Program-made: the position numbers and the translations under genes
Notes under the pieces: model-generated
Told to the model about the DNA's origin: nothing
The model's database searches: none
The model's input: the letters and a program-made list of their open reading frames with translations, nothing else
Shown here: piece by piece, positions 1 to 61,477 of the stretch
Layout of the letters: each line of letters starts with the position of its first letter
How positions within the stretch are numbered: position 1 is the stretch's first letter
From: Desulfoscipio geothermicus
GTDB taxonomy: Bacteria > Bacillota > Desulfotomaculia > Desulfotomaculales > Desulfallaceae
Direction of reading: 5' to 3'
NCBI GenBank assembly: GCA_016841905.1
Contig: JAENYF010000014.1
Coordinates: 1 to 61,477, forward strand
Length of the DNA: 61,477 bases

Positions 1-44
1 CAGACGCTGTGGCGGCTTATAAGGGGTACTATTTCAGTGGTCTC

Positions 45-62
45 GAACCGTCCCCTTGTGTC
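45..62. repeat. half copy of the GGGGACGGTTC palindromic repeat
   Basis: Reads GAACCGTCCCCTTGTGTC, identical to one arm of the 90-93 base inverted-repeat elements further right (8375-8464; 6754-6847 differs by one base). It lies about 20 bases before the jetA start. Only this arm is seen; the rest may have been lost or lie outside the window. Nothing recognisable is seen in bases 1-44. Confidence 0.8.
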
Positions 63-81
63 TTGTAAGGGAGAAATTATT

Positions 82-1504
82 ATGCGTTTGTTTGATGTTA
101 TTCCGGAGAAACTGTTTAGCGTTCTGACCAGTCCTCTCAAGGAGGACTATGCGGCCATTTTGTTTAGGATTTATGAACAGTATCTAATGACCACCTTCGG
201 TATTGAGCGGGAAGTGCTGGTGGATCTTATTGTTGACTATATAGAGGAAAAAGAAGAAAATGATGTTTTTGGCCAGGTACTGGATGACGAGATTTGGGAA
301 GAGTCTATGGATAACCCCGCCGGTGCCCGGGAACGGGCCGGATTTGTCTTGCGAAAGTTGGAGAGTACCGGCTGGCTGGCGGTGGAAACATACAGCGATT
401 ACAAACAGTACATTACCTTGAATGATTACGCTATCCGGATCCTGGAGGTGCTGGAAAAGATTCGCGAGAATCGCCAGGCCGAATACCAGGGGTTTGTTTT
501 TGCCACGTATACCCTGCTGCATTCCGCTGAGGCTGAACGCCAGGGGAATCTGGCCCTGGAAAAGGCTTACGAACAAACCGAGCAATTGATAAACGGACTG
601 AAATCATTAAACCACAACATTAAGCGTTATATAGAGCGGGTGCTGGGCCGTAAAAGCCCGGCGGAAATTCTGCGTATGCATTTTGAGGATTATAAAAGTG
701 AAATCATCGACCGCAGCTATCACCGGCTGAAGACTTCGGACAACGTATCCCGCTACCGGCCCCGTATTATTAAGAAGATTAATGCCTGGATGGGTGACGA
801 TGCCTGGGTGAAAAGGACGGCGGATTTGGATGTGCGCCGGGAACGGTATCCTGATCGGGATGCCGCCCTCAAGGAACTGTACCGGAAAATGGATTATATA
901 CGGCAGTCTTATTTGACTATGGACAACCTGCTGGAGGAAATCGACCGGCGAAACGTTCAGTACGCCAATGCATCTTTCCTGCAGTTGAAATACATGTTGA
1001 ACAGCAGTAAAAACGCCGAAGGCCAGATGATGGATATTTTAAAGTATTTAGCCCAACTGCGGGCGGAGCAAAAGGCGGGCGACCCGCTGCCCGATTACCT
1101 CGGCTCGTTGTACTGCATTTTTAGCCAGGGTTACCTGGACAACGGTTCCCTTTTTACTGCTCGTGAGAACAGCAAAAATCATCAACCGGTAGCCATGAGC
1201 GCGGTTGAAGGCCCGGGGGAGGAGCAAAAAGCCCGGCGGCTTGAGCATTATAAGGAAATGCTGGCCCGGCGGATGAACCCGGGAAAGGATTAATACATAT
1301 GTACTGGAAAAGCTGGGCGACCGGGCGGACATTACGGCGGAGGAACTGGGTATCCGGGAGATAGAGGATTTTTTGAGGCTGATTTATGTGGCTGCTTACG
1401 CCCCTTCCCGGTTGGCCAAGTACAAAGTGGATTTTTCACCCCGGGAAAGGGTTACCGCCGGGGATGGATTTAACTTTAAAAATATCCGGATCAGGCGCAA
1501 GTAA
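82..1504 (+). CDS. jetA: JetA, Wadjet anti-plasmid system (kleisin-like subunit), frameshifted near the C-terminus
   Basis: First gene of a JetABCD (Wadjet) operon, a condensin-like complex that recognises and destroys plasmids. JetA is the MukF/kleisin-like subunit. The start is ATG 82 (MRLFDVIPEKLF) because an AAGGGAG ribosome site lies 8 bases before it; an upstream ATG at 37 has no such site. The first frame stops at 1293 after 403 codons. The remaining C-terminus, which begins with residues ERINTYVLEKLGDR, continues in the next frame from about 1283 to the stop at 1502-1504. Removing one base at the CCCGGG run (1278-1283) joins them into about 473 aa, near the length expected for the family. 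Either a natural inactivating frameshift or a sequencing error in a GC-rich run. Family assignment is by order and sequence character, with strong support from jetC and jetD. Confidence 0.85.
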
Positions 1505-1517
1505 AAGGGGTGGTTTT

Positions 1518-2156
1518 ATGGAGCCGGCGGAAGGGTTTAATGTAATCGGCATGTGGGAGCAATTATCCCCCAAAGATCAGGAGGATTTTACCCGGATCGT
1601 GAACAAGCTCCTGGCTACTACCTTTGTGACCAGGAAGAGTGACGAGGATAAGCGGGATTATTATTTTATCGAGCGCAATGAGGCGCTGTTCCGCAGCTAT
1701 CTCAAGCCGGCGGGCTGGACGCTGGCTTTGGACAAGTCTTACGGTGTGTGCCAGGTGGTTAATGAGTTTGCTTTTAACCGGCTGCGCCTGAAATTGGAGG
1801 AAAGCATTATTTTACTAATCATCCGGCTGTGTTACGAGGAAAAACGCAAGGAGATCAGTTTGGCGGAGAATGTCATGCTCAGGATGCGGGAGATTCAGGA
1901 GAAATATGCCGCCCTGCAGATACGTAAAAGACCAATCGACAAGAAGAGCCTCAGGGAAACGGTGGCCCTTTTGAAGAGGTTTAATATCGTACGGCCCCTG
2001 GATACCGATGCAACGGACCCGGATTGCCGTTTGGAGATTTTGCCCACTATTTTGTTTGCCATTCGGGTGGAGGACATCCGCCAGGTGCATGACAAACTGG
2101 ATACATACCGGGAGTCGGGGGATGACAAACAGCCCGAGGAAGGTGAAGATGAATGA
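1518..2156 (+). CDS. jetB: JetB, Wadjet anti-plasmid system (MukE/KITE-like, DUF4194)
   Basis: About 212 aa, the usual size for the DUF4194/JetB subunit, which joins JetA and the SMC protein JetC as the KITE-type winged-helix component. An open frame extends upstream to 1386, but the real start is ATG 1518 (MEPAEGFNVIGMWEQL): an AAAAGGGG site precedes it and the upstream part overlaps the frameshifted jetA tail. It starts 14 bases after the jetA stop and its TGA overlaps the jetC ATG (ATGA type), indicating translational coupling. The C-terminus is very acidic. Confidence 0.88.
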   Translation: MEPAEGFNVIGMWEQLSPKDQEDFTRIVNKLLATTFVTRKSDEDKRDYYFIERNEALFRSYLKPAGWTLALDKSYGVCQVVNEFAFNRLRLKLEESIILLIIRLCYEEKRKEISLAENVMLRMREIQEKYAALQIRKRPIDKKSLRETVALLKRFNIVRPLDTDATDPDCRLEILPTILFAIRVEDIRQVHDKLDTYRESGDDKQPEEGEDE

Positions 2157-5100
2157 AACTGTTGACCCGGATAAAGTTAATTAACTGGCACTATTTTGTG
2201 AACCAGACCATCGAAATCAATGGCAGTACCTTAATTACCGGGGACAACGGCAGCGGCAAATCAACCATTCTTGATGCGCTTCAGCTGGTGCTGGTTGCCG
2301 ATTTGCGCCGGATTAAATTTAATGTATCCGCCTTTGATGAAACCAGGCGCAACCTTCTGGGCTACCTGCGCTGCAAGACGGGCAGTGATTCCGACGATGG
2401 GCGGATTTATTTGCGTTCCGGGGATATCACTTCCCACGTGGCCCTGGAGTTTTACGATACCGTGAAAAATAAGTACTTTATCCTTGGGGTGGCGGTGGAC
2501 TCTTATGCCGATAACACAACCTGGGATAGCAAGTACTATAAAATAGAGGATTGCCGCATTGAGGACAACTTGTTTTTAATTGGCGGCCGGCCGCGCAACA
2601 TCAAAGAACTGAAGGGGTCGCTGCGGGGGAAAAATGGGGTTGTTTATGCAACCGCCGAATATTATCGCAAGGATATGCTGGTAAAACTGGGTTCTTTAGG
2701 AGAGCGGTTTTCTTCGCTGCTGGTGAAAGCCATCTCCTTCAAACCGATCACCGACATCAGGGAGTTTGTTTATTCTTATGTGTTGGAGGAGCGCCACATC
2801 AACATTGAGGTAATGCGGGAAAACCTGCAGCGTTACAAGGAGTACAGCGATCTGGCGGCCAGGACCCGGGAGAAAGTGGCGGAGTTGGAGAAGATTACGT
2901 CCAAGTTTGATGAGATTGCCCGGGACAAGGAAACCGTGCTGGTCCAGGAGTATCTAATCAGGCGCGGCACTATGGAGCAGGCCGCAGAAAAGCTTGCGCA
3001 TAATGCCCGCCTGGAAGAGAAAAAGCAGGGCGAGCTAAATGCTCTGCAGGATGAATTGGAGCGAAATCGGGAGCGCAAGGGTAAGCTGGCGGATGATTAC
3101 GAGGCCCACCGTGATACCCTGGCTCAAAATGAAGCTTTTCAGCTGGTAGAGCGGCTTAATAAGGAGATCAAGGACCTGCGTGAAAAACTGGCCGGGCTGG
3201 AGCGCGATAAGGGCCGGGTTACACGCGCCGCCGGCGAAGAAGCCAGGGCCTTGAAAAAATTGCTGGATTCCGCCGGGGAGGAAGAATTGGGGGCACAGGC
3301 GGGGAACCGGCTGGCCGGGCTGGTGGAATTGCTGGAGGCAATTGCCCGGGGACGGGTGCCGGGGGATGACGCGGTGGCGGCCGGGGACAGGCTGGCCGAG
3401 GGCCGGGCCCGGTTAAATGAAATAGCTGACCGGGTTAACGAAATGCTATGGGAATGCAAGGCCGGTCTGAAAAAACTGCAGGATGAGGAACAGGAGCTGC
3501 GGCGGGACCTGGCAAGCCTGCGCAATAAAAAGTTTGTCTATGATCCCCGGGTCACCAAACTGCGGGATGTTATTACCACCAGTTTTCGCCGCCGGGGCCG
3601 GGAAGTGGTGCCCGCTATTCTCTGTGAGCTGCTGGATGTGTCTGACGAGAAGTGGCAGGACGCGGTGGAAGGCTGGCTGAATACCCAGCGTTTTGACTTG
3701 ATTGTCGAGCCCCAGCATTTTAATTTTGCCCTGGGGGTGTATGAGCGTCATAAGAAGGAGCACAATATTTCCGGGGTAGGCCTGGTGAACACCGGTCAGG
3801 TGCTGAAATTCCTGGACCGGCAGGAAAAGGGTTCTCTGGCCGAAGAGGTGCGTTCGGATAATCGCTACGCCCTGGGCTATGTGCGCCAGTTGATGGGCAA
3901 TGTGATGAAGTGTGAGAACGAGCAGGAATTGAAGCAATATCGTCGTTCCATCACCCCCACCTGCATGACTTACCAGAACAATGCGGCCCGTCAGATTAAC
4001 TTTAAGGTGTACGAAACCCCTTTTATCGGCCGGCGGGCCTTTGCCCGGCAAATTGCCCGTAAGGAGGCCCGGCTGCAGGAGGTGCTGGCTGGAATCAAGG
4101 AATTGACGGCCCGGGTCGATAAGTTAAATGGGCTGCTGCCCCTGTGCTCCAAGCGGGACGATAACTACTTTACTATCAGCGAACACCTGGAGGTATTCCG
4201 GCTGGTGGCCGAGATTGTGACCGCCATCAAGGGCAAGCAGGATGAATTGGCTGCCATTGATACATCGGGCATTGCTGAAATTAGAAAGAAAATGGAGCAG
4301 CTTAAAGAGCAAATCAATGCTCTGGAAAAGCTGATTGGGGAGCAGATGTCGGCCAGGGGGCGTCTGGAGGGTGAAATCGAATTGCTGGGCGGGAACAGGT
4401 CGTCCCTTGAGACGGCGGTTATTGAAACCGAGCAGGCGTTTCGGTCACTGTGCGCCGCTAATCCCGGCGTAGTGGAGAAGGGTGATAAAAGGTACGAGCG
4501 GGAACGCCGGAAAAAAGAACCGGGGGACATTGCCGCCAACTTTTTGCATAACCGCAAGTCCATGGACAGCCTGATTAATAACAAGAAGCAGGATTTGGTG
4601 CGCATGCTGAGTGAATATGCCAACCGTCACCAATTCGGGGGCCGTGTAGACGCCGATGATATAGGTGAGTTTATTGCCGAGCACCTTAAGCTGACCCAAA
4701 GTGAGCTGCCCGAGTATGAGGAAAAGATTAACCAGGCCCAGCAAGAAGCCGAGGTGGAGTTTAAGGAACACTTTATTTTTAAGCTGAGGGAGAACATTGA
4801 AAACGCTCACATTGAGTTTGGCTTTCTTAATGAGGCTTTAAAGGGTATTAACTTTGGCTCCGATCGCTACCGGTTCATGGTCAAACCTTCGGAACAGCAC
4901 CGCAAGTTTCATGATATGATCATGGACACCGACATGATCGAAGGCGGCAGGTCGCTGTTTGATTCCATGTTTAGGGACCGGCACCGGGAGGCCATGGATG
5001 ATTTGTTCGACAAGATTATTAACCTGGCGCCCCAGTATTTGCCCGATAGTATTGCCGAGTACACCGACTACCGCACTTTTCTGGATTACGATATTAAAAT

Positions 5101-5500
5101 TTATCATGACAATGGTGAGACTTCCACTTACTCCAGGGTCTGCCGGGAAAAATCCGGCGGGGAGACCCAGACCCCCTTTTATGTGGCCATTGTCGCCGCC
5201 TTTGTGCAGTTGTACCGGGCTAAAACCAATCATGACAGCATTCGCCTGATGATGTTCGACGAGGCTTTCAACCGCATGGACAGTGACCGGGTGGAAAACA
5301 GCCTGGTGTTTATCAGAGACCTGGGGATGCAGGCCATCATTGCCGCGCCCACCGATAAGTGCGAGTATATCGCGCCTCACCTGCCCACCACTTTGCTGGT
5401 GCTGCGGGACGGGCATTATAGTTGGATTGAGGATTATCACCAGTTGAAAGATGCGGCCATGGCCGAGGCCGAAGTGGGCGAGCGGAAGGCTGTGGGCTAG
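2153..5500 (+). CDS. jetC: JetC, Wadjet SMC/MukB-like ATPase
   Basis: 1115 aa SMC-family ATPase, the motor of the Wadjet complex, which extrudes DNA loops and activates cleavage of small circular DNA. Visible features are an N-terminal Walker A GDNGSGKST at residues 30-38, long charged coiled-coil stretches (about 220-420 and 620-780) around a central hinge-like region, an ABC signature SGGETQTPF near residue 1001, and Walker B LMMFDEAFNRMD near 1031-1042. The head domain is therefore built from both ends, as in MukB and RecN-type proteins. It overlaps jetB by 4 bases and is followed by jetD after 15 bases. The frame is intact. Confidence 0.95.
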   Translation: MKLLTRIKLINWHYFVNQTIEINGSTLITGDNGSGKSTILDALQLVLVADLRRIKFNVSAFDETRRNLLGYLRCKTGSDSDDGRIYLRSGDITSHVALEFYDTVKNKYFILGVAVDSYADNTTWDSKYYKIEDCRIEDNLFLIGGRPRNIKELKGSLRGKNGVVYATAEYYRKDMLVKLGSLGERFSSLLVKAISFKPITDIREFVYSYVLEERHINIEVMRENLQRYKEYSDLAARTREKVAELEKITSKFDEIARDKETVLVQEYLIRRGTMEQAAEKLAHNARLEEKKQGELNALQDELERNRERKGKLADDYEAHRDTLAQNEAFQLVERLNKEIKDLREKLAGLERDKGRVTRAAGEEARALKKLLDSAGEEELGAQAGNRLAGLVELLEAIARGRVPGDDAVAAGDRLAEGRARLNEIADRVNEMLWECKAGLKKLQDEEQELRRDLASLRNKKFVYDPRVTKLRDVITTSFRRRGREVVPAILCELLDVSDEKWQDAVEGWLNTQRFDLIVEPQHFNFALGVYERHKKEHNISGVGLVNTGQVLKFLDRQEKGSLAEEVRSDNRYALGYVRQLMGNVMKCENEQELKQYRRSITPTCMTYQNNAARQINFKVYETPFIGRRAFARQIARKEARLQEVLAGIKELTARVDKLNGLLPLCSKRDDNYFTISEHLEVFRLVAEIVTAIKGKQDELAAIDTSGIAEIRKKMEQLKEQINALEKLIGEQMSARGRLEGEIELLGGNRSSLETAVIETEQAFRSLCAANPGVVEKGDKRYERERRKKEPGDIAANFLHNRKSMDSLINNKKQDLVRMLSEYANRHQFGGRVDADDIGEFIAEHLKLTQSELPEYEEKINQAQQEAEVEFKEHFIFKLRENIENAHIEFGFLNEALKGINFGSDRYRFMVKPSEQHRKFHDMIMDTDMIEGGRSLFDSMFRDRHREAMDDLFDKIINLAPQYLPDSIAEYTDYRTFLDYDIKIYHDNGETSTYSRVCREKSGGETQTPFYVAIVAAFVQLYRAKTNHDSIRLMMFDEAFNRMDSDRVENSLVFIRDLGMQAIIAAPTDKCEYIAPHLPTTLLVLRDGHYSWIEDYHQLKDAAMAEAEVGERKAVG

Positions 5501-5515
5501 GGGGCTGGTTGAGTT

Positions 5516-6787
5516 ATGCAAGACGCAGCAAAGTTACTGCACCTGCTGTTGGATAAATTCGAAAACAGTTCTCTTTATAAAGGTGAACCCCGGAATAACA
5601 GGCGGGTTTGGCTGCACTTTGACCGGCGCAGCTTGCCCCGTTACTTTGACGATTCCACCGCTCGCCACAAGGAAAGCATTAATGAAGGGGCTTTGCTTTT
5701 AGAGGAGCGAGGGCTGGTGGAAATTGTCTGGGAGCGGTTTGAGAAGGGAAATTTGATCAACAAGCTGGCCTTGAACCACGACCGGTTAGATGAAGCTTAT
5801 GATTTTCTGGGCCGCCGGCCCCGGGAGGCCAGGGAGAGTGAGCTGGCCGGACTGGCCCGGCATTATGCCCGGGGAGCCGCTCCCTGGGCGGTTGAATTTT
5901 TGCTCTGGGTAGCGGACCGGGCGGACAATGGGGAGAGTGTGGCCCGATATTTGGATATCGGTGATGCCGGCCGGGCTGCTATGCTGTTTAGAGCGGTCAG
6001 GGAAGCATCCTTGCTGGAGGAGGAAATTCCCCGGCGAGTGTTCAGTCAGAGGGTGCTGGGTTCCACCAAGGCTTTTGACAAAGTAAAAAGCGCGGTGGCC
6101 CGGGCGGCGGTGGATTTCAATGCCAACCTGCGCCGGGCCGGGGTGGAAGGGCCGGATGAAATACTGGCCGAATTGGGGATTGTGGATAACCCTCAGCATA
6201 TTTTTATCAGCGGTGATCTTAAGTTTAAAGTGGCGGACAGGTTGGTCGATGTATCATATTTCTACCCGGACCTGGGTATAGCAACGGAAATGGTTGGGCG
6301 TATGGAAATAGTGGCGGCACCGGTTGATTTTGTTGTCACCATTGAAAATTTGACTGCTTTTTACAGCTTTATCAAGGCCGGCTGGAAAAACTGCCTGACG
6401 GTTTACCTGGGAGGCTATCATAATTCTCACCGCCGTAACTTTTTGTTGAAGATTAAGGATTTCTTCGTACAAAACGGGCGGACAGTGTCATTCTTTCATT
6501 GGGGGGACATAGATTACGGCGGTTTCAATATTTTCACCCACCTGCGGGATAATTGCCTGCCTGAATTGCAGCCCATGGGGATGGATATAGATGTTCTGGA
6601 AAGGTACGGGGAATTCTGTATCCCTTTCAACGACGAATACGCCAAAAAGCTCCGCCGGCTATTGCAGGACGAAAAATTCCTGGTTTTTCACCCGGTGCTC
6701 CAATACATGCTGCAAAAGGGCGTCCGCCTGGAGCAGGAGTGCGTAGACACAAAGGACACAAAGGGACGGTTCTTTTGTGTCAAATGA
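5516..6787 (+). CDS. jetD: JetD, Wadjet TOPRIM nuclease (DUF3322/DUF2220), C-terminus ends in repeat DNA
   Basis: 423 aa; the nuclease subunit that cuts plasmid DNA. The N-terminal half matches the DUF3322 style (MQDAAKLLHLLLDKFENS). The C-terminal half carries a topoisomerase VI-like TOPRIM fold with the metal-binding HWGDIDYGGF near residues 327-336. The typical end of the family (LEQE) is present at about residue 408; the last 15 residues (CVDTKDTKGRFFCVK) are translated from the palindromic repeat that begins at 6754, so the repeat has replaced the native stop. Activity may survive because the catalytic core is upstream. Confidence 0.92.
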   Translation: MQDAAKLLHLLLDKFENSSLYKGEPRNNRRVWLHFDRRSLPRYFDDSTARHKESINEGALLLEERGLVEIVWERFEKGNLINKLALNHDRLDEAYDFLGRRPREARESELAGLARHYARGAAPWAVEFLLWVADRADNGESVARYLDIGDAGRAAMLFRAVREASLLEEEIPRRVFSQRVLGSTKAFDKVKSAVARAAVDFNANLRRAGVEGPDEILAELGIVDNPQHIFISGDLKFKVADRLVDVSYFYPDLGIATEMVGRMEIVAAPVDFVVTIENLTAFYSFIKAGWKNCLTVYLGGYHNSHRRNFLLKIKDFFVQNGRTVSFFHWGDIDYGGFNIFTHLRDNCLPELQPMGMDIDVLERYGEFCIPFNDEYAKKLRRLLQDEKFLVFHPVLQYMLQKGVRLEQECVDTKDTKGRFFCVK

Positions 6788-6847
6788 AAGACACACATTG
6801 TGCATAAGGCTTAGCTATTGACACAAAAGAACCGTCCCTTTGTGTCC
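6754..6847. repeat. palindromic mobile-type repeat, full copy
   Basis: Two perfect 29-base inverted arms (6754-6782 and 6819-6847) around a 36-base centre. The left arm overlaps the end of jetD. The centre is about 90% identical to that of the copy at 8375-8464, so both are one element family. No transposase is inside; the design resembles REP/BIME or MITE elements moved in trans. The right-hand palindrome followed by CTTCTTAATT may also end jet transcription. Confidence 0.85.
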
Positions 6848-6936
6848 TTCTTAATTAGTTTGTCAGTTTGTTAATTTACTGTTATAATAATTACACTAAA
6901 TAAATAGTAAATAAAAGGTGAAAGGATGTAGGCTTA

Positions 6937-7752
6937 ATGAATGATTTGTTTGACATGCATAATTTGATTGCTTTAGCATTACCCGTTGTTGAAAGTATAG
7001 CCCTGGCCATTATAACAGCAATAATCGGATTGTATGTTATTAAATGGATTACCGGCAAGTTAACTAAATTTGTTGAAAAAAAATCGGTGGACCCTAGTTT
7101 AAAGCCGTTTTTGGTTTCATTAATAAGTGCATCATTAAAGGTCCTGTTGGTTATATCAATCATTGGGATTCTTGGTATCAATACCACATCCTTTGTGGCG
7201 GTAATTGCAGCGGCAGGTTTTGCGGTTGGGTTGGCCTTTCAAGGTTCTCTGGCAAACTTTGCCGGTGGGATATTGTTGCTGACATTAAGACCTTTTAAAG
7301 TTGGGGACTATGTTGAAGCAAATGGCTTAAATGGAACTGTTCAGGCGGTGCAGATTCTTTATACGGAATTAGTTACCCCTGATAATAAGGTTATTTATAT
7401 TCCCAATGGCAGCGTTTCAAATGCAAGTATAATAAATTACTCTGTTAAGGATACTCGCCGTGTAGATTTCCAATTTGGTGTGGGGTATGAAGCTGATTCC
7501 GATAAGGTTATTAGTGTGTTGAAAGAAATTGTAGATGAGCATGCACTGGTATTAAGGGAACCTGAACCATTTGTAAGAATGTCGGAACACGCAGATAGTG
7601 CCGTAGTATATACCGTTAGAGCATGGGTTAATGCCGGTGATTATTGGACAGTATATTTTGATATCATAGAAACCGTTAAAAAACGCTTCGATGAAGAGAA
7701 CATATCAATACCGTATCCTCAAATGGATGTGCATATCGAAAAAAGGCAATAA
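6937..7752 (+). CDS. mscS: small-conductance mechanosensitive channel, MscS family
   Basis: 271 aa. Three hydrophobic helices (about 10-32, 53-80, 82-110) precede the glycine/alanine-rich pore helix (VIAAAGFAVGLAFQGSLANFAGG). The beta domain (FKVGDYVEANGLNGTVQAV) and the C-terminal cytosolic vestibule (VDFQFGVGYEADSDKVI) follow. It would release small solutes on hypo-osmotic shock. A GAAAGG site lies before ATG 6937. This is the minimal three-helix form. It stands alone, 89 bases after the repeat that ends the jet operon and about 10 bases before a repeat hairpin. Confidence 0.93.
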   Translation: MNDLFDMHNLIALALPVVESIALAIITAIIGLYVIKWITGKLTKFVEKKSVDPSLKPFLVSLISASLKVLLVISIIGILGINTTSFVAVIAAAGFAVGLAFQGSLANFAGGILLLTLRPFKVGDYVEANGLNGTVQAVQILYTELVTPDNKVIYIPNGSVSNASIINYSVKDTRRVDFQFGVGYEADSDKVISVLKEIVDEHALVLREPEPFVRMSEHADSAVVYTVRAWVNAGDYWTVYFDIIETVKKRFDEENISIPYPQMDVHIEKRQ

Positions 7753-7761
7753 TAGGGGTCA

Positions 7762-7801
7762 GGACACAAGGGGACGGTTCTTTTTGTGTCCCCTTGTGTC
7801 C
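7762..7801. repeat. short hairpin copy of the palindromic repeat
   Basis: A 14-base perfect stem, GGACACAAGGGGAC paired with GTCCCCTTGTGTCC, around a 12-base loop. It carries the core GGGGACGGTTC of the element family but lacks the 36-base centre. It lies between the convergent mscS and XRE genes and may act as a bidirectional terminator. Confidence 0.75.
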
Positions 7802-7807
7802 ATGCCA

Positions 7808-8146
7808 TCATTCAGCATTGCTATCATCCTCAAAAAGATCTTCAAATGAAGCTCTTAGAATGTTTAACATTTTCTTTTTCTGAGCATCGCTCATCTTTTT
7901 GGCTGCTCTTTGGATGGCGCGAATTTCCGGTTCGTCGTCAATTGATTTATTCAGGGCAAGTAAGTAATTATAATCCAGGTTTAGCCTTTGGGCTAACGCT
8001 CTTAAAGTAGCATTGTCCGGGGTGATACCATCATCTTTTTCAATTCTGGATATGGTGGAATGACTTATTTGGATGTCCTTTGCCAATTCGCGTTGACTTA
8101 AACCTTGAGCAAATCTTTTTCGGGCGATATAACTTCCTAAAGTCAT
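7808..8146 (-). CDS. XRE-family helix-turn-helix transcriptional regulator
   Basis: 112 aa. The N-terminal 60 residues form a Cro/C1-type helix-turn-helix (IARKRFAQGLSQRELAKDIQISHSTISRIE). The C-terminus is a charged tail (MSDAQKKKMLNILRASFEDLFEDD) of the kind used for dimerisation in short phage-type and sporulation-type repressors. AAGGAG lies 7 bases before the ATG. The upstream region (8160-8215) contains TGTTACA and TGTTGCA half-sites that could be its own operator (inference). The target genes are unknown; it runs towards mscS on the opposite strand. Confidence 0.85.
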   Translation of the reverse strand: MTLGSYIARKRFAQGLSQRELAKDIQISHSTISRIEKDDGITPDNATLRALAQRLNLDYNYLLALNKSIDDEPEIRAIQRAAKKMSDAQKKKMLNILRASFEDLFEDDSNAE

Positions 8147-8374
8147 AATAGCACTCCTTTACAAAAGCATTTTATCACAGGTGTAACATCAATGCAACAA
8201 TTGCGCGTGAATTTTTTAAGTAATGAGTTGATTATAGCAAAAACGCGTGTTATGGTTTTAGTGTGGTTGGTCTGGAATTTATCATCAAATTTAGAAATGC
8301 ATATCCTGAAGAGCCTTTTGAGGATTATTTTTTTGTTGAAAGAGTTGAGTCAAATCAACACATGGCATGCGCAA
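8147..8374. other. intergenic stretch with no convincing gene
   Basis: Contains the presumed promoter/operator of the XRE gene (8150-8220). After that is AT-rich sequence with a plus-strand open frame from about 8263 that runs into the repeat. The open frame has no ribosome site and no recognisable domain, and may be gene debris. Confidence 0.5.
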
Positions 8375-8464
8375 ACACAAGGGGACGGTTCTTTTGTGTC
8401 AAATCAAAGACATACATTGTGCATAAGGCCTATCTATTGACACAAAAGAACCGTCCCCTTGTGT
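8375..8464. repeat. palindromic mobile-type repeat, full copy in sigK
   Basis: Inverted 27-base arms at 8375-8401 and 8438-8464 around a 36-base centre almost the same as that at 6783-6818. It sits at the broken 3' end of the sigK-like gene on the minus strand and supplies that frame's final codons and stop. Confidence 0.85.
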
Positions 8465-8924
8465 TTTTACACAGATAAACAGTAAGGCTAAATTCATTGC
8501 CTTCCTTATCGGTGCCGATTGGTTCATAAAGCGACATTTCCGAGCGCTTTTTTTTCTTGGAACGCATATACATTAATATCTCGTTCTCAATGCATCTGGA
8601 AGCATAGGTGGCCAGTCGCGAAGATTTGCCTGCGTTAAATGTATTTACTGCTTTAATTAAGCCGATAGTACCGATCGAAATCAAATCGTCAAAATCGTCG
8701 CCGCTGTTTTCAAACTTCTTAATGATGTGGGCTACTAATCTAAGATTGCGCTCAATCAACACTTCTTTTGCCTTTTCATCACCCTGCGCCAATTTCACTA
8801 GGTAAAGCTTCTCTTCCTCTTCGGTTAGTGGTTTGGGGAAACTATTTTGTGCCACATATGAGATCAGCAAGATAATCCCTTGGACTATTGACGCCACTGC
8901 CAGGGTCAAGAAACCGGGCAACAC
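8430..8924 (-). pseudogene. sigK: RNA polymerase sigma-K factor, N-terminal part only
   Basis: Sigma-K controls late mother-cell genes in sporulation. This frame matches the pro-sequence and region 2 of SigK: a hydrophobic N-terminus ([14 protein letters not shown]), [36 protein letters not shown], and [18 protein letters not shown]. It breaks off after [13 protein letters not shown], and the last residues ([13 protein letters not shown]) come from the palindromic repeat. Regions 3 and 4, about 90 residues in a normal SigK, are missing here. GTG 8924 is the likely start because AGGGGG precedes it; TTG 8945 is an alternative. Either a dead fragment or the 5' part of a split sigK; no recombinase is in the window. 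Confidence 0.8.
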
Positions 8925-9001
8925 ACATACCCCCTTTTTGTGCAATAGTTATATATCCTATGTATAATCGAAGCATACTGTGCCTGTACAAATAAAAAAT
9001 G

Positions 9002-9030
9002 TTGACATCGCAAATTGTGAAGAGTAGAAT
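9002..9030 (+). promoter_or_regulatory. sigma-A type promoter for the tetR-ABC operon
   Basis: TTGACA at 9002-9007, a 17-base spacer, TAGAAT at 9025-9030. It lies 70 bases before the likely tetR start. Confidence 0.6.
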
Positions 9031-9099
9031 CATATACATAAATTGAACCAATATTCATTTTATCTGCATCATAACTCTCATTGGTTTAAGGAGTCGGTC

Positions 9100-9708
9100 A
9101 TGGTATACCATAAAACTGAAAAAGTACTGGAAAAACAACAGTCACGTAAAAGAAAAATACTTAATGCTGCTAGAGAACTCCTGGCCGAGAAGGAAATGGG
9201 CAATGCATCAATCAAGGCCATTGCCAAAAAGGCCGGCATTGCTACAGGTACTTTTTACCTTTATTTTAGGGATAAAGACGCCCTGATTGACACGATGCTG
9301 AAAGAAATCTACAAGGAACTGCTTGACCTAATAAAAAAGGAACGGGCTCCCTATACAAATGGATTTGACAAGCTGGAAGCTACCATGAAAGCTTGTATCA
9401 ACATGTTTATGAGTAAAAAAAACCTGGCCAGGATCCTCTTGGATCTTACCCCTCAGAATAATGCTGTTTTTAACACTAAATTCTCGGATATTATCAATGA
9501 TCTAATTAGGCTGACCAAAATCGACTTGGACGAATTAATTGAACAAAAGTTGATTCCGGAGCAGGATACCCAGGTTAGTGCCACCGCATTTGTAGGCGCA
9601 TTCCGCGAGGTTATTTTAGCCTGGATTAATAGTGACGAACCTTTAGACGCAGAGATAGCTTATCAAACTATAATTAATTTCAACTTGAGAGGGTTAGGGA
9701 AGAGTTAA
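9100..9708 (+). CDS. TetR/AcrR-family transcriptional regulator
   Basis: 202 aa. The N-terminal helix-turn-helix reads KILNAARELLAEKEMGNASIKAIAKKAGIATGTFYLYFRDKDALI in character (about residues 16-60), the classic TetR DNA-binding unit. The C-terminal ligand domain is not assignable. ATG 9100 is chosen over ATG 9043 because AAGGAG lies 7 bases upstream. The next gene, an ABC ATPase, begins 3 bases after its stop, so regulator and transporter form one operon and the transported compound, or something derived from it, is a plausible ligand (inference). Confidence 0.88.
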   Translation: MVYHKTEKVLEKQQSRKRKILNAARELLAEKEMGNASIKAIAKKAGIATGTFYLYFRDKDALIDTMLKEIYKELLDLIKKERAPYTNGFDKLEATMKACINMFMSKKNLARILLDLTPQNNAVFNTKFSDIINDLIRLTKIDLDELIEQKLIPEQDTQVSATAFVGAFREVILAWINSDEPLDAEIAYQTIINFNLRGLGKS

Positions 9709-9711
9709 GAG

Positions 9712-10461
9712 ATGGATTATTTATCGATAGCATCTGTGCATGTTAGCTATGTTCATGATAACCAAATAACCCCGGCTCTAAAAGAGTTAAGCTTATCCCT
9801 TTCTATCGAGAGTACCGGTGTGATTATTGGACCGTCAGGCTGCGGGAAAAGTACACTGTTGGGGGTATTGGCAGGTCTGAATCAGGATTATCAAGGAACG
9901 GTATGTATAAATGGTAAAGCGCCCAGGGAATGTGATGAGACAGCTTTGATTCTGCAAGAGTATGGTCTTTTACCCTGGAAGACAACCTGGGATAATGTTA
10001 AGCTGGGCCTTGAGCTTAGAGGATTTTCCAAACAAGAAACTGTATTGCGAACAGAAAAGATTCTCGATAAATTAGGACTTTTACACTTGAGAAAACGGTA
10101 TCCGGTTCAGTTGAGCGGGGGACAACGGCAAAGAGTGGCTATCGCCAGATCTCTGGTCCTCGAACCTGAGCTTTTGTTGATGGACGAGCCTTTTTCTTCG
10201 CTGGACGCCCTTACCAGGGAAGAAATGCAGGATTTTTTAATTGAGCTCTGGCAGGAGACTAAGCTGACGATTCTATTAATTACCCATAATATTGAAGAGG
10301 CGGTCTTCCTGGGACAGAAGATTTTTGTCATGTCGGAGTGTCCCGGTACCATTATTAAGGAATATGCCAACCCGCTTGCCGGCGATTACTCCGCCCGCGG
10401 TAAAATGGAATTTCTGGAATTGGCTAACTCCTTGCGCTCGAGCCTAAGAGGGTGGAATTAG
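9712..10461 (+). CDS. ABC transporter ATP-binding protein, nitrate/sulfonate/taurine-type
   Basis: 249 aa. Walker A GPSGCGKST (about residues 43-51), Q-loop ILQEYGLLPWKT, signature LSGGQRQRVAIARS, Walker B LLLMDEPFSSLD and the switch histidine in ITHNIEEA are all present. The pattern is that of SsuB/TauB/NrtD importers. It is directly coupled to tetR upstream and to the permease downstream. Substrate cannot be told from the ATPase. Confidence 0.92.
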   Translation: MDYLSIASVHVSYVHDNQITPALKELSLSLSIESTGVIIGPSGCGKSTLLGVLAGLNQDYQGTVCINGKAPRECDETALILQEYGLLPWKTTWDNVKLGLELRGFSKQETVLRTEKILDKLGLLHLRKRYPVQLSGGQRQRVAIARSLVLEPELLLMDEPFSSLDALTREEMQDFLIELWQETKLTILLITHNIEEAVFLGQKIFVMSECPGTIIKEYANPLAGDYSARGKMEFLELANSLRSSLRGWN

Positions 10462-10463
10462 TT

Positions 10464-11219
10464 ATGCAGCCAAAAGAGCTGATGCAAAAATTTATTTACA
10501 CTCTAGTGGCAGTCGGCATTTTGATAATTTTTTGGTATTTGTTGTCCAGGCTGCTCAACACCCCCGCTTTACCGACTCCTTTAATAGCTTTTAAGAGTTT
10601 CGTTCAGCTTGTTACCAATGAATTAGTGCCACACGTGCTAATTAGTTTTTACCGTGTTGCGGTAAGCCTGGCAATTTCTACCGTTCTGGGAGTTCCTCTG
10701 GGGTTATTTCTCGGCAAAAACAAAAGAGCCGACGAGTTTTCAGCTCCCTTGATTTATATGACTTATCCCATACCCAAAGTTGTATTTTTACCGATTTTTT
10801 TAATCCTTTTGGGTATCGGCAATCTTTCGAAAATTGTACTGATTACTTTAGTTATTTTTTATTTGATTCTGGTTACTACCCGGGATGCAGCCAGGAACTT
10901 GCCCAGGGAATACGTGCTGTCGGTGAGGAGTTTAAGAGCAAGTGAGTTGGACCTGTACCGGCATGTGTATTTTCCAGCCTGCCTGCCCGCCATTCTTACT
11001 TCTCTGAGGCTGGGTTTAGGTATGGCTATGTCCGTGCTCTTCCTCGTGGAAACCTATGCCACCCAGGAAGGGATCGGCTACTTTATTATGAATTCATGGA
11101 GCAGTTTAGCTTATGATAAAATGTTTGCCGGGATCATTGCTATGGGTCTAATGGGATTTTTGCTGTATCTGCTGTTAGATGCCTGTGAAAAAGTGCTTTG
11201 TTCCTGGGTTCATTTATAA
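10464..11219 (+). CDS. ABC transporter permease, SsuC/TauC type
   Basis: About 251 aa with six or so hydrophobic segments and the coupling EAA-like loop (VRSLRASELDLYRHVYFPACLPAILTSLRLGLG in character). It belongs to the BPD_transp_1 fold of nitrate/sulfonate/taurine importers. ATG 10464, just after the ATPase stop, is preferred over ATG 10452, which overlaps that gene; AGAGGG lies just upstream. A substrate-binding lipoprotein follows after 40 bases. Confidence 0.9.
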   Translation: MQPKELMQKFIYTLVAVGILIIFWYLLSRLLNTPALPTPLIAFKSFVQLVTNELVPHVLISFYRVAVSLAISTVLGVPLGLFLGKNKRADEFSAPLIYMTYPIPKVVFLPIFLILLGIGNLSKIVLITLVIFYLILVTTRDAARNLPREYVLSVRSLRASELDLYRHVYFPACLPAILTSLRLGLGMAMSVLFLVETYATQEGIGYFIMNSWSSLAYDKMFAGIIAMGLMGFLLYLLLDACEKVLCSWVHL

Positions 11220-11259
11220 AGCGGTAGCAAAAAAAATTTGAAAAACTGGAGGTGGCTAG

Positions 11260-12228
11260 ATGCGAGTTAAATCTTTATTGGTCATGTTGCTGGGCATGTT
11301 ACTTATGCTTGCAGCGACCACCGGATGTGCTCAAGATGGTAAGGAAAACGGGCTGGAAAACTCACCGGCCAAATTAAAAATTGGCTCCCTGACGACAGAG
11401 GAGAATTTGCCTGTCCTGGTGGCCCAGGAAAATGGATATTTTGACGCCGAGGATGTACAGGTCGAATTTGTTCCTCTGTTAAGTCCCGTAGAGCTTCAGA
11501 ACACCTTTCAATCCGGTGCGCTGGACGGCATGATCACGGATATGATGATCGCGCTGATGCTTAAAAGTTCAGGGGAGGAGCTGGGCATAACTTCGATTGC
11601 GCTGGGTTCTACCCCGCAAGAAGGGCGCTTTGCCATTGTGGCCGCCCCCAAAAGCGATATTAAATCGGTGCAGGATTTAAAGGGCAAAAGTATTGGCATA
11701 TCTAATAATTCAATTATCGAATATGTTACGGACGGTATTTTGGAGCAAGCAGGGATGAGCCCGTCCGACGTTAAAAAAACCACGGTGGCCAAAATACCGG
11801 TGCGCATCGAAATGCTCCTGAATAACCAGATCGATGCTATAGTTGTTCCGGATCCGCATATATCATACGCCGTGGCACACGGGGCCAAGGTTGTCGCAGA
11901 TGATACAAGTGGAGAAAATCTATCTCAATCGGTAATTATCATGACTCAAACAGCGTTGAGCAGCAAAAATGACGCAATATCTCGTTTTAACAGGGCATAT
12001 GCCAGGGCGGTTGAAGAAATCAATAACAACCCCGAGCAGTATAAAGAACTATTGGTGACCAGCATTAATGTTCCGAAACAAATCGCCGATAGTTATAAAG
12101 TGCAGCATTACCCGTCGCCTCAACTTCCTGTTGAAGAAGACGTAAACAATGTTATAACCTGGTTAAAAAATAAGGGTTTACTCAAGGCCGATATAAATTA
12201 CCAAGACGTAATTTGGGGTCAGACTTAA
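11260..12228 (+). CDS. ABC transporter substrate-binding lipoprotein (NMT1/SsuA-like)
   Basis: 322 aa. The signal peptide with lipobox (LAATTGC, Cys about residue 23) anchors it in the membrane. The body is a periplasmic-binding type II fold of the NMT1/SsuA family: LKIGSLTTEENLPVLVAQENGYF, QSGALDGMITDM, GKSIGISNNSIIEY, LLNNQIDAIVVPDPH. GGAGGTGG precedes ATG 11260. It completes the TetR-ATPase-permease-binding-protein operon. The ligand is unknown; relatives bind thiamine precursors, sulfonates or other small molecules. Confidence 0.9.
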   Translation: MRVKSLLVMLLGMLLMLAATTGCAQDGKENGLENSPAKLKIGSLTTEENLPVLVAQENGYFDAEDVQVEFVPLLSPVELQNTFQSGALDGMITDMMIALMLKSSGEELGITSIALGSTPQEGRFAIVAAPKSDIKSVQDLKGKSIGISNNSIIEYVTDGILEQAGMSPSDVKKTTVAKIPVRIEMLLNNQIDAIVVPDPHISYAVAHGAKVVADDTSGENLSQSVIIMTQTALSSKNDAISRFNRAYARAVEEINNNPEQYKELLVTSINVPKQIADSYKVQHYPSPQLPVEEDVNNVITWLKNKGLLKADINYQDVIWGQT

Positions 12229-12260
12229 ACTTGTTTAAACTAACTGTATTATTTGGATAA

Positions 12261-12344
12261 TTGGATGAAGATTACGTCAAATGGAAAACTTATCAACGTA
12301 AATTTTACGAAATCAAAAATAAACTGGTTGAGTTAAATCAATAA
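12261..12344 (+). pseudogene. decayed duplicate of the antitoxin C-terminus
   Basis: 27 codons (LDEDYVKWKTYQRKF and on) closely match the C-terminal end of the antitoxin at 12492-12767 (DDYIEWKAYQRKFDEIKDRLGEL). No start or N-terminal part remains. It is followed at once by the same 33-base repeat that follows the toxin gene, so it is the residue of a duplication or deletion. Confidence 0.7.
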
Positions 12345-12374
12345 GTTTAAGAAAGTTAAAGCCTGACCCCTGTT
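12342..12374. repeat. 33-base repeat, copy 1 (TTTAAGAAAGTTAAAGCCTG core)
   Basis: Identical to 13090-13122 over 33 bases; a third, diverged copy is at 52761-52790. It starts exactly at the stop codon of the antitoxin remnant. Confidence 0.8.
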
Positions 12375-12491
12375 CCCTCGTTAGAAGGCCTGGCATCATT
12401 GTAGAGGTTAAAGATAATAATGAAATATGGAAACCAGTATGATATAATTTGCACATTACATCTTTCTTTAGTACTGGAAGGGGAAAATACA

Positions 12492-12767
12492 TTGGGTACT
12501 TTTGAAACATTGACGGGTGAGCTTAGAGAATATAAAAAATTAAAACTAATCTCAGAACTAGTTCCAGTTAGGGAACGAATTAAGCTTTTTGAAAACAAAT
12601 ACGATACAAATTTTAAGAACTTCGAAAAAGCTATAAAACAACACACTGAAGATTTTCAAACCTGGGACGATTACATCGAATGGAAAGCTTATCAACGTAA
12701 ATTCGACGAAATCAAAGATAGACTTGGTGAGTTAAAAAGTGGTAAAGATATTACAACTACTAGATGA
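12492..12767 (+). CDS. antitoxin of a TumE-type toxin-antitoxin pair (TumA-like)
   Basis: About 91 aa, soluble and charged. The sequence has a helical, coiled-coil-prone character (RERIKLFENKYDTNFKNFEKAIKQ, then WDDYIEWKAYQRKFDEI). TTG 12492 is the chosen start, with GGAAGGGG 9 bases before it. The open frame from ATG 12420 has no ribosome site, and its first codons overlap a TATGATATAAT promoter-like element. It overlaps the toxin gene by 29 bases. The partner assignment rests on the neighbour; antitoxins of this kind vary. Confidence 0.65.
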   Translation: MGTFETLTGELREYKKLKLISELVPVRERIKLFENKYDTNFKNFEKAIKQHTEDFQTWDDYIEWKAYQRKFDEIKDRLGELKSGKDITTTR

Positions 12768-13092
12768 ATCCGAGTTCATAGAGTCTTACGAGATCCAGGA
12801 TTTTAAACAAGGCAAAGACTTTTATTACATTAGATTACAAGCCCACCTAAATAACAAAACAACTCTTTTTATACGAGAATATGCCTCAGAAGAAGACTAT
12901 AGCTATTCCTACCATTGGCAGGGTGAGAACTCACAATTACTTATTAGATGGGACAATGCCCCTCACCATCAACAGTTGATTACATATCCTCACCACAAGC
13001 ACGTAGAAGAAAAAGTCTTGCCCTCCTATGAAATTGGCATTCTTGAAGTACTAACTTATATTAGCAATATACTAAGCGGCCAACATCAATAA
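12739..13092 (+). CDS. TumE-family toxin (DUF6516)
   Basis: 117 aa, starting with GTG 12739 inside the antitoxin gene. The body (ESYEIQDFKQGKDFYYIRLQAHL, TTLFIREY, YSYHWQ, LLIRWDNAPHH, TYPHHKH) has the features of the DUF6516/TumE toxin family, in particular the paired RWDNAPHH and HHKH blocks. The overlap with the antitoxin suggests coupled translation. The repeat at 13090 begins at its stop codon. Biochemical activity of the family is not settled enough to state. Confidence 0.7.
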   Translation: MVKILQLLDESEFIESYEIQDFKQGKDFYYIRLQAHLNNKTTLFIREYASEEDYSYSYHWQGENSQLLIRWDNAPHHQQLITYPHHKHVEEKVLPSYEIGILEVLTYISNILSGQHQ

Positions 13093-13122
13093 GTTTAAGA
13101 AAGTTAAAGCCTGACCCCTGTT
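13090..13122. repeat. 33-base repeat, copy 2
   Basis: Exact match to 12342-12374, beginning at the TAA of the toxin gene. With copy 1 it brackets the toxin-antitoxin pair as a direct repeat. Confidence 0.8.
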
Positions 13123-13125
13123 ATT

Positions 13126-13167
13126 TAAAAAGAGAAAGCTTCCGGTTTCCCGGAAGCTTTCTCTTTA
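13126..13167 (-). terminator. intrinsic terminator of tRNA-Pro
   Basis: Perfect stem AGAGAAAGCTTCCGG with its complement, 4-base loop. T-run on the minus strand just after the tRNA 3' end; the plus strand also ends in TTTATT, so it could serve both directions. Confidence 0.8.
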
Positions 13168-13168
13168 T

Positions 13169-13246
13169 TGGTCGGAGCGACACGACTTGAACGTGCGGCC
13201 TCTACCACCCCAAGGTAGCGCTCTAGCCAAACTGAGCTACGCCCCG
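13169..13246 (-). tRNA. tRNA-Pro (anticodon GGG)
   Basis: 78 bases including an encoded CCA end. The acceptor stem CGGGGCG/CGCTCCG has one G-T pair, the D arm is GCTC...GAGC, the anticodon stem is CTACC/GGTAG with loop TTGGGGT, and the T arm is GCACG/CGTGT with loop TTCAAGT. The loop places GGG at positions 34-36, reading proline codon CCC (and CCU by wobble). Confidence 0.95.
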
Positions 13247-13338
13247 CCGATATCTTGAATTGGTTGCAATAGCTATTATATATGCACTACGACTAAAAGT
13301 CAAGGTTATTGTTCGCTGAATCAATCATGTTAATAAGT

Positions 13339-13716
13339 TTATTTAAGAACATATTCAGCTAAGACACTTTGGAGTTCGTAAACATCCAGGCTTTCGTTGA
13401 ACTGTTTGGTAATGGGGTTGGCATCGCCGGCAACCCATATTTTCAACTCTGCTTCCAAGTCATAATGTCCTGCCGTTTCAATACTAAAGTGGGTAATATT
13501 TCTAAAGGGGATTGAGTGATACCCCAGCTTTTTTACCGTAACTCCTTGTTTACCAACCAATATAAGACGTTTATTAGTAAAAATAAATAAATCAAGGTTA
13601 AGTTTGTAGGCTTTTTCAACTTGTTCAGAAGGGGCAAGTATCTTGGCAAATTCGTTTTGTACTTTTGTAATATCAATTTCTGAGTCATTATCCGTTATGT
13701 CACACAAAAAGCCCAT
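13339..13716 (-). CDS. PH-domain (YvbH-like / bPH) protein
   Basis: About 125 aa of soluble protein. The pattern LDLFIFTNKRLILVGKQGVTVKKLGYHSIPFRNITHFSIETAG, seen here as a run of short strands around residues 45-90, is typical of bacterial pleckstrin-homology domains with DUF1696-like sequence. Start ATG 13716 (MGFLCDITD) is supported by AAAGGAG 9 bases upstream; the ATG at 13740 has no site. It stands alone, and its function is not known. Confidence 0.75.
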   Translation of the reverse strand: MGFLCDITDNDSEIDITKVQNEFAKILAPSEQVEKAYKLNLDLFIFTNKRLILVGKQGVTVKKLGYHSIPFRNITHFSIETAGHYDLEAELKIWVAGDANPITKQFNESLDVYELQSVLAEYVLK

Positions 13717-13894
13717 TTTTAAAATAACTCCTTTACACAAAATTATTGATTAATAATTCTTTATGCTTGGGTGTTTTCCTTTAATATACGAATATTAATT
13801 TTACATTGAGCTCGGCAACTACGGTTAGCAGGTATAAAGGGTACAGCGTCAAATATTATCCAATAGTTGATATTTTACGCTGGGAGGGTATAGG

Positions 13895-15061
13895 ATGAAA
13901 AAACTGATGATGTTGGCCGGTATATTATTATTGGCTTTAATTCTGCCCGGCAGTGCGCTGGCAGCACCGGCTGAAAAGGTTGTATTTCACACAGGAAACA
14001 ACAAGTACCTGGTTAATTCCACCGAATTAACTATGGATGCTGCACCTTTTGTTGCCGATGGCAGAACTTATGTGCCGGTGCGTTTTCTTGCCGGCGCACT
14101 GGGAGCTGAGGATGAGTTCATCAAGTGGGATCAATCAACGGGAACGGTTAGCTTAATCTTTCAGGGCGATAACAACATCGGTATTGAATTAGAAACCGGA
14201 AGCCGGCAGTTGGTTACTAATTACTTAGATGCCGAAGCTGTCGAGGTTTTAGACAGTAAAAACGTGCTCATGGATGTGACGCCTGTACTGAGTGATGGCC
14301 GGATTTATCTACCCGCCCGTTGGGTAGCAGAAGCCTGCGGGTATAAAGTGGAATGGGACAGCAATACCCAAAGTGTGCTGGTATATGCGCCTGCTGTTAT
14401 TAATGCTCCCACCGGCGGGATAAGTGTTGATACCCAGGAAACCATATCCACCACCGACCGGCTGGAGTTGAACCTTCAGCTCCCCGTAATTTCCGGTATG
14501 GCGAATCAATCCTTGCAAGAGAAAATAAACCGAGAAGTACTGGATAAGGCTATGCAAACTAAGAGTGAACTGGAGGAAGGCTACGACGAATATGCCGCAA
14601 GCGCCGAAGAATATGATTTCACAGCCCATCCCTTTCACTTATCTGTAACTTACCAGGTCCACACCACCGGCAGTATTTTGTCTCTGGTCGTGGAGACATA
14701 TCAGTATTCCGGCGGAGCGCATGGTATAGGATGGAAAGACTTCTATAATCTCGACACCCAAAACGGCAGGCAGCTGGCGCTGCAGGATTTGTTTAAGGAC
14801 AATGCTGATTATATAGCTTTAATCAACAAGGAAATTAAAAAGCAGATTGCCGACCAGATAAACAGTGGGCAGTATATGTATTTCGAAGGAGATATGGGTT
14901 TTCAGTCTATATCCGAAAACCACCCCTTTTACATCAAGGACAATCACATTGTATTATGTTTTGGCCAATATGAGATCGCTCCCTATGCAGCCGGTATGCC
15001 CGAGTTTCAGCTGCCTGTAGATTCGCTATACCAGCAATTGAATGAAGATTTTCTGCAATAA
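13895..15061 (+). CDS. secreted protein: copper-amine-oxidase-like N-terminal domain plus DUF4163/DUF3298
   Basis: 388 aa. A clear signal peptide (MKKLMMLAGILLLALILPGSALA) targets it outside the membrane. Residues 30-165 hold the two-part Cu_amine_oxidN1 module (DGRTYVPVRFLAGALGAE and DGRIYLPARWVAEACGYKVEWD), a common cell-surface module in clostridia that does not bind copper. Residues 180-388 match DUF4163 and DUF3298 (YQYSGGAHGI, FYNLDTQNGRQLALQDLF), as in the extracellular part of RsiV-type anti-sigma factors, whose DUF3298 binds lysozyme. There is no transmembrane anchor, so this is not itself an anti-sigma factor. The 3' end nearly touches the convergent yedK gene. Confidence 0.85.
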   Translation: MKKLMMLAGILLLALILPGSALAAPAEKVVFHTGNNKYLVNSTELTMDAAPFVADGRTYVPVRFLAGALGAEDEFIKWDQSTGTVSLIFQGDNNIGIELETGSRQLVTNYLDAEAVEVLDSKNVLMDVTPVLSDGRIYLPARWVAEACGYKVEWDSNTQSVLVYAPAVINAPTGGISVDTQETISTTDRLELNLQLPVISGMANQSLQEKINREVLDKAMQTKSELEEGYDEYAASAEEYDFTAHPFHLSVTYQVHTTGSILSLVVETYQYSGGAHGIGWKDFYNLDTQNGRQLALQDLFKDNADYIALINKEIKKQIADQINSGQYMYFEGDMGFQSISENHPFYIKDNHIVLCFGQYEIAPYAAGMPEFQLPVDSLYQQLNEDFLQ

Positions 15062-15062
15062 T

Positions 15063-15761
15063 TCAGTAGGGCTCAGGCCATGTCCTAATATATATAATTT
15101 TCTCATCAATTAGGGAAGGAAAATCGTTACTTGGGGAGTTTACTTGCTTGGAAACCGGGTAAACCACTATGGGGCCGTCGAAGGGCTGCATTAGCTCTTT
15201 CAGCACGGCGGTATTATCTGAGGTCAGCCAGGTGTGGTAGGCTTTCTCACCGGCTAATATAACCGGCATGCGGTTGTGGATATCTTTCATTTGAGCATTT
15301 GCTACACATGTAATAATGCTGCAGGAGTGGATATCCTGTCCCTGGGGTGATCGCCACATGGCCCAGATACCGGCGAAAGCAAAAACTTCTTGGTCCGGCA
15401 GTGTGATGCGCCGGGGAAATTTTTGGTCGGCTTGCTTTGTCCACTCATAAAAGCCGTCAGCAGGGATAAGACACCTGTGATGTAAGAAGGATTGTTTAAA
15501 TGAAGGCTTTTGCATAACAGTCTCGGCCCGGGCATTGATTAACCTGTTGCCGATGGAAATATCCTTGGCCCAGTGGGGTATTAGGCCCCAGCGCATAAAG
15601 GATATTTCCCTGTTTTCTTCCGTTTGGGTGATTGCTAAGATATTCCGGCCGGGGGCAATGTTGTAACGCTTGTTGTAAGCAAAGCCGGAGTTGTCTTTTT
15701 GCACCTGAAAAACCTTGATAATAGAGGATAGTTCTACCGTTAGTGTAAAGCGCCCGCACAT
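15063..15761 (-). CDS. yedK: SOS response-associated peptidase, YedK/HMCES family
   Basis: 232 aa. The family forms a thiazolidine link between Cys2 and abasic sites in single-stranded DNA. The frame begins MCGRF, so the required Cys2 is exposed after Met removal. The other conserved parts are NARAETV, the active-site Glu in PADGFYEW, and the His in DIHNRMPVIL. AAAGGGTGG lies upstream of the ATG. It is convergent with the DUF3298 gene (2 bases between the stops). No SOS box was identified. Confidence 0.93.
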   Translation of the reverse strand: MCGRFTLTVELSSIIKVFQVQKDNSGFAYNKRYNIAPGRNILAITQTEENREISFMRWGLIPHWAKDISIGNRLINARAETVMQKPSFKQSFLHHRCLIPADGFYEWTKQADQKFPRRITLPDQEVFAFAGIWAMWRSPQGQDIHSCSIITCVANAQMKDIHNRMPVILAGEKAYHTWLTSDNTAVLKELMQPFDGPIVVYPVSKQVNSPSNDFPSLIDEKIIYIRTWPEPY

Positions 15762-15857
15762 TTTTAGACCACCCTTTCAACAGGATATACAACATGCTGC
15801 TACCACGAATATAACATTAAAACGCGACCCTGCAAAGTCTCTGTACAAACGATGGGT

Positions 15858-17030
15858 TTAATTTGGGTTGCCCCCATAGGCTAAATAAGTTTTATAACTG
15901 GGCTCTTTCAATAAACTATAATAAATACTTTTTGTTTCCTCAATCATTTTGGCGGCAGCAAACTTTTCTTGTACTCTTTGTCTGCCTTTATAGCTAAGCT
16001 CGGTTCTTATAGCGGGGCAATCGAGCAGGCCGGCTATTTTGGCGGCTAGTGCTTGGTGGTCACCGGGTGGTACCAGGAAACCACACTCCCCGGGTTCAAT
16101 AATCTCGGGCACCCCTCCGACAGACGTGGCCACAACCGGTAAGGAAAATGCCATTGCCTCCAATACGGTAAGGGGTAAACCCTCTGTTATTGACGGCAGC
16201 ACAAATATATCCATTGCCGAGTACGCCTGAGTAATTTCCTTAAGCATACCGGTAAAGGTAAAATAATCATTGATTGAGGACAACCGGATTTGCTCTTCGA
16301 GTTCTCCCCTTAAAGGACCATCACCAACAATGAGAAAGTGTACGTTATATTTGCCGATAAGTTGTTTTGCAGCTTTTACCAGCACGGAGAGCCCTTTTTG
16401 CGGAGCCATTCTGGCGACGGTTCCTATGACGGTGCGGTTAAAGGGAATATGCCATTCTTTTTTAAAATTTTGTCGGCCGGCCCTATTGGCAAAATCGCTT
16501 AGTTGGATACCATTATGTATTACCTTTATTTTAGTATGTGGGATTTTTTGTCTATGCCTGATTTCTTCACCTAGCGCATTGGAAACGGTTAAAATGCAGC
16601 CGGTAGACCAAGAGAGAACGTGCTCTACAACAGCAGCCATATTATTTTTCCAGGCCGGCCAGTACTCATTAAAAATTGAGTTATGTACCGTGTAAATAGA
16701 GGGCGCCCCTGCACACAGAGCGGCCGGCCTGGCAATAAGAGCCGCTTTAGCTCCATGGGCGTGTGCCAGGTGCACCTGTTCCTGACGCATGAATTTACGC
16801 AGAATATTAAATGAGGCATAATCTTTTTCCAGGGAAACTTCTCCAGCTAAAGGCAGCGGCAGTGTTTTAATATTTTCCGCAACCAGTTTATCTTCCAGGG
16901 CGCTTTTTTGCGGACAGGCTACCGTAACATCGAATTCTTCCTTTAGTCCGTCTACAAGAGTAATAATATGCCTGCCAATACCACCCTCCGTAGGTCTGAC
17001 AATTTGCAAAAGCTTTGGTTTTTCATGCAT
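15858..17030 (-). CDS. glycosyltransferase family 4
   Basis: 390 aa GT-B fold enzyme that transfers sugar from a nucleotide sugar, probably to a cell-surface glycan or lipid. Seen are the N-terminal TEGGIGRHIITLVDGL loop, IKVIHNGIQL, the donor-site block IGTVARMAPQKGLSVLVKA, GDGPLRGELEE, and the C-terminal PSITEGLPLTVLEAMAFSLPVVATSVGGVPEII with its EX7E motif. It is not in a polysaccharide cluster, so donor and acceptor are unknown. Confidence 0.9.
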   Translation of the reverse strand: MHEKPKLLQIVRPTEGGIGRHIITLVDGLKEEFDVTVACPQKSALEDKLVAENIKTLPLPLAGEVSLEKDYASFNILRKFMRQEQVHLAHAHGAKAALIARPAALCAGAPSIYTVHNSIFNEYWPAWKNNMAAVVEHVLSWSTGCILTVSNALGEEIRHRQKIPHTKIKVIHNGIQLSDFANRAGRQNFKKEWHIPFNRTVIGTVARMAPQKGLSVLVKAAKQLIGKYNVHFLIVGDGPLRGELEEQIRLSSINDYFTFTGMLKEITQAYSAMDIFVLPSITEGLPLTVLEAMAFSLPVVATSVGGVPEIIEPGECGFLVPPGDHQALAAKIAGLLDCPAIRTELSYKGRQRVQEKFAAAKMIEETKSIYYSLLKEPSYKTYLAYGGNPN

Positions 17031-17152
17031 TTTCTAACCCCCACAATACATCTAAGATTAACTTAATTCTTCAATTTCTAGTATTTGCTATTATTAAAGT
17101 TCAATTCAAGTATTGGGGGCATGTATAAAATATGGGCGAATAGAACGATGAA
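17031..17152. other. intergenic, nothing recognised
   Basis: AT-rich upstream region of the minus-strand glycosyltransferase; holds a TATAAAAT-like hexamer but no clear promoter pair. Confidence 0.4.
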
Positions 17153-17230
17153 ATGAAAATTTTTGATGACTTGGTTAAGTACGGTAAAGTTAAAGGCTGG
17201 TACTGGGGTGCACCCGCATATCAGCATTAA
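17153..17230 (+). CDS. possible 25-aa peptide (MKIFDDLVKYGKVKG...)
   Basis: ATG 17153 to TAA 17230 encodes a 25-aa peptide ending GWYWGAPAYQH. Upstream is no good ribosome site (GAACGATG), but a terminator follows at 17252, and the composition (aromatic, with no rare codons) looks like protein. It could equally be the relic of a longer gene. Not recognised. Confidence 0.25.
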   Translation: MKIFDDLVKYGKVKGWYWGAPAYQH

Positions 17231-17251
17231 GCTAATTCTAATAATACAGTA

Positions 17252-17277
17252 TCTGCCCTTTATGGGCGGATTTTTTT
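17252..17277 (+). terminator. intrinsic terminator
   Basis: TCTGCCC-TTTA-TGGGCGGA stem followed by seven T. Confidence 0.75.
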
Positions 17278-17370
17278 GTACTATTTCCCCTGTTTAGTTC
17301 AGCCGGCAGGGGAATATTTTTATCCAATGTAGAATTAAAAGATAAATAAAACCCTTAGGAGCTGGTTAGT

Positions 17371-18177
17371 ATGGATGAATTTATCAATCAAACTCCTGGC
17401 GAGAATCAGAATACAGCCAATTGTTGAGATCCCGGTTTGGATACCGGTCAGTATCATACGCCGGGCAACACCGAAAACTGCCAAATCTGTAACGGCAAAT
17501 TAATATACTTTGCGGAGGGGAAAGAACTTAAATGCTTCCGCTGTGGGAAAACCGAGGTTGCCAACATTATTTGCTCCAATGGCCATTACATTTGTGATGC
17601 TTGTCATGGGAAAGACGTTTTTGACCTGATCAGGGATTATGTGCATACCACAACCATTAAGAATCCACTGGAAATTGCCGAAACTCTGATGAACTATCGG
17701 GACAAAGTGCCCATGCTCGGCTGTGAAAATGCCTGGATAGCGGCCGGTGCGTTAATGGCGGCCATAAAAAACGAGGGTACACTTGAAATAGCAAACGACC
17801 AAATTAATGAAGTGCTGAACCGGACCCGGCGACAGGCCATCGGCGGGTACTGTGGTTTAACCGGTGTGTGCGGCATTGCTCCGGCCATTGGTGCGTGTTT
17901 TAGCGTTATTTTGGGGGCGGCCTGTCCCAAAGACCGGGAAACGGCCGCTACGATGCAAGTTGTAAGTAAGATAATTAATGTAATTGCCCAGGAAACCGGA
18001 CCGTGCTGCTGCAAAAACTTTGTTCGCACAGCTCTCGCCGAGAGTGCCCAACTGGCCAAGGAATATTTACATATTACTGTGTCAACGGCTCTGCCCGGGC
18101 CAATTGTTTGTGGTCACGTAGAGCGTCATCCTCACGGGTGCCGAAAAGAGCGGTGTGCCTTCTACCATAACCAGTGA
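17371..18177 (+). CDS. DUF5714 protein with an in-frame TGA near the N-terminus
   Basis: The DUF5714 core (about residues 40-268) starts with a cysteine-rich part (NCQICNGKL, CFRCGKTE, CSNGHYICDACHG) that looks like two zinc or iron-sulfur knuckles. Then come GGYCGLTGVCGIAPAIGACFSV and the C-terminal CCCKN and CGHVERHPHGCRKERC. The role is unknown. A standard call would start at TTG 17437. However, ATG 17371, with AGGAG 9 bases upstream, is in the same frame and reads 18 codons to a TGA at 17425-17427, right after TGT (Cys). Directly downstream is a CCGGT/ACCGG hairpin. This could be a selenocysteine codon, a nonsense mutation or a short leader frame. Without the extension the protein is 246 aa. 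Confidence 0.7.
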
Positions 18178-18236
18178 TTTCGGTTCCCAACTGCATATAA
18201 AACTTGCGCAGTATGCCCCGGCTCAACAACAAAATA

Positions 18237-18265
18237 TTGATAATGGTTAGCTTCTATGTTAAGAT
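18237..18265 (+). promoter_or_regulatory. promoter for the leader peptide/MFS gene
   Basis: TTGATA 18237-18242, 17-base spacer, TAAGAT 18260-18265; 33 bases upstream of the leader start codon. Confidence 0.6.
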
Positions 18266-18297
18266 AAATTTGATTTTAAAGAAATGAGGTTTTCCCT

Positions 18298-18342
18298 GTG
18301 AAATACTATATCAGACTTCGTTTCCAAACTTTAAACCGTTAA
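18298..18342 (+). CDS. ErmD-type leader peptide (MKYYIRLRFQTLNR)
   Basis: GTG 18298 with GAGG 8 bases upstream encodes 14 residues that align without gaps to the macrolide-sensing ErmD leader (MTHSMRLRFPTLNQ): eight positions are identical, including RLRF and TLN. RLR is the basic-X-basic motif at which macrolide-bound ribosomes stall. It lies 199 bases before the MFS pump gene and its 3' codons form one arm of a 9-bp hairpin. This makes it a drug-sensing leader for transcription attenuation (inference from homology). Confidence 0.8.
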   Translation: MKYYIRLRFQTLNR

Positions 18343-18502
18343 TTTAATACGTTTAAAGTCTCTGCTTGTCTGCAGAGTAAATGGGATTGGTCTGTCTATT
18401 TTTGGGAAGCCTTTATTTAAGAATACGCTAAAAAGAGGGACAATTCTACCCTCTTTTTGTTGTCTTTACTCTTCAAAACAGGCAGATAACCTGTGTTTTT
18501 TT
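18328..18502 (+). promoter_or_regulatory. attenuator region between leader peptide and MFS pump
   Basis: Four structures in order: a 9-bp hairpin ACTTTAAAC/GTTTAAAGT (18328-18359) whose first arm is the end of the leader peptide; CTCTGC/GCAGAG (18360-18377); an intrinsic terminator AAAAAGAGGG/CCCTCTTTTT (18430-18458); and a second, ACAGG/CCTGT with a T7 run (18478-18502). A ribosome halted at the RLR codons (18313-18321) would leave or disturb the first hairpin and so could change terminator formation. Confidence 0.7.
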
Positions 18503-18541
18503 ATGAACAAATACAGAATGGAAATAGAAAGGATGTGACTA

Positions 18542-19825
18542 ATGGAACAAACCGGTGAATTTGCAAAATGGAAAAAGAACATTATCCTGTTTTTAGGCAG
18601 CCAGACCTTCTCCCTTTTTGGGTCATCTCTGGTCCAGTATGCCATCATGTGGTATATCGTCTTGAATACACAATCAGGTATCATGATGACCATATCTATC
18701 CTTTGCGGTTTCGTGCCTACCTTTATATTATCTCCGGTGGCGGGGGTGTGGGCTGATCGTTACAACCGGAAACTGCTTATCATGCTGTCTGATTCAATGA
18801 TAGCAATTTCCACGCTTGTTTTGGCGATTCTGTTTTTAATGGGCTATGATTCGATTTGGCTGCTTTTTGTGATGTCTGCTATCCGCGCTTTTGGGGCAGG
18901 CGTGCAAACTCCGGCGGTTGGGGCCATTCTTCCCCAGATTGTACCCGAGGATAAGTTGACTGCCGTGAACGGAACCAACGGAAGTATTCAATCTCTCGTA
19001 TTTCTCGTGGCACCTATGGTTAGCGCCGCACTGCTCACCATGACTTCACTTGAAATCATTTTCTTTGTCGATGTAGTTACTGCAGCCATAGCGGTTACTA
19101 TATTGCTTGTATTTTTAAAGATACCGGTGCATGCCAAGGCTTTGGAAAAACAAACAACCAGCTACATCAGCGATTTTCGACAAGGTCTGGATTATATTAA
19201 GAATCACGAATTTATAAAGAAGTTTTTCGTTTTTTTTGCCTTTTTCTTTGTACTGGCAGCCCCTGCCGCCTTTTTAACTCCGCTGCAGGTTACGCGCAGT
19301 TTCGGTGGCGATGTGTGGCGTTTAACGGCGCTGGAAATTGCTTTCTCACTGGGCATGATGTTCGGTGGAATTATCATAGCTGCCTGGGGTGGATTTAAAA
19401 ACAAAATTCATACCATGACACTGGCTTGCCTTGTTATTGGTGTCTGCACCTTTGCGCTGGGGGTTGTCCCGGTTTTCTGGATTTATTTAATTTTCATGGG
19501 TTTAACCGGATTAGTCATGCCTTTCTTTAATACCCCTTCGATGGTCTTAATACAGGAGAGAGTTGAGGGGGATTATTTAGGCAGGGTATTTGGTATTTTC
19601 AGCATGATCGCCACCTCGATGATGCCGCTGGGCATGCTTATATTCGGACCAATAGCCGATATTGTTAAAATAGAATGGTTGCTTATCGGAACCGGGATAC
19701 TGTTGTTTGTTCAGGCGTTTTTCTTGCTTGGCAGCAAAGTGTTAATTGAAGCAGGCAAGCCGGTCTCGAAAGAAGTCTTAAATAATAATGTTCAGCAACT
19801 GGAAACGGGAAAGCAGTTAGATTAG
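18542..19825 (+). CDS. MFS efflux transporter, macrolide-efflux-like (MFS_3)
   Basis: 427 aa with about 12 membrane helices. The first helices (FLGSQTFSLFGSSLVQYAIMWYIV), the loop-2/3 motif GVWADRYNRKLLIMLSD, and RAFGAGVQTPAVGAILPQIVPEDKL fit the EntS/MefA branch of drug exporters. GAAAGGATG precedes ATG 18542. The upstream macrolide-type leader peptide and tandem terminators point to drug-inducible expression, which supports a role in macrolide or related antibiotic efflux; substrate otherwise unproved. A bidirectional terminator follows. Confidence 0.88.
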   Translation: MEQTGEFAKWKKNIILFLGSQTFSLFGSSLVQYAIMWYIVLNTQSGIMMTISILCGFVPTFILSPVAGVWADRYNRKLLIMLSDSMIAISTLVLAILFLMGYDSIWLLFVMSAIRAFGAGVQTPAVGAILPQIVPEDKLTAVNGTNGSIQSLVFLVAPMVSAALLTMTSLEIIFFVDVVTAAIAVTILLVFLKIPVHAKALEKQTTSYISDFRQGLDYIKNHEFIKKFFVFFAFFFVLAAPAAFLTPLQVTRSFGGDVWRLTALEIAFSLGMMFGGIIIAAWGGFKNKIHTMTLACLVIGVCTFALGVVPVFWIYLIFMGLTGLVMPFFNTPSMVLIQERVEGDYLGRVFGIFSMIATSMMPLGMLIFGPIADIVKIEWLLIGTGILLFVQAFFLLGSKVLIEAGKPVSKEVLNNNVQQLETGKQLD

Positions 19826-19847
19826 CTAACTTAGTCCAATGCAACAC

Positions 19848-19886
19848 AAAAGTTTGGGGAGTGGATTGCGCCACTCCCCAAACTTT
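19848..19886. terminator. bidirectional terminator between MFS and trpB2
   Basis: 17-bp stem AAAAGTTTGGGGAGTGG with 6-base loop; T-runs on both strands. Confidence 0.9.
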
Positions 19887-19890
19887 TTAT

Positions 19891-21255
19891 TTATTCTACA
19901 TTAGGCATACTGTCGAAACCTTTTTGCAAATCGGCGTCGGTAGGGATATAGTCACTCATTGTCTTATCATTGTACTGCATGTAGGCATGCATATCAAAGT
20001 AACCTGTGCCGGTAAGGCCGACCAGGATCGTCTTCGCTTCTCCTGTTTCTTTGCATTTAAGCGCCTCTTCGATAGCGCTGTGGATGGCATGAGAGGATTC
20101 CGGTGCCGGCAGTATTTGCTCCACCTTGGAAAACATTATGGCAGAATCAAACACCTTAGTCTGCTCCGCAGAAACAGCCTCCATGTATCCATCATGATAT
20201 AGCTTGGAAAGGATGGGTGACATGCCGTGATACCTGAGACCTCCCGCATGATTCGGTGAAGGAATAAAGCCGCTTCCCAGGGTATACATTTTGGCCAGCG
20301 GTGTTACTTTCCCTGTATCGCAGAAGTCATAAGCATACCTGCCCCGGGTGAGCGATGGGCAGGAAGCCGGCTCTACGGCAATAATACGGGGATTAGCTTT
20401 GCCGGTTAGTTTATCCTGCATGAACGGCGCCATCAGGCCACCCAGGTTAGACCCGCCACCGGCACAGCCGACCACGATATCCGGGTATTCTCCGATTTTT
20501 TCCATTGCTATTTTGCTTTCCAGGCCAATAATGGACTGGTGCAGCAGTACCTGATTGAGGACGGAACCCAGGGCGTAGCGGCAGCTGTCGTCTTTTAAGG
20601 AAAGCTCAATGGCTTCTGAAATTGCACAACCCAAACTGCCCCCGGTATCAGGATTCTCGGCCAGGATTGCCCGTCCGACTTCAGTCGTATCCGAAGGGCT
20701 GGCGATGATATCCGCGCCGTAGGTTTCAATAACGGCTTTCCGGAAAGGCTTTTGCTGGAAAGATACCTTAACCATAAATACGGTTAGTTTCAGGCCGAAA
20801 AAGGCGCAAGCCATAGCCAGGGCGGTGCCCCATTGCCCGGCACCCGTCTCCGTAGTAAGGGACTTCAAGCCCTGTGCTTTGGCATAATAAGCCATTGCCG
20901 CCGCCGCATTTAACTTGTGACTGCCCGAAGTATTATTACCTTCAAATTTAAAGTAGAGCCTGGCCGGTGTATCCAGCGCCTTTTCAAGATTATAGGCCCG
21001 GATCAACGGCGATGGGCGGAAGGTTTTGTAATACTCCTGGACTTCCTCAGGAATATCAAAATAACGCGTGGTCTCATCCATTTCCTGTTTACATAGTTCT
21101 TCACAAAATATCGGGTATAACTCCTCTGTGGTCAGTGGTTTAAGTGTGCCCGGATTTAGCAAAGGAGCATGTTGTTCTTTCATATCTGCTCTAAGGTTAT
21201 ACCACTGTTTGGGCATTTCTTTCTCTGTTAAATAGGTCCTGTAAGGTATTTGCAC
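19891..21255 (-). CDS. trpB2: tryptophan synthase beta chain, TrpB2 type
   Basis: 454 aa PLP enzyme of the long TrpB2 class, which joins indole (or a related nucleophile) with serine or phosphoserine to form tryptophan and does not need TrpA. PLP lysine lies in NNTSGSHKLNAAAAMAY; ETGAGQWGTALA and GCAGGGSNLGG bind the cofactor phosphate. GTG 21255 is the start, with AAAGGGGT upstream. It stands outside any trp operon and has its own T-box leader, so it is expected to respond to uncharged tRNA-Trp. Confidence 0.93.
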   Translation of the reverse strand: MQIPYRTYLTEKEMPKQWYNLRADMKEQHAPLLNPGTLKPLTTEELYPIFCEELCKQEMDETTRYFDIPEEVQEYYKTFRPSPLIRAYNLEKALDTPARLYFKFEGNNTSGSHKLNAAAAMAYYAKAQGLKSLTTETGAGQWGTALAMACAFFGLKLTVFMVKVSFQQKPFRKAVIETYGADIIASPSDTTEVGRAILAENPDTGGSLGCAISEAIELSLKDDSCRYALGSVLNQVLLHQSIIGLESKIAMEKIGEYPDIVVGCAGGGSNLGGLMAPFMQDKLTGKANPRIIAVEPASCPSLTRGRYAYDFCDTGKVTPLAKMYTLGSGFIPSPNHAGGLRYHGMSPILSKLYHDGYMEAVSAEQTKVFDSAIMFSKVEQILPAPESSHAIHSAIEEALKCKETGEAKTILVGLTGTGYFDMHAYMQYNDKTMSDYIPTDADLQKGFDSMPNVE

Positions 21256-21296
21256 TGGTGTTTACCCCTTTCTTTTGATTCATGGTTAATATAAAT

Positions 21297-21565
21297 AAAA
21301 AAACTCTTGTCCACCTTAAGGGACAAAAGTTATCAAACTCATGCGGTACCACCCAAATTGGCCAAAGGCCCACTTGTTCCACACACTATCATGTGTGCTC
21401 CCTTGGTAACGGGCGGAGTTCCCGTCGATCACTACTATGCTTAGAACATTTGGCGATCGCCCTCATCAGCCCATTCAACTTGATCGCGACTGCTGCAATT
21501 CCAGCCACTGCAACTCTCTGTAAGTCCGTTTTCAAGTTTACTACTCTGATTCAACGGTTGATATT
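21297..21565 (-). ncRNA. T-box leader RNA of trpB2
   Basis: On the minus strand the T-box sequence TGGGTGGTACCGC lies at 21343-21355, followed by a terminator stem (AACTTTTGTCCC / TGGACAAGAGTT) with a T-run ending at about 21297. Upstream, stem I holds the AGTAG-type start and a candidate specifier TGG (21471-21473, Trp) in GAATGGGC. The antiterminator would form when uncharged tRNA pairs with the TGGT bulge. The exact 5' end is estimated. Confidence 0.85.
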
Positions 21566-21751
21566 ATAGTTGCATTTTATAGGGATTTATTTTATTTGTC
21601 AATCTTTCCGACTTATTGTTTTTTCTTATTACCTTAACAAAACCAACTCAGGATACGTAGTATAAAGTGAACCAAATTTTCCATGTTTGGTGAAGACCGG
21701 ATAAGTGGGGGTGGTAAGTGACTATTTAATATCTGTGTACCGATATCATGT

Positions 21752-21864
21752 CACACCTAATTCCGCAGGTGCGGGAGCGGGGGAACCAATAATATGGGGT
21801 GAATTGCCTGCAAAGCAAGGGGCTATCTTTCGGTCCTAACCCGCCAGCTAACCTCGCAGGTGTA
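21752..21864 (+). ncRNA. c-di-AMP riboswitch (ydaO/yuaA type)
   Basis: Contains the conserved blocks in order: CACCTAATTCC, GCGGGGGAACCA, GGGGTGAATTG, CTAACCCGCCAGCTAACCTCG and the closing AGGTG. The 5' CACCT and 3' AGGTG form the P1 stem. No terminator lies before the gene; the start codon is about 16 bases after the P1 stem, so control may be on translation or through P1. Cell-wall hydrolases are the classic targets of this riboswitch. Confidence 0.92.
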
Positions 21865-21880
21865 GAAAGCGAGTTTGGAA

Positions 21881-22507
21881 ATGACAAAATTTTGTAGGCT
21901 TATTGTAACTTTTGCGTTTGTTGCTATCTTGTTTGGGCTGACCGGACCGGCCTGTGCCAATACGTATTATACCGTGCAGCCTGGTGACACACTGTGGAAA
22001 ATATCGAAGCAATATGGGGTTTCGGTTACACAAATTCAACAATCAAACGCGATTTACTCGCATTTGATATATCCCGGTCAAAAGCTGCTCGTAGCAAGCA
22101 GTTCTACCGGCAGTGCACCAACAGTGACGTCTCGGAGCACAGACCGTTCCCAACTACTAATTAATTATGCAAAGTCATTAACCGGTGTGCCATATGCTTA
22201 TGGCGGGGAGACACCTGCGGGGTTTGATTGTTCCGGCTATGTCAAGTATGTATTCAAACACCTGGGCATTAATTTACCCCGCACTGCCTCCGAGCAATAC
22301 TACCGGGGGACAAGGATATCTGCCAGGGAAGCAAAACCCGGTGATATTGTAGCTTTCGCTAGTGGTGGTTACATAAATCACAGCGGAATTTACCTTGGGA
22401 ACGGCCAGTTTATTAGTGCAACTTCCAGCAGCGGTGTGCGAACGGACCCGGTTTACAGTGGTTACTGGGGAGCACGCTTTCATGGCTTCAGCAGAATCAT
22501 AATGTAG
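21881..22507 (+). CDS. secreted LysM plus NlpC/P60 cell-wall hydrolase
   Basis: About 208 aa. Signal peptide (residues 1-26, ending PACA), one LysM peptidoglycan-binding repeat (TYYTVQPGDTLWKISKQYGV..., about 28-72), a Ser/Thr linker, then an NlpC/P60 endopeptidase domain with catalytic Cys117 (GFDCSGYV) and His167 (INHSGIYLG). It cuts stem peptides in the wall. ATG 21881 or TTG 21875 could be the start. Expression is set by the c-di-AMP riboswitch just upstream, linking wall turnover to c-di-AMP. Confidence 0.92.
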   Translation: MTKFCRLIVTFAFVAILFGLTGPACANTYYTVQPGDTLWKISKQYGVSVTQIQQSNAIYSHLIYPGQKLLVASSSTGSAPTVTSRSTDRSQLLINYAKSLTGVPYAYGGETPAGFDCSGYVKYVFKHLGINLPRTASEQYYRGTRISAREAKPGDIVAFASGGYINHSGIYLGNGQFISATSSSGVRTDPVYSGYWGARFHGFSRIIM

Positions 22508-22530
22508 CAGAGCCGGTTTTTTATCTCAGA

Positions 22531-22562
22531 ACCCTTGAAGTTCTAATGCTTCAAGGGTTTTG
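22531..22562 (+). terminator. intrinsic terminator
   Basis: ACCCTTGAAG / CTTCAAGGGT stem followed by TTTTG. Confidence 0.85.
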
Positions 22563-22649
22563 TGTGTGGGATGTTGCATTATCTTGCTTAACTTGATAAT
22601 CTTTGAATAAATAATTATTTAATATATGCTGGAGTGAGCAGTTATAACT

Positions 22650-24446
22650 ATGGAAAATGCCCGGTTGTTGTTAAAAAAATACTTTGGTTATACAGGCTTT
22701 CGGGCGGGCCAGGAGATAATTATTAACCATATTTTTCAAGGTGGTGATACACTGGGGGTTATGCCGACAGGTGGGGGCAAATCCATTTGTTACCAGATAC
22801 CGGCTCTGGCTCTACCCGGTATAACGCTGGTTATATCGCCGCTTATATCATTAATGAAAGACCAGGTTGATGGCTTAATCAATCAAGGCATACCGGCGGT
22901 GTTCATTAATAGTTCACTGGCCTACCGTGAAACAGTTGCGCGCATGCAGGATTTGTCCCGGGGCAATTACAAATTGCTGTATATTGCACCGGAACGGCTG
23001 GAATCGGAAGCTTTCCAAGATCTAATTTACCGGCTGAATGTTTCCCTGGTAGCTGTTGATGAAGCACACTGTGTTTCCCAGTGGGGTCATGATTTTAGGC
23101 CAAGTTATCTGGCCATTTCCAGACTTATCGACGGCTTTGCTGCCAGGCCGGCAGTGGCCGCTTTTACAGCTACCGCCACCAAAACGGTGAGGCAGGATAT
23201 CATTGAACAATTGAGTTTGCAAGATCCGCTAATCCATATTGGCGGTTTCGATCGCTCTAATTTATTCTTGCAAGTGATCAAAGGTGAGGATAAAAAACAC
23301 TTCCTGCTCCAATATCTGAGTAAAAATGAGGGGCACGCAGGCATTATCTATGCCGCCACGCGCAAGGAAGTGGACAGCTTATACGACTATTTACAGGCCA
23401 AAGGGCTTTCAGTCGGCAAATATCATGCCGGGTTAAACGATAGAGAGCGTGACCGGGCTCAGGATGATTTCATTCATGATAATATTCAAGTAATTATTGC
23501 TACCAACGCCTTTGGCATGGGTATCGACAAATCCAACGTGCGCTTTGTTATCCATCACAACATGCCCAAGAATATGGAGGCCTATTACCAGGAAGCCGGT
23601 CGTGCCGGCCGGGACGGTGAGTTTGGAGAATGCATACTGCTATATAGCCCGCAGGATATCCAGGTGCAAAAAAGATTAATTGAACTTAACGAAACAACAC
23701 CGGAACGCAGAGAGGGCGATTACAGTAAGTTACAGGCGATGATTGATTACTGCCACACTTCTCACTGTCTGCGCCGGTATATCCTTACCTACTTTGGTGA
23801 TACGGATGCTGCCGGTACTTGCAGTAACTGTTTCAACTGCAGTGATGCTACCGAGCTGGTAGATATCACGGTACAAGCGCAAAAAATTTTATCTTGTATC
23901 TGGCGCATGCGGGAACAATACGGTTTGACTATGGTGGCCGATGTTTTAAAAGGTTCGCAAAATAAAAAGGTGCAACAGCTGAACTTTCACCGTTTGTCTA
24001 CTTATGGTTTGTTAAGTAATTATACCGTCCGAGAGATAAAGGATTTTATTAATTTGCTGATAGCCGAAGGTTATATCACCATGACTCAGGGTGAGTATCC
24101 CATACTTAAATTAAGGGAAAATGCTTACCGGGTACTTAAAGGTCAAGCCGGGGTATACCAAAAAATACGCCGGGAAAAGCAAGACTATGTAGACGACGGA
24201 CTTTTCCAGGCACTGCGCGGGCTGCGCAAGGAGATTGCTGTTCGGGAAAAACTGCCGCCTTACATGATATTTTCCGACAAGACACTGCAGGAAATGAGCC
24301 TTCACTGCCCAACTAATGACCAGGCACTGCTGGTTGTCAGCGGAGTGGGTGAATTTAAGCTGCAGCGTTACGGCGCAGCATTCTTGCAGGAAATCAGGCG
24401 TTATCTGGCAGAGGTTAGCATTATCCGGAATAACCGGCAGCAATAA
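22650..24446 (+). CDS. recQ: ATP-dependent DNA helicase RecQ
   Basis: 598 aa. Walker A MPTGGGKS (residues 38-45), DEAH box in VAVDEAHCVSQWGHDFRPSY, helicase motifs NAFGMGIDKSNVRFVIHHNMP and YYQEAGRAGRDGE. Then a zinc-binding RecQ C-terminal region (TYFGD...CSNCFNC), the winged helix, and a C-terminal HRDC-like domain (LFQALRGLRKEIAVREKLPPYMIFSDKTLQEM). A 3'-5' helicase in repair and recombination. The ribosome site GGAG is upstream of ATG 22650. Confidence 0.96.
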   Translation: MENARLLLKKYFGYTGFRAGQEIIINHIFQGGDTLGVMPTGGGKSICYQIPALALPGITLVISPLISLMKDQVDGLINQGIPAVFINSSLAYRETVARMQDLSRGNYKLLYIAPERLESEAFQDLIYRLNVSLVAVDEAHCVSQWGHDFRPSYLAISRLIDGFAARPAVAAFTATATKTVRQDIIEQLSLQDPLIHIGGFDRSNLFLQVIKGEDKKHFLLQYLSKNEGHAGIIYAATRKEVDSLYDYLQAKGLSVGKYHAGLNDRERDRAQDDFIHDNIQVIIATNAFGMGIDKSNVRFVIHHNMPKNMEAYYQEAGRAGRDGEFGECILLYSPQDIQVQKRLIELNETTPERREGDYSKLQAMIDYCHTSHCLRRYILTYFGDTDAAGTCSNCFNCSDATELVDITVQAQKILSCIWRMREQYGLTMVADVLKGSQNKKVQQLNFHRLSTYGLLSNYTVREIKDFINLLIAEGYITMTQGEYPILKLRENAYRVLKGQAGVYQKIRREKQDYVDDGLFQALRGLRKEIAVREKLPPYMIFSDKTLQEMSLHCPTNDQALLVVSGVGEFKLQRYGAAFLQEIRRYLAEVSIIRNNRQQ

Positions 24447-24492
24447 GAGAATAATGATAACGCACCCCTACAATGTAAATTTGGGAGTTAAT

Positions 24493-25320
24493 ATGGAGCA
24501 AACACGAATAGCCTTAGTGCAAATGAACGCGAAATTGGCGGAAACAGAAAACAATTTAAATAAAATGGAGAGCTTTATCCGGGAGGCGGCCAGGCAAAGA
24601 GTCGATATTATTTGCTTTCCCGAGCTATGTGTACAGGGATACAGCAGAAATTGCTCCGGTCCCACTGCTGAAAACGTGCCCGGCCCTTCGTCCGAACGCA
24701 TTATAAAATGGGCTAAACAATACGGCATTGTGGTATTGGCGGGACTAGCGGAAATATCGCCCGCCGGTAAGCCGTTTATATCACAATTAGTGGCCTATCC
24801 CGACGGAAAGCTGTCTAAATATAGAAAGACGCATTTAGGCAGCAGTGAACAGACAAATTTCACTCCCGGCTCGGAACTGCCGGTGTTTAGCTGTGATAGA
24901 TTAAGATTCGGAGTACAAATTTGCTGGGACTTACATTTTCCTGAAGTTACCACTATATTGTCACTCAAAGGGGCGGAGATTATCTTTGCTCCCCATGCTT
25001 CACCCACAATAGCGGGTGACCGCAGAGAAATCTGGCTTAAATACATGACTGCCCGAGCCTACGATAATGCCGTTTTTGTGGCGGCCTGCAATCTGGTGGG
25101 TAATGATGATGCCGGGCATAGTTTCTCTGGAGGAGCACTGGTGATTGACCCCAAGGGAAACATTGTTGCCGAGGCTTTTAATAACCGGGAAGAACTACTG
25201 GTGGCCGACCTTGATCCGGTTTTAATAAATACCATCCGCCGCCGTGAGTCCGTTTCCATGCGTAATAGCTTTTTCCTCGACGGTCGGCGACCCGAGCTTT
25301 ACGGGGAACTAATCAAATAA
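24493..25320 (+). CDS. carbon-nitrogen hydrolase (nitrilase superfamily)
   Basis: 275 aa. The catalytic Glu44-Lys112-Cys144 triad is visible in FPELCVQGYS, KYRKTHLG and QICWDLHFPE. The enzyme should cut or form amide bonds in a small N-carbamoyl, amide or nitrile compound; the exact substrate is unknown. An open frame extends into recQ from 24316, but ATG 24493 with GGGAG 5 bases before it is the likely start. The ykvA-like gene follows 20 bases after its stop. Confidence 0.88.
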   Translation: MEQTRIALVQMNAKLAETENNLNKMESFIREAARQRVDIICFPELCVQGYSRNCSGPTAENVPGPSSERIIKWAKQYGIVVLAGLAEISPAGKPFISQLVAYPDGKLSKYRKTHLGSSEQTNFTPGSELPVFSCDRLRFGVQICWDLHFPEVTTILSLKGAEIIFAPHASPTIAGDRREIWLKYMTARAYDNAVFVAACNLVGNDDAGHSFSGGALVIDPKGNIVAEAFNNREELLVADLDPVLINTIRRRESVSMRNSFFLDGRRPELYGELIK

Positions 25321-25340
25321 ATTTGAGCGGAGGCACATTA

Positions 25341-25730
25341 TTGGGGAAAATTAGGCGTATGTTCATCCGGTTCAAAGATTTTAAGTCCGATATATACGTT
25401 TTATTTCTCGCTTACCGGGATCCCCGGATGCCCCGGCAGGCAAAATTGCTGGCCGTGTTAACGGTGGTTTATGCCTTTAGCCCGTTGGATATTATATCGG
25501 ATTTTATTCCTCTGTTGGGCTTCCTGGATGATTTAGTACTTATACCACTTGGTATGAGACTGGCGATGGGTATGGTGCCCCCGGCGGTACTGCAGGAATA
25601 CCGGTTTAAAGCCCAGTTGCGGGGGCAAAAAAAACCAGCTATCCGGCTGATTACGGGGCTTATAATTTTATTTTTGATCATGGCGGTTATAATGAGCATC
25701 TACTCCCTTACGCTTGCGCCAACCTTCTGA
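25341..25730 (+). CDS. YkvA-family membrane protein (DUF1232)
   Basis: 129 aa from TTG 25341, which has GGAGG 7 bases upstream; an in-frame TTG at 25323 has no site. The DUF1232 core is residues about 25-80 (AKLLAVLTVVYAFSPLDIISDFIPLLGFLDDLVLIPLGM in parts), with a C-terminal transmembrane helix near 105-125. Function unknown. It follows the nitrilase gene closely and probably shares its transcript. Confidence 0.82.
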   Translation: MGKIRRMFIRFKDFKSDIYVLFLAYRDPRMPRQAKLLAVLTVVYAFSPLDIISDFIPLLGFLDDLVLIPLGMRLAMGMVPPAVLQEYRFKAQLRGQKKPAIRLITGLIILFLIMAVIMSIYSLTLAPTF

Positions 25731-25975
25731 ATTAACAAAGGCTGTTCGCCCTGGGAGTCCAATATATGGCACGCCCGGGTGCCCCCTTTTGACAATCTAT
25801 TTTGCATTCACCCGCATATAATAAAATAAGCCTGTGGTTCAAGAAAACACTCCGGCAATGGCGCTATGAGAAGGTTTGCCTGAAACCTCTATCATGGCGT
25901 TTTATATTGGAAAGTGTGAAATATTACCATCAACAGTTAATAGGCAGGTATATGCAATAAAGGGGGGACCAAATC
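25731..25975. other. intergenic region before the two-P-loop ATPase
   Basis: Contains a GGCAC/GTGCC hairpin (25769-25783) near the end of the ykvA transcript, and TTGACA (25789) and TATAAT (25817) hexamers, whose 22-base spacing is too long for an ordinary promoter. Nothing else is seen. Confidence 0.4.
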
Positions 25976-27091
25976 ATGTCCAAGGGAAGAATGAAGAAAG
26001 TTTTTCCCGGCGGTAATACTAGCCAGGGCTTTTACTCTTTTTATGATTATATTATCGATCAGCAAGAAGCAGCGCGAATATTTGTGATCAAAGGCGGCCC
26101 TGGTGTGGGTAAATCCACTTTTATGCGCAAGATTGCTGAAGAAATGCTGGAACGAGGGTATGACGTAGAGTTTCACTGCTGTTCCTCGGATAACGGTTCG
26201 CTGGATGGTGTAGTTATACCGGCTATAAAAGTAGCCATGCTTGATGGTACGGCTCCACACGTTGTAGATCCCAAGAACCCGGGCGCTGTAGATACGATAC
26301 TCCATTTAGGCGATAACTGGAACGAGCAGGGTATCCTGGCCAACAAGAAAGAGATATTAGCCTGTAACAAGGAGGTAAGCAGACTTTTCAATCGGGCTTA
26401 TGCTTATTTAGCAGCCGCTAAAATATTCCTCGCTGAAGTTAAGCTTTATTATGTTGGAACAGGTGCTTTTAATGTGAGCCGGTTCGACCGTATGGTGCTT
26501 GACCTGGTGCATGAAATTTTTGAGGGTACAGAACGGCAGACCGATAATCCTAAGGCCAGGCGCTTATTTGCCACTGCTATTACCCCTGATGGTCCGGTAA
26601 GCCATCTGGGCACAATAGTGGATCATATCGGTAAGCGGTATATTATTGAAGGAGATGACGGAACCGGTAAAAACATTCTGGTGGCCAGGTTGATGGATGC
26701 GGCTATGATGCGTGGGTTTGATGTAGAAGCATACCACTGCGCGCTGGAACCGGATTTAATTGACCACCTGGTAATCCCCGGTTTAGACGTAGCTATCGTA
26801 AACTCTGTGGAACCGCACGATTTTCGCCCTCAAGCTAATGATGTTGTCATTGACACAATGGAATGTGTCAATCCCATCCTTAACGAAAAATACCTGACGG
26901 AAAAAACTATCGCCCGCAAAATGTACAGAGAGTGCATGGACCAGGCTGTATCTTTCCTGCGCCAGGCCAAAGCCGGGCATGATGATATAGAAAAATATTA
27001 TGCGCCGTATATGGATTTTGAGGCCATTAATGCCAGGCGGGAAAAAACCCTGGCCGCTATTTTAGACATAGCCGCTGCAGCCAATGGGTAG
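25976..27091 (+). CDS. two-P-loop ATPase of unknown role (PRK06851-type)
   Basis: 371 aa built from two similar halves. The first half has a normal Walker A GGPGVGKST (40-48). In the second half the equivalent is GDDGTGKN (about 223-230), where the Ser/Thr after the invariant Lys is Asn, so the second site may bind nucleotide weakly or only structurally. AGGGGGG precedes ATG 25976. The cysteine/histidine pair in VEFHCCSSDNGSLDG and VEAYHCALEPD occurs at the same place in both halves. It stands alone next to the nitrogen region; function is not recognised. Confidence 0.75.
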   Translation: MSKGRMKKVFPGGNTSQGFYSFYDYIIDQQEAARIFVIKGGPGVGKSTFMRKIAEEMLERGYDVEFHCCSSDNGSLDGVVIPAIKVAMLDGTAPHVVDPKNPGAVDTILHLGDNWNEQGILANKKEILACNKEVSRLFNRAYAYLAAAKIFLAEVKLYYVGTGAFNVSRFDRMVLDLVHEIFEGTERQTDNPKARRLFATAITPDGPVSHLGTIVDHIGKRYIIEGDDGTGKNILVARLMDAAMMRGFDVEAYHCALEPDLIDHLVIPGLDVAIVNSVEPHDFRPQANDVVIDTMECVNPILNEKYLTEKTIARKMYRECMDQAVSFLRQAKAGHDDIEKYYAPYMDFEAINARREKTLAAILDIAAAANG

Positions 27092-27124
27092 CGCGGTGCC
27101 GGTATAAATAGAGTCAAGTAAGAG

Positions 27125-27165
27125 AAAAGTGCCGAAACCTGTGCAAAGGTGCCGGCACTTTCTTT
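27125..27165. terminator. bidirectional terminator
   Basis: AAAGTGCCG / CGGCACTTT stem with an inner loop, T-run on either side; between convergent ATPase and glnA. Confidence 0.75.
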
Positions 27166-27168
27166 TGC

Positions 27169-28515
27169 CTAGAACAATGTTAAATAACGGTCAATTTCCC
27201 ACTGGTGCACCTGCAAACTAAAGCTTTCCCATTCCCTGGCTTTAGCTTCAACTAGTTTTTCATAAATATGCATGCCCATGGCATCCTTGATTACCTCATC
27301 CCGGCTCAATTCATCATAAGCCTCCGGCAAGCTGCCGGGGAGTGACTTAATGCCCAGTTCATCCAGCTCAGCGCAGGTCATCTGGTAGATGTTCCGTTCG
27401 GTAGTGGGTGGCGGGTCAATTTGGTTAACAATTCCGTCCAGGCCGGCCGCCAAGCATCCTGCCAGTGTCAGATAGGGGTTGCAAGCAGGATCCGGGTTGC
27501 GCAGCTCAACTCTGGTACTCTGTCCACGCTTGGCCGGGATGCGGATTAAAGGACTGCGGTTGCGACCGCTCCAGGCGAGATATACCGGTGCTTCATAGCC
27601 GGGTACCAGGCGCTTGTAAGAGTTTACTGTGGGATTGGTGATAGCGGCCAGAGCCCGGGCATGTTTTAATAAACCACCGATGTAATAATGTGCATCTTTG
27701 CTTAACTGCATATGACCGCCGGTGTCATAAAAGGCGTTGCTATCCCCCTTGAACAAAGACTGGTTGGTATGCATCCCGCTGCCGTTGATACCATATACCG
27801 GTTTGGGCATAAAAGTGGCATGCAGGCCGTGCCGTTGGGCAATGGTGCGCACCACGTATTTAAAGGTAACAATTTTATCGGCCGTATCAAGAGCGTCTGA
27901 ATACTTGAAATCGATTTCATGCTGACCGGGGGCCACCTCATGGTGAGAGGCCTCAATTTCATAGCCCATTTCCTCTAAGGTTAATACGATGTCTCTACGG
28001 GCGGCTTCTCCCAGATCCACCGGGGATAGGTCAAAATATCCGGCGTTATCATGAGTTTTTAAGGTCGGTAAGTTATTCTCGTCGACACAAAACAGGAAAA
28101 ATTCTATTTCCGGGCCCACGTTCATGGTATAACCAAGTTCGGCTGCCCTGGCCAACTGGCGTTTTAAGGTCACCCTGGGGCAGCCGTCAAATGGGGTGCC
28201 GTCGGGATTGTAAACATCGCACACCAATCTGGCCACTCCGCCGTCTCTCGGACGCCAGGGGAATACTACGAAGGTGCCGGGGTCGGGACGCAGGTACATA
28301 TCGGACTCCTCAATCCTGCTAAAACCGTAAATCGAAGAACCGTCAAACATTAATTCCCCGTCCAGAGCTTTCTCCAGCTGATCAATAGTGATAGCGACGT
28401 TTTTCATTACCCCGAGCAAATCAGTGAACTGCAAACGGATAAACTTTACTCCCTTTTCCCTTGCTTCAGCAATGATCTCTCTTTTATCCACAACGTTTTC
28501 CTTTACTTTAGCCAT
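27169..28515 (-). CDS. glnA: glutamine synthetase type I (copy 1)
   Basis: 448 aa; makes glutamine from glutamate, ammonia and ATP. Catalytic blocks seen: [96 protein letters not shown]. The region after it reads ERNIYQMT, unlike the adenylylation loop of GSI-beta, so this is a GSI-alpha enzyme controlled by feedback, not by adenylylation. Start MAKVKEN at 28515 has GAAAGGTGG upstream; the frame open from 28557 lacks a site. A tandem ANTAR attenuator lies upstream (28561-28717). Confidence 0.95.
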
Positions 28516-28560
28516 AACCGTACCACCTTTCAGATTAATAAAATAGTATGGTTGCATATT

Positions 28561-28717
28561 AAAAGCCGGCCAAGGTATGATGAGAACATACCCGGGCCGG
28601 CTTCTTTGCCGGATTACTGCGCTATCTTACGCGGTTAAAATAAAAAAGCCCACGAACAATTTCCAGGGAACTGTTCACGGGCATCATTGCCAAATTTTTA
28701 ATACATCATTGTATTAA
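28561..28717 (-). promoter_or_regulatory. two stacked ANTAR antiterminator/terminator units of glnA copy 1
   Basis: Reading on the minus strand. Unit 1: hairpin TTAATAC-AATGAT-GTATTAA (28698-28717), hairpin GGC-AATGAT-GCC (28680-28691), and a terminator whose 5' arm begins in the second hairpin (28643-28682, T-run). Unit 2: GCGT-AAGATA-GCGC (28619-28632), CCGGC-AAAGAA-GCCGG (28597-28612), then a second terminator (28561-28600). Three of the four six-base loops have A at 1 and G at 4, the ANTAR recognition rule; AAGATA has A at 4. The tandem arrangement means two successive decisions. Confidence 0.85.
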
Positions 28718-28950
28718 GGCTATTCAATTAAGTAACATAATTATAATTGAGCTGTTTTTATAATGCAATAGTTTATTTATCGTTTGTAAAATTTTTTTAC
28801 CTGCATTCGTCCGACTTTATGTTATTACTCCAAAGTATTGTATTTTTTTCTATATGAAAATGGAAATGTATACAATATTTCTACTAGTAATATCTTGTTT
28901 TTTCTCGCCAACTTAGTATAATTAACTGAAGCAAATGAAATAATAACTGA

Positions 28951-29098
28951 GGACAACGGCGTCCCCGTGATTTGCCAGGAGCAAATTACCGGGGATGTTT
29001 TTAGTTGCCGGCGGCTCAATGACGAGTCCACAAAGTATTGCTTAATGAGGTTATGCCTTATTTAAAAGCCATACTTTGTGGGCCTTTTTATTTTGTGC
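28951..29098 (+). promoter_or_regulatory. tandem ANTAR-type attenuators of the glutamate synthase operon
   Basis: Unit 1: GGAC-AACGGC-GTCC (28951-28964), whose 3' arm abuts and shares bases with a terminator hairpin CCCCGTGATTTGC / GCAAATTACCGGGG followed by TGTTTTT. Unit 2: GGCTC-AATGAC-GAGTC (29013-29028) overlapping the 5' arm of a terminator CCACAAAGTAT / ATACTTTGTGG, T-run ending at 29098. Both loops fit AxxGxx. Each unit lacks a clear first hairpin of the usual pair. Confidence 0.75.
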
Positions 29099-29116
29099 TG
29101 ATGGGAAGGAATGAGC

Positions 29117-29557
29117 ATGATGGGGAGAATCAAGGCTAAACCCGAGTTTTGTATGGGTTGTCACCTGTGTGAAGTATGGTGTGCGGTGGCCCACTCTAAA
29201 TCCAAACACATCATCAAGGCATTTTTATACGAGCAAGATAAACCGCTCCCGCGGTTGGTGGTGGAGGAAAATCTACCTCTTACCTTTGCTCTGCAGTGCA
29301 GGCATTGTGCCGAACCGGATTGTGTCGCCGCCTGTATAAGCGGAGCCCTTTGGAAAGATCCGGAGTCCGGTCTGGTGATACACGACCCCGAGCAATGCGT
29401 GGGTTGTTACAGCTGCGTGCTAACCTGTCCCTATGGCAGCATATTCATAAACCCCGGGAAAAGGGAAATTGTTAAATGCGACCTTTGCACCGGACTGGAT
29501 ACCATGTATTGTGTAAGTCACTGTCCCAACGAAGCACTGGTCTATGAAGACAGTTAA
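29117..29557 (+). CDS. 4Fe-4S ferredoxin-type electron carrier of the glutamate synthase operon
   Basis: About 146 aa. Four cysteine clusters are visible: CMGCHLCEVWC, CRHCAEPDCVAAC, CVGCYSCVLTCPYG, CDLC...CVSHCP. These are sufficient for about four [4Fe-4S] clusters, like the HycB/DmsB family of electron-transfer subunits. It probably shuttles electrons between NAD(P)H or a reduced donor and the FMN-containing synthase. ATG 29117 is placed 6 bases after AAGGA; ATG 29111 would be too close to it. It is the first gene of a five-gene unit. Confidence 0.88.
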   Translation: MMGRIKAKPEFCMGCHLCEVWCAVAHSKSKHIIKAFLYEQDKPLPRLVVEENLPLTFALQCRHCAEPDCVAACISGALWKDPESGLVIHDPEQCVGCYSCVLTCPYGSIFINPGKREIVKCDLCTGLDTMYCVSHCPNEALVYEDS

Positions 29558-29579
29558 TTATAGGTGAGGGTGATCAGCA

Positions 29580-30887
29580 ATGTGTAATATGGATAATTAT
29601 AAATATCTAATAATTGGAAACTCTGCGGGTGCTGTGGGTTGTATAGAAGGTTTGCGCAGTATAGACAAAAGCGGCACAGTGGCTTTGGTGGCTGAAGAAG
29701 ACAGCCATGTATACTCAAGGGCGTTAATCCCTTATTACTTAAGTGGCCGGATCACCCGCGAGCAAATGTACTACCGGCCTTTTGATTTTTATGATCGAGC
29801 CCGGGTTAGTGTGATAAAGGGGCACCGGGCGGTTAAAATCGATAGCGCTGAACGGGTTGTGGAACTGGATAACGGCGGCCGGTTGGGTTATGGCCGGCTG
29901 CTCATAGCCACTGGAGGAAAACCCGTCTTCCCGCCCATCCCCGGCTTTGACCAACAACAAAATGTGTTTGGTTTTCACAGCCTGCCCGATTTACAGGGCA
30001 TTGAAAAAGAACTGATTTATGCCCACAATGCCGTAGTACTGGGCGGTGGGGTCATCGGTTTGATGGCTGCCGAAGCGTTGCACAAAAATGGTATGAAGGT
30101 GCATGTGCTGGAGCTGGCAGACCGGCTGTTAGCTCCGGTGGTGGATGAGACCACGTCCCACCTGGTGGAAGATGCATTGCAAAAGGCTGGGGTGGCTTTG
30201 TACTTAAATAATACTATTGATCAGATAAACGGTGACGATTGGGTGGAAAGCGTTACTTTAAAAGATGGCCAAATCATCCCTTGCGACTTATTAATTGTTG
30301 GTGTGGGAGTGGCACCCCGGGCGGAACTGGCCGAGGGTACGGATATTGCGTTCAACCGGGGAATCGTAGTGAATAAGAAAATGGAAACCTCGGTGCCGGG
30401 TATCTATGCCTGTGGTGACTGCGCATCCACCTATAACTTCGTAACGGGCGCCGAGCAAAACCTGCCGCTGTGGCCCAACGCCTACCTGGGCGGTCGTATT
30501 GCCGGCTTTAACATGGCCGGTATAGAGAGGGCGTTTGTTCAGGGCACCACGATGAATGCTATGCACTTTTTCGACGTTAATATTGTCAATGCCGGTATCA
30601 ATGTGACCGGTTCAAATCAGGACGACAGCCTTGGCGTAATACAGGAATATGAGCAAAACAGCCAAAACTACCGTAAATTTGTACTCTCTGAAAGCGGTCA
30701 ACTCAAAGGTTTTATACTGGTTGGTCAAATAGCCAGAGCAGGTATCTTTTTAAATTTAATGCGTCGCCAAATTGACGTGCGGGCTTTTCAGCGGGATTTA
30801 TTTAAGAACGATTTTGGTTACGCCGATTTGCCGGATGCATTGCGCTGGGAACTGCTGCAAGATGACGTCATTTTAGGGGTGGTATAA
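29580..30887 (+). CDS. FAD/NAD(P)-dependent oxidoreductase of the glutamate synthase operon
   Basis: 435 aa. Two Rossmann-like nucleotide sites (YLIIGNSAGAVGCIEGL at the N-terminus for FAD; AVVLGGGVIGLMAAEAL near 155 for NAD(P)H) and the second FAD contact GIYACGDCAS near 280 place it with nitrite-reductase/NADH-oxidase type flavoproteins. The operon context gives it the role of GltD, feeding electrons to the synthase. It lies 22 bases after the ferredoxin gene and ends 1 base before the amidotransferase gene. Confidence 0.88.
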   Translation: MCNMDNYKYLIIGNSAGAVGCIEGLRSIDKSGTVALVAEEDSHVYSRALIPYYLSGRITREQMYYRPFDFYDRARVSVIKGHRAVKIDSAERVVELDNGGRLGYGRLLIATGGKPVFPPIPGFDQQQNVFGFHSLPDLQGIEKELIYAHNAVVLGGGVIGLMAAEALHKNGMKVHVLELADRLLAPVVDETTSHLVEDALQKAGVALYLNNTIDQINGDDWVESVTLKDGQIIPCDLLIVGVGVAPRAELAEGTDIAFNRGIVVNKKMETSVPGIYACGDCASTYNFVTGAEQNLPLWPNAYLGGRIAGFNMAGIERAFVQGTTMNAMHFFDVNIVNAGINVTGSNQDDSLGVIQEYEQNSQNYRKFVLSESGQLKGFILVGQIARAGIFLNLMRRQIDVRAFQRDLFKNDFGYADLPDALRWELLQDDVILGVV

Positions 30888-30888
30888 A

Positions 30889-32034
30889 ATGCTGGTACAA
30901 AAATATTACGAGAGCGAGCGGTTTGTGCCGGATAAAGAGATGGATGCCTGCGGGCTGTTCGGAGTGATGCATACCGGCGGTGTTAGATTTGGCGGCCAGA
31001 TGGCCATTGATGCGATAAAAAACATGAAGGTGCGCGGCAGCGGACTGGGCGGCGGGTTTGCTATTTACGGGCTGTATCCTAAATACAAGGATTATTATGC
31101 TCTGCACATTATCTATCAAAACAAAAACCTGGCGGCCAAAAAGGTAGTAGAGACTTTTTTAAAAAAGCATTTTTATGTGGTATTTGACGAAGAAATACCT
31201 ACAAACCCGGATATCCGCCTGTTTGCTCCCCCTCTGGCGTGGCGGTATTTTGTGGCTCCGCAGAAAAGCGGTGTTGAGGAGGATGTACCTGATGATGAGT
31301 ATGTGATCAGTAAAGTGATGTACCTGAATAGTGAGATAGAAGATGCTTATGTATTTTCATCGGGTAAAGATGCGGGCGTTTTCAAAGGCGTAGGTTTTCC
31401 CGAAGAAATAGCGGATTACTTTATGCTGGAGCAGTTATACGAAGGGTATATCTGGACGGTGCACAGCAGATTTCCCACCAACACACCGGGCTGGTGGGGC
31501 GGTGCGCATCCGCTTTCTATATTGGACTGGACGGTGGTACATAATGGTGAGATTTCCTCTTACGGTGCCAACCGCCGGTTTCTGGAAATGCATAATTACT
31601 ACTGTACTTTACACACGGATACCGAAGTGCTGGCCTATGCGGTGGATCTGTTAATGCGGCGCCAGGGGCTGCCCATAGAAGTGGTGGCCAAAATATTAGC
31701 CCCGCCCATGTGGGAGGCCATCCGTTACATGAGTGACAACGATAAAGAATTATACACGGCACTGCGTATGACCTACGCGCCGCTGTTAATGAACGGGCCC
31801 TTTACGGTAATTGTCGCCCATCATAACGAAATGATCGGCCTAACCGACCGCATCAGGCTAAGGCCCATTACAGCGGGAGCCAAGGGCGAGCTGGTGTTTT
31901 TATCCTCGGAAGAAGCGGCTATCCATGCAGTATGCCCTGATCTGGAACTAGCCTGGACACCTCCCGGCGGTGAACCGGTGGTGGTCAGGCTGCACACCAA
32001 AGATCACTTGCAAAGTTTAAATAAATCCATTTGA
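30889..32034 (+). CDS. glutamate synthase, glutaminase (class II amidotransferase) subunit
   Basis: 381 aa. The class II glutaminase nucleophile is Cys21 (MDACGLFGVM), so 20 residues must be removed to expose it at the N-terminus. Other parts of the fold: VHSRFPTNTPGWWGGAHP, WTVVHNGEISSYGANRRFLE, LHTDTEVLAYAVD, MNGPFTVIVAHHNEMIGLTDRIRLRP. In ordinary GltB this domain is fused to the FMN and GXGXG domains; here it is a separate protein, as in the archaeal-type split enzyme. It overlaps the spacer before the next gene. Confidence 0.9.
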   Translation: MLVQKYYESERFVPDKEMDACGLFGVMHTGGVRFGGQMAIDAIKNMKVRGSGLGGGFAIYGLYPKYKDYYALHIIYQNKNLAAKKVVETFLKKHFYVVFDEEIPTNPDIRLFAPPLAWRYFVAPQKSGVEEDVPDDEYVISKVMYLNSEIEDAYVFSSGKDAGVFKGVGFPEEIADYFMLEQLYEGYIWTVHSRFPTNTPGWWGGAHPLSILDWTVVHNGEISSYGANRRFLEMHNYYCTLHTDTEVLAYAVDLLMRRQGLPIEVVAKILAPPMWEAIRYMSDNDKELYTALRMTYAPLLMNGPFTVIVAHHNEMIGLTDRIRLRPITAGAKGELVFLSSEEAAIHAVCPDLELAWTPPGGEPVVVRLHTKDHLQSLNKSI

Positions 32035-32045
32035 GGGTGGTAAAT

Positions 32046-33560
32046 ATGTATGATTACTTATTACCGGAATTTATAGTTGAACGGCGGGAAGATAGTTGTA
32101 TCCGCTGCCGGGTATGCGAGCGTCAGTGTGCCAACGAGGTACACCTGTATGATACCGAGCTGGACAGATTTTTCTTGTCTGAAAAAGATTGCGTGGGCTG
32201 CCAGCGCTGTGTAGCACTTTGTCCCACCGGTGCTCTGTATGTGCACCCCCGGCAGGCTGATTACCGGCCAAATAGCAGCTGGACCAGGGATAAAATGCAA
32301 AATCTCAAGAAGCAGGCCGCCACGGGCGGGGTAATTTTGACGGGCAGCGGCAATGACAAACCGATCCGGGTATACTGGGATCACCTGCTGCTTAATGCTT
32401 CCCAGGTAACAAATCCATCTATTGACCCGCTGCGGGAGCCCATGGAACTGCAAACATTTTTAGGACGCAAGCCGGATACTTTGAAAATTGAAATTAGTGC
32501 CGGCAAGGCTAAATTGGCTTCCGAAATGTTTCCCAATGTTCCGGTGCAAATACCGCTGGTGTTTTCCGCCATGTCCCTGGGCGCAATCAGCTACCCGGCT
32601 TTTAAATCGCTGGCTATGGCGGCCAAGGAGGCCGGAGTGTTGTTTAATACCGGTGAGGGTGGCTTGCCCGTGGAAATGCGGGATGAGTATGCCGACTGCG
32701 CCATAGTGCAGTGCGCCAGCGGCCGGTTTGGAGTTGATCTCGATTATTTGAACAGCGCCCGGATTATTGAAATTAAGATTGGCCAGGGAGCCAAGCCGGG
32801 CATTGGGGGGCACCTGCCCGGAGAAAAGGTATCCGATTACATTGCCCAAACCCGGATGATTCCCCGTGGTACCGACGCTTTGTCACCGGCACCCCAGCAT
32901 GATATATATTCCATTGAAGACCTGTCTATGCTGATTTACGCGCTGAAAGAGGCGACGAATTACACCAAACCGGTTTCGGTAAAAATTGCCGCGGTGCACA
33001 ATGTGGCGGCTATTGCCTCGGGCATTGTCCGGGCAGGGGCAGACATTGTGGCCATTGACGGCATCAGGGGCGGCACCGGTGCGGCACCCCTGGCTACCCG
33101 GGATAACGTAGGCATACCGTTAGAACTGGCCCTGGCTGCAGTAGATAAAAGGCTGCGGGACGAAGGTATCCGAAATAGATGCTCAGTTATGGCTGCCGGG
33201 GGTATCCGCTCCTCTGCGGACGCTATTAAAGCCATTGCCCTGGGGGCCGATGGCGTATATATCGGCACTGCCGCATTGGTAGCGATGGGCTGCACCCTCT
33301 GTCATAAATGCTATACCGGCAGGTGCAACTGGGGGATCTGTACCCAGGACCCCTATCTGACCAAGCGGTTAAATCCCGAATTAACCAGTCAAAGACTGGT
33401 CAACTTGTTGAGGAGCTGGAGCCATGAAATTCAAGAGATGCTGGGCGGTCTGGGCGTAAACGCTATTGAAAGCCTGCGGGGTAACCATGAGCACTTGCGC
33501 GGCGTGGGTCTTGAAGAATGGGAGCTAAATATCCTGGGAGTAAAGGGAGCAGGAGAGTGA
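32046..33560 (+). CDS. gltB: glutamate synthase, FMN synthase subunit with ferredoxin domain
   Basis: 504 aa. N-terminal two-cluster ferredoxin domain (CIRCRVCERQCANEVH, CVGCQRCVALCPTGAL, about residues 16-65), then the FMN-binding TIM barrel: PLVFSAMSLGAISY, FNTGEGGLP, IEIKIGQGAKPGIGGHLPG, IAIDGIRGGTGAAPLA-like (DIVAIDGIRGGTGAAP), MAAGGIRSSADAIKAIALGAD, and the 3Fe-4S cysteines MGCTLCHKCYTGRCNWGICTQ. ATG 32046 follows GAGGGTGG by 6 bases. It combines 2-oxoglutarate with ammonia from the glutaminase subunit. Confidence 0.94.
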   Translation: MYDYLLPEFIVERREDSCIRCRVCERQCANEVHLYDTELDRFFLSEKDCVGCQRCVALCPTGALYVHPRQADYRPNSSWTRDKMQNLKKQAATGGVILTGSGNDKPIRVYWDHLLLNASQVTNPSIDPLREPMELQTFLGRKPDTLKIEISAGKAKLASEMFPNVPVQIPLVFSAMSLGAISYPAFKSLAMAAKEAGVLFNTGEGGLPVEMRDEYADCAIVQCASGRFGVDLDYLNSARIIEIKIGQGAKPGIGGHLPGEKVSDYIAQTRMIPRGTDALSPAPQHDIYSIEDLSMLIYALKEATNYTKPVSVKIAAVHNVAAIASGIVRAGADIVAIDGIRGGTGAAPLATRDNVGIPLELALAAVDKRLRDEGIRNRCSVMAAGGIRSSADAIKAIALGADGVYIGTAALVAMGCTLCHKCYTGRCNWGICTQDPYLTKRLNPELTSQRLVNLLRSWSHEIQEMLGGLGVNAIESLRGNHEHLRGVGLEEWELNILGVKGAGE

Positions 33561-33564
33561 TAAA

Positions 33565-34419
33565 ATGAACGGTTTTAATGTTAAGTTTGGTTTTCGCGAT
33601 AACTTCTTAGATAATTTACAGCCGGTAGATTTTCTATACCATACCAGAGTAAGTACTAACGGCTGTTGCGCCAGCATAAACGCCCTTGGTCTAAAGCACA
33701 AGGAGTTAAATGACTTGCTCAGGGAAACTGTGCTGCAGGGGAGCACGGAGCTGGTCATTAATAATGTGTTTGGGCAAAGGTATATCGGCACCAGGCTTTT
33801 TTTACCCCCTGAAGCTAATAAACTGCATATTGAAGTAAATAAATTTCCGGGCAACGATTTAGGTGCGTTTTTAAACGGTCACCAAATTATTGTTCATGGT
33901 AATGCTCAGGACGGCGTGGGTAATACAATGAATAGCGGAGAAATCATCGTACATGGCCGGGCGGGAGATGTAACGGCTATGTCTATGCGGGGCGGCAAAA
34001 TATTTATCAGGGATAACGTGGGTTACCGCACTGCCATTCATATGAAGGAGTACCGGGAGAAAGTGCCCGTGCTGGTGGTGGGAGGCACAGCCCAGGACTT
34101 TTTAGGCGAATATATGGCCGGAGGTATTGTGCTGCTGCTGGGTTTAAACTTGCAGCAAGGTGAACCCCACCGGGCCAACTATATCGGCACCGGTATGCAC
34201 GGCGGCGTGATTTACCTGCGGGGCTGCCTGGCGGAACACCAGCTGGGCAAAGAAGTGGGAGTTTTGCCGCCGGATGACCGGGACAAGGCAAATATCGACC
34301 GTTATGTGCGGGAATACTGTAACCACTTCGGCGGCAACCCCGACCAGATTTTAAACGAACGTTTCCAAAAACTAGTCCCGGTGTCCTTAAGGCCTTATGG
34401 ACAAATTTACGCCTATTAG
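33565..34419 (+). CDS. glutamate synthase, GXGXG domain subunit
   Basis: 284 aa. The repeated right-handed beta-helix signature is visible as GNDLGAFLNGHQIIVHGNAQDGVGNTMNSGEIIVHGRAGDVTAMSMRGGKIFIRDNVGYRTAIHMK in parts, with the G-G-G spacing of the GltB C-terminal domain. It has a structural role in holding the other domains. It starts 4 bases after the FMN-subunit stop, with AGGAGAG upstream. It ends the five-gene operon. Confidence 0.9.
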   Translation: MNGFNVKFGFRDNFLDNLQPVDFLYHTRVSTNGCCASINALGLKHKELNDLLRETVLQGSTELVINNVFGQRYIGTRLFLPPEANKLHIEVNKFPGNDLGAFLNGHQIIVHGNAQDGVGNTMNSGEIIVHGRAGDVTAMSMRGGKIFIRDNVGYRTAIHMKEYREKVPVLVVGGTAQDFLGEYMAGGIVLLLGLNLQQGEPHRANYIGTGMHGGVIYLRGCLAEHQLGKEVGVLPPDDRDKANIDRYVREYCNHFGGNPDQILNERFQKLVPVSLRPYGQIYAY

Positions 34420-34421
34420 GG

Positions 34422-34447
34422 ATCAAGGGGACGGTTCTTCTGATCCT
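34422..34447. repeat. partial copy of the palindromic repeat
   Basis: The core AAGGGGACGGTTCTTCTG lies in a GGATCA...TGATCC palindromic frame just after the glt operon stop. A short, diverged form of the repeat at 6754 and 8375. Confidence 0.6.
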
Positions 34448-34451
34448 ATGG

Positions 34452-34502
34452 AAAGTGCCACAATGTTGTAACCTCGAGTAATAACATTGTGGCACTTTTA
34501 TG
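34452..34502. terminator. bidirectional terminator between glt operon and asnB
   Basis: Stem AAAGTGCCACAATGTT with its complement, 15-base loop, T-runs on both sides. Confidence 0.85.
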
Positions 34503-34512
34503 TTTATTTTAT

Positions 34513-36357
34513 TTAATTTATTAGCACATGGTACTCTCTCAGCCAGGTATCTACCTGAATTAAATAAGCAAAGTATTGTGCATCGGTCATCAGCTGGCCG
34601 TAAAAAGGCAGTTTAAAAAATGAGCCGGTGGATTGGGTCATGCGGCGAACATTATCCGCGTTAATCAGCGGCAGCAGTGGCGATGAGGCGTCCTCCAGTA
34701 TTTCCGTGGCCACTCTCCGCACTGCCTCCAGGTAAGCCGGGTGATGAGATTTGGGATAAGGACTTTTGCGCCGGTTGAGTACATCCTCCGGTAGTAAGCC
34801 GGCCACCGCCCGACGTAGTATACCCTTTTCCATGTTGCCGTAATTTTTCATAGTCCAGGGTATGTTCCAGGCGTACTCTACCAGGCGATGGTCACAGAAA
34901 GGGACGCGCACTTCAAGACCTACGACCATGCTCATCCGATCTTTGCGGTCCAGCAAGGTGGCCATGAACCAGTTTATGGTTAGGTACATAAGTTCCCGTA
35001 GATGAGCTTCACCGGGGTCTTCGCCCGGCAGGCGGGGCACATCAGCCAGGGTTTCCCGGTAACGCCGGCTTACGTATTCTTCGGGGTGCAGCAGATTGAT
35101 TATTTCCGGGTTCAGCATGTGCACGCGCTCAGCAAGTCCCCGCAGCCAGGGAAAGGTGCCTTCGGCTGCAGCCTGGGGCTTGTGGAACCAGGGATAGCCG
35201 CCGAATATTTCATCGGCGCACTCGCCCGACAGGGCAACGGTAGCTGATTGCTTAATGGCGCGGGAAAAAAGATACAACGAGGCGTCCACGTCGGCCATGC
35301 CGGGCAAATCTCGGGCCCGCACTGCAGCTGCCAGTGCATCCACCAGCTCAGGGGTGTCAAGGATAATCTCGTGATGCTCGGTTCCCAGGTCTTTTGATAC
35401 GCGCTCCACCCACTGGGCATCACTATTTGGCTGGAACAGGTCGGGTTGGAAATACCGTTCATTATCTTGAAAGTCAACAGACCAGGTATGCAGCTGTTCC
35501 GCACCGGTCTGCTTACGGACACCTGCGGCCACCGCCGTGATGGCGCTGGAATCCAGCCCGCCCGATAATAAAGTGCAAACAGGCACATCGGCCACCAACT
35601 GGCGAGTAACGGCATCGCAGAAAAGATCACGCACTTTGGCCGTGGTGGTGTTCAAGTCGTCTTCGTGTGGCCTGCTATACAGCTGCCAATATCGCTTAAT
35701 ATGCAGACCGCTGCGGTTATACACCAGGTAGTGTCCGGGCTTGAGCTCGGCTACGTTACGAAATACACCGTGACCCGGTGTGCGCCCCGGGCCCATAATT
35801 AACACTTCTGCCAGCCCGTCGGCATCCACAACAGGCTGCACTGCCGGGTGGGCCAGCAACGATTTTAATTCGGAGCCAAACAGCAGGGCGCTGCCCCGCC
35901 GGGTATAAAACAGCGGTTTAACACCCAGACGGTCCCGGGCTAAAAACAAACTCTGTTCTTGTTCGCTCCAGATAGCCAGGGCATAGATGCCGTTTAACCG
36001 CTGTAAGCAATCCTCGCCCCACTCAATGTACGATAACAGCAGCACTTCGGTGTCCGAGTGTCCGCTAAAGGAATACCCGCGGGCTGTTAATTCCAGCCTC
36101 AGTTCCGGGGTATTGTACAGCTCACCGTTATATACCATTACATATAGATGCTCCCCGCGCCGGCGAAGCATGGGCTGGCCACCACCTGCCGGGTCAACCA
36201 CCACCAACCGGCGATGGCCTAGGGCAGCATGTTTGGAAATCCATGTATTGCCCGCATCGGGACCGCGGTGGAACTGAATTTCATTCATGGCTTCCAGTAT
36301 AGAGTGCTGCCGGGTTAGATCTTCATCCCAGTCAATCCAGCCTGTAATTCCGCACAT
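34513..36357 (-). CDS. asnB: asparagine synthetase (glutamine-hydrolysing)
   Basis: 614 aa. N-terminal Ntn glutaminase domain with Cys2 (MCGITGWID), FHRGPDAGNTWI, VYNGELYNTPELR and HSDTEVLLLSY. The C-terminal synthetase domain has the P-loop pyrophosphatase motif LLSGGLDSSAIT and the conserved ALSGECADEIFGGYPW. GGGAGGG lies before the ATG. It probably follows amt1 and glnK on one transcript but has its own internal ANTAR attenuator, so its level can be set separately. Confidence 0.94.
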   Translation of the reverse strand: MCGITGWIDWDEDLTRQHSILEAMNEIQFHRGPDAGNTWISKHAALGHRRLVVVDPAGGGQPMLRRRGEHLYVMVYNGELYNTPELRLELTARGYSFSGHSDTEVLLLSYIEWGEDCLQRLNGIYALAIWSEQEQSLFLARDRLGVKPLFYTRRGSALLFGSELKSLLAHPAVQPVVDADGLAEVLIMGPGRTPGHGVFRNVAELKPGHYLVYNRSGLHIKRYWQLYSRPHEDDLNTTTAKVRDLFCDAVTRQLVADVPVCTLLSGGLDSSAITAVAAGVRKQTGAEQLHTWSVDFQDNERYFQPDLFQPNSDAQWVERVSKDLGTEHHEIILDTPELVDALAAAVRARDLPGMADVDASLYLFSRAIKQSATVALSGECADEIFGGYPWFHKPQAAAEGTFPWLRGLAERVHMLNPEIINLLHPEEYVSRRYRETLADVPRLPGEDPGEAHLRELMYLTINWFMATLLDRKDRMSMVVGLEVRVPFCDHRLVEYAWNIPWTMKNYGNMEKGILRRAVAGLLPEDVLNRRKSPYPKSHHPAYLEAVRRVATEILEDASSPLLPLINADNVRRMTQSTGSFFKLPFYGQLMTDAQYFAYLIQVDTWLREYHVLIN

Positions 36358-36404
36358 TTATACTATCCCTCCCATAATGATAAAGATCAACGTACAGCAT
36401 GGCC

Positions 36405-36476
36405 AAAAAAAAATGTAGCTCACCAAAAAGGTGGGCTACATTGCCGTGAAAAGTAGCTGCGCTGTTGCATCTACTT
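36405..36476 (-). promoter_or_regulatory. ANTAR antiterminator/terminator unit before asnB
   Basis: On the minus strand: hairpin AAGTAGATGC-AACAGC-GCAGCTACTT (36451-36476, one mismatch; loop has A at 1 but A at 4), then GGC-AATGTA-GCC (36434-36445, loop fits AxxGxx). The second hairpin overlaps the 5' arm of a terminator TGTAGC...GCTACA with a T-run (36405-36440). It lies between glnK and asnB. Confidence 0.75.
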
Positions 36477-36517
36477 GAACCTTACTGATCTAGAATATGC
36501 AGTAAGGCGGTAAATGG

Positions 36518-36856
36518 CTACAGAGCGGCATCGCCTTTTTCACCGGTGCGAATGCGGATCGCGTCGTCGAGTTTGGTAATGAATATTTTGCCGTCACCAA
36601 TTTCTCCGGTTCTGGCCGCCTGGATAATTAATTCTATCGCCTCATCTTTGTCCTTATCGGAGGCGACGATTTCAATTTTTACCTTGGGCAGCAGGTTAAT
36701 GCTGTATTCCGTGCCCCGGTAGACTTCCTTACGGCCTTTTTGCAGCCCGCAGCCCATCACCTGAGCTACGGTCATGCCTTTGAGCCCATGTTTTGACAAG
36801 CTGTCCTTAATATCCTCCAGTACCCCGGGCCTAACTATAGCCTCAATTTTGACCAT
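36518..36856 (-). CDS. glnK: nitrogen regulatory protein P-II
   Basis: 112 aa trimeric signal protein. Start MVKIEAIVRPGVLEDIKDSL, T-loop with Tyr51 (YRGTEYSINLLPKVKIE), B-loop ELIIQAARTGEIGDGKIFI. Tyr51 is the residue uridylylated in other bacteria; whether a GlnD acts on it here is unknown. It lies 54 bases after amt1 on the same strand, the usual amtB-glnK pairing, so it is expected to block the transporter when nitrogen is ample. Confidence 0.95.
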   Translation of the reverse strand: MVKIEAIVRPGVLEDIKDSLSKHGLKGMTVAQVMGCGLQKGRKEVYRGTEYSINLLPKVKIEIVASDKDKDEAIELIIQAARTGEIGDGKIFITKLDDAIRIRTGEKGDAAL

Positions 36857-36910
36857 TTAAAACATCCTTCCTTTCAGGTTATATTTATACCAAATAATCG
36901 ATCAAATCAA

Positions 36911-38194
36911 TCAAATGGTGTAAGCTCTTTCACTGTGCTCGTTAACATCTAACCCCGTTGCCTCGGCTTCATCATCAACGCGCAGCCTGGTAACGGCACC
37001 AACGACCTTCAGGATGAGAAACGTCATCACCGAAGCAAAAACTACTGTGGCCACTACACTGAAAGCTTGAATACCAAACTGTGCGACGTTACCGTAGAAG
37101 AGTCCTTCAGCACCTTCAGCCACGGAGAACAGCCCGGTAGCCAGGGCTCCCCACATACCGCCGGCACCGTGGATGCCAAATACGTCCAGGGAGTCATCGT
37201 AACCCATTCTGATCTTGACATAGCTGACTGTGAAGTAGCATAGCGCGCCGCTCACTAGTCCGATTGCCAGTGAGCCCATTGGAGTTACGAAAGCACAGGC
37301 CGGGGTAATGGCCACCAGTCCGGCAATAGCACCTGAGGCCGCGCCCAGCATAGTGGGTTTACCATGCCGCAGCCACTCCACCAGTACCCAGGACATTAAA
37401 GCTGCACCGGTGGCCACTTGTGTGTTTAAAAAAACACTGACCGCCAGGCCATTGGCAGCCAGGGCGCTGCCGGAGTTAAAGCCAAACCAGCCAAACCAGA
37501 GCAGTGCCGCGCCCAAAACCACGTAAGGGATATTGTGCGGTACCATCGGCTCCGTACCGTACCCCTTGCGCCTGCCCAGTACAAGGGCCGCCACCAGGGC
37601 CGAGACACCGGATGAAATGTGCACCACGGTACCGCCGGCAAAGTCAAGTGCCCCTAGTTGCATCAGCCAGCCACCGCCCCACACCCAATGGCAAATCGGG
37701 TCATAAACCAGGGTGGTCCATAGCATTAAAAACAGCATAAAAGCGGGAAAACGCATCCGTTCTACAATGGCTCCTGTAATCAGTGCCGGGGTAAGTATGG
37801 CAAACATCATTTGAAAAACTACGAACAGCTGGTGCGGAATGGTTCCGATTGGCTCCAGGCCTACACCTTTTAACCCCAGGTAACTCAAGTCGCCGATAAA
37901 ATTACCGATATCGGTCCCAAAAGCCAGGCTGTAACCATAGATAAGCCACAGAATTGTTACAACGCCCAGGCAGATAAAGGACATCATCATGGTATTCAGC
38001 ACGTTTTTCTGGCGTACCATACCGCCGTAAAACAAGGATATTCCGGGTATCATCAGAAATACCAGAGCTGTTGAAATAATAACCCAGGCTGTGTCGCCTG
38101 TATCAATGCCCTCTTCAGCAGCCCAGGCGAACATGGGGAAAATAAAAAGCATCATTACCACCAATAATGTGATTATGCCCAACCTCTTTTTCAT
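36911..38194 (-). CDS. amtB: ammonium transporter, Amt family (copy 1)
   Basis: 427 aa from ATG 38194 (MKKRLGIITLLVVMMLFIFPMFAWA), a signal-peptide-like start, then 11 membrane segments. Motifs: DTAWVIISTALVFLMIPGISLFYGGMVR, GAIVERMRFPAFMLF, DFAGGTVVHISSGVSALVAALVLG, HGAGGMWGALATGLF. GGAGGTAAAG lies before the start; the frame open from 38257 has no site. Followed by glnK. Confidence 0.95.
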   Translation of the reverse strand: MKKRLGIITLLVVMMLFIFPMFAWAAEEGIDTGDTAWVIISTALVFLMIPGISLFYGGMVRQKNVLNTMMMSFICLGVVTILWLIYGYSLAFGTDIGNFIGDLSYLGLKGVGLEPIGTIPHQLFVVFQMMFAILTPALITGAIVERMRFPAFMLFLMLWTTLVYDPICHWVWGGGWLMQLGALDFAGGTVVHISSGVSALVAALVLGRRKGYGTEPMVPHNIPYVVLGAALLWFGWFGFNSGSALAANGLAVSVFLNTQVATGAALMSWVLVEWLRHGKPTMLGAASGAIAGLVAITPACAFVTPMGSLAIGLVSGALCYFTVSYVKIRMGYDDSLDVFGIHGAGGMWGALATGLFSVAEGAEGLFYGNVAQFGIQAFSVVATVVFASVMTFLILKVVGAVTRLRVDDEAEATGLDVNEHSERAYTI

Positions 38195-38275
38195 TGACTT
38201 TACCTCCCAATAATTAAAAAAATAATCATTCACCAATCCATTGCCAATACACTCCACCCCCTTAAATTAAAAACA

Positions 38276-38518
38276 AAAAGGACGCTTATCAGAGCATAAT
38301 TGCTCCAAATAAGCGTCCTTGCTTCCAATAAAAGGAGCTCACGGTTCCTATAGGCCACTTTGCCTATACCACCCGGCATTGGGTTAGAACCCGTGTTAAA
38401 ATAAAAAATGCCCTTTGAGGCTAAGTTTGTAACCTCAAAAGGCGTCGTTGCCTTTTTTATTAAAATATGTTTAACCAATCTTTTGCAAATTATAGAACAG
38501 TTAATTAGACAATGTCAA
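38276..38518 (-). promoter_or_regulatory. promoter and two stacked ANTAR-type attenuators of amt1-glnK
   Basis: Minus strand. Promoter TTGACA (38513-38518), 18-base spacer, TATAAT (38489-38494). Unit 1: GGC-AACGAC-GCC (38441-38452) overlapping a terminator (38404-38441). Unit 2: ACCC-AATGCC-GGGT (38371-38384) and TATAGGC-AAAGTG-GCCTATA (38349-38368), both loops AxxGxx, enclosed by a third stem CACGGGTTC/GAACCGTG (38387-38395 with 38340-38347), then a strong terminator AGGACGCTTAT/ATAAGCGTCCT with T5 (38276-38320). Unit 1 has no clear first hairpin. Confidence 0.8.
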
Positions 38519-38639
38519 TACTAATTTACATAAAATTTTTTTCAATTATTCCTTGCTCGTTTATTTCATCAAATGTATAATTACTTTGACTGAACTATGC
38601 TGGCCGGTTCACCAAATGTTCACGGCATAAACAAAATAA

Positions 38640-38712
38640 CAGGAATTGTTCCTGTCGAGCAAAGGCGCTCTTAAAACCGGGTTTTTATCCAGGTTTTAAG
38701 TGCGTTTTTTTG
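38640..38712 (+). promoter_or_regulatory. ANTAR antiterminator/terminator unit of carAB
   Basis: First hairpin ACAGG-AATTGTT-CCTGT (38640-38656), with a seven-base loop (six if one A is bulged, then ATTGTT). Second hairpin GAGC-AAAGGC-GCTC (38658-38671), loop AxxGxx. Its 3' arm overlaps the 5' arm of a terminator TTAAAACC/GGTTTTAA with a T7 run ending at 38712. Confidence 0.75.
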
Positions 38713-38767
38713 TTTTACCGATGAGATAATAAGTTGCCGAAGGCAGCGAGAATATGGAGGAACAGGT

Positions 38768-39847
38768 ATGCACCAAAGTGGCTATATTGTACTGGAAAAT
38801 GGGCGAATTTTTAAAGGGAAGTCTTTTGGGGCAACCGGGGAAGTCGTCGGCGAGATTGTTTTTACCACCGGGATGACCGGTTATCTGGAAACTTTAACTG
38901 ATCCGAGCTATTATGGGCAGATTGTGGTTCAGACGTTTCCTTTAATAGGAAACTATGGTATCATTCCCTCCGATTTTGAAAGCTCTTCTCCCAAATTAAA
39001 AGCTTATATTGTCCGAGAGTGGTGTCAAGTTCCATCCAACTTCCGCAGTGAGGGTGAGCTTGATACTTTTTTAAAGATGCATAATATTGTTGGGGTTTGC
39101 GGAATTGATACGCGTGAGCTGACCAAGATCATCAGAGAGGTTGGGGTGATGAATGCCAGGATTGCCACAACGCTGGATGATCTGGATAAAGTACTGGCAG
39201 AAATTAAAAACTATCGTATTATCGATGCGGTGCAATCAGTTAGTACCAAGGTGATTTCGATCGCTAAAGGGGTTCCGGCAGGCCACAAAGTGGTCTTGTG
39301 GGATTTCGGGGCTAAAGAAAATATTTGCCGGGAGTTGCTGAAGCGTGGCTGCGAGGTTATTACCGTGCCGGCGGATACCACTTCGCAAGAAATTTTGGAT
39401 TTAACGCCGGATGGGGTTATGCTTTCCAACGGGCCTGGTAATCCGGCCGATAATAAAGAGATTATTGTAGAGCTGGCAAAGTTGTCTCAATCAGGGGTGC
39501 CAATCTTTGGGATTTGCCTGGGGCATCAGTTGTTGGCCCTGGCGCAGGGAGCAGAAACGGTTAAACTAAAATACGGGCATCGAGGTGCCAACCAGCCTGT
39601 CAAAGATTTAAAAACGGGCAGGGTTTATATAACCAGCCAGAATCATGGCTACGCTGTTGTACCCGATAGCTTACCTGCCCACGCTCATTTAAGTCATCTG
39701 AATGCCAATGATGGTACCTGCGAAGGAATTGCATATCAAAATATGCCTGCTTTCTCAACCCAGTTTCATCCTGAGGCTGCAGCAGGACCCTTGGATACCG
39801 GGTTCTTATTCGAGCAATTTATTGACCTGATGAGGAGAGTGAAATAA
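38768..39847 (+). CDS. carA: carbamoyl-phosphate synthase small subunit (glutaminase)
   Basis: 359 aa. N-terminal CPSase domain (residues 1-150, including FTTGMTGYLETLTDPSYYGQIVVQT), then class I glutaminase with Cys250 in FGICLGHQLL and the His-Glu pair in QFHPEAAAGP. It passes ammonia to CarB. TATGGAGG lies upstream of the ATG, and carB begins directly after its stop. No pyr genes are nearby; control is by the ANTAR unit, not by a pyrimidine leader, which ties carbamoyl phosphate to nitrogen supply. Confidence 0.95.
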   Translation: MHQSGYIVLENGRIFKGKSFGATGEVVGEIVFTTGMTGYLETLTDPSYYGQIVVQTFPLIGNYGIIPSDFESSSPKLKAYIVREWCQVPSNFRSEGELDTFLKMHNIVGVCGIDTRELTKIIREVGVMNARIATTLDDLDKVLAEIKNYRIIDAVQSVSTKVISIAKGVPAGHKVVLWDFGAKENICRELLKRGCEVITVPADTTSQEILDLTPDGVMLSNGPGNPADNKEIIVELAKLSQSGVPIFGICLGHQLLALAQGAETVKLKYGHRGANQPVKDLKTGRVYITSQNHGYAVVPDSLPAHAHLSHLNANDGTCEGIAYQNMPAFSTQFHPEAAAGPLDTGFLFEQFIDLMRRVK

Positions 39848-42800
39848 ATGCCGCTAAACCAGGACATTAAGAAGGTTCTTGTCATTGGGTCGGGACCAAT
39901 CGTTATCGGGCAGGCTGCGGAATTTGATTATGCAGGCACGCAAGCGTGCCGCGCGCTTAAAGAAGAAGGTTTAGAAGTAGTATTGGTAAACTCAAACCCT
40001 GCTACCATTATGACCGACAACGCTATGGCCGACCAAATTTATATCGAGCCATTGACGGTGGAAACTGTTAAAAGAATCATTATAAAAGAATGTCCTGATA
40101 GCGTTTTAGCAACGCTGGGGGGACAAACGGGGCTTACCCTTGCTATGCAGCTGGCCAGAGAGGGTTTTTTGGAGAAACACGGTGTGCGGTTATTGGGAGC
40201 TAATCCTGCGACCATTGATAAGGCAGAGGACAGGCAAATGTTCAAGGATACGATGTTGTCCATTGGCGAGCCGGTCATTCCCTCACAGGTTGTTTATGGT
40301 GTCCCTGCTGCACTCACCTTTGCCCAAGAGATAGCTTATCCGGTTATTGTCCGCCCAGCCTTTACCTTAGGTGGCACCGGCGGGGGTATTGCCAATAACG
40401 AAGAGGAACTTCGTGCCATTGCCGCCGCCGGGTTACGGCTTTCTCCTATCACGCAGATATTGATTGAAAAGTGCATCTCCGGTTGGAAGGAGATTGAATT
40501 TGAGGTAATGCGTGACCATGCCAGTAATGTGATCACGGTTTGCAGCATGGAGAACTTTGACCCGGTTGGTGTGCATACGGGTGACAGCATTGTCATTGCT
40601 CCAGCGGTGACACTCTCCGATAAGGAGTACCAAATGCTGCGCTCGGCTTCGCTAAATATTATCACTGCGCTGGGTGTCGAGGGCGGCTGCAATTGCCAGT
40701 TTGCCCTTAATCCCCATAGTTTTGAGTATGCAGTTATTGAGGTTAACCCCAGGGTGTCCCGCTCTTCAGCTCTTGCTTCAAAGGCGACGGGGTATCCAAT
40801 AGCGAAGGTAGCTGCCAAAATCGCCATTGGTTTTACACTTGATGAGATTCAGAATGCTGTGACAGGCAAGACCTGCGCCTGTTTTGAACCGGCTCTTGAT
40901 TATGTGGTGGTAAAACTCCCCAAGTGGCCGTTTGATAAATTTGTATATGCCCGGCGCACGCTTGGTACGCAGATGAAAGCAACGGGGGAAGTTATGGCCA
41001 TCGGTACGAGCTTTGAGCAGGCCATCATGAAGGCGGTGCGCGGGGCTGAGATTTCCCTCGACAGTCTAAACCTGACCAAGCTAAAGGAACTGACCGATAC
41101 GCAAATTGAGCAGCTGCTCGCTAGGTGTGACGATGAACGACTCTTTGTAATATTTGAAGCATTGAAACGGGGCATATCCTGTGCGTTAATTCATGAAGTA
41201 ACCAAGATTGACCCGTGGTTTTTGCATAAGCTTGCTCATCTTACGGTGCTGGAAACGGAACTGCAAGGTGGGAATTTGACCCGGGAACTGTATCAAAGGG
41301 CGAAAACGCTGGGCTATCCGGATAAAGTCATTGAGAGGCTTTCCGGCAGCAAGATTGAGAAACCGCTCGTCGCTTCGTTTAAAATGGTGGATACCTGTGC
41401 CGCTGAATTTGCAGCTGAGACACCTTATTTCTATTCTACCTATGACCAGGTCAATGAAGCCAAACAGTTTATCTCAGCCAGGAATACCGGAAAGAAAACA
41501 ATTATTGTTTTTGGTTCCGGGCCTATCCGCATCGGCCAGGGCATTGAGTTTGACTATGCATCGGTGCACTGCGTTTGGGCTTTGAAAAAAGCCGGTTATG
41601 AGGTCGTTATTGTTAATAACAATCCGGAAACGGTATCAACAGACTTTGATACTGCCGACCGGTTATATTTTGAACCTCTGACGGAAGAGGACGTGCTGAA
41701 TGTCATCCAAACCGAGAGGCCTTACGGGGTAGTAGTTGTTTTTGGCGGGCAAACGGCTATTAAGCTGACCAAGTTTCTTGAAGCGCAGGGAGTTAAGATC
41801 CTCGGTACTTCAGCCGACAGTATCGATGCTGCTGAAGACAGAGAACGCTTTGATGCTTTGTTGGAGCGCTTATCGATTAAACGCCCGCAGGGTTATACTG
41901 TTATGACTAAAGAAGAGGCGATACAAGCAGCCGGAAAGCTTGAATACCCTGTACTGATGCGCCCTTCCTATGTGCTCGGCGGGCAAAATATGATTATTGC
42001 CTTTAGTGATGAAGATATTCTCGAATATATGGATATCATTCTTGCACACAATATTGAGAATCCGGTCTTAATCGATAAATACCTTTCCGGTATTGAAATT
42101 GAGGTCGATGCTATCTGTGACGGCAAGGATATCCTCATCCCGGGCATCATGGAGCATATTGAACGGGCCGGCATCCATTCCGGCGATTCGATCGCGGTTT
42201 ATCCCGCCTGGAATCTCGGCGGCGAATTGATCGAACGAGTTATTGACTATACGGAGAAGCTTGCGCTGACTTTAGACACGCACGGTTTGGTCAATATTCA
42301 GTATGTCATCCATAACAGTGAAATTTATGTAATTGAAGTTAATCCCCGCTCTTCACGGACGATTCCTTATATTAGTAAAGTAACCGGCGTACCGATGGTG
42401 GAACTTGCGACCAGGGCGATATTGGGTGAGAGCTTGAAGGATATGGGTTATGGTATAGGACTTTATAAAACACCACCTTATATCGCAGTAAAAGTACCGG
42501 TCTTTTCCTTTGAAAAACTGACCGATGTAGATGTGCATTTGGGGCCGGAGATGAAGTCAACGGGTGAAGTTTTAGGTATTGGCAAATCCCTCGATGAAGC
42601 ACTGTACAAGGGGTTGGTGGCTGCCGGTTATAAGATGGTTAAGCAGGGCGGGGTGCTGATTACAATACGTGACCGTGATAAACCGGAGATTGTTGACATT
42701 GCGAGAAAATATGCAGATATGGGTTTCCTCCTATATGCAACGCATGGTACGGCGAAGATTATCGAGGAAGCCGGACTGGATGTAATCCCTGTGAACAAGA

Positions 42801-43888
42801 TTCACGAGGCAGAGGACAATATTATTACACTCTTGGAAAGCGGTAAGGTAAATTATATTATTTCGACATCGACCAGGGGCCGCATACCCAAACTGGATAG
42901 TGTAAAAATTCGCCGCAAGGCTGTGGAGGCGTCGATTCCTTGCTTGACCTCGCTGGATACCGCTAATGCGCTGGCCGGCAGCCTCAAGAGTAGATATTCC
43001 GAGCAAAGCACCGAGTTGGTTGATATTAACCATATGAGGAATGAGCCCCTGCAACTAAAATTTACGAAAATGCAGAGCTGCGGCAATGATTACATTTATT
43101 TCAACTGTTTTAATCAAAACGTAGATAGTCCTGAATCCTTGAGTGTGCATTTGTCGGACAGGAATTATGGCATTGGTGGTGATGGGGTTGTGCTAATATT
43201 GCCTTCGGAAAGAGCCGAGGCCAAAATGCGGATGTTTAACCTGGATGGCAGCGAAGGTAAAATGAGCGGTAACGCTATTGCTTGCATTGGAAAATATCTT
43301 TACGACAATCACATGACGGATAAAGACGAAATAACCATTGAAACTTTGAGCGGGATTAAAAAGCTTAAGCTTTATATGCAAAATAGCAAGGTGGATTCGG
43401 TGTGTGTGGATATGGGGAAAGGGGAGCTTGAGCCTAAATATATCCCTGTTAAGTTACCTGGACATGAGATAATCAATGCGCCGGTAACAATTGATGACAG
43501 GCATTACCACATAACTTGTGTTTCATTGGGGAACCCGCATTGCGTAGTGTTTTGCGACAGCCTGGAACGTATTAAAATTGAAGTGGAAGGTCCGGCCTTT
43601 GAATACTCAGATTTGTTTCCTGAACGAGTCAACGTAGAATTTGTGAAAGTAATTAATAAAAATACAATTAAAATGAGGGTTTGGGAGCGGGGCAGCGGCG
43701 AAACATTAGCAGCCGGTACCAGCGCGTGTGCGGCTGCGGTTGCGGCGGTACTCAATGGTTACTGCAAAAAGGGAGAATATATCACGGTGAAACTAAAAGG
43801 CGGCGATCTTTTCGTTAAATACAATAACGACACGGTTTATATGACCGGGAAGGTCAAGAAGGTGTTTGAAGGCTTAATAGAAATATAG
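39848..43888 (+). CDS. carB: carbamoyl-phosphate synthase large subunit fused to a diaminopimelate-epimerase-like domain
   Basis: 1346 aa. Residues 1 to about 1060 are a full CarB: two carbamoyl-/carboxyphosphate ATP-grasp halves (each with an [25 protein letters not shown] start, and [18 protein letters not shown] phosphate loops) and the C-terminal MGS-like allosteric domain. Residues about 1068-1346 are a complete DapF-fold domain ([59 protein letters not shown]). In active DapF the catalytic cysteines lie in MCGNG and ACGTG; here they are Ser1140 ([10 protein letters not shown]) and Ala1289 (LAAGTSACA), so epimerase activity is not expected. The join is a continuous frame with no gap. Confidence 0.93.
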
Positions 43889-43901
43889 TAAATCAGCAAG
43901 T

Positions 43902-43930
43902 GACCTTGGCCGGTTAGGCCAAGGTCTTTA
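43902..43930. terminator. bidirectional terminator between carB and nadE
   Basis: GACCTTGGCC / GGCCAAGGTC perfect stem, 5-base loop, followed by TTTATTATT. Confidence 0.85.
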
Positions 43931-45559
43931 TTATTGTATACGCCAGTGCTGGGCAACAGGCATGCGGCGTCCCGGTCCGAAAGCCCTGGAGGTTACCCGT
44001 AAACCGGGAGGGGCCTGCTGGCGTTTATATTCGGCAGCATCCACCCGGCGCGTTATATCCAGAACCAGTGCACGGTTAAAACCCATAGCGACAATTGCAT
44101 CAATGGGTTTAATTTCCTCAATATAGGCTTTGAGAATTTGATCCAGTACCTCATAGGGAGGCAGGCTGTCTTCATCTTTTTGATCAGGCCTCAATTCGGC
44201 GGAGGGCGGTTTGCTGATTACGTTTCGGGGGATGACCTCCTTTTCCCGGTTTATATATTCAGCCAGCCGGTAAACCATTACCTTGGGCACATCCGCCAAA
44301 ACGCTTAATCCCCCGGCCATGTCTCCGTATATTGTACTGTAGCCCATAGCCATCTCCGACTTGTTGCCTGTAGTCAGAACCATCTGACCTTCGCGGTTGG
44401 AGATAAACATGAGTATATTGCCCCTGATACGGGCCTGAATGTTTTCTTCCGCCAGATCTATAATGGGGCGGCCTTCCGGGTTGAAAAGTTCAGTGTAAGC
44501 CTTAAAGATATTTTCAATAGGCAGCTGACGGTATTTAATACCCAGATTTTCGGCCAGTAAATAGGCGTCGTCTCTGCTACCCTCGGAAGAGTAACGGGAT
44601 GGCATGGATACGCCCACCACGTTGTCCGTACCCAGGGCTGCGGCGGCTATGGCCGCGGTTACCGATGAATCTATACCTCCACTCAAACCCACCAGCGCCC
44701 GGCTAAAACCATTTTTAAACAGGTAGTCCCGGGTACCCAACAGGAGCGCCTCGTAAACCCAGCCAATATCCTCCTGTCCGGTTTCATAATTGTCTCCTTT
44801 ACCTAATTCACCGGTATTAATCAATGCAAAATCTTCGGTGAATTTATTTAATTGCCGGCAAAGTGAACCTGCTTTATCAACAACCACGCTGGACCCGTCA
44901 AATATCAGGTGGTCATTGCCTCCAACCTGGTTGACATAAATTATGTCCACTTGGTATTTGGCGGCAAGTTTGCCGAGCATGCCTGTACGCAGGGCATATT
45001 TGCCATAGTGATAGGGTGAGGCGGACAAATTGAAGACGATCTCGGCACCCTGCTGCACAAGTTCTTCCAGGGGATCAATAGCATACCGTTGCCTGTTCCA
45101 GCAATCTTTATCGTTCCAGATGTCCTCGCATATGGTTACACCCAGCCGGTGGCCTTTAAAGACCATACATTTTCTTACTTCGGCGGGTTCGAAATATCTT
45201 TTTTCATCAAAAACATCATAAACAGGCAGCAAACTTTTATATTGCACGTCACGCAATTTTCCTTGATACATTAGCGCTGCCGCGTTATAAAGCCCTTTGT
45301 TGCCCCGCATGGGCACGCCTAGGATAACGCCGGTATCACCAACGGCACGACAGATATCCTGCAGCTTAATTTCAACGGTATCGAGGAACTGTTTGTTCAA
45401 CAGCAGGTCCTGTGCCGGGTAACCGGTCAGAGTCAATTCCGGAAAAATTACCAGGTCACTCCGTGCTGCGCCGGCTTTGTTGATATACTCCAATATTTTG
45501 CCGGTGTTGTACTCCAAATCACCCACCACCGGGTTTATCTGGGCCAATGCAATGAGCAC
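43931..45559 (-). CDS. nadE: glutamine-dependent NAD+ synthetase
   Basis: About 542 aa. N-terminal nitrilase-type glutaminase (Glu in FPELTLTGYP, Lys in QYKSLLPVYDVFDEKRYF, Cys in TICEDIWND), C-terminal synthetase with the P-loop LVGLSGGIDSSVTAA and TGNKSEMAMGYSTIYGDMAGG. It amidates deamido-NAD using glutamine. AGGAG is well spaced for GTG 45559; GTG 45568 sits too close to it. Unusually, the leader carries a clear ANTAR attenuator. Confidence 0.94.
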   Translation of the reverse strand: MLIALAQINPVVGDLEYNTGKILEYINKAGAARSDLVIFPELTLTGYPAQDLLLNKQFLDTVEIKLQDICRAVGDTGVILGVPMRGNKGLYNAAALMYQGKLRDVQYKSLLPVYDVFDEKRYFEPAEVRKCMVFKGHRLGVTICEDIWNDKDCWNRQRYAIDPLEELVQQGAEIVFNLSASPYHYGKYALRTGMLGKLAAKYQVDIIYVNQVGGNDHLIFDGSSVVVDKAGSLCRQLNKFTEDFALINTGELGKGDNYETGQEDIGWVYEALLLGTRDYLFKNGFSRALVGLSGGIDSSVTAAIAAAALGTDNVVGVSMPSRYSSEGSRDDAYLLAENLGIKYRQLPIENIFKAYTELFNPEGRPIIDLAEENIQARIRGNILMFISNREGQMVLTTGNKSEMAMGYSTIYGDMAGGLSVLADVPKVMVYRLAEYINREKEVIPRNVISKPPSAELRPDQKDEDSLPPYEVLDQILKAYIEEIKPIDAIVAMGFNRALVLDITRRVDAAEYKRQQAPPGLRVTSRAFGPGRRMPVAQHWRIQ

Positions 45560-45598
45560 ATCGATCACTCCTGTTTAATGGTTTTTTTAAATAAAAAT

Positions 45599-45660
45599 GC
45601 CCGGCATTCATAAATAAAGAATGCCGGGCACCATTGCCTTGTTCAAGTCTTCATTGACCT
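45599..45660 (-). promoter_or_regulatory. ANTAR antiterminator/terminator unit of nadE
   Basis: Minus strand: AGGTC-AATGAA-GACTT (45645-45660) and GGC-AATGGT-GCC (45627-45638), both loops AxxGxx, 6-base linker. The second hairpin shares its GCC with the terminator GCCCGGCATTC/GAATGCCGGGC (45599-45629), T-run follows. Confidence 0.88.
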
Positions 45661-45792
45661 GTGAAGTTTCTTTATATTAAGATTATATTACAAACAAGAC
45701 TGGATGCGAAGATATTTAATTTGCAATAACTGATTTAAATAATTATCTACTATTGCTAAATTCAAACATAAAACATATAATGTAATAAAAAT

Positions 45793-46013
45793 GATACAAG
45801 GTTGTATCAAAAACTGACCAAAGAAGGTCCTGATTGCCGTGTTTTTATACGGGTTAGGGCTTTTTTTATTGCTTTATGAAAGCGGTATACACGGCATGAC
45901 GGTTAGTCAGGTTTTGGGTGCGGCGCACAAAAGGGTTACTAATATCCCATCGATGGGTTTTTAGGGCAAGGACGCTCGTGTTGGTTAATAACCACCGGTG
46001 TCCTTATTTTATT
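45793..46013 (+). promoter_or_regulatory. ANTAR unit plus second attenuator of amt2
   Basis: GATAC-AAGGTT-GTATC (45793-45808) and GACC-AAAGAA-GGTC (45816-45829), both AxxGxx, followed by a terminator with a T7 run (45829-45867). A second structured stretch (45870-45965) with CCC-ATCGAT-GGG as the only candidate hexaloop leads into a terminator AAGGAC...GTCCTT, T-run ending about 46013. Confidence 0.8.
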
Positions 46014-46030
46014 TTATGGGAGTGTGAATT

Positions 46031-47356
46031 ATGGAACTGGGAATTAAGGATTTAGCTGCCGGTATTGACACTGTCTGGGTGTTACTCTGCGCGGCACTGG
46101 TTTTCTTTATGGAAGCCGGATTCGCTTTTTTGGAAGCCGGGTTTATCAGAGCTAAAAATTCGCTGAACATTGTAATGAAGGTATTTACCGATACCACTGT
46201 GGGAATGCTGGGTTTCTGGGCTATCGGGTTTGGGGTGATGTACGGCATTAATATCGGGGGAATTTTTGGGGGCAGTGGTTTTTTTCTGGGCGGCAACCTG
46301 GAACATATTGACCTGCGTGTGCCCATTAATGCATACTGGCTGTTTCAGGCTGCATTTGCCGTGGCTGTGGCTTCGATAATTTCAGGTGCGGTAGCTGAGC
46401 GTATGAAGTTCAGTCCTTATATTGTTTTCACTTTGTTCTGCACGGCTGTGATTTATCCTGTGGCAGGACATTGGGTTTGGGGTTCCGGAGGCTGGCTGAG
46501 CGAGCTGGGCATGCTGGATTTTGCCGGTTCTGCGGCAGTGCACGCCGTAGGCGGCTGGGCAGCACTAGCTGCGGTACTGGTACTGGGGCCTCGTCGTGAT
46601 AAATACAACAAAGATGGCAGTTTAAATGTGCTGCCGGCCCACAATATGCACCTGGCTTTCCTGGGTACATTTATCTTATGGTTCGGCTGGTTTGGCTTTA
46701 ATCCGGGCAGTTCACTTTCCGGGCTCGATCTTAATATTGCTCGTATAGCGCTTACCACTAACCTGGCCGCAGCGGCAGGCGGTACCGCCGGAATATTGTT
46801 TACAATGCGGCGTTATGGCAAGGCTGATCCTAGTATGGCTGCCAATGGTGCTCTGGCCGGTCTGGCGGCGATTACAGCGGGTACGGCTTATGTAGGCCCG
46901 GGCAGCGCGGTTATTATTGGTGCTGTGGCCGGTATGCTGGTGGTGTTGGCAGTGGAATTTTTTGACCGCATCAGGGCTGATGACCCGGTTGGCGCAATTG
47001 CAGTACACGGGGTAGGGGGCACCTGGGGCGCCCTGGCGGTGGGGCTCTTTGCCCAACAGGGTGGGCTTTTATTTGGCGGCGGCGCCCACCAGTTGCTGGT
47101 GCAGGCTCTCGGGGTGTTGAGCGTGTCCCTCTGGTCCTTCGGAGCAACGTTTGCTGCGTTTTCTCTGCTCAAGGCAGCGGTAGGAATCCGCGTATCGGCA
47201 GATGAGGAGTTTGAGGGTATGGACCTTAATGAACACGGTATTGCTGCTTATACTGGTTTGGGTACCGATTCTCTGAAAGGTATTGGGTATGGCGCCGGCC
47301 AGGGAACTGAACAAATAGCGATTACGCTAACCGGTCCGGTGCAAGCAGGCAAGTAA
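46031..47356 (+). CDS. ammonium transporter, Amt family (copy 2)
   Basis: 441 aa with 11 membrane helices, no signal peptide (it starts MELGIKDLAAGIDTVWVLLCAALVFFMEAGFAFLEAGFIRAKN). Other motifs: AERMKFSPYIVF, AGHWVWG, DFAGSAAVHAVGGWAALAAVLVLGPR, HGVGGTWGALAVGLF. It is of the AmtB type but of a different subgroup from copy 1 and has no GlnK gene next to it. The C-terminal tail (GAGQGTEQIAITL) is short. Confidence 0.94.
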   Translation: MELGIKDLAAGIDTVWVLLCAALVFFMEAGFAFLEAGFIRAKNSLNIVMKVFTDTTVGMLGFWAIGFGVMYGINIGGIFGGSGFFLGGNLEHIDLRVPINAYWLFQAAFAVAVASIISGAVAERMKFSPYIVFTLFCTAVIYPVAGHWVWGSGGWLSELGMLDFAGSAAVHAVGGWAALAAVLVLGPRRDKYNKDGSLNVLPAHNMHLAFLGTFILWFGWFGFNPGSSLSGLDLNIARIALTTNLAAAAGGTAGILFTMRRYGKADPSMAANGALAGLAAITAGTAYVGPGSAVIIGAVAGMLVVLAVEFFDRIRADDPVGAIAVHGVGGTWGALAVGLFAQQGGLLFGGGAHQLLVQALGVLSVSLWSFGATFAAFSLLKAAVGIRVSADEEFEGMDLNEHGIAAYTGLGTDSLKGIGYGAGQGTEQIAITLTGPVQAGK

Positions 47357-47491
47357 GTATATTCCAATATATTCCTCCAGGTTTATTGGCAACCACTTCC
47401 TAAACAATGAATAAACAAATCTCCTGCGGGGATTAATAGTAACAATTATCAGGGTAAACTAAAGAGCAATTACACTAAGGAGGAATCTATA

Positions 47492-47629
47492 ATGGATATC
47501 AACAAGAAGCACTACAAAAAAATATTTGAAGATGACTTGGGCAATCTGAACGAAATCGATGAATCCAATGAAGAACGCATGGCTGAAGCAATGAAGGCTT
47601 TATCAGGTAAGGATGTGCTATATAGATAA
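47492..47629 (+). CDS. 45-aa acidic protein of unknown function
   Basis: ATG 47492 preceded by AAGGAGG at ideal spacing encodes 45 aa beginning MDINKKHYKKIFEDDLGN and ending SGKDVLYR. It has a transcription terminator 45 bases later. High Glu/Asp content and no membrane segment or cysteine. Not recognised. It lies between amt2 and the DUF255 gene. Confidence 0.7.
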   Translation: MDINKKHYKKIFEDDLGNLNEIDESNEERMAEAMKALSGKDVLYR

Positions 47630-47673
47630 AAGGGTACCATTGCCAATGCAAGTTTAAGCTAGATTTGTTAACG

Positions 47674-47722
47674 AAAAAGTATAATCTCTCCAGGTAACAA
47701 AGGGGATGATTATACTTTTTTT
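47674..47722 (+). terminator. intrinsic terminator
   Basis: AAAAAGTATAATC paired with GATTATACTTTTT, followed by a T-run. Confidence 0.8.
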
Positions 47723-47838
47723 AATATGCAACAGGAATTAAAGAGTTTTAAAGGAAACCTTTAATTTTAATAGTCACTTTGGGGATAATAACCTAAACGC
47801 TAACTGATATATAACATGTGATTAGGGAGGGTATTTAC

Positions 47839-49905
47839 ATGCCAAATAGGCTTGCCAAAGAAAAAAGCCCATACTTACTCCAACATGCAAACAACCCAAT
47901 TAATTGGTATCCCTGGTCTGATGAGGCCTTTGAAAAAGCAAAGAGGGATGATAAACCATTATTCGTTAGTATTGGCTATTCCACCTGTCACTGGTGCCAC
48001 GTGATGGAGCGGGAATCTTTCGAGGATCTGGAAGTGGCCGGTGTGCTGAACAAAAATTATGTGGCCATAAAAGTGGACAGGGAAGAACGCCCGGATATTG
48101 ACCAGATCTACATGACTGTTTGCCAGGCTCTGACCGGCCAGGGGGGATGGCCGTTGACGGTAATCGTGACCCCGGACAAGAAACCGTTCTTTGCCGGCAC
48201 TTATTTTCCTAAACGTTCTCGCTGGGGCCGGCCCGGACTACTGGATATTTTAGAACAGGTAACTGATATGTGGGCCGGCAACCGGGATAAGCTCATTCAA
48301 GACAGTCGGATGATTACTGAGCAGATTCAATTCACACCGGGCAGCCGCCCGGCAGAGAAGCCGTTGTCCGATATAACCGCCCGCGCGTACAACCAGTTCC
48401 GCCGGTCCTTTGATAAACAATACGGCGGCTTTGGCTCGGCTCCCAAATTCCCCACTCCACATAATCTGCTTTTTCTGATGCGTTACTGGAAGCAAACCGG
48501 TGAAACCGAAGCCCTTGATATGGCTGAAAAGACGTTGCAGGCCATTTATCGGGGCGGCGTTAACGACCATGTGGGTTATGGCTTCGCCCGTTATTCCACT
48601 GACGAAAAGTGGCTGGTGCCCCATTTTGAAAAAATGCTCTACGACAATGCTTTGCTGGCCATGGCCTTTTTAGAAGCCTATCAAGCTAAGCAAAAGGATT
48701 TTTATGCCGAAGCGGCCCGGCAGATTTTTACCTATGTGCTGAGGGATATGACTCACCCCGAGGGAGGATTTTATTCTGCTGAAGATGCCGATTCCGAGGG
48801 GGTGGAGGGGAAATTCTACGTTTGGAGCCCTGACGAAATACGCCGGGTGTTGGGGCGTGAAAACGGGGACATTTATTGCAAGGTTTATGATATTACCGAG
48901 GGCGGCAATTTTGAAGGGCAAAGCATACCCAATTTAATTACCTCCTGGCCCGACGAACACGCAGAAAAACTGGGTATGGAAACCGGCGCATTGCAGCAGT
49001 TGCTAGAGGAAAGCCGGCAAAAGCTGTATACCCACCGGGACAAGAGAGTACACCCATTTAAAGATGATAAGGTGCTGACGGCCTGGAACGGATTGATGAT
49101 TGCTGCCCTGGCCCGGGGGGCCGCTGTGCTTGGGGATGTGCGCTGCCGGGAAGCGGCGGAAAAGGCGGAGCAGTTTACCCGCAACAAGCTGCAGAGACAG
49201 GATGGCCGGCTACTGGCCCGCTATCGGGACGGGGAATCCGGTTTAAACGGCTACCTGGATGATTATGCCTTTTTAATTTGGGGTTTACTGGAGCTATACC
49301 GGGCTACCTTCCAGGTGGTTTATCTGGGCAGGGCCATTGACTTGACATATCAGGTGCGGGATTTGTTCTGGGATCAAGAGCACGGAGGGTTCTTTTTCTA
49401 CGGTACCGACTCCGAGCAGTTGATTGCCCGGCCCAAGGAAATCTATGATGGAGCCATGCCTTCGGGTAATTCCGTGATGGCCGTCAATCTGCTGCAGCTG
49501 TCTGCCATTACCGGGGACAAGGAGCTGGAAGAATTAGCTGGGTGCCAGATAAAAGCATTTGCCGGAACTGCCGCCGAGCACCCCGAAGGATACGCATATT
49601 TTATGACGGCCTTATTGTTTGCCGGCGGTCCGACCAGCGAAATTGTCATTACCGGTCAAATAAACGACCCGCAAGTAGCTGAGATGCTCCAACTGGTCCA
49701 ACGGCGGTATGCCCCCAGCACTGTACTCATCTACCGGCCGGAAGGGGAAGGCAGCGGACTGGAGGGCGAACAACTTGAAAATCTGGCACCCTTTACCCGG
49801 GAGCAAAAATCCATTGATGGCCGGGCTACCGCCTATGTTTGCCGGGACCGAGCTTGCCGGGAACCTGTTACGGAGACGACCGCATTGGGGAGCCTTTTGC
49901 AGTAA
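47839..49905 (+). CDS. thioredoxin-fold protein, DUF255/YyaL (SPATA20-like)
   Basis: 688 aa. N-terminal thioredoxin-like domain with CHWC (Cys50, Cys53) in [14 protein letters not shown] and [16 protein letters not shown]; the rest is an (alpha/alpha)6-barrel similar to N-acylglucosamine epimerases ([53 protein letters not shown]). Such proteins are widespread; function is not established. ATG 47839 with GGGAGGG upstream is the start; the frame open from 47818 has no site. Confidence 0.9.
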
Positions 49906-49979
49906 ATAAATGAAAGAGAACCATTGATGTCAACGTTATCTTGAGATATTTATGAAAATTTGTATTATCCATAAAACTT

Positions 49980-50004
49980 TAAGCCGGGTTGAGCCCGGCT
50001 TTTG
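49980..50004. terminator. terminator between converging DUF255 and PPDK-like genes
   Basis: AAGCCGGG-TTGA-GCCCGGCTTTT. Confidence 0.8.
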
Positions 50005-50084
50005 CGTATAAGCAATTGTTAATTCAAGCCCTCGGATGCTTAAAAATGATGTTGCGTCTCTTTTTTCCGCAGCGGGAGGCGATG

Positions 50085-52640
50085 TCATAAGTGTTTGCAT
50101 AATAATTTCTGGGTTATAATATCTGAGAATAACACCAGGCCGTCTGTTCGGGCAACATGGATTACGTCGGCAAACTGTATGCATTGGGGTAAAATGGCTG
50201 TCAGCAAATTCTCTTTATTTAAGACGTGTTCGGGGTGAAACACAACACCCTGCTGTCCGTCAAAAATAGCCACATAAAATATGCCTGCTTCCACCAGGTT
50301 CTGAAAAAAGTGAGTGCCGTAGGATAGCTCGGGTGTAAATCCTGCTGCACAGGAGGCTACTTCGCAGATGACCGACATATTGCACAGTTCGGTAAAGTGT
50401 ACCGGTAAGCCCAGTGATGGAGTAGTGGTACCCCATCTGCCCGGGCCCATTAGCATGATGTTTTTCTCTTTCAATGCCATATTGAGCAGACCAATTTGCC
50501 TGGCCACCGCGCATTTACTCTGTTCGTTACGCGCCGCATAAGCCTGTGCGTCTACATAAACGACAAAATCAATGGGCAAACGCACATTACCGCCCATGAA
50601 ATTACCCCGAGCAGAGAAAAAACAGTCCTGCCCGTCTACCAGTTCCGGTATCTGCACCGCGTTTCCCAGGCCCCTGGTCTTTAGCGGGCGGCATTGCAGA
50701 AGATTGACTTTAAAACGGTTGTCCGGCGTTGAATTTACTGTAAACTCAATGTCTACCGGATAATCATAAACCCTGGCCAGCAGTGCCAGCATATCCCGCA
50801 TCAGTCCCGGAAATTCAGTATCTTTAAGCAGTTTATAAAAGTCGAGGACATAAGCCGAATGCTTGCCGGTATAGCCAAGCTCGCGCAGGCGGCCGGCTGT
50901 TTGGTGGTCCCAAGAGGCAAACAGGTTTTTATCTGCTTTAAGATCATCATTAACAATCTCATCCCAGCTTTGACAGGTTAAGGCGTTTTCTTTCAAGGAG
51001 AGCACATCTACATAATGCTGTGAAAATTTCTTTTTGTCCTCACAATTTACCGGGGGAGTGCGTAAAGGGTTATCCAGACCAACAATTCTGGCATAATCGT
51101 CCAAGGTCCTTTCCACCGCTCTGGTGCCCAGCCCAAAGACCAGGCGCAGCATGCCTGCGTTTATATCCATGCTTTTGTCCCAGACATATAGGTTGGAGGA
51201 GTTGCCCACCCCTGCCACATGAGGGAAAAATTTTTCCTCATGATAATCCCCGGACACCCGCTGCACCAGGATGGCCATCTGTTCGTCCTGATCAAAAATT
51301 CCCCGGTTCATCCGGTAAGCCAGCGCGTCCTCATTCATAGTACTGGCATAAATAGTGCGGACCGCCTGCTCAAAGGCCGCATAGCGCTCTTCGGGCGTAC
51401 CCTGATTCACGCAGAACACGCTTTCATATTTCCCCGCAAAGGTATTGCCGAAATTATCCTCAAGCAGAGAGCTGGAACGTACAATAATAGGTGATTGTCC
51501 GAAGTATTCCAGCATGCGCATAAACTTTTCCCGCATCGGTTTTGAAAACTTGCCGTTTAAAATTTTTTCTCTTAATTCAGGCGCGTATTTAAAAAAGCCT
51601 TCTTTCGTCTTTTGTCTGGCGCGCAGCTTCCAGCAGCCGTTTAGCACTAGATATGTATAGAAAACATCCGCTCCCAGATAGTAAGAGTCATGGGGCTCTA
51701 AATAGGGTTCAAAGTGGCCATGACCCTCCAGTGCCAAAATTTTCCGCGCCACGAGCATACCCACGCTTTTGCCGCCAATAAAGCCCGACCCAATTTCTCT
51801 GGCTGCAATGTCTAAAATGTCCTTTAACTTGAAATACCGGTCGCACAGCTCAAACATTCTGGACTCGCTGCCAATGAGCATGGTCATTAAAAGTCTTTTG
51901 ACTTTTCCCTGCTCTTTTTCCCCGGAAATAAGCGCATCTTTAGCCTGGTTAATAATAACATCCCAGTAATCCGGCCTTTCCTCACCGCAATTAATGCTTG
52001 AGAACAGCTCGGCGGCCTCGGAACTGGCCGTGATGCAGACAGCATCCTGACCCTGAATCAAATGCGGGAAAAACATGGTGGGCGAATAACGCTGCCAGAC
52101 TTTAAGGGGGTGGATATAATATTTGTTCTTAACTTGATATAAATCCAGCAGCAGCTGTGTTGTCTCGCGGATACACGCAATGGTGTCGTAAGTGTGTACA
52201 TTGCGTATGATGCCAAAATAAGCTATGGTGTCCAGTTCATACAGAAACGGACAGGACACTTTGAAAAAATTACTAATCATTAAGTCGGAATACCAGTACG
52301 CCAATAAATCACTCAGACAGTCAAAAACATAAAAGGTCCCGGGGCCTTCCCGCTCAACCAGTTTGTGTACCGCTGCAGCAAAGCTCTCAAAGCCTCTTTG
52401 CGTTTCCAGAGAATAAGTTTTAACCTCCGGGCCGGCCTCAAGCAGCGGCGCATGGCTGCCAAAACGAACGTAAACCAGCTTTCTTTGGTCCAGCCTGGTC
52501 TGAGCTACATAGGGTTCAACGATTTTCCGGTAATCTGAAACCGAATCTACCTGCCATACCACATTATCGCCCGGTCGCAGCATGTCAATGACCCGGTCTA
52601 AACCTTTCAGGCCCGTGCTTACCTTATTGTTGATGTTCAT
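50085..52640 (-). CDS. PEP/pyruvate-binding (PPDK N-terminal-like) protein with a KaiC-like N-terminal domain
   Basis: 851 aa. Residues 1-230 begin with STGLKGLDRVIDMLRPGDNVVWQV, the layout of a KaiC/RecA-like fold, but no GxxxxGKS/T P-loop follows, so that ATPase would be inactive. The rest is the PEP-synthase/PPDK ATP-grasp domain: GFIGGKSVGMLVARKIL, SPIIVRSSSLLEDNFGNTFAGKYESVFCV, RMNRGIFDQDEQMAILVQRV, NLLQCRPLKT. The phospho-carrier His domain and the PEP-binding TIM barrel of a true PPDK are absent. AAAGGAGG precedes the ATG. The role is unknown. Confidence 0.82.
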   Translation of the reverse strand: MNINNKVSTGLKGLDRVIDMLRPGDNVVWQVDSVSDYRKIVEPYVAQTRLDQRKLVYVRFGSHAPLLEAGPEVKTYSLETQRGFESFAAAVHKLVEREGPGTFYVFDCLSDLLAYWYSDLMISNFFKVSCPFLYELDTIAYFGIIRNVHTYDTIACIRETTQLLLDLYQVKNKYYIHPLKVWQRYSPTMFFPHLIQGQDAVCITASSEAAELFSSINCGEERPDYWDVIINQAKDALISGEKEQGKVKRLLMTMLIGSESRMFELCDRYFKLKDILDIAAREIGSGFIGGKSVGMLVARKILALEGHGHFEPYLEPHDSYYLGADVFYTYLVLNGCWKLRARQKTKEGFFKYAPELREKILNGKFSKPMREKFMRMLEYFGQSPIIVRSSSLLEDNFGNTFAGKYESVFCVNQGTPEERYAAFEQAVRTIYASTMNEDALAYRMNRGIFDQDEQMAILVQRVSGDYHEEKFFPHVAGVGNSSNLYVWDKSMDINAGMLRLVFGLGTRAVERTLDDYARIVGLDNPLRTPPVNCEDKKKFSQHYVDVLSLKENALTCQSWDEIVNDDLKADKNLFASWDHQTAGRLRELGYTGKHSAYVLDFYKLLKDTEFPGLMRDMLALLARVYDYPVDIEFTVNSTPDNRFKVNLLQCRPLKTRGLGNAVQIPELVDGQDCFFSARGNFMGGNVRLPIDFVVYVDAQAYAARNEQSKCAVARQIGLLNMALKEKNIMLMGPGRWGTTTPSLGLPVHFTELCNMSVICEVASCAAGFTPELSYGTHFFQNLVEAGIFYVAIFDGQQGVVFHPEHVLNKENLLTAILPQCIQFADVIHVARTDGLVLFSDIITQKLLCKHL

Positions 52641-52760
52641 AGCGCACCTCCTTTAGCCAGGTCGACAAATATAATTCCCGATTGCAGGTGCGGGGTTATT
52701 CTGGAATTATGGTGAAAGAAAAAGGTGAGAAGCCGTATTTATATATCCAAATGGTGCAGT

Positions 52761-52790
52761 TAGTTTAAGAAAGTTTAAGCCTGAACCCGT
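52761..52790. repeat. 33-base repeat, diverged copy 3
   Basis: TAGTTTAAGAAAGTTTAAGC then CTGAACCCGT, matching the copies at 12342 and 13090 with a few differences. It overlaps the 3' end of the IclR gene and supplies its stop codon and last residues (RVQA). Confidence 0.65.
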
Positions 52791-53569
52791 ATAAAGCCTA
52801 ACTGGAGGGATACACGATTGGCGGCTTCGGTGACCAGCTTGATTAATTCGTCCTGGGGAATGACGTGGCTGATGCGGTTATCCGGCCCGGAGACGCTGAT
52901 GGCGGCAATGGTTTTACCTTCGTGATTGCGAATGGGCGCCGCCACGCATTGTACTCCTTCTTCCAATTCACCAAAATCAACAGCGTAATTTTGCTGCCGA
53001 ATTTTAACTATTTCTTTTTTCAATAGTTCAGGGTCGGTGATAGTGCTGCCGGTATATTTAATGAAGTTGGTTCCCTTAATAATTTGGTTTACTTCGCCCG
53101 GGGTAAGGGCGGCCAGCAGCACTTTGCCGCAGGCCGTGCAGTAGGCCGGACCCCTGGTCCCGGGTTGAGCAAACATTTTTACTATATTAGGAGACTCCAC
53201 CTGATCTATATATACTACGTCACCATGATTGAGCACGGAAAGGTTAGCCGTTTCACCACACCTATCCACCAGTTCTTTGAGATAGGGTTTAGCAATAGAG
53301 CGAATGTCCAGATTATATAGAGCGGCGTTACCTATTTCAAAGGTTTTCAGGCCCAGCCGATAATGGCCCTGGTTAGGTTCTTGCTCTACAAAACCGGCAA
53401 TAACTAGCGTATTAAGTAGGCGATGTACAGTACTAATATTCAGTCCTAAAGTAACGCTGAGCATGGTCAGTGATATGGGTTCCCTGTGACTGGCTAGAGC
53501 TTCTAAAATGGCCAGCGTGCGATCCACCGACTGAACTGTTTTTGCTTTTCGTTCATTGCCCGTTGACAT
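52775..53569 (-). CDS. IclR-family transcriptional regulator (copy 1)
   Basis: 264 aa. N-terminal winged helix (residues 15-75: LAILEALASHREPISLTMLSVTLGLNISTVHRLLNTLVIAGFV in parts), C-terminal GAF-like effector domain (GTRGPAYCTACGKVLLAAL, GVQCVAAPIRNHEGKTIAAISVSGPDNRIS). Thirty-nine bases after the FMN synthase-like gene, on the same strand, so probably co-transcribed. AAGGAGAGG precedes ATG. Effector unknown. Confidence 0.9.
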   Translation of the reverse strand: MSTGNERKAKTVQSVDRTLAILEALASHREPISLTMLSVTLGLNISTVHRLLNTLVIAGFVEQEPNQGHYRLGLKTFEIGNAALYNLDIRSIAKPYLKELVDRCGETANLSVLNHGDVVYIDQVESPNIVKMFAQPGTRGPAYCTACGKVLLAALTPGEVNQIIKGTNFIKYTGSTITDPELLKKEIVKIRQQNYAVDFGELEEGVQCVAAPIRNHEGKTIAAISVSGPDNRISHVIPQDELIKLVTEAANRVSLQLGFIRVQA

Positions 53570-53608
53570 GCGACAACCTCTCCTTAGATCTCTCTTGGTA
53601 TAACTTAA

Positions 53609-55189
53609 TTAGCCCAAAATCTGTTCAACTTCTTCGGCATCCAAATCCATGATGTAAGGAATACCGGTTACATCTGCCGCTTCCCGGGTAATGCTGGCTA
53701 GATCATCTCTAGTAATATATTCGAGGCTGAACTTGCGAGCACCACACATCAACTGCTGCAGACCGACACCCAGGCGGTCCAAATAATTATAAACACCAAT
53801 GGCAGTAGTTGGAATACGAGCGGCATCAGCACCAAATTTCTCTTTCAAAGCTGTATTGGCAGTAAAGATTTGCTCAACGGTATTGCCGTACTTATTGGCC
53901 ATATCGGCGGGCACTTTGCCTTCTTTCACATAATTGCCGATAGTTTTGCCTACCATAGCAGCGGCCAGCGGAGCGCGGGCCATGCCGATAGCTTTAACAT
54001 AAGGCGCAGCCAGAGCCAGACCTTTGTACATATGATCTTCCAAAGAGAAGCCGCCTGCTACAGCTATCTTAGGTACATACATGCCTTTAGCCTTAATACG
54101 TTCCATGTATTGATACAGCAATGCTTCCAGGTAAACAGTGGGTACGCCCCACTCGTTCATCATCCGCCACGGGCTCATACCTGTGCCGCCACCGGCACCA
54201 TCAATTGTCAAGAGGTCTAATTTTGCCAGTGAAGCGAATTTAACAGCCCTGGCCAGGTCCGCCGGGCGGTAGGCACCGGTTTTCAGCATCACATGCTTGG
54301 CTCCCAAGCTGCGTAATTCAGCCACCCGAGCCATGAAGGTTTCCTCATCAACCATACCAATGCGAGAATGCCGTTCAAATTCCTTAAATGAGCCCTGGGT
54401 AAAACTTTGCTGTATATATGAGCTTTCCGGATCCGGAATTACAATATAGCCGTGGGATTTAAGCTGCCGGGCTCTCTCAATTGTGGGTAGTTTTACCTCA
54501 CCGCCGATATCCTTGGCACCCTGGCCCCACTTAATTTCTACTGCTTCCACGCCCAGATCGTTTATTACATAGTCAGCCACTCCGAGGCGTGTATCCTCAA
54601 CATTAAACTGCACCACAATGGCACCGTATCCGTTGTACCATTCCTGGAATAATTTGACCCGGCGTGCCATATCCGGGGACTTAACCACACGGCCATTTTT
54701 AATTTCCCCATCGGGGTCCATACCGCAGACATTTTCACCAATGGTCAGGACAACACCGGATATGGCCGCGCCAATAGCCAGACCTTCCCAGTTATCCTTT
54801 GCCACCTGGGTTGAACCGAGGCCCGGTATTACAATGGGCAGTTTAAGCTTAATAGTATTGGCAGAACCGATTTCTGATTCGATGTTGACGGCCGGGAAAG
54901 TGGCTTTGTCGCTATCGGCCTCGATCCCATATGCGCCGACAGCTGTACCCATAATGTTAAAATGAGACATATCAACCGGGTATTCCTTCTGAGAAGCAGC
55001 GGTTGAGTTGCCGAAAGGCTGGGGATAAATAAGTTCTCGTCCGCGATAGGCCGACTTGCCTACTTCGCAAAGGCCGGGGCAACCATCTATACAGGTCGCG
55101 CACAAGCCGCTGGAGGAACAAATATTACCCGGTGTTCTGTTTTTCGTTTGTGTTGCTGAACTGGCATTGATTCCGTTGCTGTAACCCAT
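53609..55189 (-). CDS. stand-alone FMN-binding glutamate synthase-like protein
   Basis: 526 aa. The barrel (PIVIPGLGSTQVAKDNWEGLAIG, VEIKWGQGAKDIGGEVKLP, LLTIDGAGGGTGMSPWRMMNEWGVP, IAVAGGFSLEDHMYKGLALAAPYVKAIGMAR) belongs to the FMN-linked glutamate synthase family, but there is no glutaminase or GXGXG domain and no fused ferredoxin. The N-terminus has a cysteine cluster (CSSSGLCATCIDGCPGLCEVG) likely to hold an iron-sulfur cluster. AGGAGGT lies before ATG. It is between two IclR regulators and near gdhA; the true reaction is not known. Confidence 0.85.
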   Translation of the reverse strand: MGYSNGINASSATQTKNRTPGNICSSSGLCATCIDGCPGLCEVGKSAYRGRELIYPQPFGNSTAASQKEYPVDMSHFNIMGTAVGAYGIEADSDKATFPAVNIESEIGSANTIKLKLPIVIPGLGSTQVAKDNWEGLAIGAAISGVVLTIGENVCGMDPDGEIKNGRVVKSPDMARRVKLFQEWYNGYGAIVVQFNVEDTRLGVADYVINDLGVEAVEIKWGQGAKDIGGEVKLPTIERARQLKSHGYIVIPDPESSYIQQSFTQGSFKEFERHSRIGMVDEETFMARVAELRSLGAKHVMLKTGAYRPADLARAVKFASLAKLDLLTIDGAGGGTGMSPWRMMNEWGVPTVYLEALLYQYMERIKAKGMYVPKIAVAGGFSLEDHMYKGLALAAPYVKAIGMARAPLAAAMVGKTIGNYVKEGKVPADMANKYGNTVEQIFTANTALKEKFGADAARIPTTAIGVYNYLDRLGVGLQQLMCGARKFSLEYITRDDLASITREAADVTGIPYIMDLDAEEVEQILG

Positions 55190-55242
55190 TTTATTATCAG
55201 ACCTCCTAGTCTATTTAGTACATCACTGTACTATTCCATGTA

Positions 55243-55332
55243 GTGAAATTATATTTCACTTTTCTGAAGTTATTCTAGCCTTTCTTAGTTAGTCAGTCAA
55301 TAGAAATGGATTTCACAATATGAAAATTTCAC
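55243..55332. promoter_or_regulatory. palindromic ATTTCAC operator-like sites
   Basis: GTGAAATTATATTTCAC at 55243-55259 is a perfect palindrome (GTGAAAT-TAT-ATTTCAC). Related half sites (ATTTCAC, TGAAAATTTCA) lie at 55310-55332. They are upstream of the FMN synthase-like gene and probably bind the IclR regulators. Confidence 0.6.
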
Positions 55333-55606
55333 GTTTCTAATCTGCATTAATTACGAATATTGCATACACAATGCAGGATTATAGTATTTCGCATTATGGA
55401 AAGTATATTTCGCCTACTATGGTACAGCAATCAATCGGAATCAAGATATAATGATATTTGATTTCACCAAGTGGAAATATATTCGGCAAAGTAATATATT
55501 ATATATATATATTGTTTTTTGCGCTTAAGGGAAGACCTCACTGCATTTCTTATGGGGAGAGGATGGAAAGACGTAATGTAGGTAGGCGGTCAGTTATAGT
55601 GGATTA
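55333..55606. other. AT-rich regulatory spacer
   Basis: Holds one more diverged site (ATTTCACCAAGTGGAAAT, 55462-55479) and a long TATATA run near 55500. No gene is seen. Confidence 0.45.
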
Positions 55607-55650
55607 CAAATAAAAAGAGAGCCTAGTCTTAAAAACGACCATGCTCCCTG
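55607..55650 (-). terminator. intrinsic terminator of the second IclR gene
   Basis: On the minus strand GGGAGC...GCTCTC stem around a loop, followed by TTTTTATTT. Confidence 0.55.
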
Positions 55651-55671
55651 AACTCTATGGCTAATAATCCA

Positions 55672-56472
55672 TTAATTTCCGTTATATCCTAACTGAATAG
55701 AAATTGTATTAGCGGCATTTTTTACGGCATCCACCAGTTCATTCTTGATAAACGGTGTGGTGATACGGATACTGGGTCCGGAAATGCTCAGAGCCGCTAC
55801 AACTTTGCCTTCGAAGTTATTAATTGGCGCTGCCACGCACCGCACTCCTTCGTCTCGCTCCCCAAGGTCCAAAGCATATCCATCCCGTTTTACCCGGATA
55901 AGCTCTTTTATAAGCAGTTCCGGCTCAGTAATGGTTTCATTGGAATACTTCTTTAAATTTATATTATATACTAAATCCTCCAGCTTGTCCTGGGGCAAAC
56001 CGGAAAGTAAAACCTTCCCGGAGCCTGTGCAATAGGCAGGACCACGGTTACCTGTACGGGCAAACATCCTGACCAGAATCATATTCGTTGATTCGACCTG
56101 ATCTACATAAACCACCTCGGAACCGTCCAAAGTGGCCAAGTTAACTGTTTCATTATATCTTTGCTGCAATTCTTCCATGACAGGACGGGCGATAGAACGC
56201 AAATCTTTGAAATAAGCTGCAGCATTACCAACTTGAAAAGCTTTTATCCCCAGCCGGTACTTGCTGTTTTCAGTGTTTTGCTCGACAAACCCTCTTTGTA
56301 TCATGGTATATAAAAGCCGGTGGGTAGTTCCCAGGGTAAGGTTTGTTTTTTGTGCTATTTCAGTAATAGTAATGGGTACACCCGCCTCGGCCAAGGTTTC
56401 CAAAATAAATAAAGCTCTTTCCACTGCTTGAACTGTTTTCGCATCATCACCATTGGTTCCTTGTTTAGCCAT
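55672..56472 (-). CDS. IclR-family transcriptional regulator (copy 2)
   Basis: 266 aa, clearly a paralogue of copy 1: helix-turn-helix ITEIAQKTNLTLGTTHRLLYTMIQRGFVEQ and effector domain GNRGPAYCTGSGKVLLSGL, GVRCVAAPINNFEGKVVAALSISGPSIRI. AAGGAG lies before ATG. Divergent from gdhA across a 388-base gap with an ATTTCAC half site (56653-56660), so it is a candidate controller of gdhA and of the FMN synthase-like gene. Confidence 0.9.
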   Translation of the reverse strand: MAKQGTNGDDAKTVQAVERALFILETLAEAGVPITITEIAQKTNLTLGTTHRLLYTMIQRGFVEQNTENSKYRLGIKAFQVGNAAAYFKDLRSIARPVMEELQQRYNETVNLATLDGSEVVYVDQVESTNMILVRMFARTGNRGPAYCTGSGKVLLSGLPQDKLEDLVYNINLKKYSNETITEPELLIKELIRVKRDGYALDLGERDEGVRCVAAPINNFEGKVVAALSISGPSIRITTPFIKNELVDAVKNAANTISIQLGYNGN

Positions 56473-56860
56473 CTAAATCTAATCTCCTTAACCACAAAAA
56501 TTATTATAACTTTTCAAAATTGTATACAAAACACGGAACAGTTGTCAAGGTGCTTATGCAGTCATAAGGCTCAGGTAAGCATTCATGTATTATGTATATT
56601 ATCTTAATAGCATGCCCAAAGAACTTTTCTTTTCTATTGCAGTGTGATAATATATTTCACGATAAGAAAATTGTTTCTATTTTATTAAGGTATTTATAAG
56701 CAGAATGTTATTTAATAGAGACCAAACTTCAACTATATAGTTTTTAACTAATTATCTTAATTGACAAATTAAGGCCGTCTCTTTAGAGGGACAGCGAACA
56801 GGGCAACGGCAGCGTTATCAAAGCAATTAAATCTAAACAAAGATTTAGGAGGTTTATTAA
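56473..56860. promoter_or_regulatory. divergent control region of iclR copy 2 and gdhA
   Basis: Contains GTGTGATAATATATTTCAC (56642-56660), an imperfect version of the 55243 palindrome. Near gdhA the leader reads ACAGGGCAACGGCAGCG (56808-56824) but shows no terminator, so no ANTAR unit is called here. No other feature seen. Confidence 0.5.
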
Positions 56861-58195
<1,335 letters not shown>

Positions 58196-58310
58196 AATTA
58201 TTTTTCTAATATAAGACGTTAAGAATAAATAAGTTTTCGTATTATGAAATCATGAATCATTGCTTTTCCAAAATTTATTGATATAATTTATTTTAGCTAA
58301 AAAAATAACA

Positions 58311-58384
58311 GGATACAATGACGTGTCCATTAATGGCAATGGTCGCCCTGTGTAGTTGATATATAACTACACGGGCATTTTTAT
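58311..58384 (+). promoter_or_regulatory. ANTAR unit before the ANTAR gene itself
   Basis: GGATAC-AATGAC-GTGTCC (58311-58328; loop AxxGxx) and GGC...GCC (58335-58347) with loop AATGGT plus one unpaired C. The GCC is also the start of the terminator GCCCTGTGTAGTT/AACTACACGGGC (58345-58376) with T-run. It implies that the regulator controls its own transcription. Confidence 0.85.
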
Positions 58385-58408
58385 TTCTTTATATGGGGGG
58401 CAGCCTGC

Positions 58409-58993
58409 ATGAGTGAATACAGGGTAATATTGGTTGATGCAGATAATGTTTGGCGAAAAAATGTAAAGGCGATGCTCACCAAGTATGGCCACTGGGTGGT
58501 TGGAGAGGCCGGTGACGGCCTGAGCGCGATAAAACTGGTGCGCAGCAGAGAACCTGATCTACTTATTATCAATGCCGCACTGCCGGGGGGCATGGACGGG
58601 ATGCAAGTGGCCAAAATAGTACATGAAGATAAATTGGCACCAGTTATTATTACCAGCACCTCCGACGAGCAGGTCATATTAGAGCAGGCCAAGGAAGCAA
58701 GGGTATCTGCTCTGTTAATCAAGCCTTTGGGGGAAATGTCGTTATTACCGGCGGTGGAGTTGGCCATAGCAAATTATCACGAGATTACCGCTCTGGAAAG
58801 AAGAATAAAGGATTTGCAGGAAACGCTGGAAACCAGAAAAATTGTGGAACGGGCTAAGGGTATTTTAATGGAAACCCAGGGATTAACTGAAGCCGAAGCC
58901 TTTAAGCGCATACAACGCCAGAGCATGAACAAGCGGGTAAGCATACGCCTGGTGGCTGAAGCGGTTATAATGGCTCATTCATTAAATAGGTAG
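58409..58993 (+). CDS. ANTAR-domain antiterminator with degenerate receiver domain
   Basis: 194 aa. Residues 1-115 are response-regulator receiver-like with the acidic pair Asp10/Asp12, the GMDG loop and Lys in IKPLG, but the phospho-acceptor position (PDLLIINAALPGG) is Asn55, so ordinary phosphorylation is not possible. A short coiled coil (HEITALERRIKDLQETLETRK) joins it to the C-terminal three-helix ANTAR domain (IVERAKGILMETQGLTEAEAFKRIQRQSMNKRVSIRLVAEAVI in parts). It would bind paired AxxGxx hexaloops in RNA and prevent termination. It lacks a NasS or histidine kinase neighbour. GGGGGG site before ATG 58409. Confidence 0.92.
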   Translation: MSEYRVILVDADNVWRKNVKAMLTKYGHWVVGEAGDGLSAIKLVRSREPDLLIINAALPGGMDGMQVAKIVHEDKLAPVIITSTSDEQVILEQAKEARVSALLIKPLGEMSLLPAVELAIANYHEITALERRIKDLQETLETRKIVERAKGILMETQGLTEAEAFKRIQRQSMNKRVSIRLVAEAVIMAHSLNR

Positions 58994-59167
58994 CTAAAAA
59001 TACTGACATTTCGACATGCTTGTGCTATAATTAATTTTAGCATGTAATTTATTCTAGCATATAATAACATGGCATTTAATTGGTATCGGCCTAGCCTATA
59101 GTGATGCAATAGATGTTGCACGTATAGTCAAATAAATACGGCAGTTAAAAACTAAAAAATATTTTAC

Positions 59168-59248
59168 GGTACAATGGCGTATCATAAATAAGGGCAATGA
59201 AGCCCACCTGGCAGTTATCATGCAAATTCTGTCAGTGTGGGTTTTTTT
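59168..59248 (+). promoter_or_regulatory. ANTAR antiterminator/terminator unit of glnA copy 2
   Basis: GGTAC-AATGGC-GTATC (59168-59183) and GGGC-AATGAA-GCCC (59192-59205), both loops AxxGxx, 8-base linker. The second hairpin's GCCC opens the terminator CCCACCTGGCAG.../...CTGTCAGTGTGGG with T7 (59203-59248). The clearest example of the motif in the window. Confidence 0.92.
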
Positions 59249-59313
59249 AGTAACTTCATTATATTGGTATACTCATTGTGCCTCTTAGCTTTTAAAGAGA
59301 GGTGTGACTTATA

Positions 59314-60645
59314 GTGTCGGTATTTACTAGCGATGATGTGCGTACTATGGTAAGAGATTACGGTGTTAAATTTGTACGTTTGCAGTTTACAGACATCTTT
59401 GGTGTATTAAAGAATGTTTCCATCACTGTAGAGCAATTAGAAAAAGCCTTAAATAATGAATTAATGTTTGATGGTTCTGCAATAGAAGGTTTTGTACGCA
59501 TTGAAGAATCCGATATGTACCTGTATCCAGATCCTTCAACGTTTGTAGTATTCCCCTGGAAACCACGGGATGGCGCAGTAGCCAGGCTAATTTGTGACAT
59601 ATATAATACCGATGGTACACCTTTTATCGGCGACCCGCGTTATGTTTTGCGCAGGGCTATAGCTGAAGCGGCGGAAATGGGTTATACGATGAACGTTGGT
59701 CCCGAAGCTGAATTTTTTCTGTTTCACGTTGATGAGGTAGGCAGGCCTACTACCATTACCCATGACCGAGCCGGTTATTTCGATATGACTCCGATTGACT
59801 TAGGTGAAAACGCTCGCCGGGATATGGTGCTCAATCTGTCGCAAATGGGTTTCGAAATTGAAGCCTCCCATCACGAGGTGGCACCAGCCCAGCACGAAAT
59901 TGATTTTAAGTATTCAAATGCCCTGGATATCGCCGATAAAGTGGTAACCTTCAAGTTTGTGGTGCGTACCATTGCTCAGCGACATGGATTGGCCGCTACT
60001 TTTATGCCCAAGCCGGTTTTTGGTATAGCCGGATCGGGGATGCACTTAAACCAGTCGCTGATGAAAAACGATACCAATGCCTTTTATGATCCCGATACAC
60101 CAAACAAGCTCAGCAAGGATTGCCTTTACTATATTGGGGGGTTAATGAAGCATATTCCAGCTATCACAGCCATTATTAACCCTACCGTAAACTCTTATAA
60201 AAGGTTAGTTTCAGGCTATGAAGCACCCGTATACGTGGCCTGGTCTTACCGCAACCGCAGCCCGTTAATTAGGGTGCCGGCCAAGCGTGGACAATCTACC
60301 CGTATTGAGCTGCGCAGCCCCGATCCGTCCTGCAACCCATACCTGGCCCTGGCGGTATGTCTTAAGGCCGGACTTGACGGTATAAAAAACAAGATTGAAC
60401 CGCCTTCACCCTGTGACCGTAATATATATGAGCTAACGCCGGAGGAACGCGATGAACTGGGCATAGCGATATTGCCCGAGAGTCTGAATGATGCCACGTA
60501 CCAATTGTCTATTGACCCGGTTATTATTGATGCACTTGGCCAGCATGTCATTCAGCGCTTTATGGAAGCCAAGCGCATTGAGTGGGACAACTATCGGCAG
60601 CATGTGCATCCTTGGGAGTTGGAGCAATACCTTTCGAAGTTTTAA
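59314..60645 (+). CDS. glnA: glutamine synthetase type I (copy 2)
   Basis: 443 aa, similar to copy 1 along its whole length (for example [66 protein letters not shown]). GTG 59314 follows AGAGAGGTGTGA. The loop RNIYELT lacks the adenylylation-type sequence of GSI-beta. Two GSI-alpha genes under ANTAR control and about 30 kb apart suggest different settings for nitrogen limitation, but no difference in kinetics can be read from the sequence. Confidence 0.95.
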
Positions 60646-60667
60646 ATAAAACAGCGTAAATATTTAT

Positions 60668-60700
60668 ATAAACAGGTCTGTTTAGTCAGGCCTGTTTAGT
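60668..60700 (+). terminator. weak terminator after glnA copy 2
   Basis: AAACAGG / CCTGTTT hairpin; the T-run is poor (TTTAGTGATCTTTT). Confidence 0.4.
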
Positions 60701-60857
60701 GATCTTTTGCTTTTGCCAAATAATATTTGGGTTGGCTGCTTACATGTGTTAAAATACTTTTAACCATCAATAATTGATTAATTGGGTGTACTTAGTAACC
60801 GTTAGCTGAAGTAAATTTGCTATAATCCAATTAATTAAACTAGGGAGGAAAAACTGT

Positions 60858-61355
60858 ATGACTCACACGCTCGCAGTGATAGCCTTAAACAAACCTGGCG
60901 TTTTAGCTCGTATTGCAGGATTATTAAACAGGCGGGTATTCAATATCGAAAGTATAGCCGCCGGTTATACCGAAGAACTTGATGTCTCCAGAATTACCCT
61001 TGTAGTAAATGGGGACGAGCGGGAACTGGAGCAGGTTATCCACCAGCTATCCAAACTTGTGGACGTGCTTAAGATAACTAAGTTGGAGGACCACGATTCC
61101 ATTGAAAGGGAATTAGCTTTAATCAAGATACATGCGAGACCGGAATCTCGTCGGGATATCCTGGATATCGTTGAAATATTTCGCGCCAATATCGTAGATG
61201 TTGGCCAAGATACGATGGTCATCCAGGTTATTGGTAACGAGCAGAAGATCAGTGCTTTTACACAGGTAATAGAACATCAAGGAATTGTTGAAATGGTGCG
61301 AACAGGTAAAATTGCCCTCTCTCGCCAACCTTTAGCAGCAAAGGATGAAAAATAA
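60858..61355 (+). CDS. ilvH: acetolactate synthase regulatory (small) subunit
   Basis: 165 aa. N-terminal ACT domain (HTLAVIALNKPGVLARIAGLLNRRVFNIESIAAGYTEE in parts), then the second ACT-like domain (GNEQKISAFTQVIEHQGIVEMVRTGKIAL). It gives valine feedback to acetolactate synthase. The catalytic ilvB gene is not next to it: glnA2 is upstream and an unrelated short gene follows, so it must act with an ilvB elsewhere or have a different partner. AGGGAGG precedes ATG. Confidence 0.92.
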   Translation: MTHTLAVIALNKPGVLARIAGLLNRRVFNIESIAAGYTEELDVSRITLVVNGDERELEQVIHQLSKLVDVLKITKLEDHDSIERELALIKIHARPESRRDILDIVEIFRANIVDVGQDTMVIQVIGNEQKISAFTQVIEHQGIVEMVRTGKIALSRQPLAAKDEK

Positions 61356-61364
61356 AAGATTATG

Positions 61365-61395
61365 TTGACATAAGGTGATTTAATGTGTATATAAT
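61365..61395 (+). promoter_or_regulatory. promoter for the last gene
   Basis: TTGACA at 61365-61370 and TATATA/TATAAT at 61388-61395 (17-19 base spacing). Confidence 0.55.
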
Positions 61396-61443
61396 TATGT
61401 ATATTTATTTTATATAGATTTTGTATACTGGAGGTTGTTACAG

Positions 61444-61477
61444 GTGGCACAAGTAAAGCGTATCATGATCAGCCTAC
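61444..61477 (+). CDS. start of a ribbon-helix-helix (CopG/EndoAI-like) protein, cut by the window end
   Basis: GTG 61444, with GGAGG at 61430-61434, encodes MAQVKRIMISL before the window ends. KRIMISL is the typical first strand of ribbon-helix-helix regulators such as the EndoAI antitoxin. Only 11 residues are seen, so the call is tentative. Confidence 0.45.
   Translation, partial: MAQVKRIMISL

Follow-up and report, generated by a model that had tools for sequence, protein, structure and literature searches.

A candidate ANTAR antitermination regulon for nitrogen assimilation in Desulfoscipio geothermicus

Nitrogen genes and their leaders

The window, a stretch of 61,477 nt from contig JAENYF010000014.1 of Desulfoscipio geothermicus, carries genes for ammonium transport, glutamine and glutamate synthesis and glutamine-using enzymes, together with the gene of a REC-ANTAR protein, here called 58409 (Table 1). 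Thirteen terminators are spread over nine transcription units, whose leaders (glnA1, glt operon, asnB, amt1-glnK, carAB, nadE, amt2, the ANTAR gene and glnA2) a sequence-only reading of this DNA had described as bearing AxxGxx hexaloops. All ten loops listed in that reading are present in the leaders that it named, but they are not all paired AxxGxx loops, and the pattern does not extend to every loop, the exceptions among the two-hairpin elements being asnB P1 (AACAGC) and P2 of the ANTAR gene leader (seven bases). The asnB loop and some P2 loops were identified by eye in printed sequences.

A two-hairpin arrangement (stems of 3 bp or more, loops of six bases apart from the P2 loop just named, a short linker of about 2 to 8 nt) occurs in eight terminator-leader elements: glnA1 a, asnB, amt1 b, nadE, amt2 a and b, the ANTAR gene and glnA2. 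One clear hexaloop only is found in 6 of the 15 elements, namely glnA1 b, glt a and b, amt1 a and c, and carA. At gdhA, which lies between target genes, A1/G4 hairpins with stems of at least 4 are absent.

Table 1. Genes, leader elements and the ANTAR protein of the nitrogen island (loops in square brackets).
Feature	Position	Strand	Details
glnA1, type I glutamine synthetase	27169..28557	-	TIGR00653 577.2 bits
glnA1 leader element b	28562..28632	-	CCGGC[AAAGAA]GCCGG overlaps second terminator; AAGATA-loop hairpin upstream
glnA1 leader element a	28648..28716	-	P1 TTAATAC[AATGAT]GTATTAA, P2 GGC[AATGAT]GCC, terminator 28682-28648
glt leader element a	28951..28997	+	GGAC[AACGGC]GTCC, terminator 28960-28997
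glt leader element b	29013..29084	+	GGCTC[AATGAC]GAGTC adjoining second terminator
Split glutamate synthase operon (Fe-S protein, GltD-like, glutaminase, FMN and GXGXG subunits)	29111..34419	+	
asnB, glutamine-hydrolysing asparagine synthase	34513..36357	-	TIGR01536 521.2 bits
asnB leader	36414..36472	-	P1 AACAGC loop (A at position 4), P2 GGC[AATGTA]GCC, terminator 36440-36414
amt1 (ammonium transporter) and glnK (PII)	36518..38257	-	TIGR00836 479.9 bits; PF00543 8.2e-27
amt1 leader element c	38280..38326	-	AAGC[AAGGAC]GCTT, terminator 38318-38280
amt1 leader element b	38352..38386	-	ACCC[AATGCC]GGGT and TATAGGC[AAAGTG]GCCTATA
amt1 leader element a	38410..38456	-	AAAAGGC[AACGAC]GCCTTTT, terminator 38443-38410
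carA leader	38657..38704	+	GAGC[AAAGGC]GCTC, terminator 38666-38704
carA and CarB-DapF fusion	38768..43888	+	
nadE, glutamine-dependent NAD synthase	43931..45568	-	NF010588 682.5 bits; CN_hydrolase and NAD_synthase
nadE leader	45598..45661	-	P1 CAGGTC[AATGAA]GACTTG, P2 GGC[AATGGT]GCC, terminator 45630-45598
amt2 leader element a	45792..45860	+	P1 TGATAC[AAGGTT]GTATCA, P2 GACC[AAAGAA]GGTC, terminator 45827-45860
amt2 leader element b	45943..46003	+	P1 CCC[ATCGAT]GGG, P2 GGGC[AAGGAC]GCTC, terminator 45970-46003
amt2, ammonium transporter	46031..47356	+	TIGR00836 422 bits
gltB2, stand-alone glutamate-synthase-like FMN protein	53609..55189	-	PF01645
gltB2 leader	55199..55233	-	P1 TAGTAC[AGTGAT]GTACTA, then AGAC[TAGGAG]GTCT holding Shine-Dalgarno sequence
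ANTAR gene leader	58311..58376	+	P1 GGATAC[AATGAC]GTGTCC, P2 GGC[AATGGTC]GCC (7-base loop), terminator 58345-58376
58409, REC-ANTAR protein, 194 aa, presumed RNA-binding antiterminator	58409..58993	+	PF03861 E 8.6e-23; PF00072 E 2.3e-17
glnA2 leader	59167..59241	+	P1 GGTAC[AATGGC]GTATC, P2 GGGC[AATGAA]GCCC, terminator 59203-59241
glnA2, type I glutamine synthetase	59314..60645	+	TIGR00653 586.7 bits

Hexaloop hairpins coincide with leader terminators

Terminator-like sites overlap an A1/G4 hexaloop hairpin at 11 of 18 leader positions (lying up to 400 nt ahead of a gene start) versus 2 of 63 genic positions (Fisher p = 1.7e-7), with cut-offs that were chosen after the leaders had been seen and a scan that missed the glnA1 b and glt b terminators. 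Twelve of the 18 lie in nitrogen leaders, 11 of them positive, and none of the 6 elsewhere is positive; the one nitrogen-leader miss is the ANTAR gene leader, with its seven-base P2 loop. The overlap is seen at one of nine other intergenic terminator-like sites (34455), and the base rate among the window's hexaloop hairpins is 166 of 2469 on both strands. The sequence-only reading was thus right that these hairpins adjoin or overlap intrinsic terminators in the leaders it named, and also right to count the leader of the ANTAR gene itself, which has a hexaloop element and a terminator, among the putative targets.

In free minimum-energy folds the terminator is kept in all 13 terminator-type elements and the adjacent hexaloop hairpin is lost in 12, glt b being the element in which hairpin and terminator can coexist; when the hexaloop hairpins are imposed, the fold loses 0.9 to 12.1 kcal/mol of stability. 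In the terminator leaders P2 and an intrinsic terminator overlap; at gltB2 there is no such overlap. Together, these features support, at the level of sequence, an anatomy of the EutV/NasR ANTAR-target type.

Conservation and covariation

First, a covariance-model search of the leaders, which had been proposed as a check, gave matches to the model, R2, with E no higher than 0.1 in 52 of 60 genomes (own genome included). An ANTAR protein is found in 56 of the 60, and R2 matches occur in 51 of these 56 and in one of the four others; the discordant cases are G029, with R2 matches and no ANTAR hit, and five ANTAR genomes without a match. Leader elements and ANTAR gene are conserved together in most relatives. 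Within the own genome, eight strong matches all fall inside the 31-kb island, in a search that scored 150 of 734 candidates and omitted the match at 55199 from its list, so that members beyond the window could be missed.

Second, 90.3% of cells are paired across 32 distinct elements, and double-changed cells number 57, where shuffling gives 16.6 and sliding the structure gives 3 to 19; the rows were chosen by a model that already contained this structure. In these model-selected rows, P1 has A1 in all 32 and G4 in 27, and the 26 six-base P2 loops have A1 in 24 and G4 in 26, six further P2 loops having seven bases. Loop positions 1 and 4 are thus mostly retained while the stems vary.

Third, the glnA1, glnA2, ANTAR gene and asnB elements are present in all seven same-genus genomes. 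The A4 of asnB P1 is kept throughout the genus; a nadE site accompanies the gene wherever nadE was found in the genus, with G1 in its P1 loop in G002 and G003.

A single REC-ANTAR protein

The only ANTAR-domain match found in the genome is 58409 (PF03861, 80.3 bits against a cut-off of 27.3), and its PDB matches include Rv1626 (1s8n, 3e-41) and EutV (6wsh, 1.1e-30). PMC8934654 names 11 residues with which EutV contacts RNA; in 58409, 7 of these are identical, two are conservative (K147R, Y164F) and two are changed (R168Q, R177S), making 9 of 11 identical or conservative. At the usual phospho-acceptor aspartate of the receiver domain, 58409 has an asparagine, N55. This site is Asp in 41, Glu in 27 and another residue in 13 of 81 distinct aligned ANTAR proteins (own included), and the closest relatives retain Asp. 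With the change to Asn here and the variability in the family, the input may not be phosphorylation, and for the same reason we would cautiously favour activation by a protein partner, with PII or glutamine synthetase as candidates, over a dedicated kinase.

A tenth leader, with a Shine-Dalgarno hairpin

A tenth leader, overlooked in the sequence-only reading, precedes gltB2. It matches the R1 model at 22.6 bits (E 0.0023), its sequence lying outside R1 training. No terminator was seen in this element; instead, the ribosome-binding site lies within the second stem-loop. The gltB2 protein has matches in 50 of the 60 genomes (own included), and the element with its Shine-Dalgarno hairpin is present in all six same-genus genomes that have the gene. 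The gltB2 promoter region carries a GTGAAATATAATTTCAC palindrome.

Control of gltB2 is, judged from this arrangement, probably translational and opposite in sign to that of the other targets. The competing view, that the Shine-Dalgarno hairpin is ordinary local structure or a site where binding opens the Shine-Dalgarno sequence, falls somewhat short of an even chance. In its favour, the hairpin is short and its stem is invariant in the genus, and hence shows no covariation; the second loop has T or G as its first base or is 7 to 8 bases long; and the pattern AGAC N0-5 GGAGGTCT occurs at 10 places in seven genus genomes versus 11 for the reversed control, although six of the 10 are gltB2 starts, one per genus genome having the gene. 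The gene is also flanked by two IclR-family genes, 52775 and 55672, which might act as activators, and the earlier statement that no DNA-binding activator is visible in the window is not supported. Weighing against this view, P1 has A1 and G4 in all seven leaders compared; among six distinct rows (83.3% of cells paired) three P1 pairs show compensatory change, and the covariation score was reached by 10 of 500 shuffles; and in UBA4966 the P1 loop reads AATGAC and the second loop starts AATG.

Alternative readings of the leaders

As to the extent of the regulon, we think it rather unlikely that only two-hairpin elements answer to the ANTAR protein, with single-hairpin elements (for instance carA, glt a, and amt1 a and c) being attenuators of a plain or decayed sort. 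Single-hairpin elements score low with R2 (7.5 to 19 bits), glt b in the own genome lacks the P2 hairpin that relatives have (G001, G002 and G006), and the carAB site is common to the own genome and G004 only, being absent before carA in five other genus genomes. Yet those picked up by the terminator scan (glt a, amt1 a and c, and carA) all retain a hexaloop hairpin on the 5′ arm of the terminator, and the glnA1 and amt1 leaders also contain a two-hairpin element.

Attenuators in leaders of amino-acid genes are often riboswitches or T-boxes, and a T-box and a c-di-AMP riboswitch exist elsewhere in the window. We nevertheless consider it very improbable that the leaders are run by a riboswitch (for glutamine or another ligand), a T-box or some RNA-binding protein other than 58409, with incidental AxxGxx loops. 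In the leaders no Rfam family (glutamine riboswitch, T-box or other) scores above its threshold; with E relaxed to 1, the single match in the interval 28500-59350 is to a Brucella sRNA model, at 51178-51303, which scores far under the cut-off of that model and lies outside the leaders. Retention of loop positions 1 and 4 amid changing stems, and co-occurrence with ANTAR genes, also argue against it. Finally, the window holds many short hairpins with loops of six bases (2469 over both strands), but their enrichment at leader terminators and their conservation and covariation across genomes leave chance products of AT-rich intergenic DNA with almost no credence.

Discussion

We place the probability that these leaders form an ANTAR antitermination regulon for nitrogen assimilation, with 58409 as nitrogen-status antiterminator, at roughly 0.85. 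By default, leader RNA would fold the intrinsic terminator. Active 58409, presumably under nitrogen limitation, would bind hexaloop hairpin P1 and then P2, which uses part of the terminator 5′ arm, letting polymerase read through into genes for ammonium transport (amt1-glnK, amt2), glutamine and glutamate synthesis (glnA1, glnA2, glt), glutamine-using enzymes (asnB, carAB-dapF, nadE) and 58409 itself. We infer the binding of 58409 to these RNAs, the direction of the response and the nitrogen signal. At gltB2, binding to P1 and the Shine-Dalgarno hairpin would block translation, giving an arm of opposite sign.

Similar to the eut leaders and EutV of Enterococcus faecalis, as described in parts of PMC8934654 (PDB 6WSH, 6WW6), the present system combines a REC-ANTAR protein, dual hexaloops, a terminator-sharing P2 and most RNA-contact residues. 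According to the same source, EutV binds a single hexaloop in vitro, but its dimer reportedly must contact both hexaloops in turn to prevent termination; the six elements here with one clear hexaloop count against the proposed regulon on this ground. EutV differs in carrying a phospho-acceptor aspartate, Asp54, and in having a kinase, EutW; 58409 has Asn at that site, and none of the neighbour genes scanned was seen to encode a kinase. As in the RBS-sequestering ANTAR-target RNAs of Actinobacteria outlined in PMC8164766, the ribosome-binding site of gltB2 lies in the second stem-loop; unlike in those RNAs, the element belongs to an otherwise antitermination-like regulon.

AmiR has AmiC as its partner. 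Like AmiR, whose pseudo-receiver domain is mentioned in the portion of PMC7496416 at hand, 58409 is an ANTAR protein whose receiver may not be phosphorylated; unlike for AmiR, no AmiC-like partner was identified for it, and the closest relatives keep Asp.

The present bacterium has relatives in Desulfotomaculum acetoxidans and D. reducens. For both species an ANTAR regulon of nitrogen genes was already predicted in 2012, and the idea as such is not new (Ramesh et al. 2012, PMC3369931), the relevant excerpts giving at least 13 elements in six transcription units of D. acetoxidans and ANTAR control of glutamate synthase genes in D. reducens. The mechanism is the same and functions overlap (PII, ammonium transport, glutamine and glutamate synthesis), but asnB, carAB, nadE and the ANTAR gene are not named as targets in those excerpts. 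Here, moreover, the members found cluster in 31 kb of a single contig, and control of one target appears to be translational. What is new relative to the earlier predictions is the gltB2 target, the Asn at the phospho-acceptor site and the distribution of the carAB and nadE sites.

A more elaborate joint reading is tentative and less likely than not: 58409 would antiterminate the whole ammonium-assimilation set and repress gltB2 translation, its receiver domain would be evolving towards a pseudo-receiver that gets its nitrogen signal from a partner protein, and conserved departures from the loop pattern would tune two sites. These two sites are the A4 in asnB P1 and the seven-base P2 loop in the ANTAR gene leader.

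Well-studied nitrogen control uses the DNA-binding regulators GlnR, TnrA and NtrC. If the regulon proposed here is real, ammonium uptake, glutamine synthesis and glutamine use would be controlled largely at the RNA level by one protein. The compact island offers natural leader variants for relating loop sequence, loop size and hairpin number to how strong ANTAR control is. With the gltB2 leader, a dual role of one ANTAR protein, as antiterminator and translational repressor, can be tested directly.

Hexaloop hairpins at leader terminators

The window is contig 18 of the source genome (3.08 Mb, 91 contigs). Its gene calls include glnA1, a split glutamate synthase operon (glt), asnB, glnK, amt1, carA and a CarB–DapF fusion, followed by glutamine-dependent nadE, amt2, gdhA, the REC-ANTAR protein 58409 (a presumed RNA-binding antiterminator, encoded by antar), glnA2 and the acetolactate synthase small subunit. 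All ten hexaloops that the sequence-only reading had listed for nine leaders were found where it had placed them. For a chance test, the terminator-like sites of either strand were catalogued, and each was scored for a hexaloop hairpin on its 5′ arm. With scan thresholds that were chosen after the leaders had been inspected, and that missed the glnA1 b and glt b terminators, 13 of 18 leader sites (those followed by a gene start within 400 nt) carried any hexaloop hairpin and 11 of 18 carried one with A and G at loop positions 1 and 4 (A1/G4), compared with 21/63 and 2/63 for sites within genes (A1/G4 hairpins, leader versus genic sites, Fisher p = 1.7e-7). Other intergenic sites had one hexaloop hairpin in nine, itself A1/G4. 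Nitrogen leaders supplied the positives (11 of 12 sites; 0 of 6 for the remaining leader sites), and the A1/G4 base rate was 166 of the 2,469 hexaloop hairpins of the window. The terminator between the ends of the glt operon and asnB also overlaps a hexaloop hairpin (Table), probably by chance.

The nine leaders hold 13 terminator-type elements: two each for glnA1, glt, amt1 and amt2, and one each for asnB, carA, nadE, antar and glnA2. A two-hairpin element, amt1 b, lies between the two terminator-type elements of its leader. When folded freely, all 13 form the terminator and 12 lose the adjoining hexaloop hairpin; in the exception, glt b, hairpin and terminator are compatible and both present. 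Forcing the hexaloop hairpins costs between 0.9 kcal/mol in glt b and 12.1 kcal/mol in amt1 c, with 3.4 kcal/mol in antar, and most terminator stems then open at their base. Because free folds keep the terminators and forced hexaloops cost energy, the modelled default of the leaders looks to be off, with read-through needing something to pay its cost. Predicted sigma-70-like promoter matches, which are no proof of function, lie upstream of the amt1, nadE, amt2 and glnA2 leaders, among others. A riboswitch or T-box origin of the leaders was considered and, on the outcome of Rfam scans, rejected.

Features of the window discussed in the text
Feature	Position	Strand	Remark
T-box leader	21316–21563	minus	back to back with the c-di-AMP riboswitch
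c-di-AMP riboswitch	21744–21876	plus	
Terminator between glt operon and asnB ends	34455–34495		overlaps a 3-bp hairpin, loop AAAGTG
asnB P1	36433–36472		A4 loop; stretches compared: L041, L045, L051, L055, L120, L127, L135
CarB–DapF fusion	39848–43888		one frame, 1346 aa
IclR-family regulator gene	52775–53569		one side of gltB2
gltB2 leader match	55199–55233	minus	R1, 22.6 bits, E 0.0023 (window search)
IclR-family regulator gene	55672–56472		other side of gltB2
antar leader	58311–58348		seven-base P2 loop

Covariance models and co-occurrence with ANTAR

Eight window elements served to train the first covariance model, R1, and therefore match it by construction; a mistyped first base in the asnB row affects only the outermost P1 column. 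An untrained ninth match lies directly upstream of gltB2 (Table). The second model, R2, drew on 35 matches (32 distinct) from the window and same-genus stretches, and its alignment has 90.3% of cells paired and 57 double-changed cells versus 16.6 in shuffles. With 150 of 734 candidates scored in the source genome, R2 gave eight matches with E <0.01, every one of them between 28.7 and 59.2 kb of the window, followed by one at E 0.197 in the window and one at 0.333 outside, the gltB2 match being absent from the list. Outside the window, neither model gave a match with E <0.3 (150 of 425 candidates scored for R1, 150 of 734 for R2); weak R1 matches there, in L039 and L040, were judged by eye.

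Pattern searches were also run. The commonest pattern of the downstream hairpin P2, GGCAANGNNGCC, occurred at 61 places versus 23 for its reversed control, and the seven in the window all lie in leaders. Twelve of the 61 have a terminator-like fold, six inside the window and six outside; the outside six all lack an A1/G4 hairpin upstream and lie in a stop-to-stop frame of at least 90 codons, such frames being found also at two of the six inside. Two other outside places have the upstream A1/G4 hairpin but no terminator. A looser P2 pattern plus T run was dropped (154 versus 140 in the reversed control), as was gdhA as a target, which lacks an A1/G4 hairpin with a stem of at least 4.

Across 60 genomes, the source included, the ANTAR domain is found in 56 and R2 matches (E ≤0.1, stricter filters) in 52. 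Genomes with ANTAR have R2 matches in 51 of 56 cases versus 1 of 4 (G029) for those without, a co-occurrence with a hypergeometric tail of about 0.006 by hand calculation.

Conservation of the predicted targets

Each of the seven genus genomes (the source and its relatives G001–G006) carries the glnA1, glnA2, antar and asnB elements, of which asnB of G001 is the weakest at 21.4 bits. Elements of amt2 occur in the source and G004, and upstream of glnK-amt2 in G002, G003 and G005. The full nadE element is limited to the source and G004; G002 and G003 have upstream (P1) loops GCTGAA or GTTGAA with P2 AATGTC, G005 has P1 ATTAAA with P2 AAAGAC (all P1 by eye), and no nadE match was found in G001 or G006. 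Paired hairpins judged by eye occur in the glt leaders of G001, G002, G006 and G007, with P2 loop GATGCG in the first three; the P2-bearing stretch is absent from the glt b leader of the source. Outside the genus, G007, G009, G010, G012 and G013 carry elements upstream of at least one of antar-B, glnA1, glnA2, asnB, glt and amt.

The carA hairpin and terminator are found, among the seven genus genomes, in the source and G004 only. In the other five, the carA protein shares 47 to 49% identity with that of the source, and a scripted hairpin search of the 330 nt upstream of the gene was empty except for a 4-bp, AT-rich hairpin in G005 (loop ACCGGT). The source carAB copy thus looks, on sequence comparison, like a recent recruit, and given the low identity of carA it seems to have been acquired or swapped. 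The adjoining CarB–DapF fusion is also present in G004, at 97% identity.

Departures from the loop rule

The AxxGxx consensus proposed for the loops does not hold for every one. A conserved exception to the A1/G4 rule is the P1 loop of asnB: A occupies position 4 (AACAGC, AACAGG, AATAGG) in the genus genomes as well as in G007 and G009, though not in G010. The antar P2 loop has seven bases in 7/7 genus genomes and six in G007, G009 and G010; it is possibly a detuned autoregulatory site. In a study of EutV, the ANTAR antiterminator of the Enterococcus faecalis eut genes, the minimal site is a single hexaloop in which G4 is the sole base-specific contact and A1 is uncontacted (PMC8934654); single-hairpin and G1-loop sites are therefore plausible.

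A proposed tenth target, gltB2

The gltB2 gene encodes a stand-alone 525-aa protein with a partial match to the glutamate synthase FMN region (PF01645), matched in 50 of the 60 genomes, the source included. IclR-family regulator genes lie on both sides of it (Table); G004 lacks gltB2 and one IclR gene. In the source and the five other genus genomes with the gene, the leader reads GTAC[AGYGAT]GTAC, AGAC, 1–2 bases, AGGAGGTCT and the start codon. UBA4966, whose protein is 83% identical, has P1 TGC[AATGAC]GCA and a second loop that starts AATGGGAG. With six distinct rows, and hence small numbers, P1 has three pairs with compensatory change and 83.3% of cells paired, a covariation score reached by 10 of 500 shuffles; the second stem is invariant across the compared leaders. 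The pattern AGAC N0–5 GGAGGTCT occurs at the gltB2 start in all six gene-bearing genus genomes and at four other places, versus 11 for its reversed control, so it is not enriched and position alone is telling. A pattern search for gltB2 in viral contigs returned no match.

When folded freely, the leader already holds the Shine-Dalgarno sequence within a hairpin. By analogy with actinobacterial ANTAR RNAs, as described in PMC8164766, we infer that gltB2 would be under translational repression through this hairpin; matches overlapping ribosome-binding sites are also mentioned in Ramesh 2012 (PMC3369931). L178 and L181 instead have a terminator-type hairpin upstream of gltB2 (by eye, unscored), and the control mode therefore seems to have changed in the lineage of the source. 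Separately, a GTGAAATATAATTTCAC palindrome lies in the gltB2 promoter region and recurs, slightly changed, in same-genus leaders. Two ANTAR genes bracket a glnA and gltB2 in three other-genus genomes (L127, L131, L136); a single ANTAR match was found in each genus genome searched.

The 58409 protein

58409 is the sole ANTAR match in the source genome, and its closest solved structures are Rv1626 (1s8n, 3e-41) and EutV (6wsh, 1.1e-30). Among the RNA-contact residues of EutV named in PMC8934654, and mapped through a 58409–EutV alignment in which chain numbers are two higher than those of the paper, R142, K143, K149, E160, M172, N173 and R175 are kept, whereas K147, Y164, R168 and R177 are replaced by R, F, Q and S, respectively.

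The receiver domain is more variable at its phospho-acceptor site: of 81 distinct homologues (the source included, at least 150 aligned residues), 41 have Asp there, 27 have Glu and 13 have another residue. Across the 37 homologues above 55% identity, the RNA-contact positions are near-constant and the phospho-acceptor site is 19 Asp, 14 Glu and 4 other. Among the remaining 44, which are more distant and include the second ANTAR type, Cys is common at position 175 and Asp at 173. We read the variation at the phospho-acceptor site as a relaxed need for phosphorylation, of which it is not proof. In 58409 itself the site is Asn, compared with Asp in its nearest relative G004, and this could be a one-base sequencing error.

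Discussion

A 2012 publication had already reported both the mechanism and a nitrogen regulon of Desulfotomaculum acetoxidans and D. reducens (PMC3369931). In the literature searched, whose reach excluded most subscription papers, we found no later work on the regulon in Desulfotomaculum relatives. By all sequence evidence, the leaders and 58409 constitute a real, conserved, predicted ANTAR antitermination regulon for nitrogen assimilation, and the parts that merit bench work are the arm acting on gltB2, the drifting receiver domain and those departures from the loop rule that are conserved.
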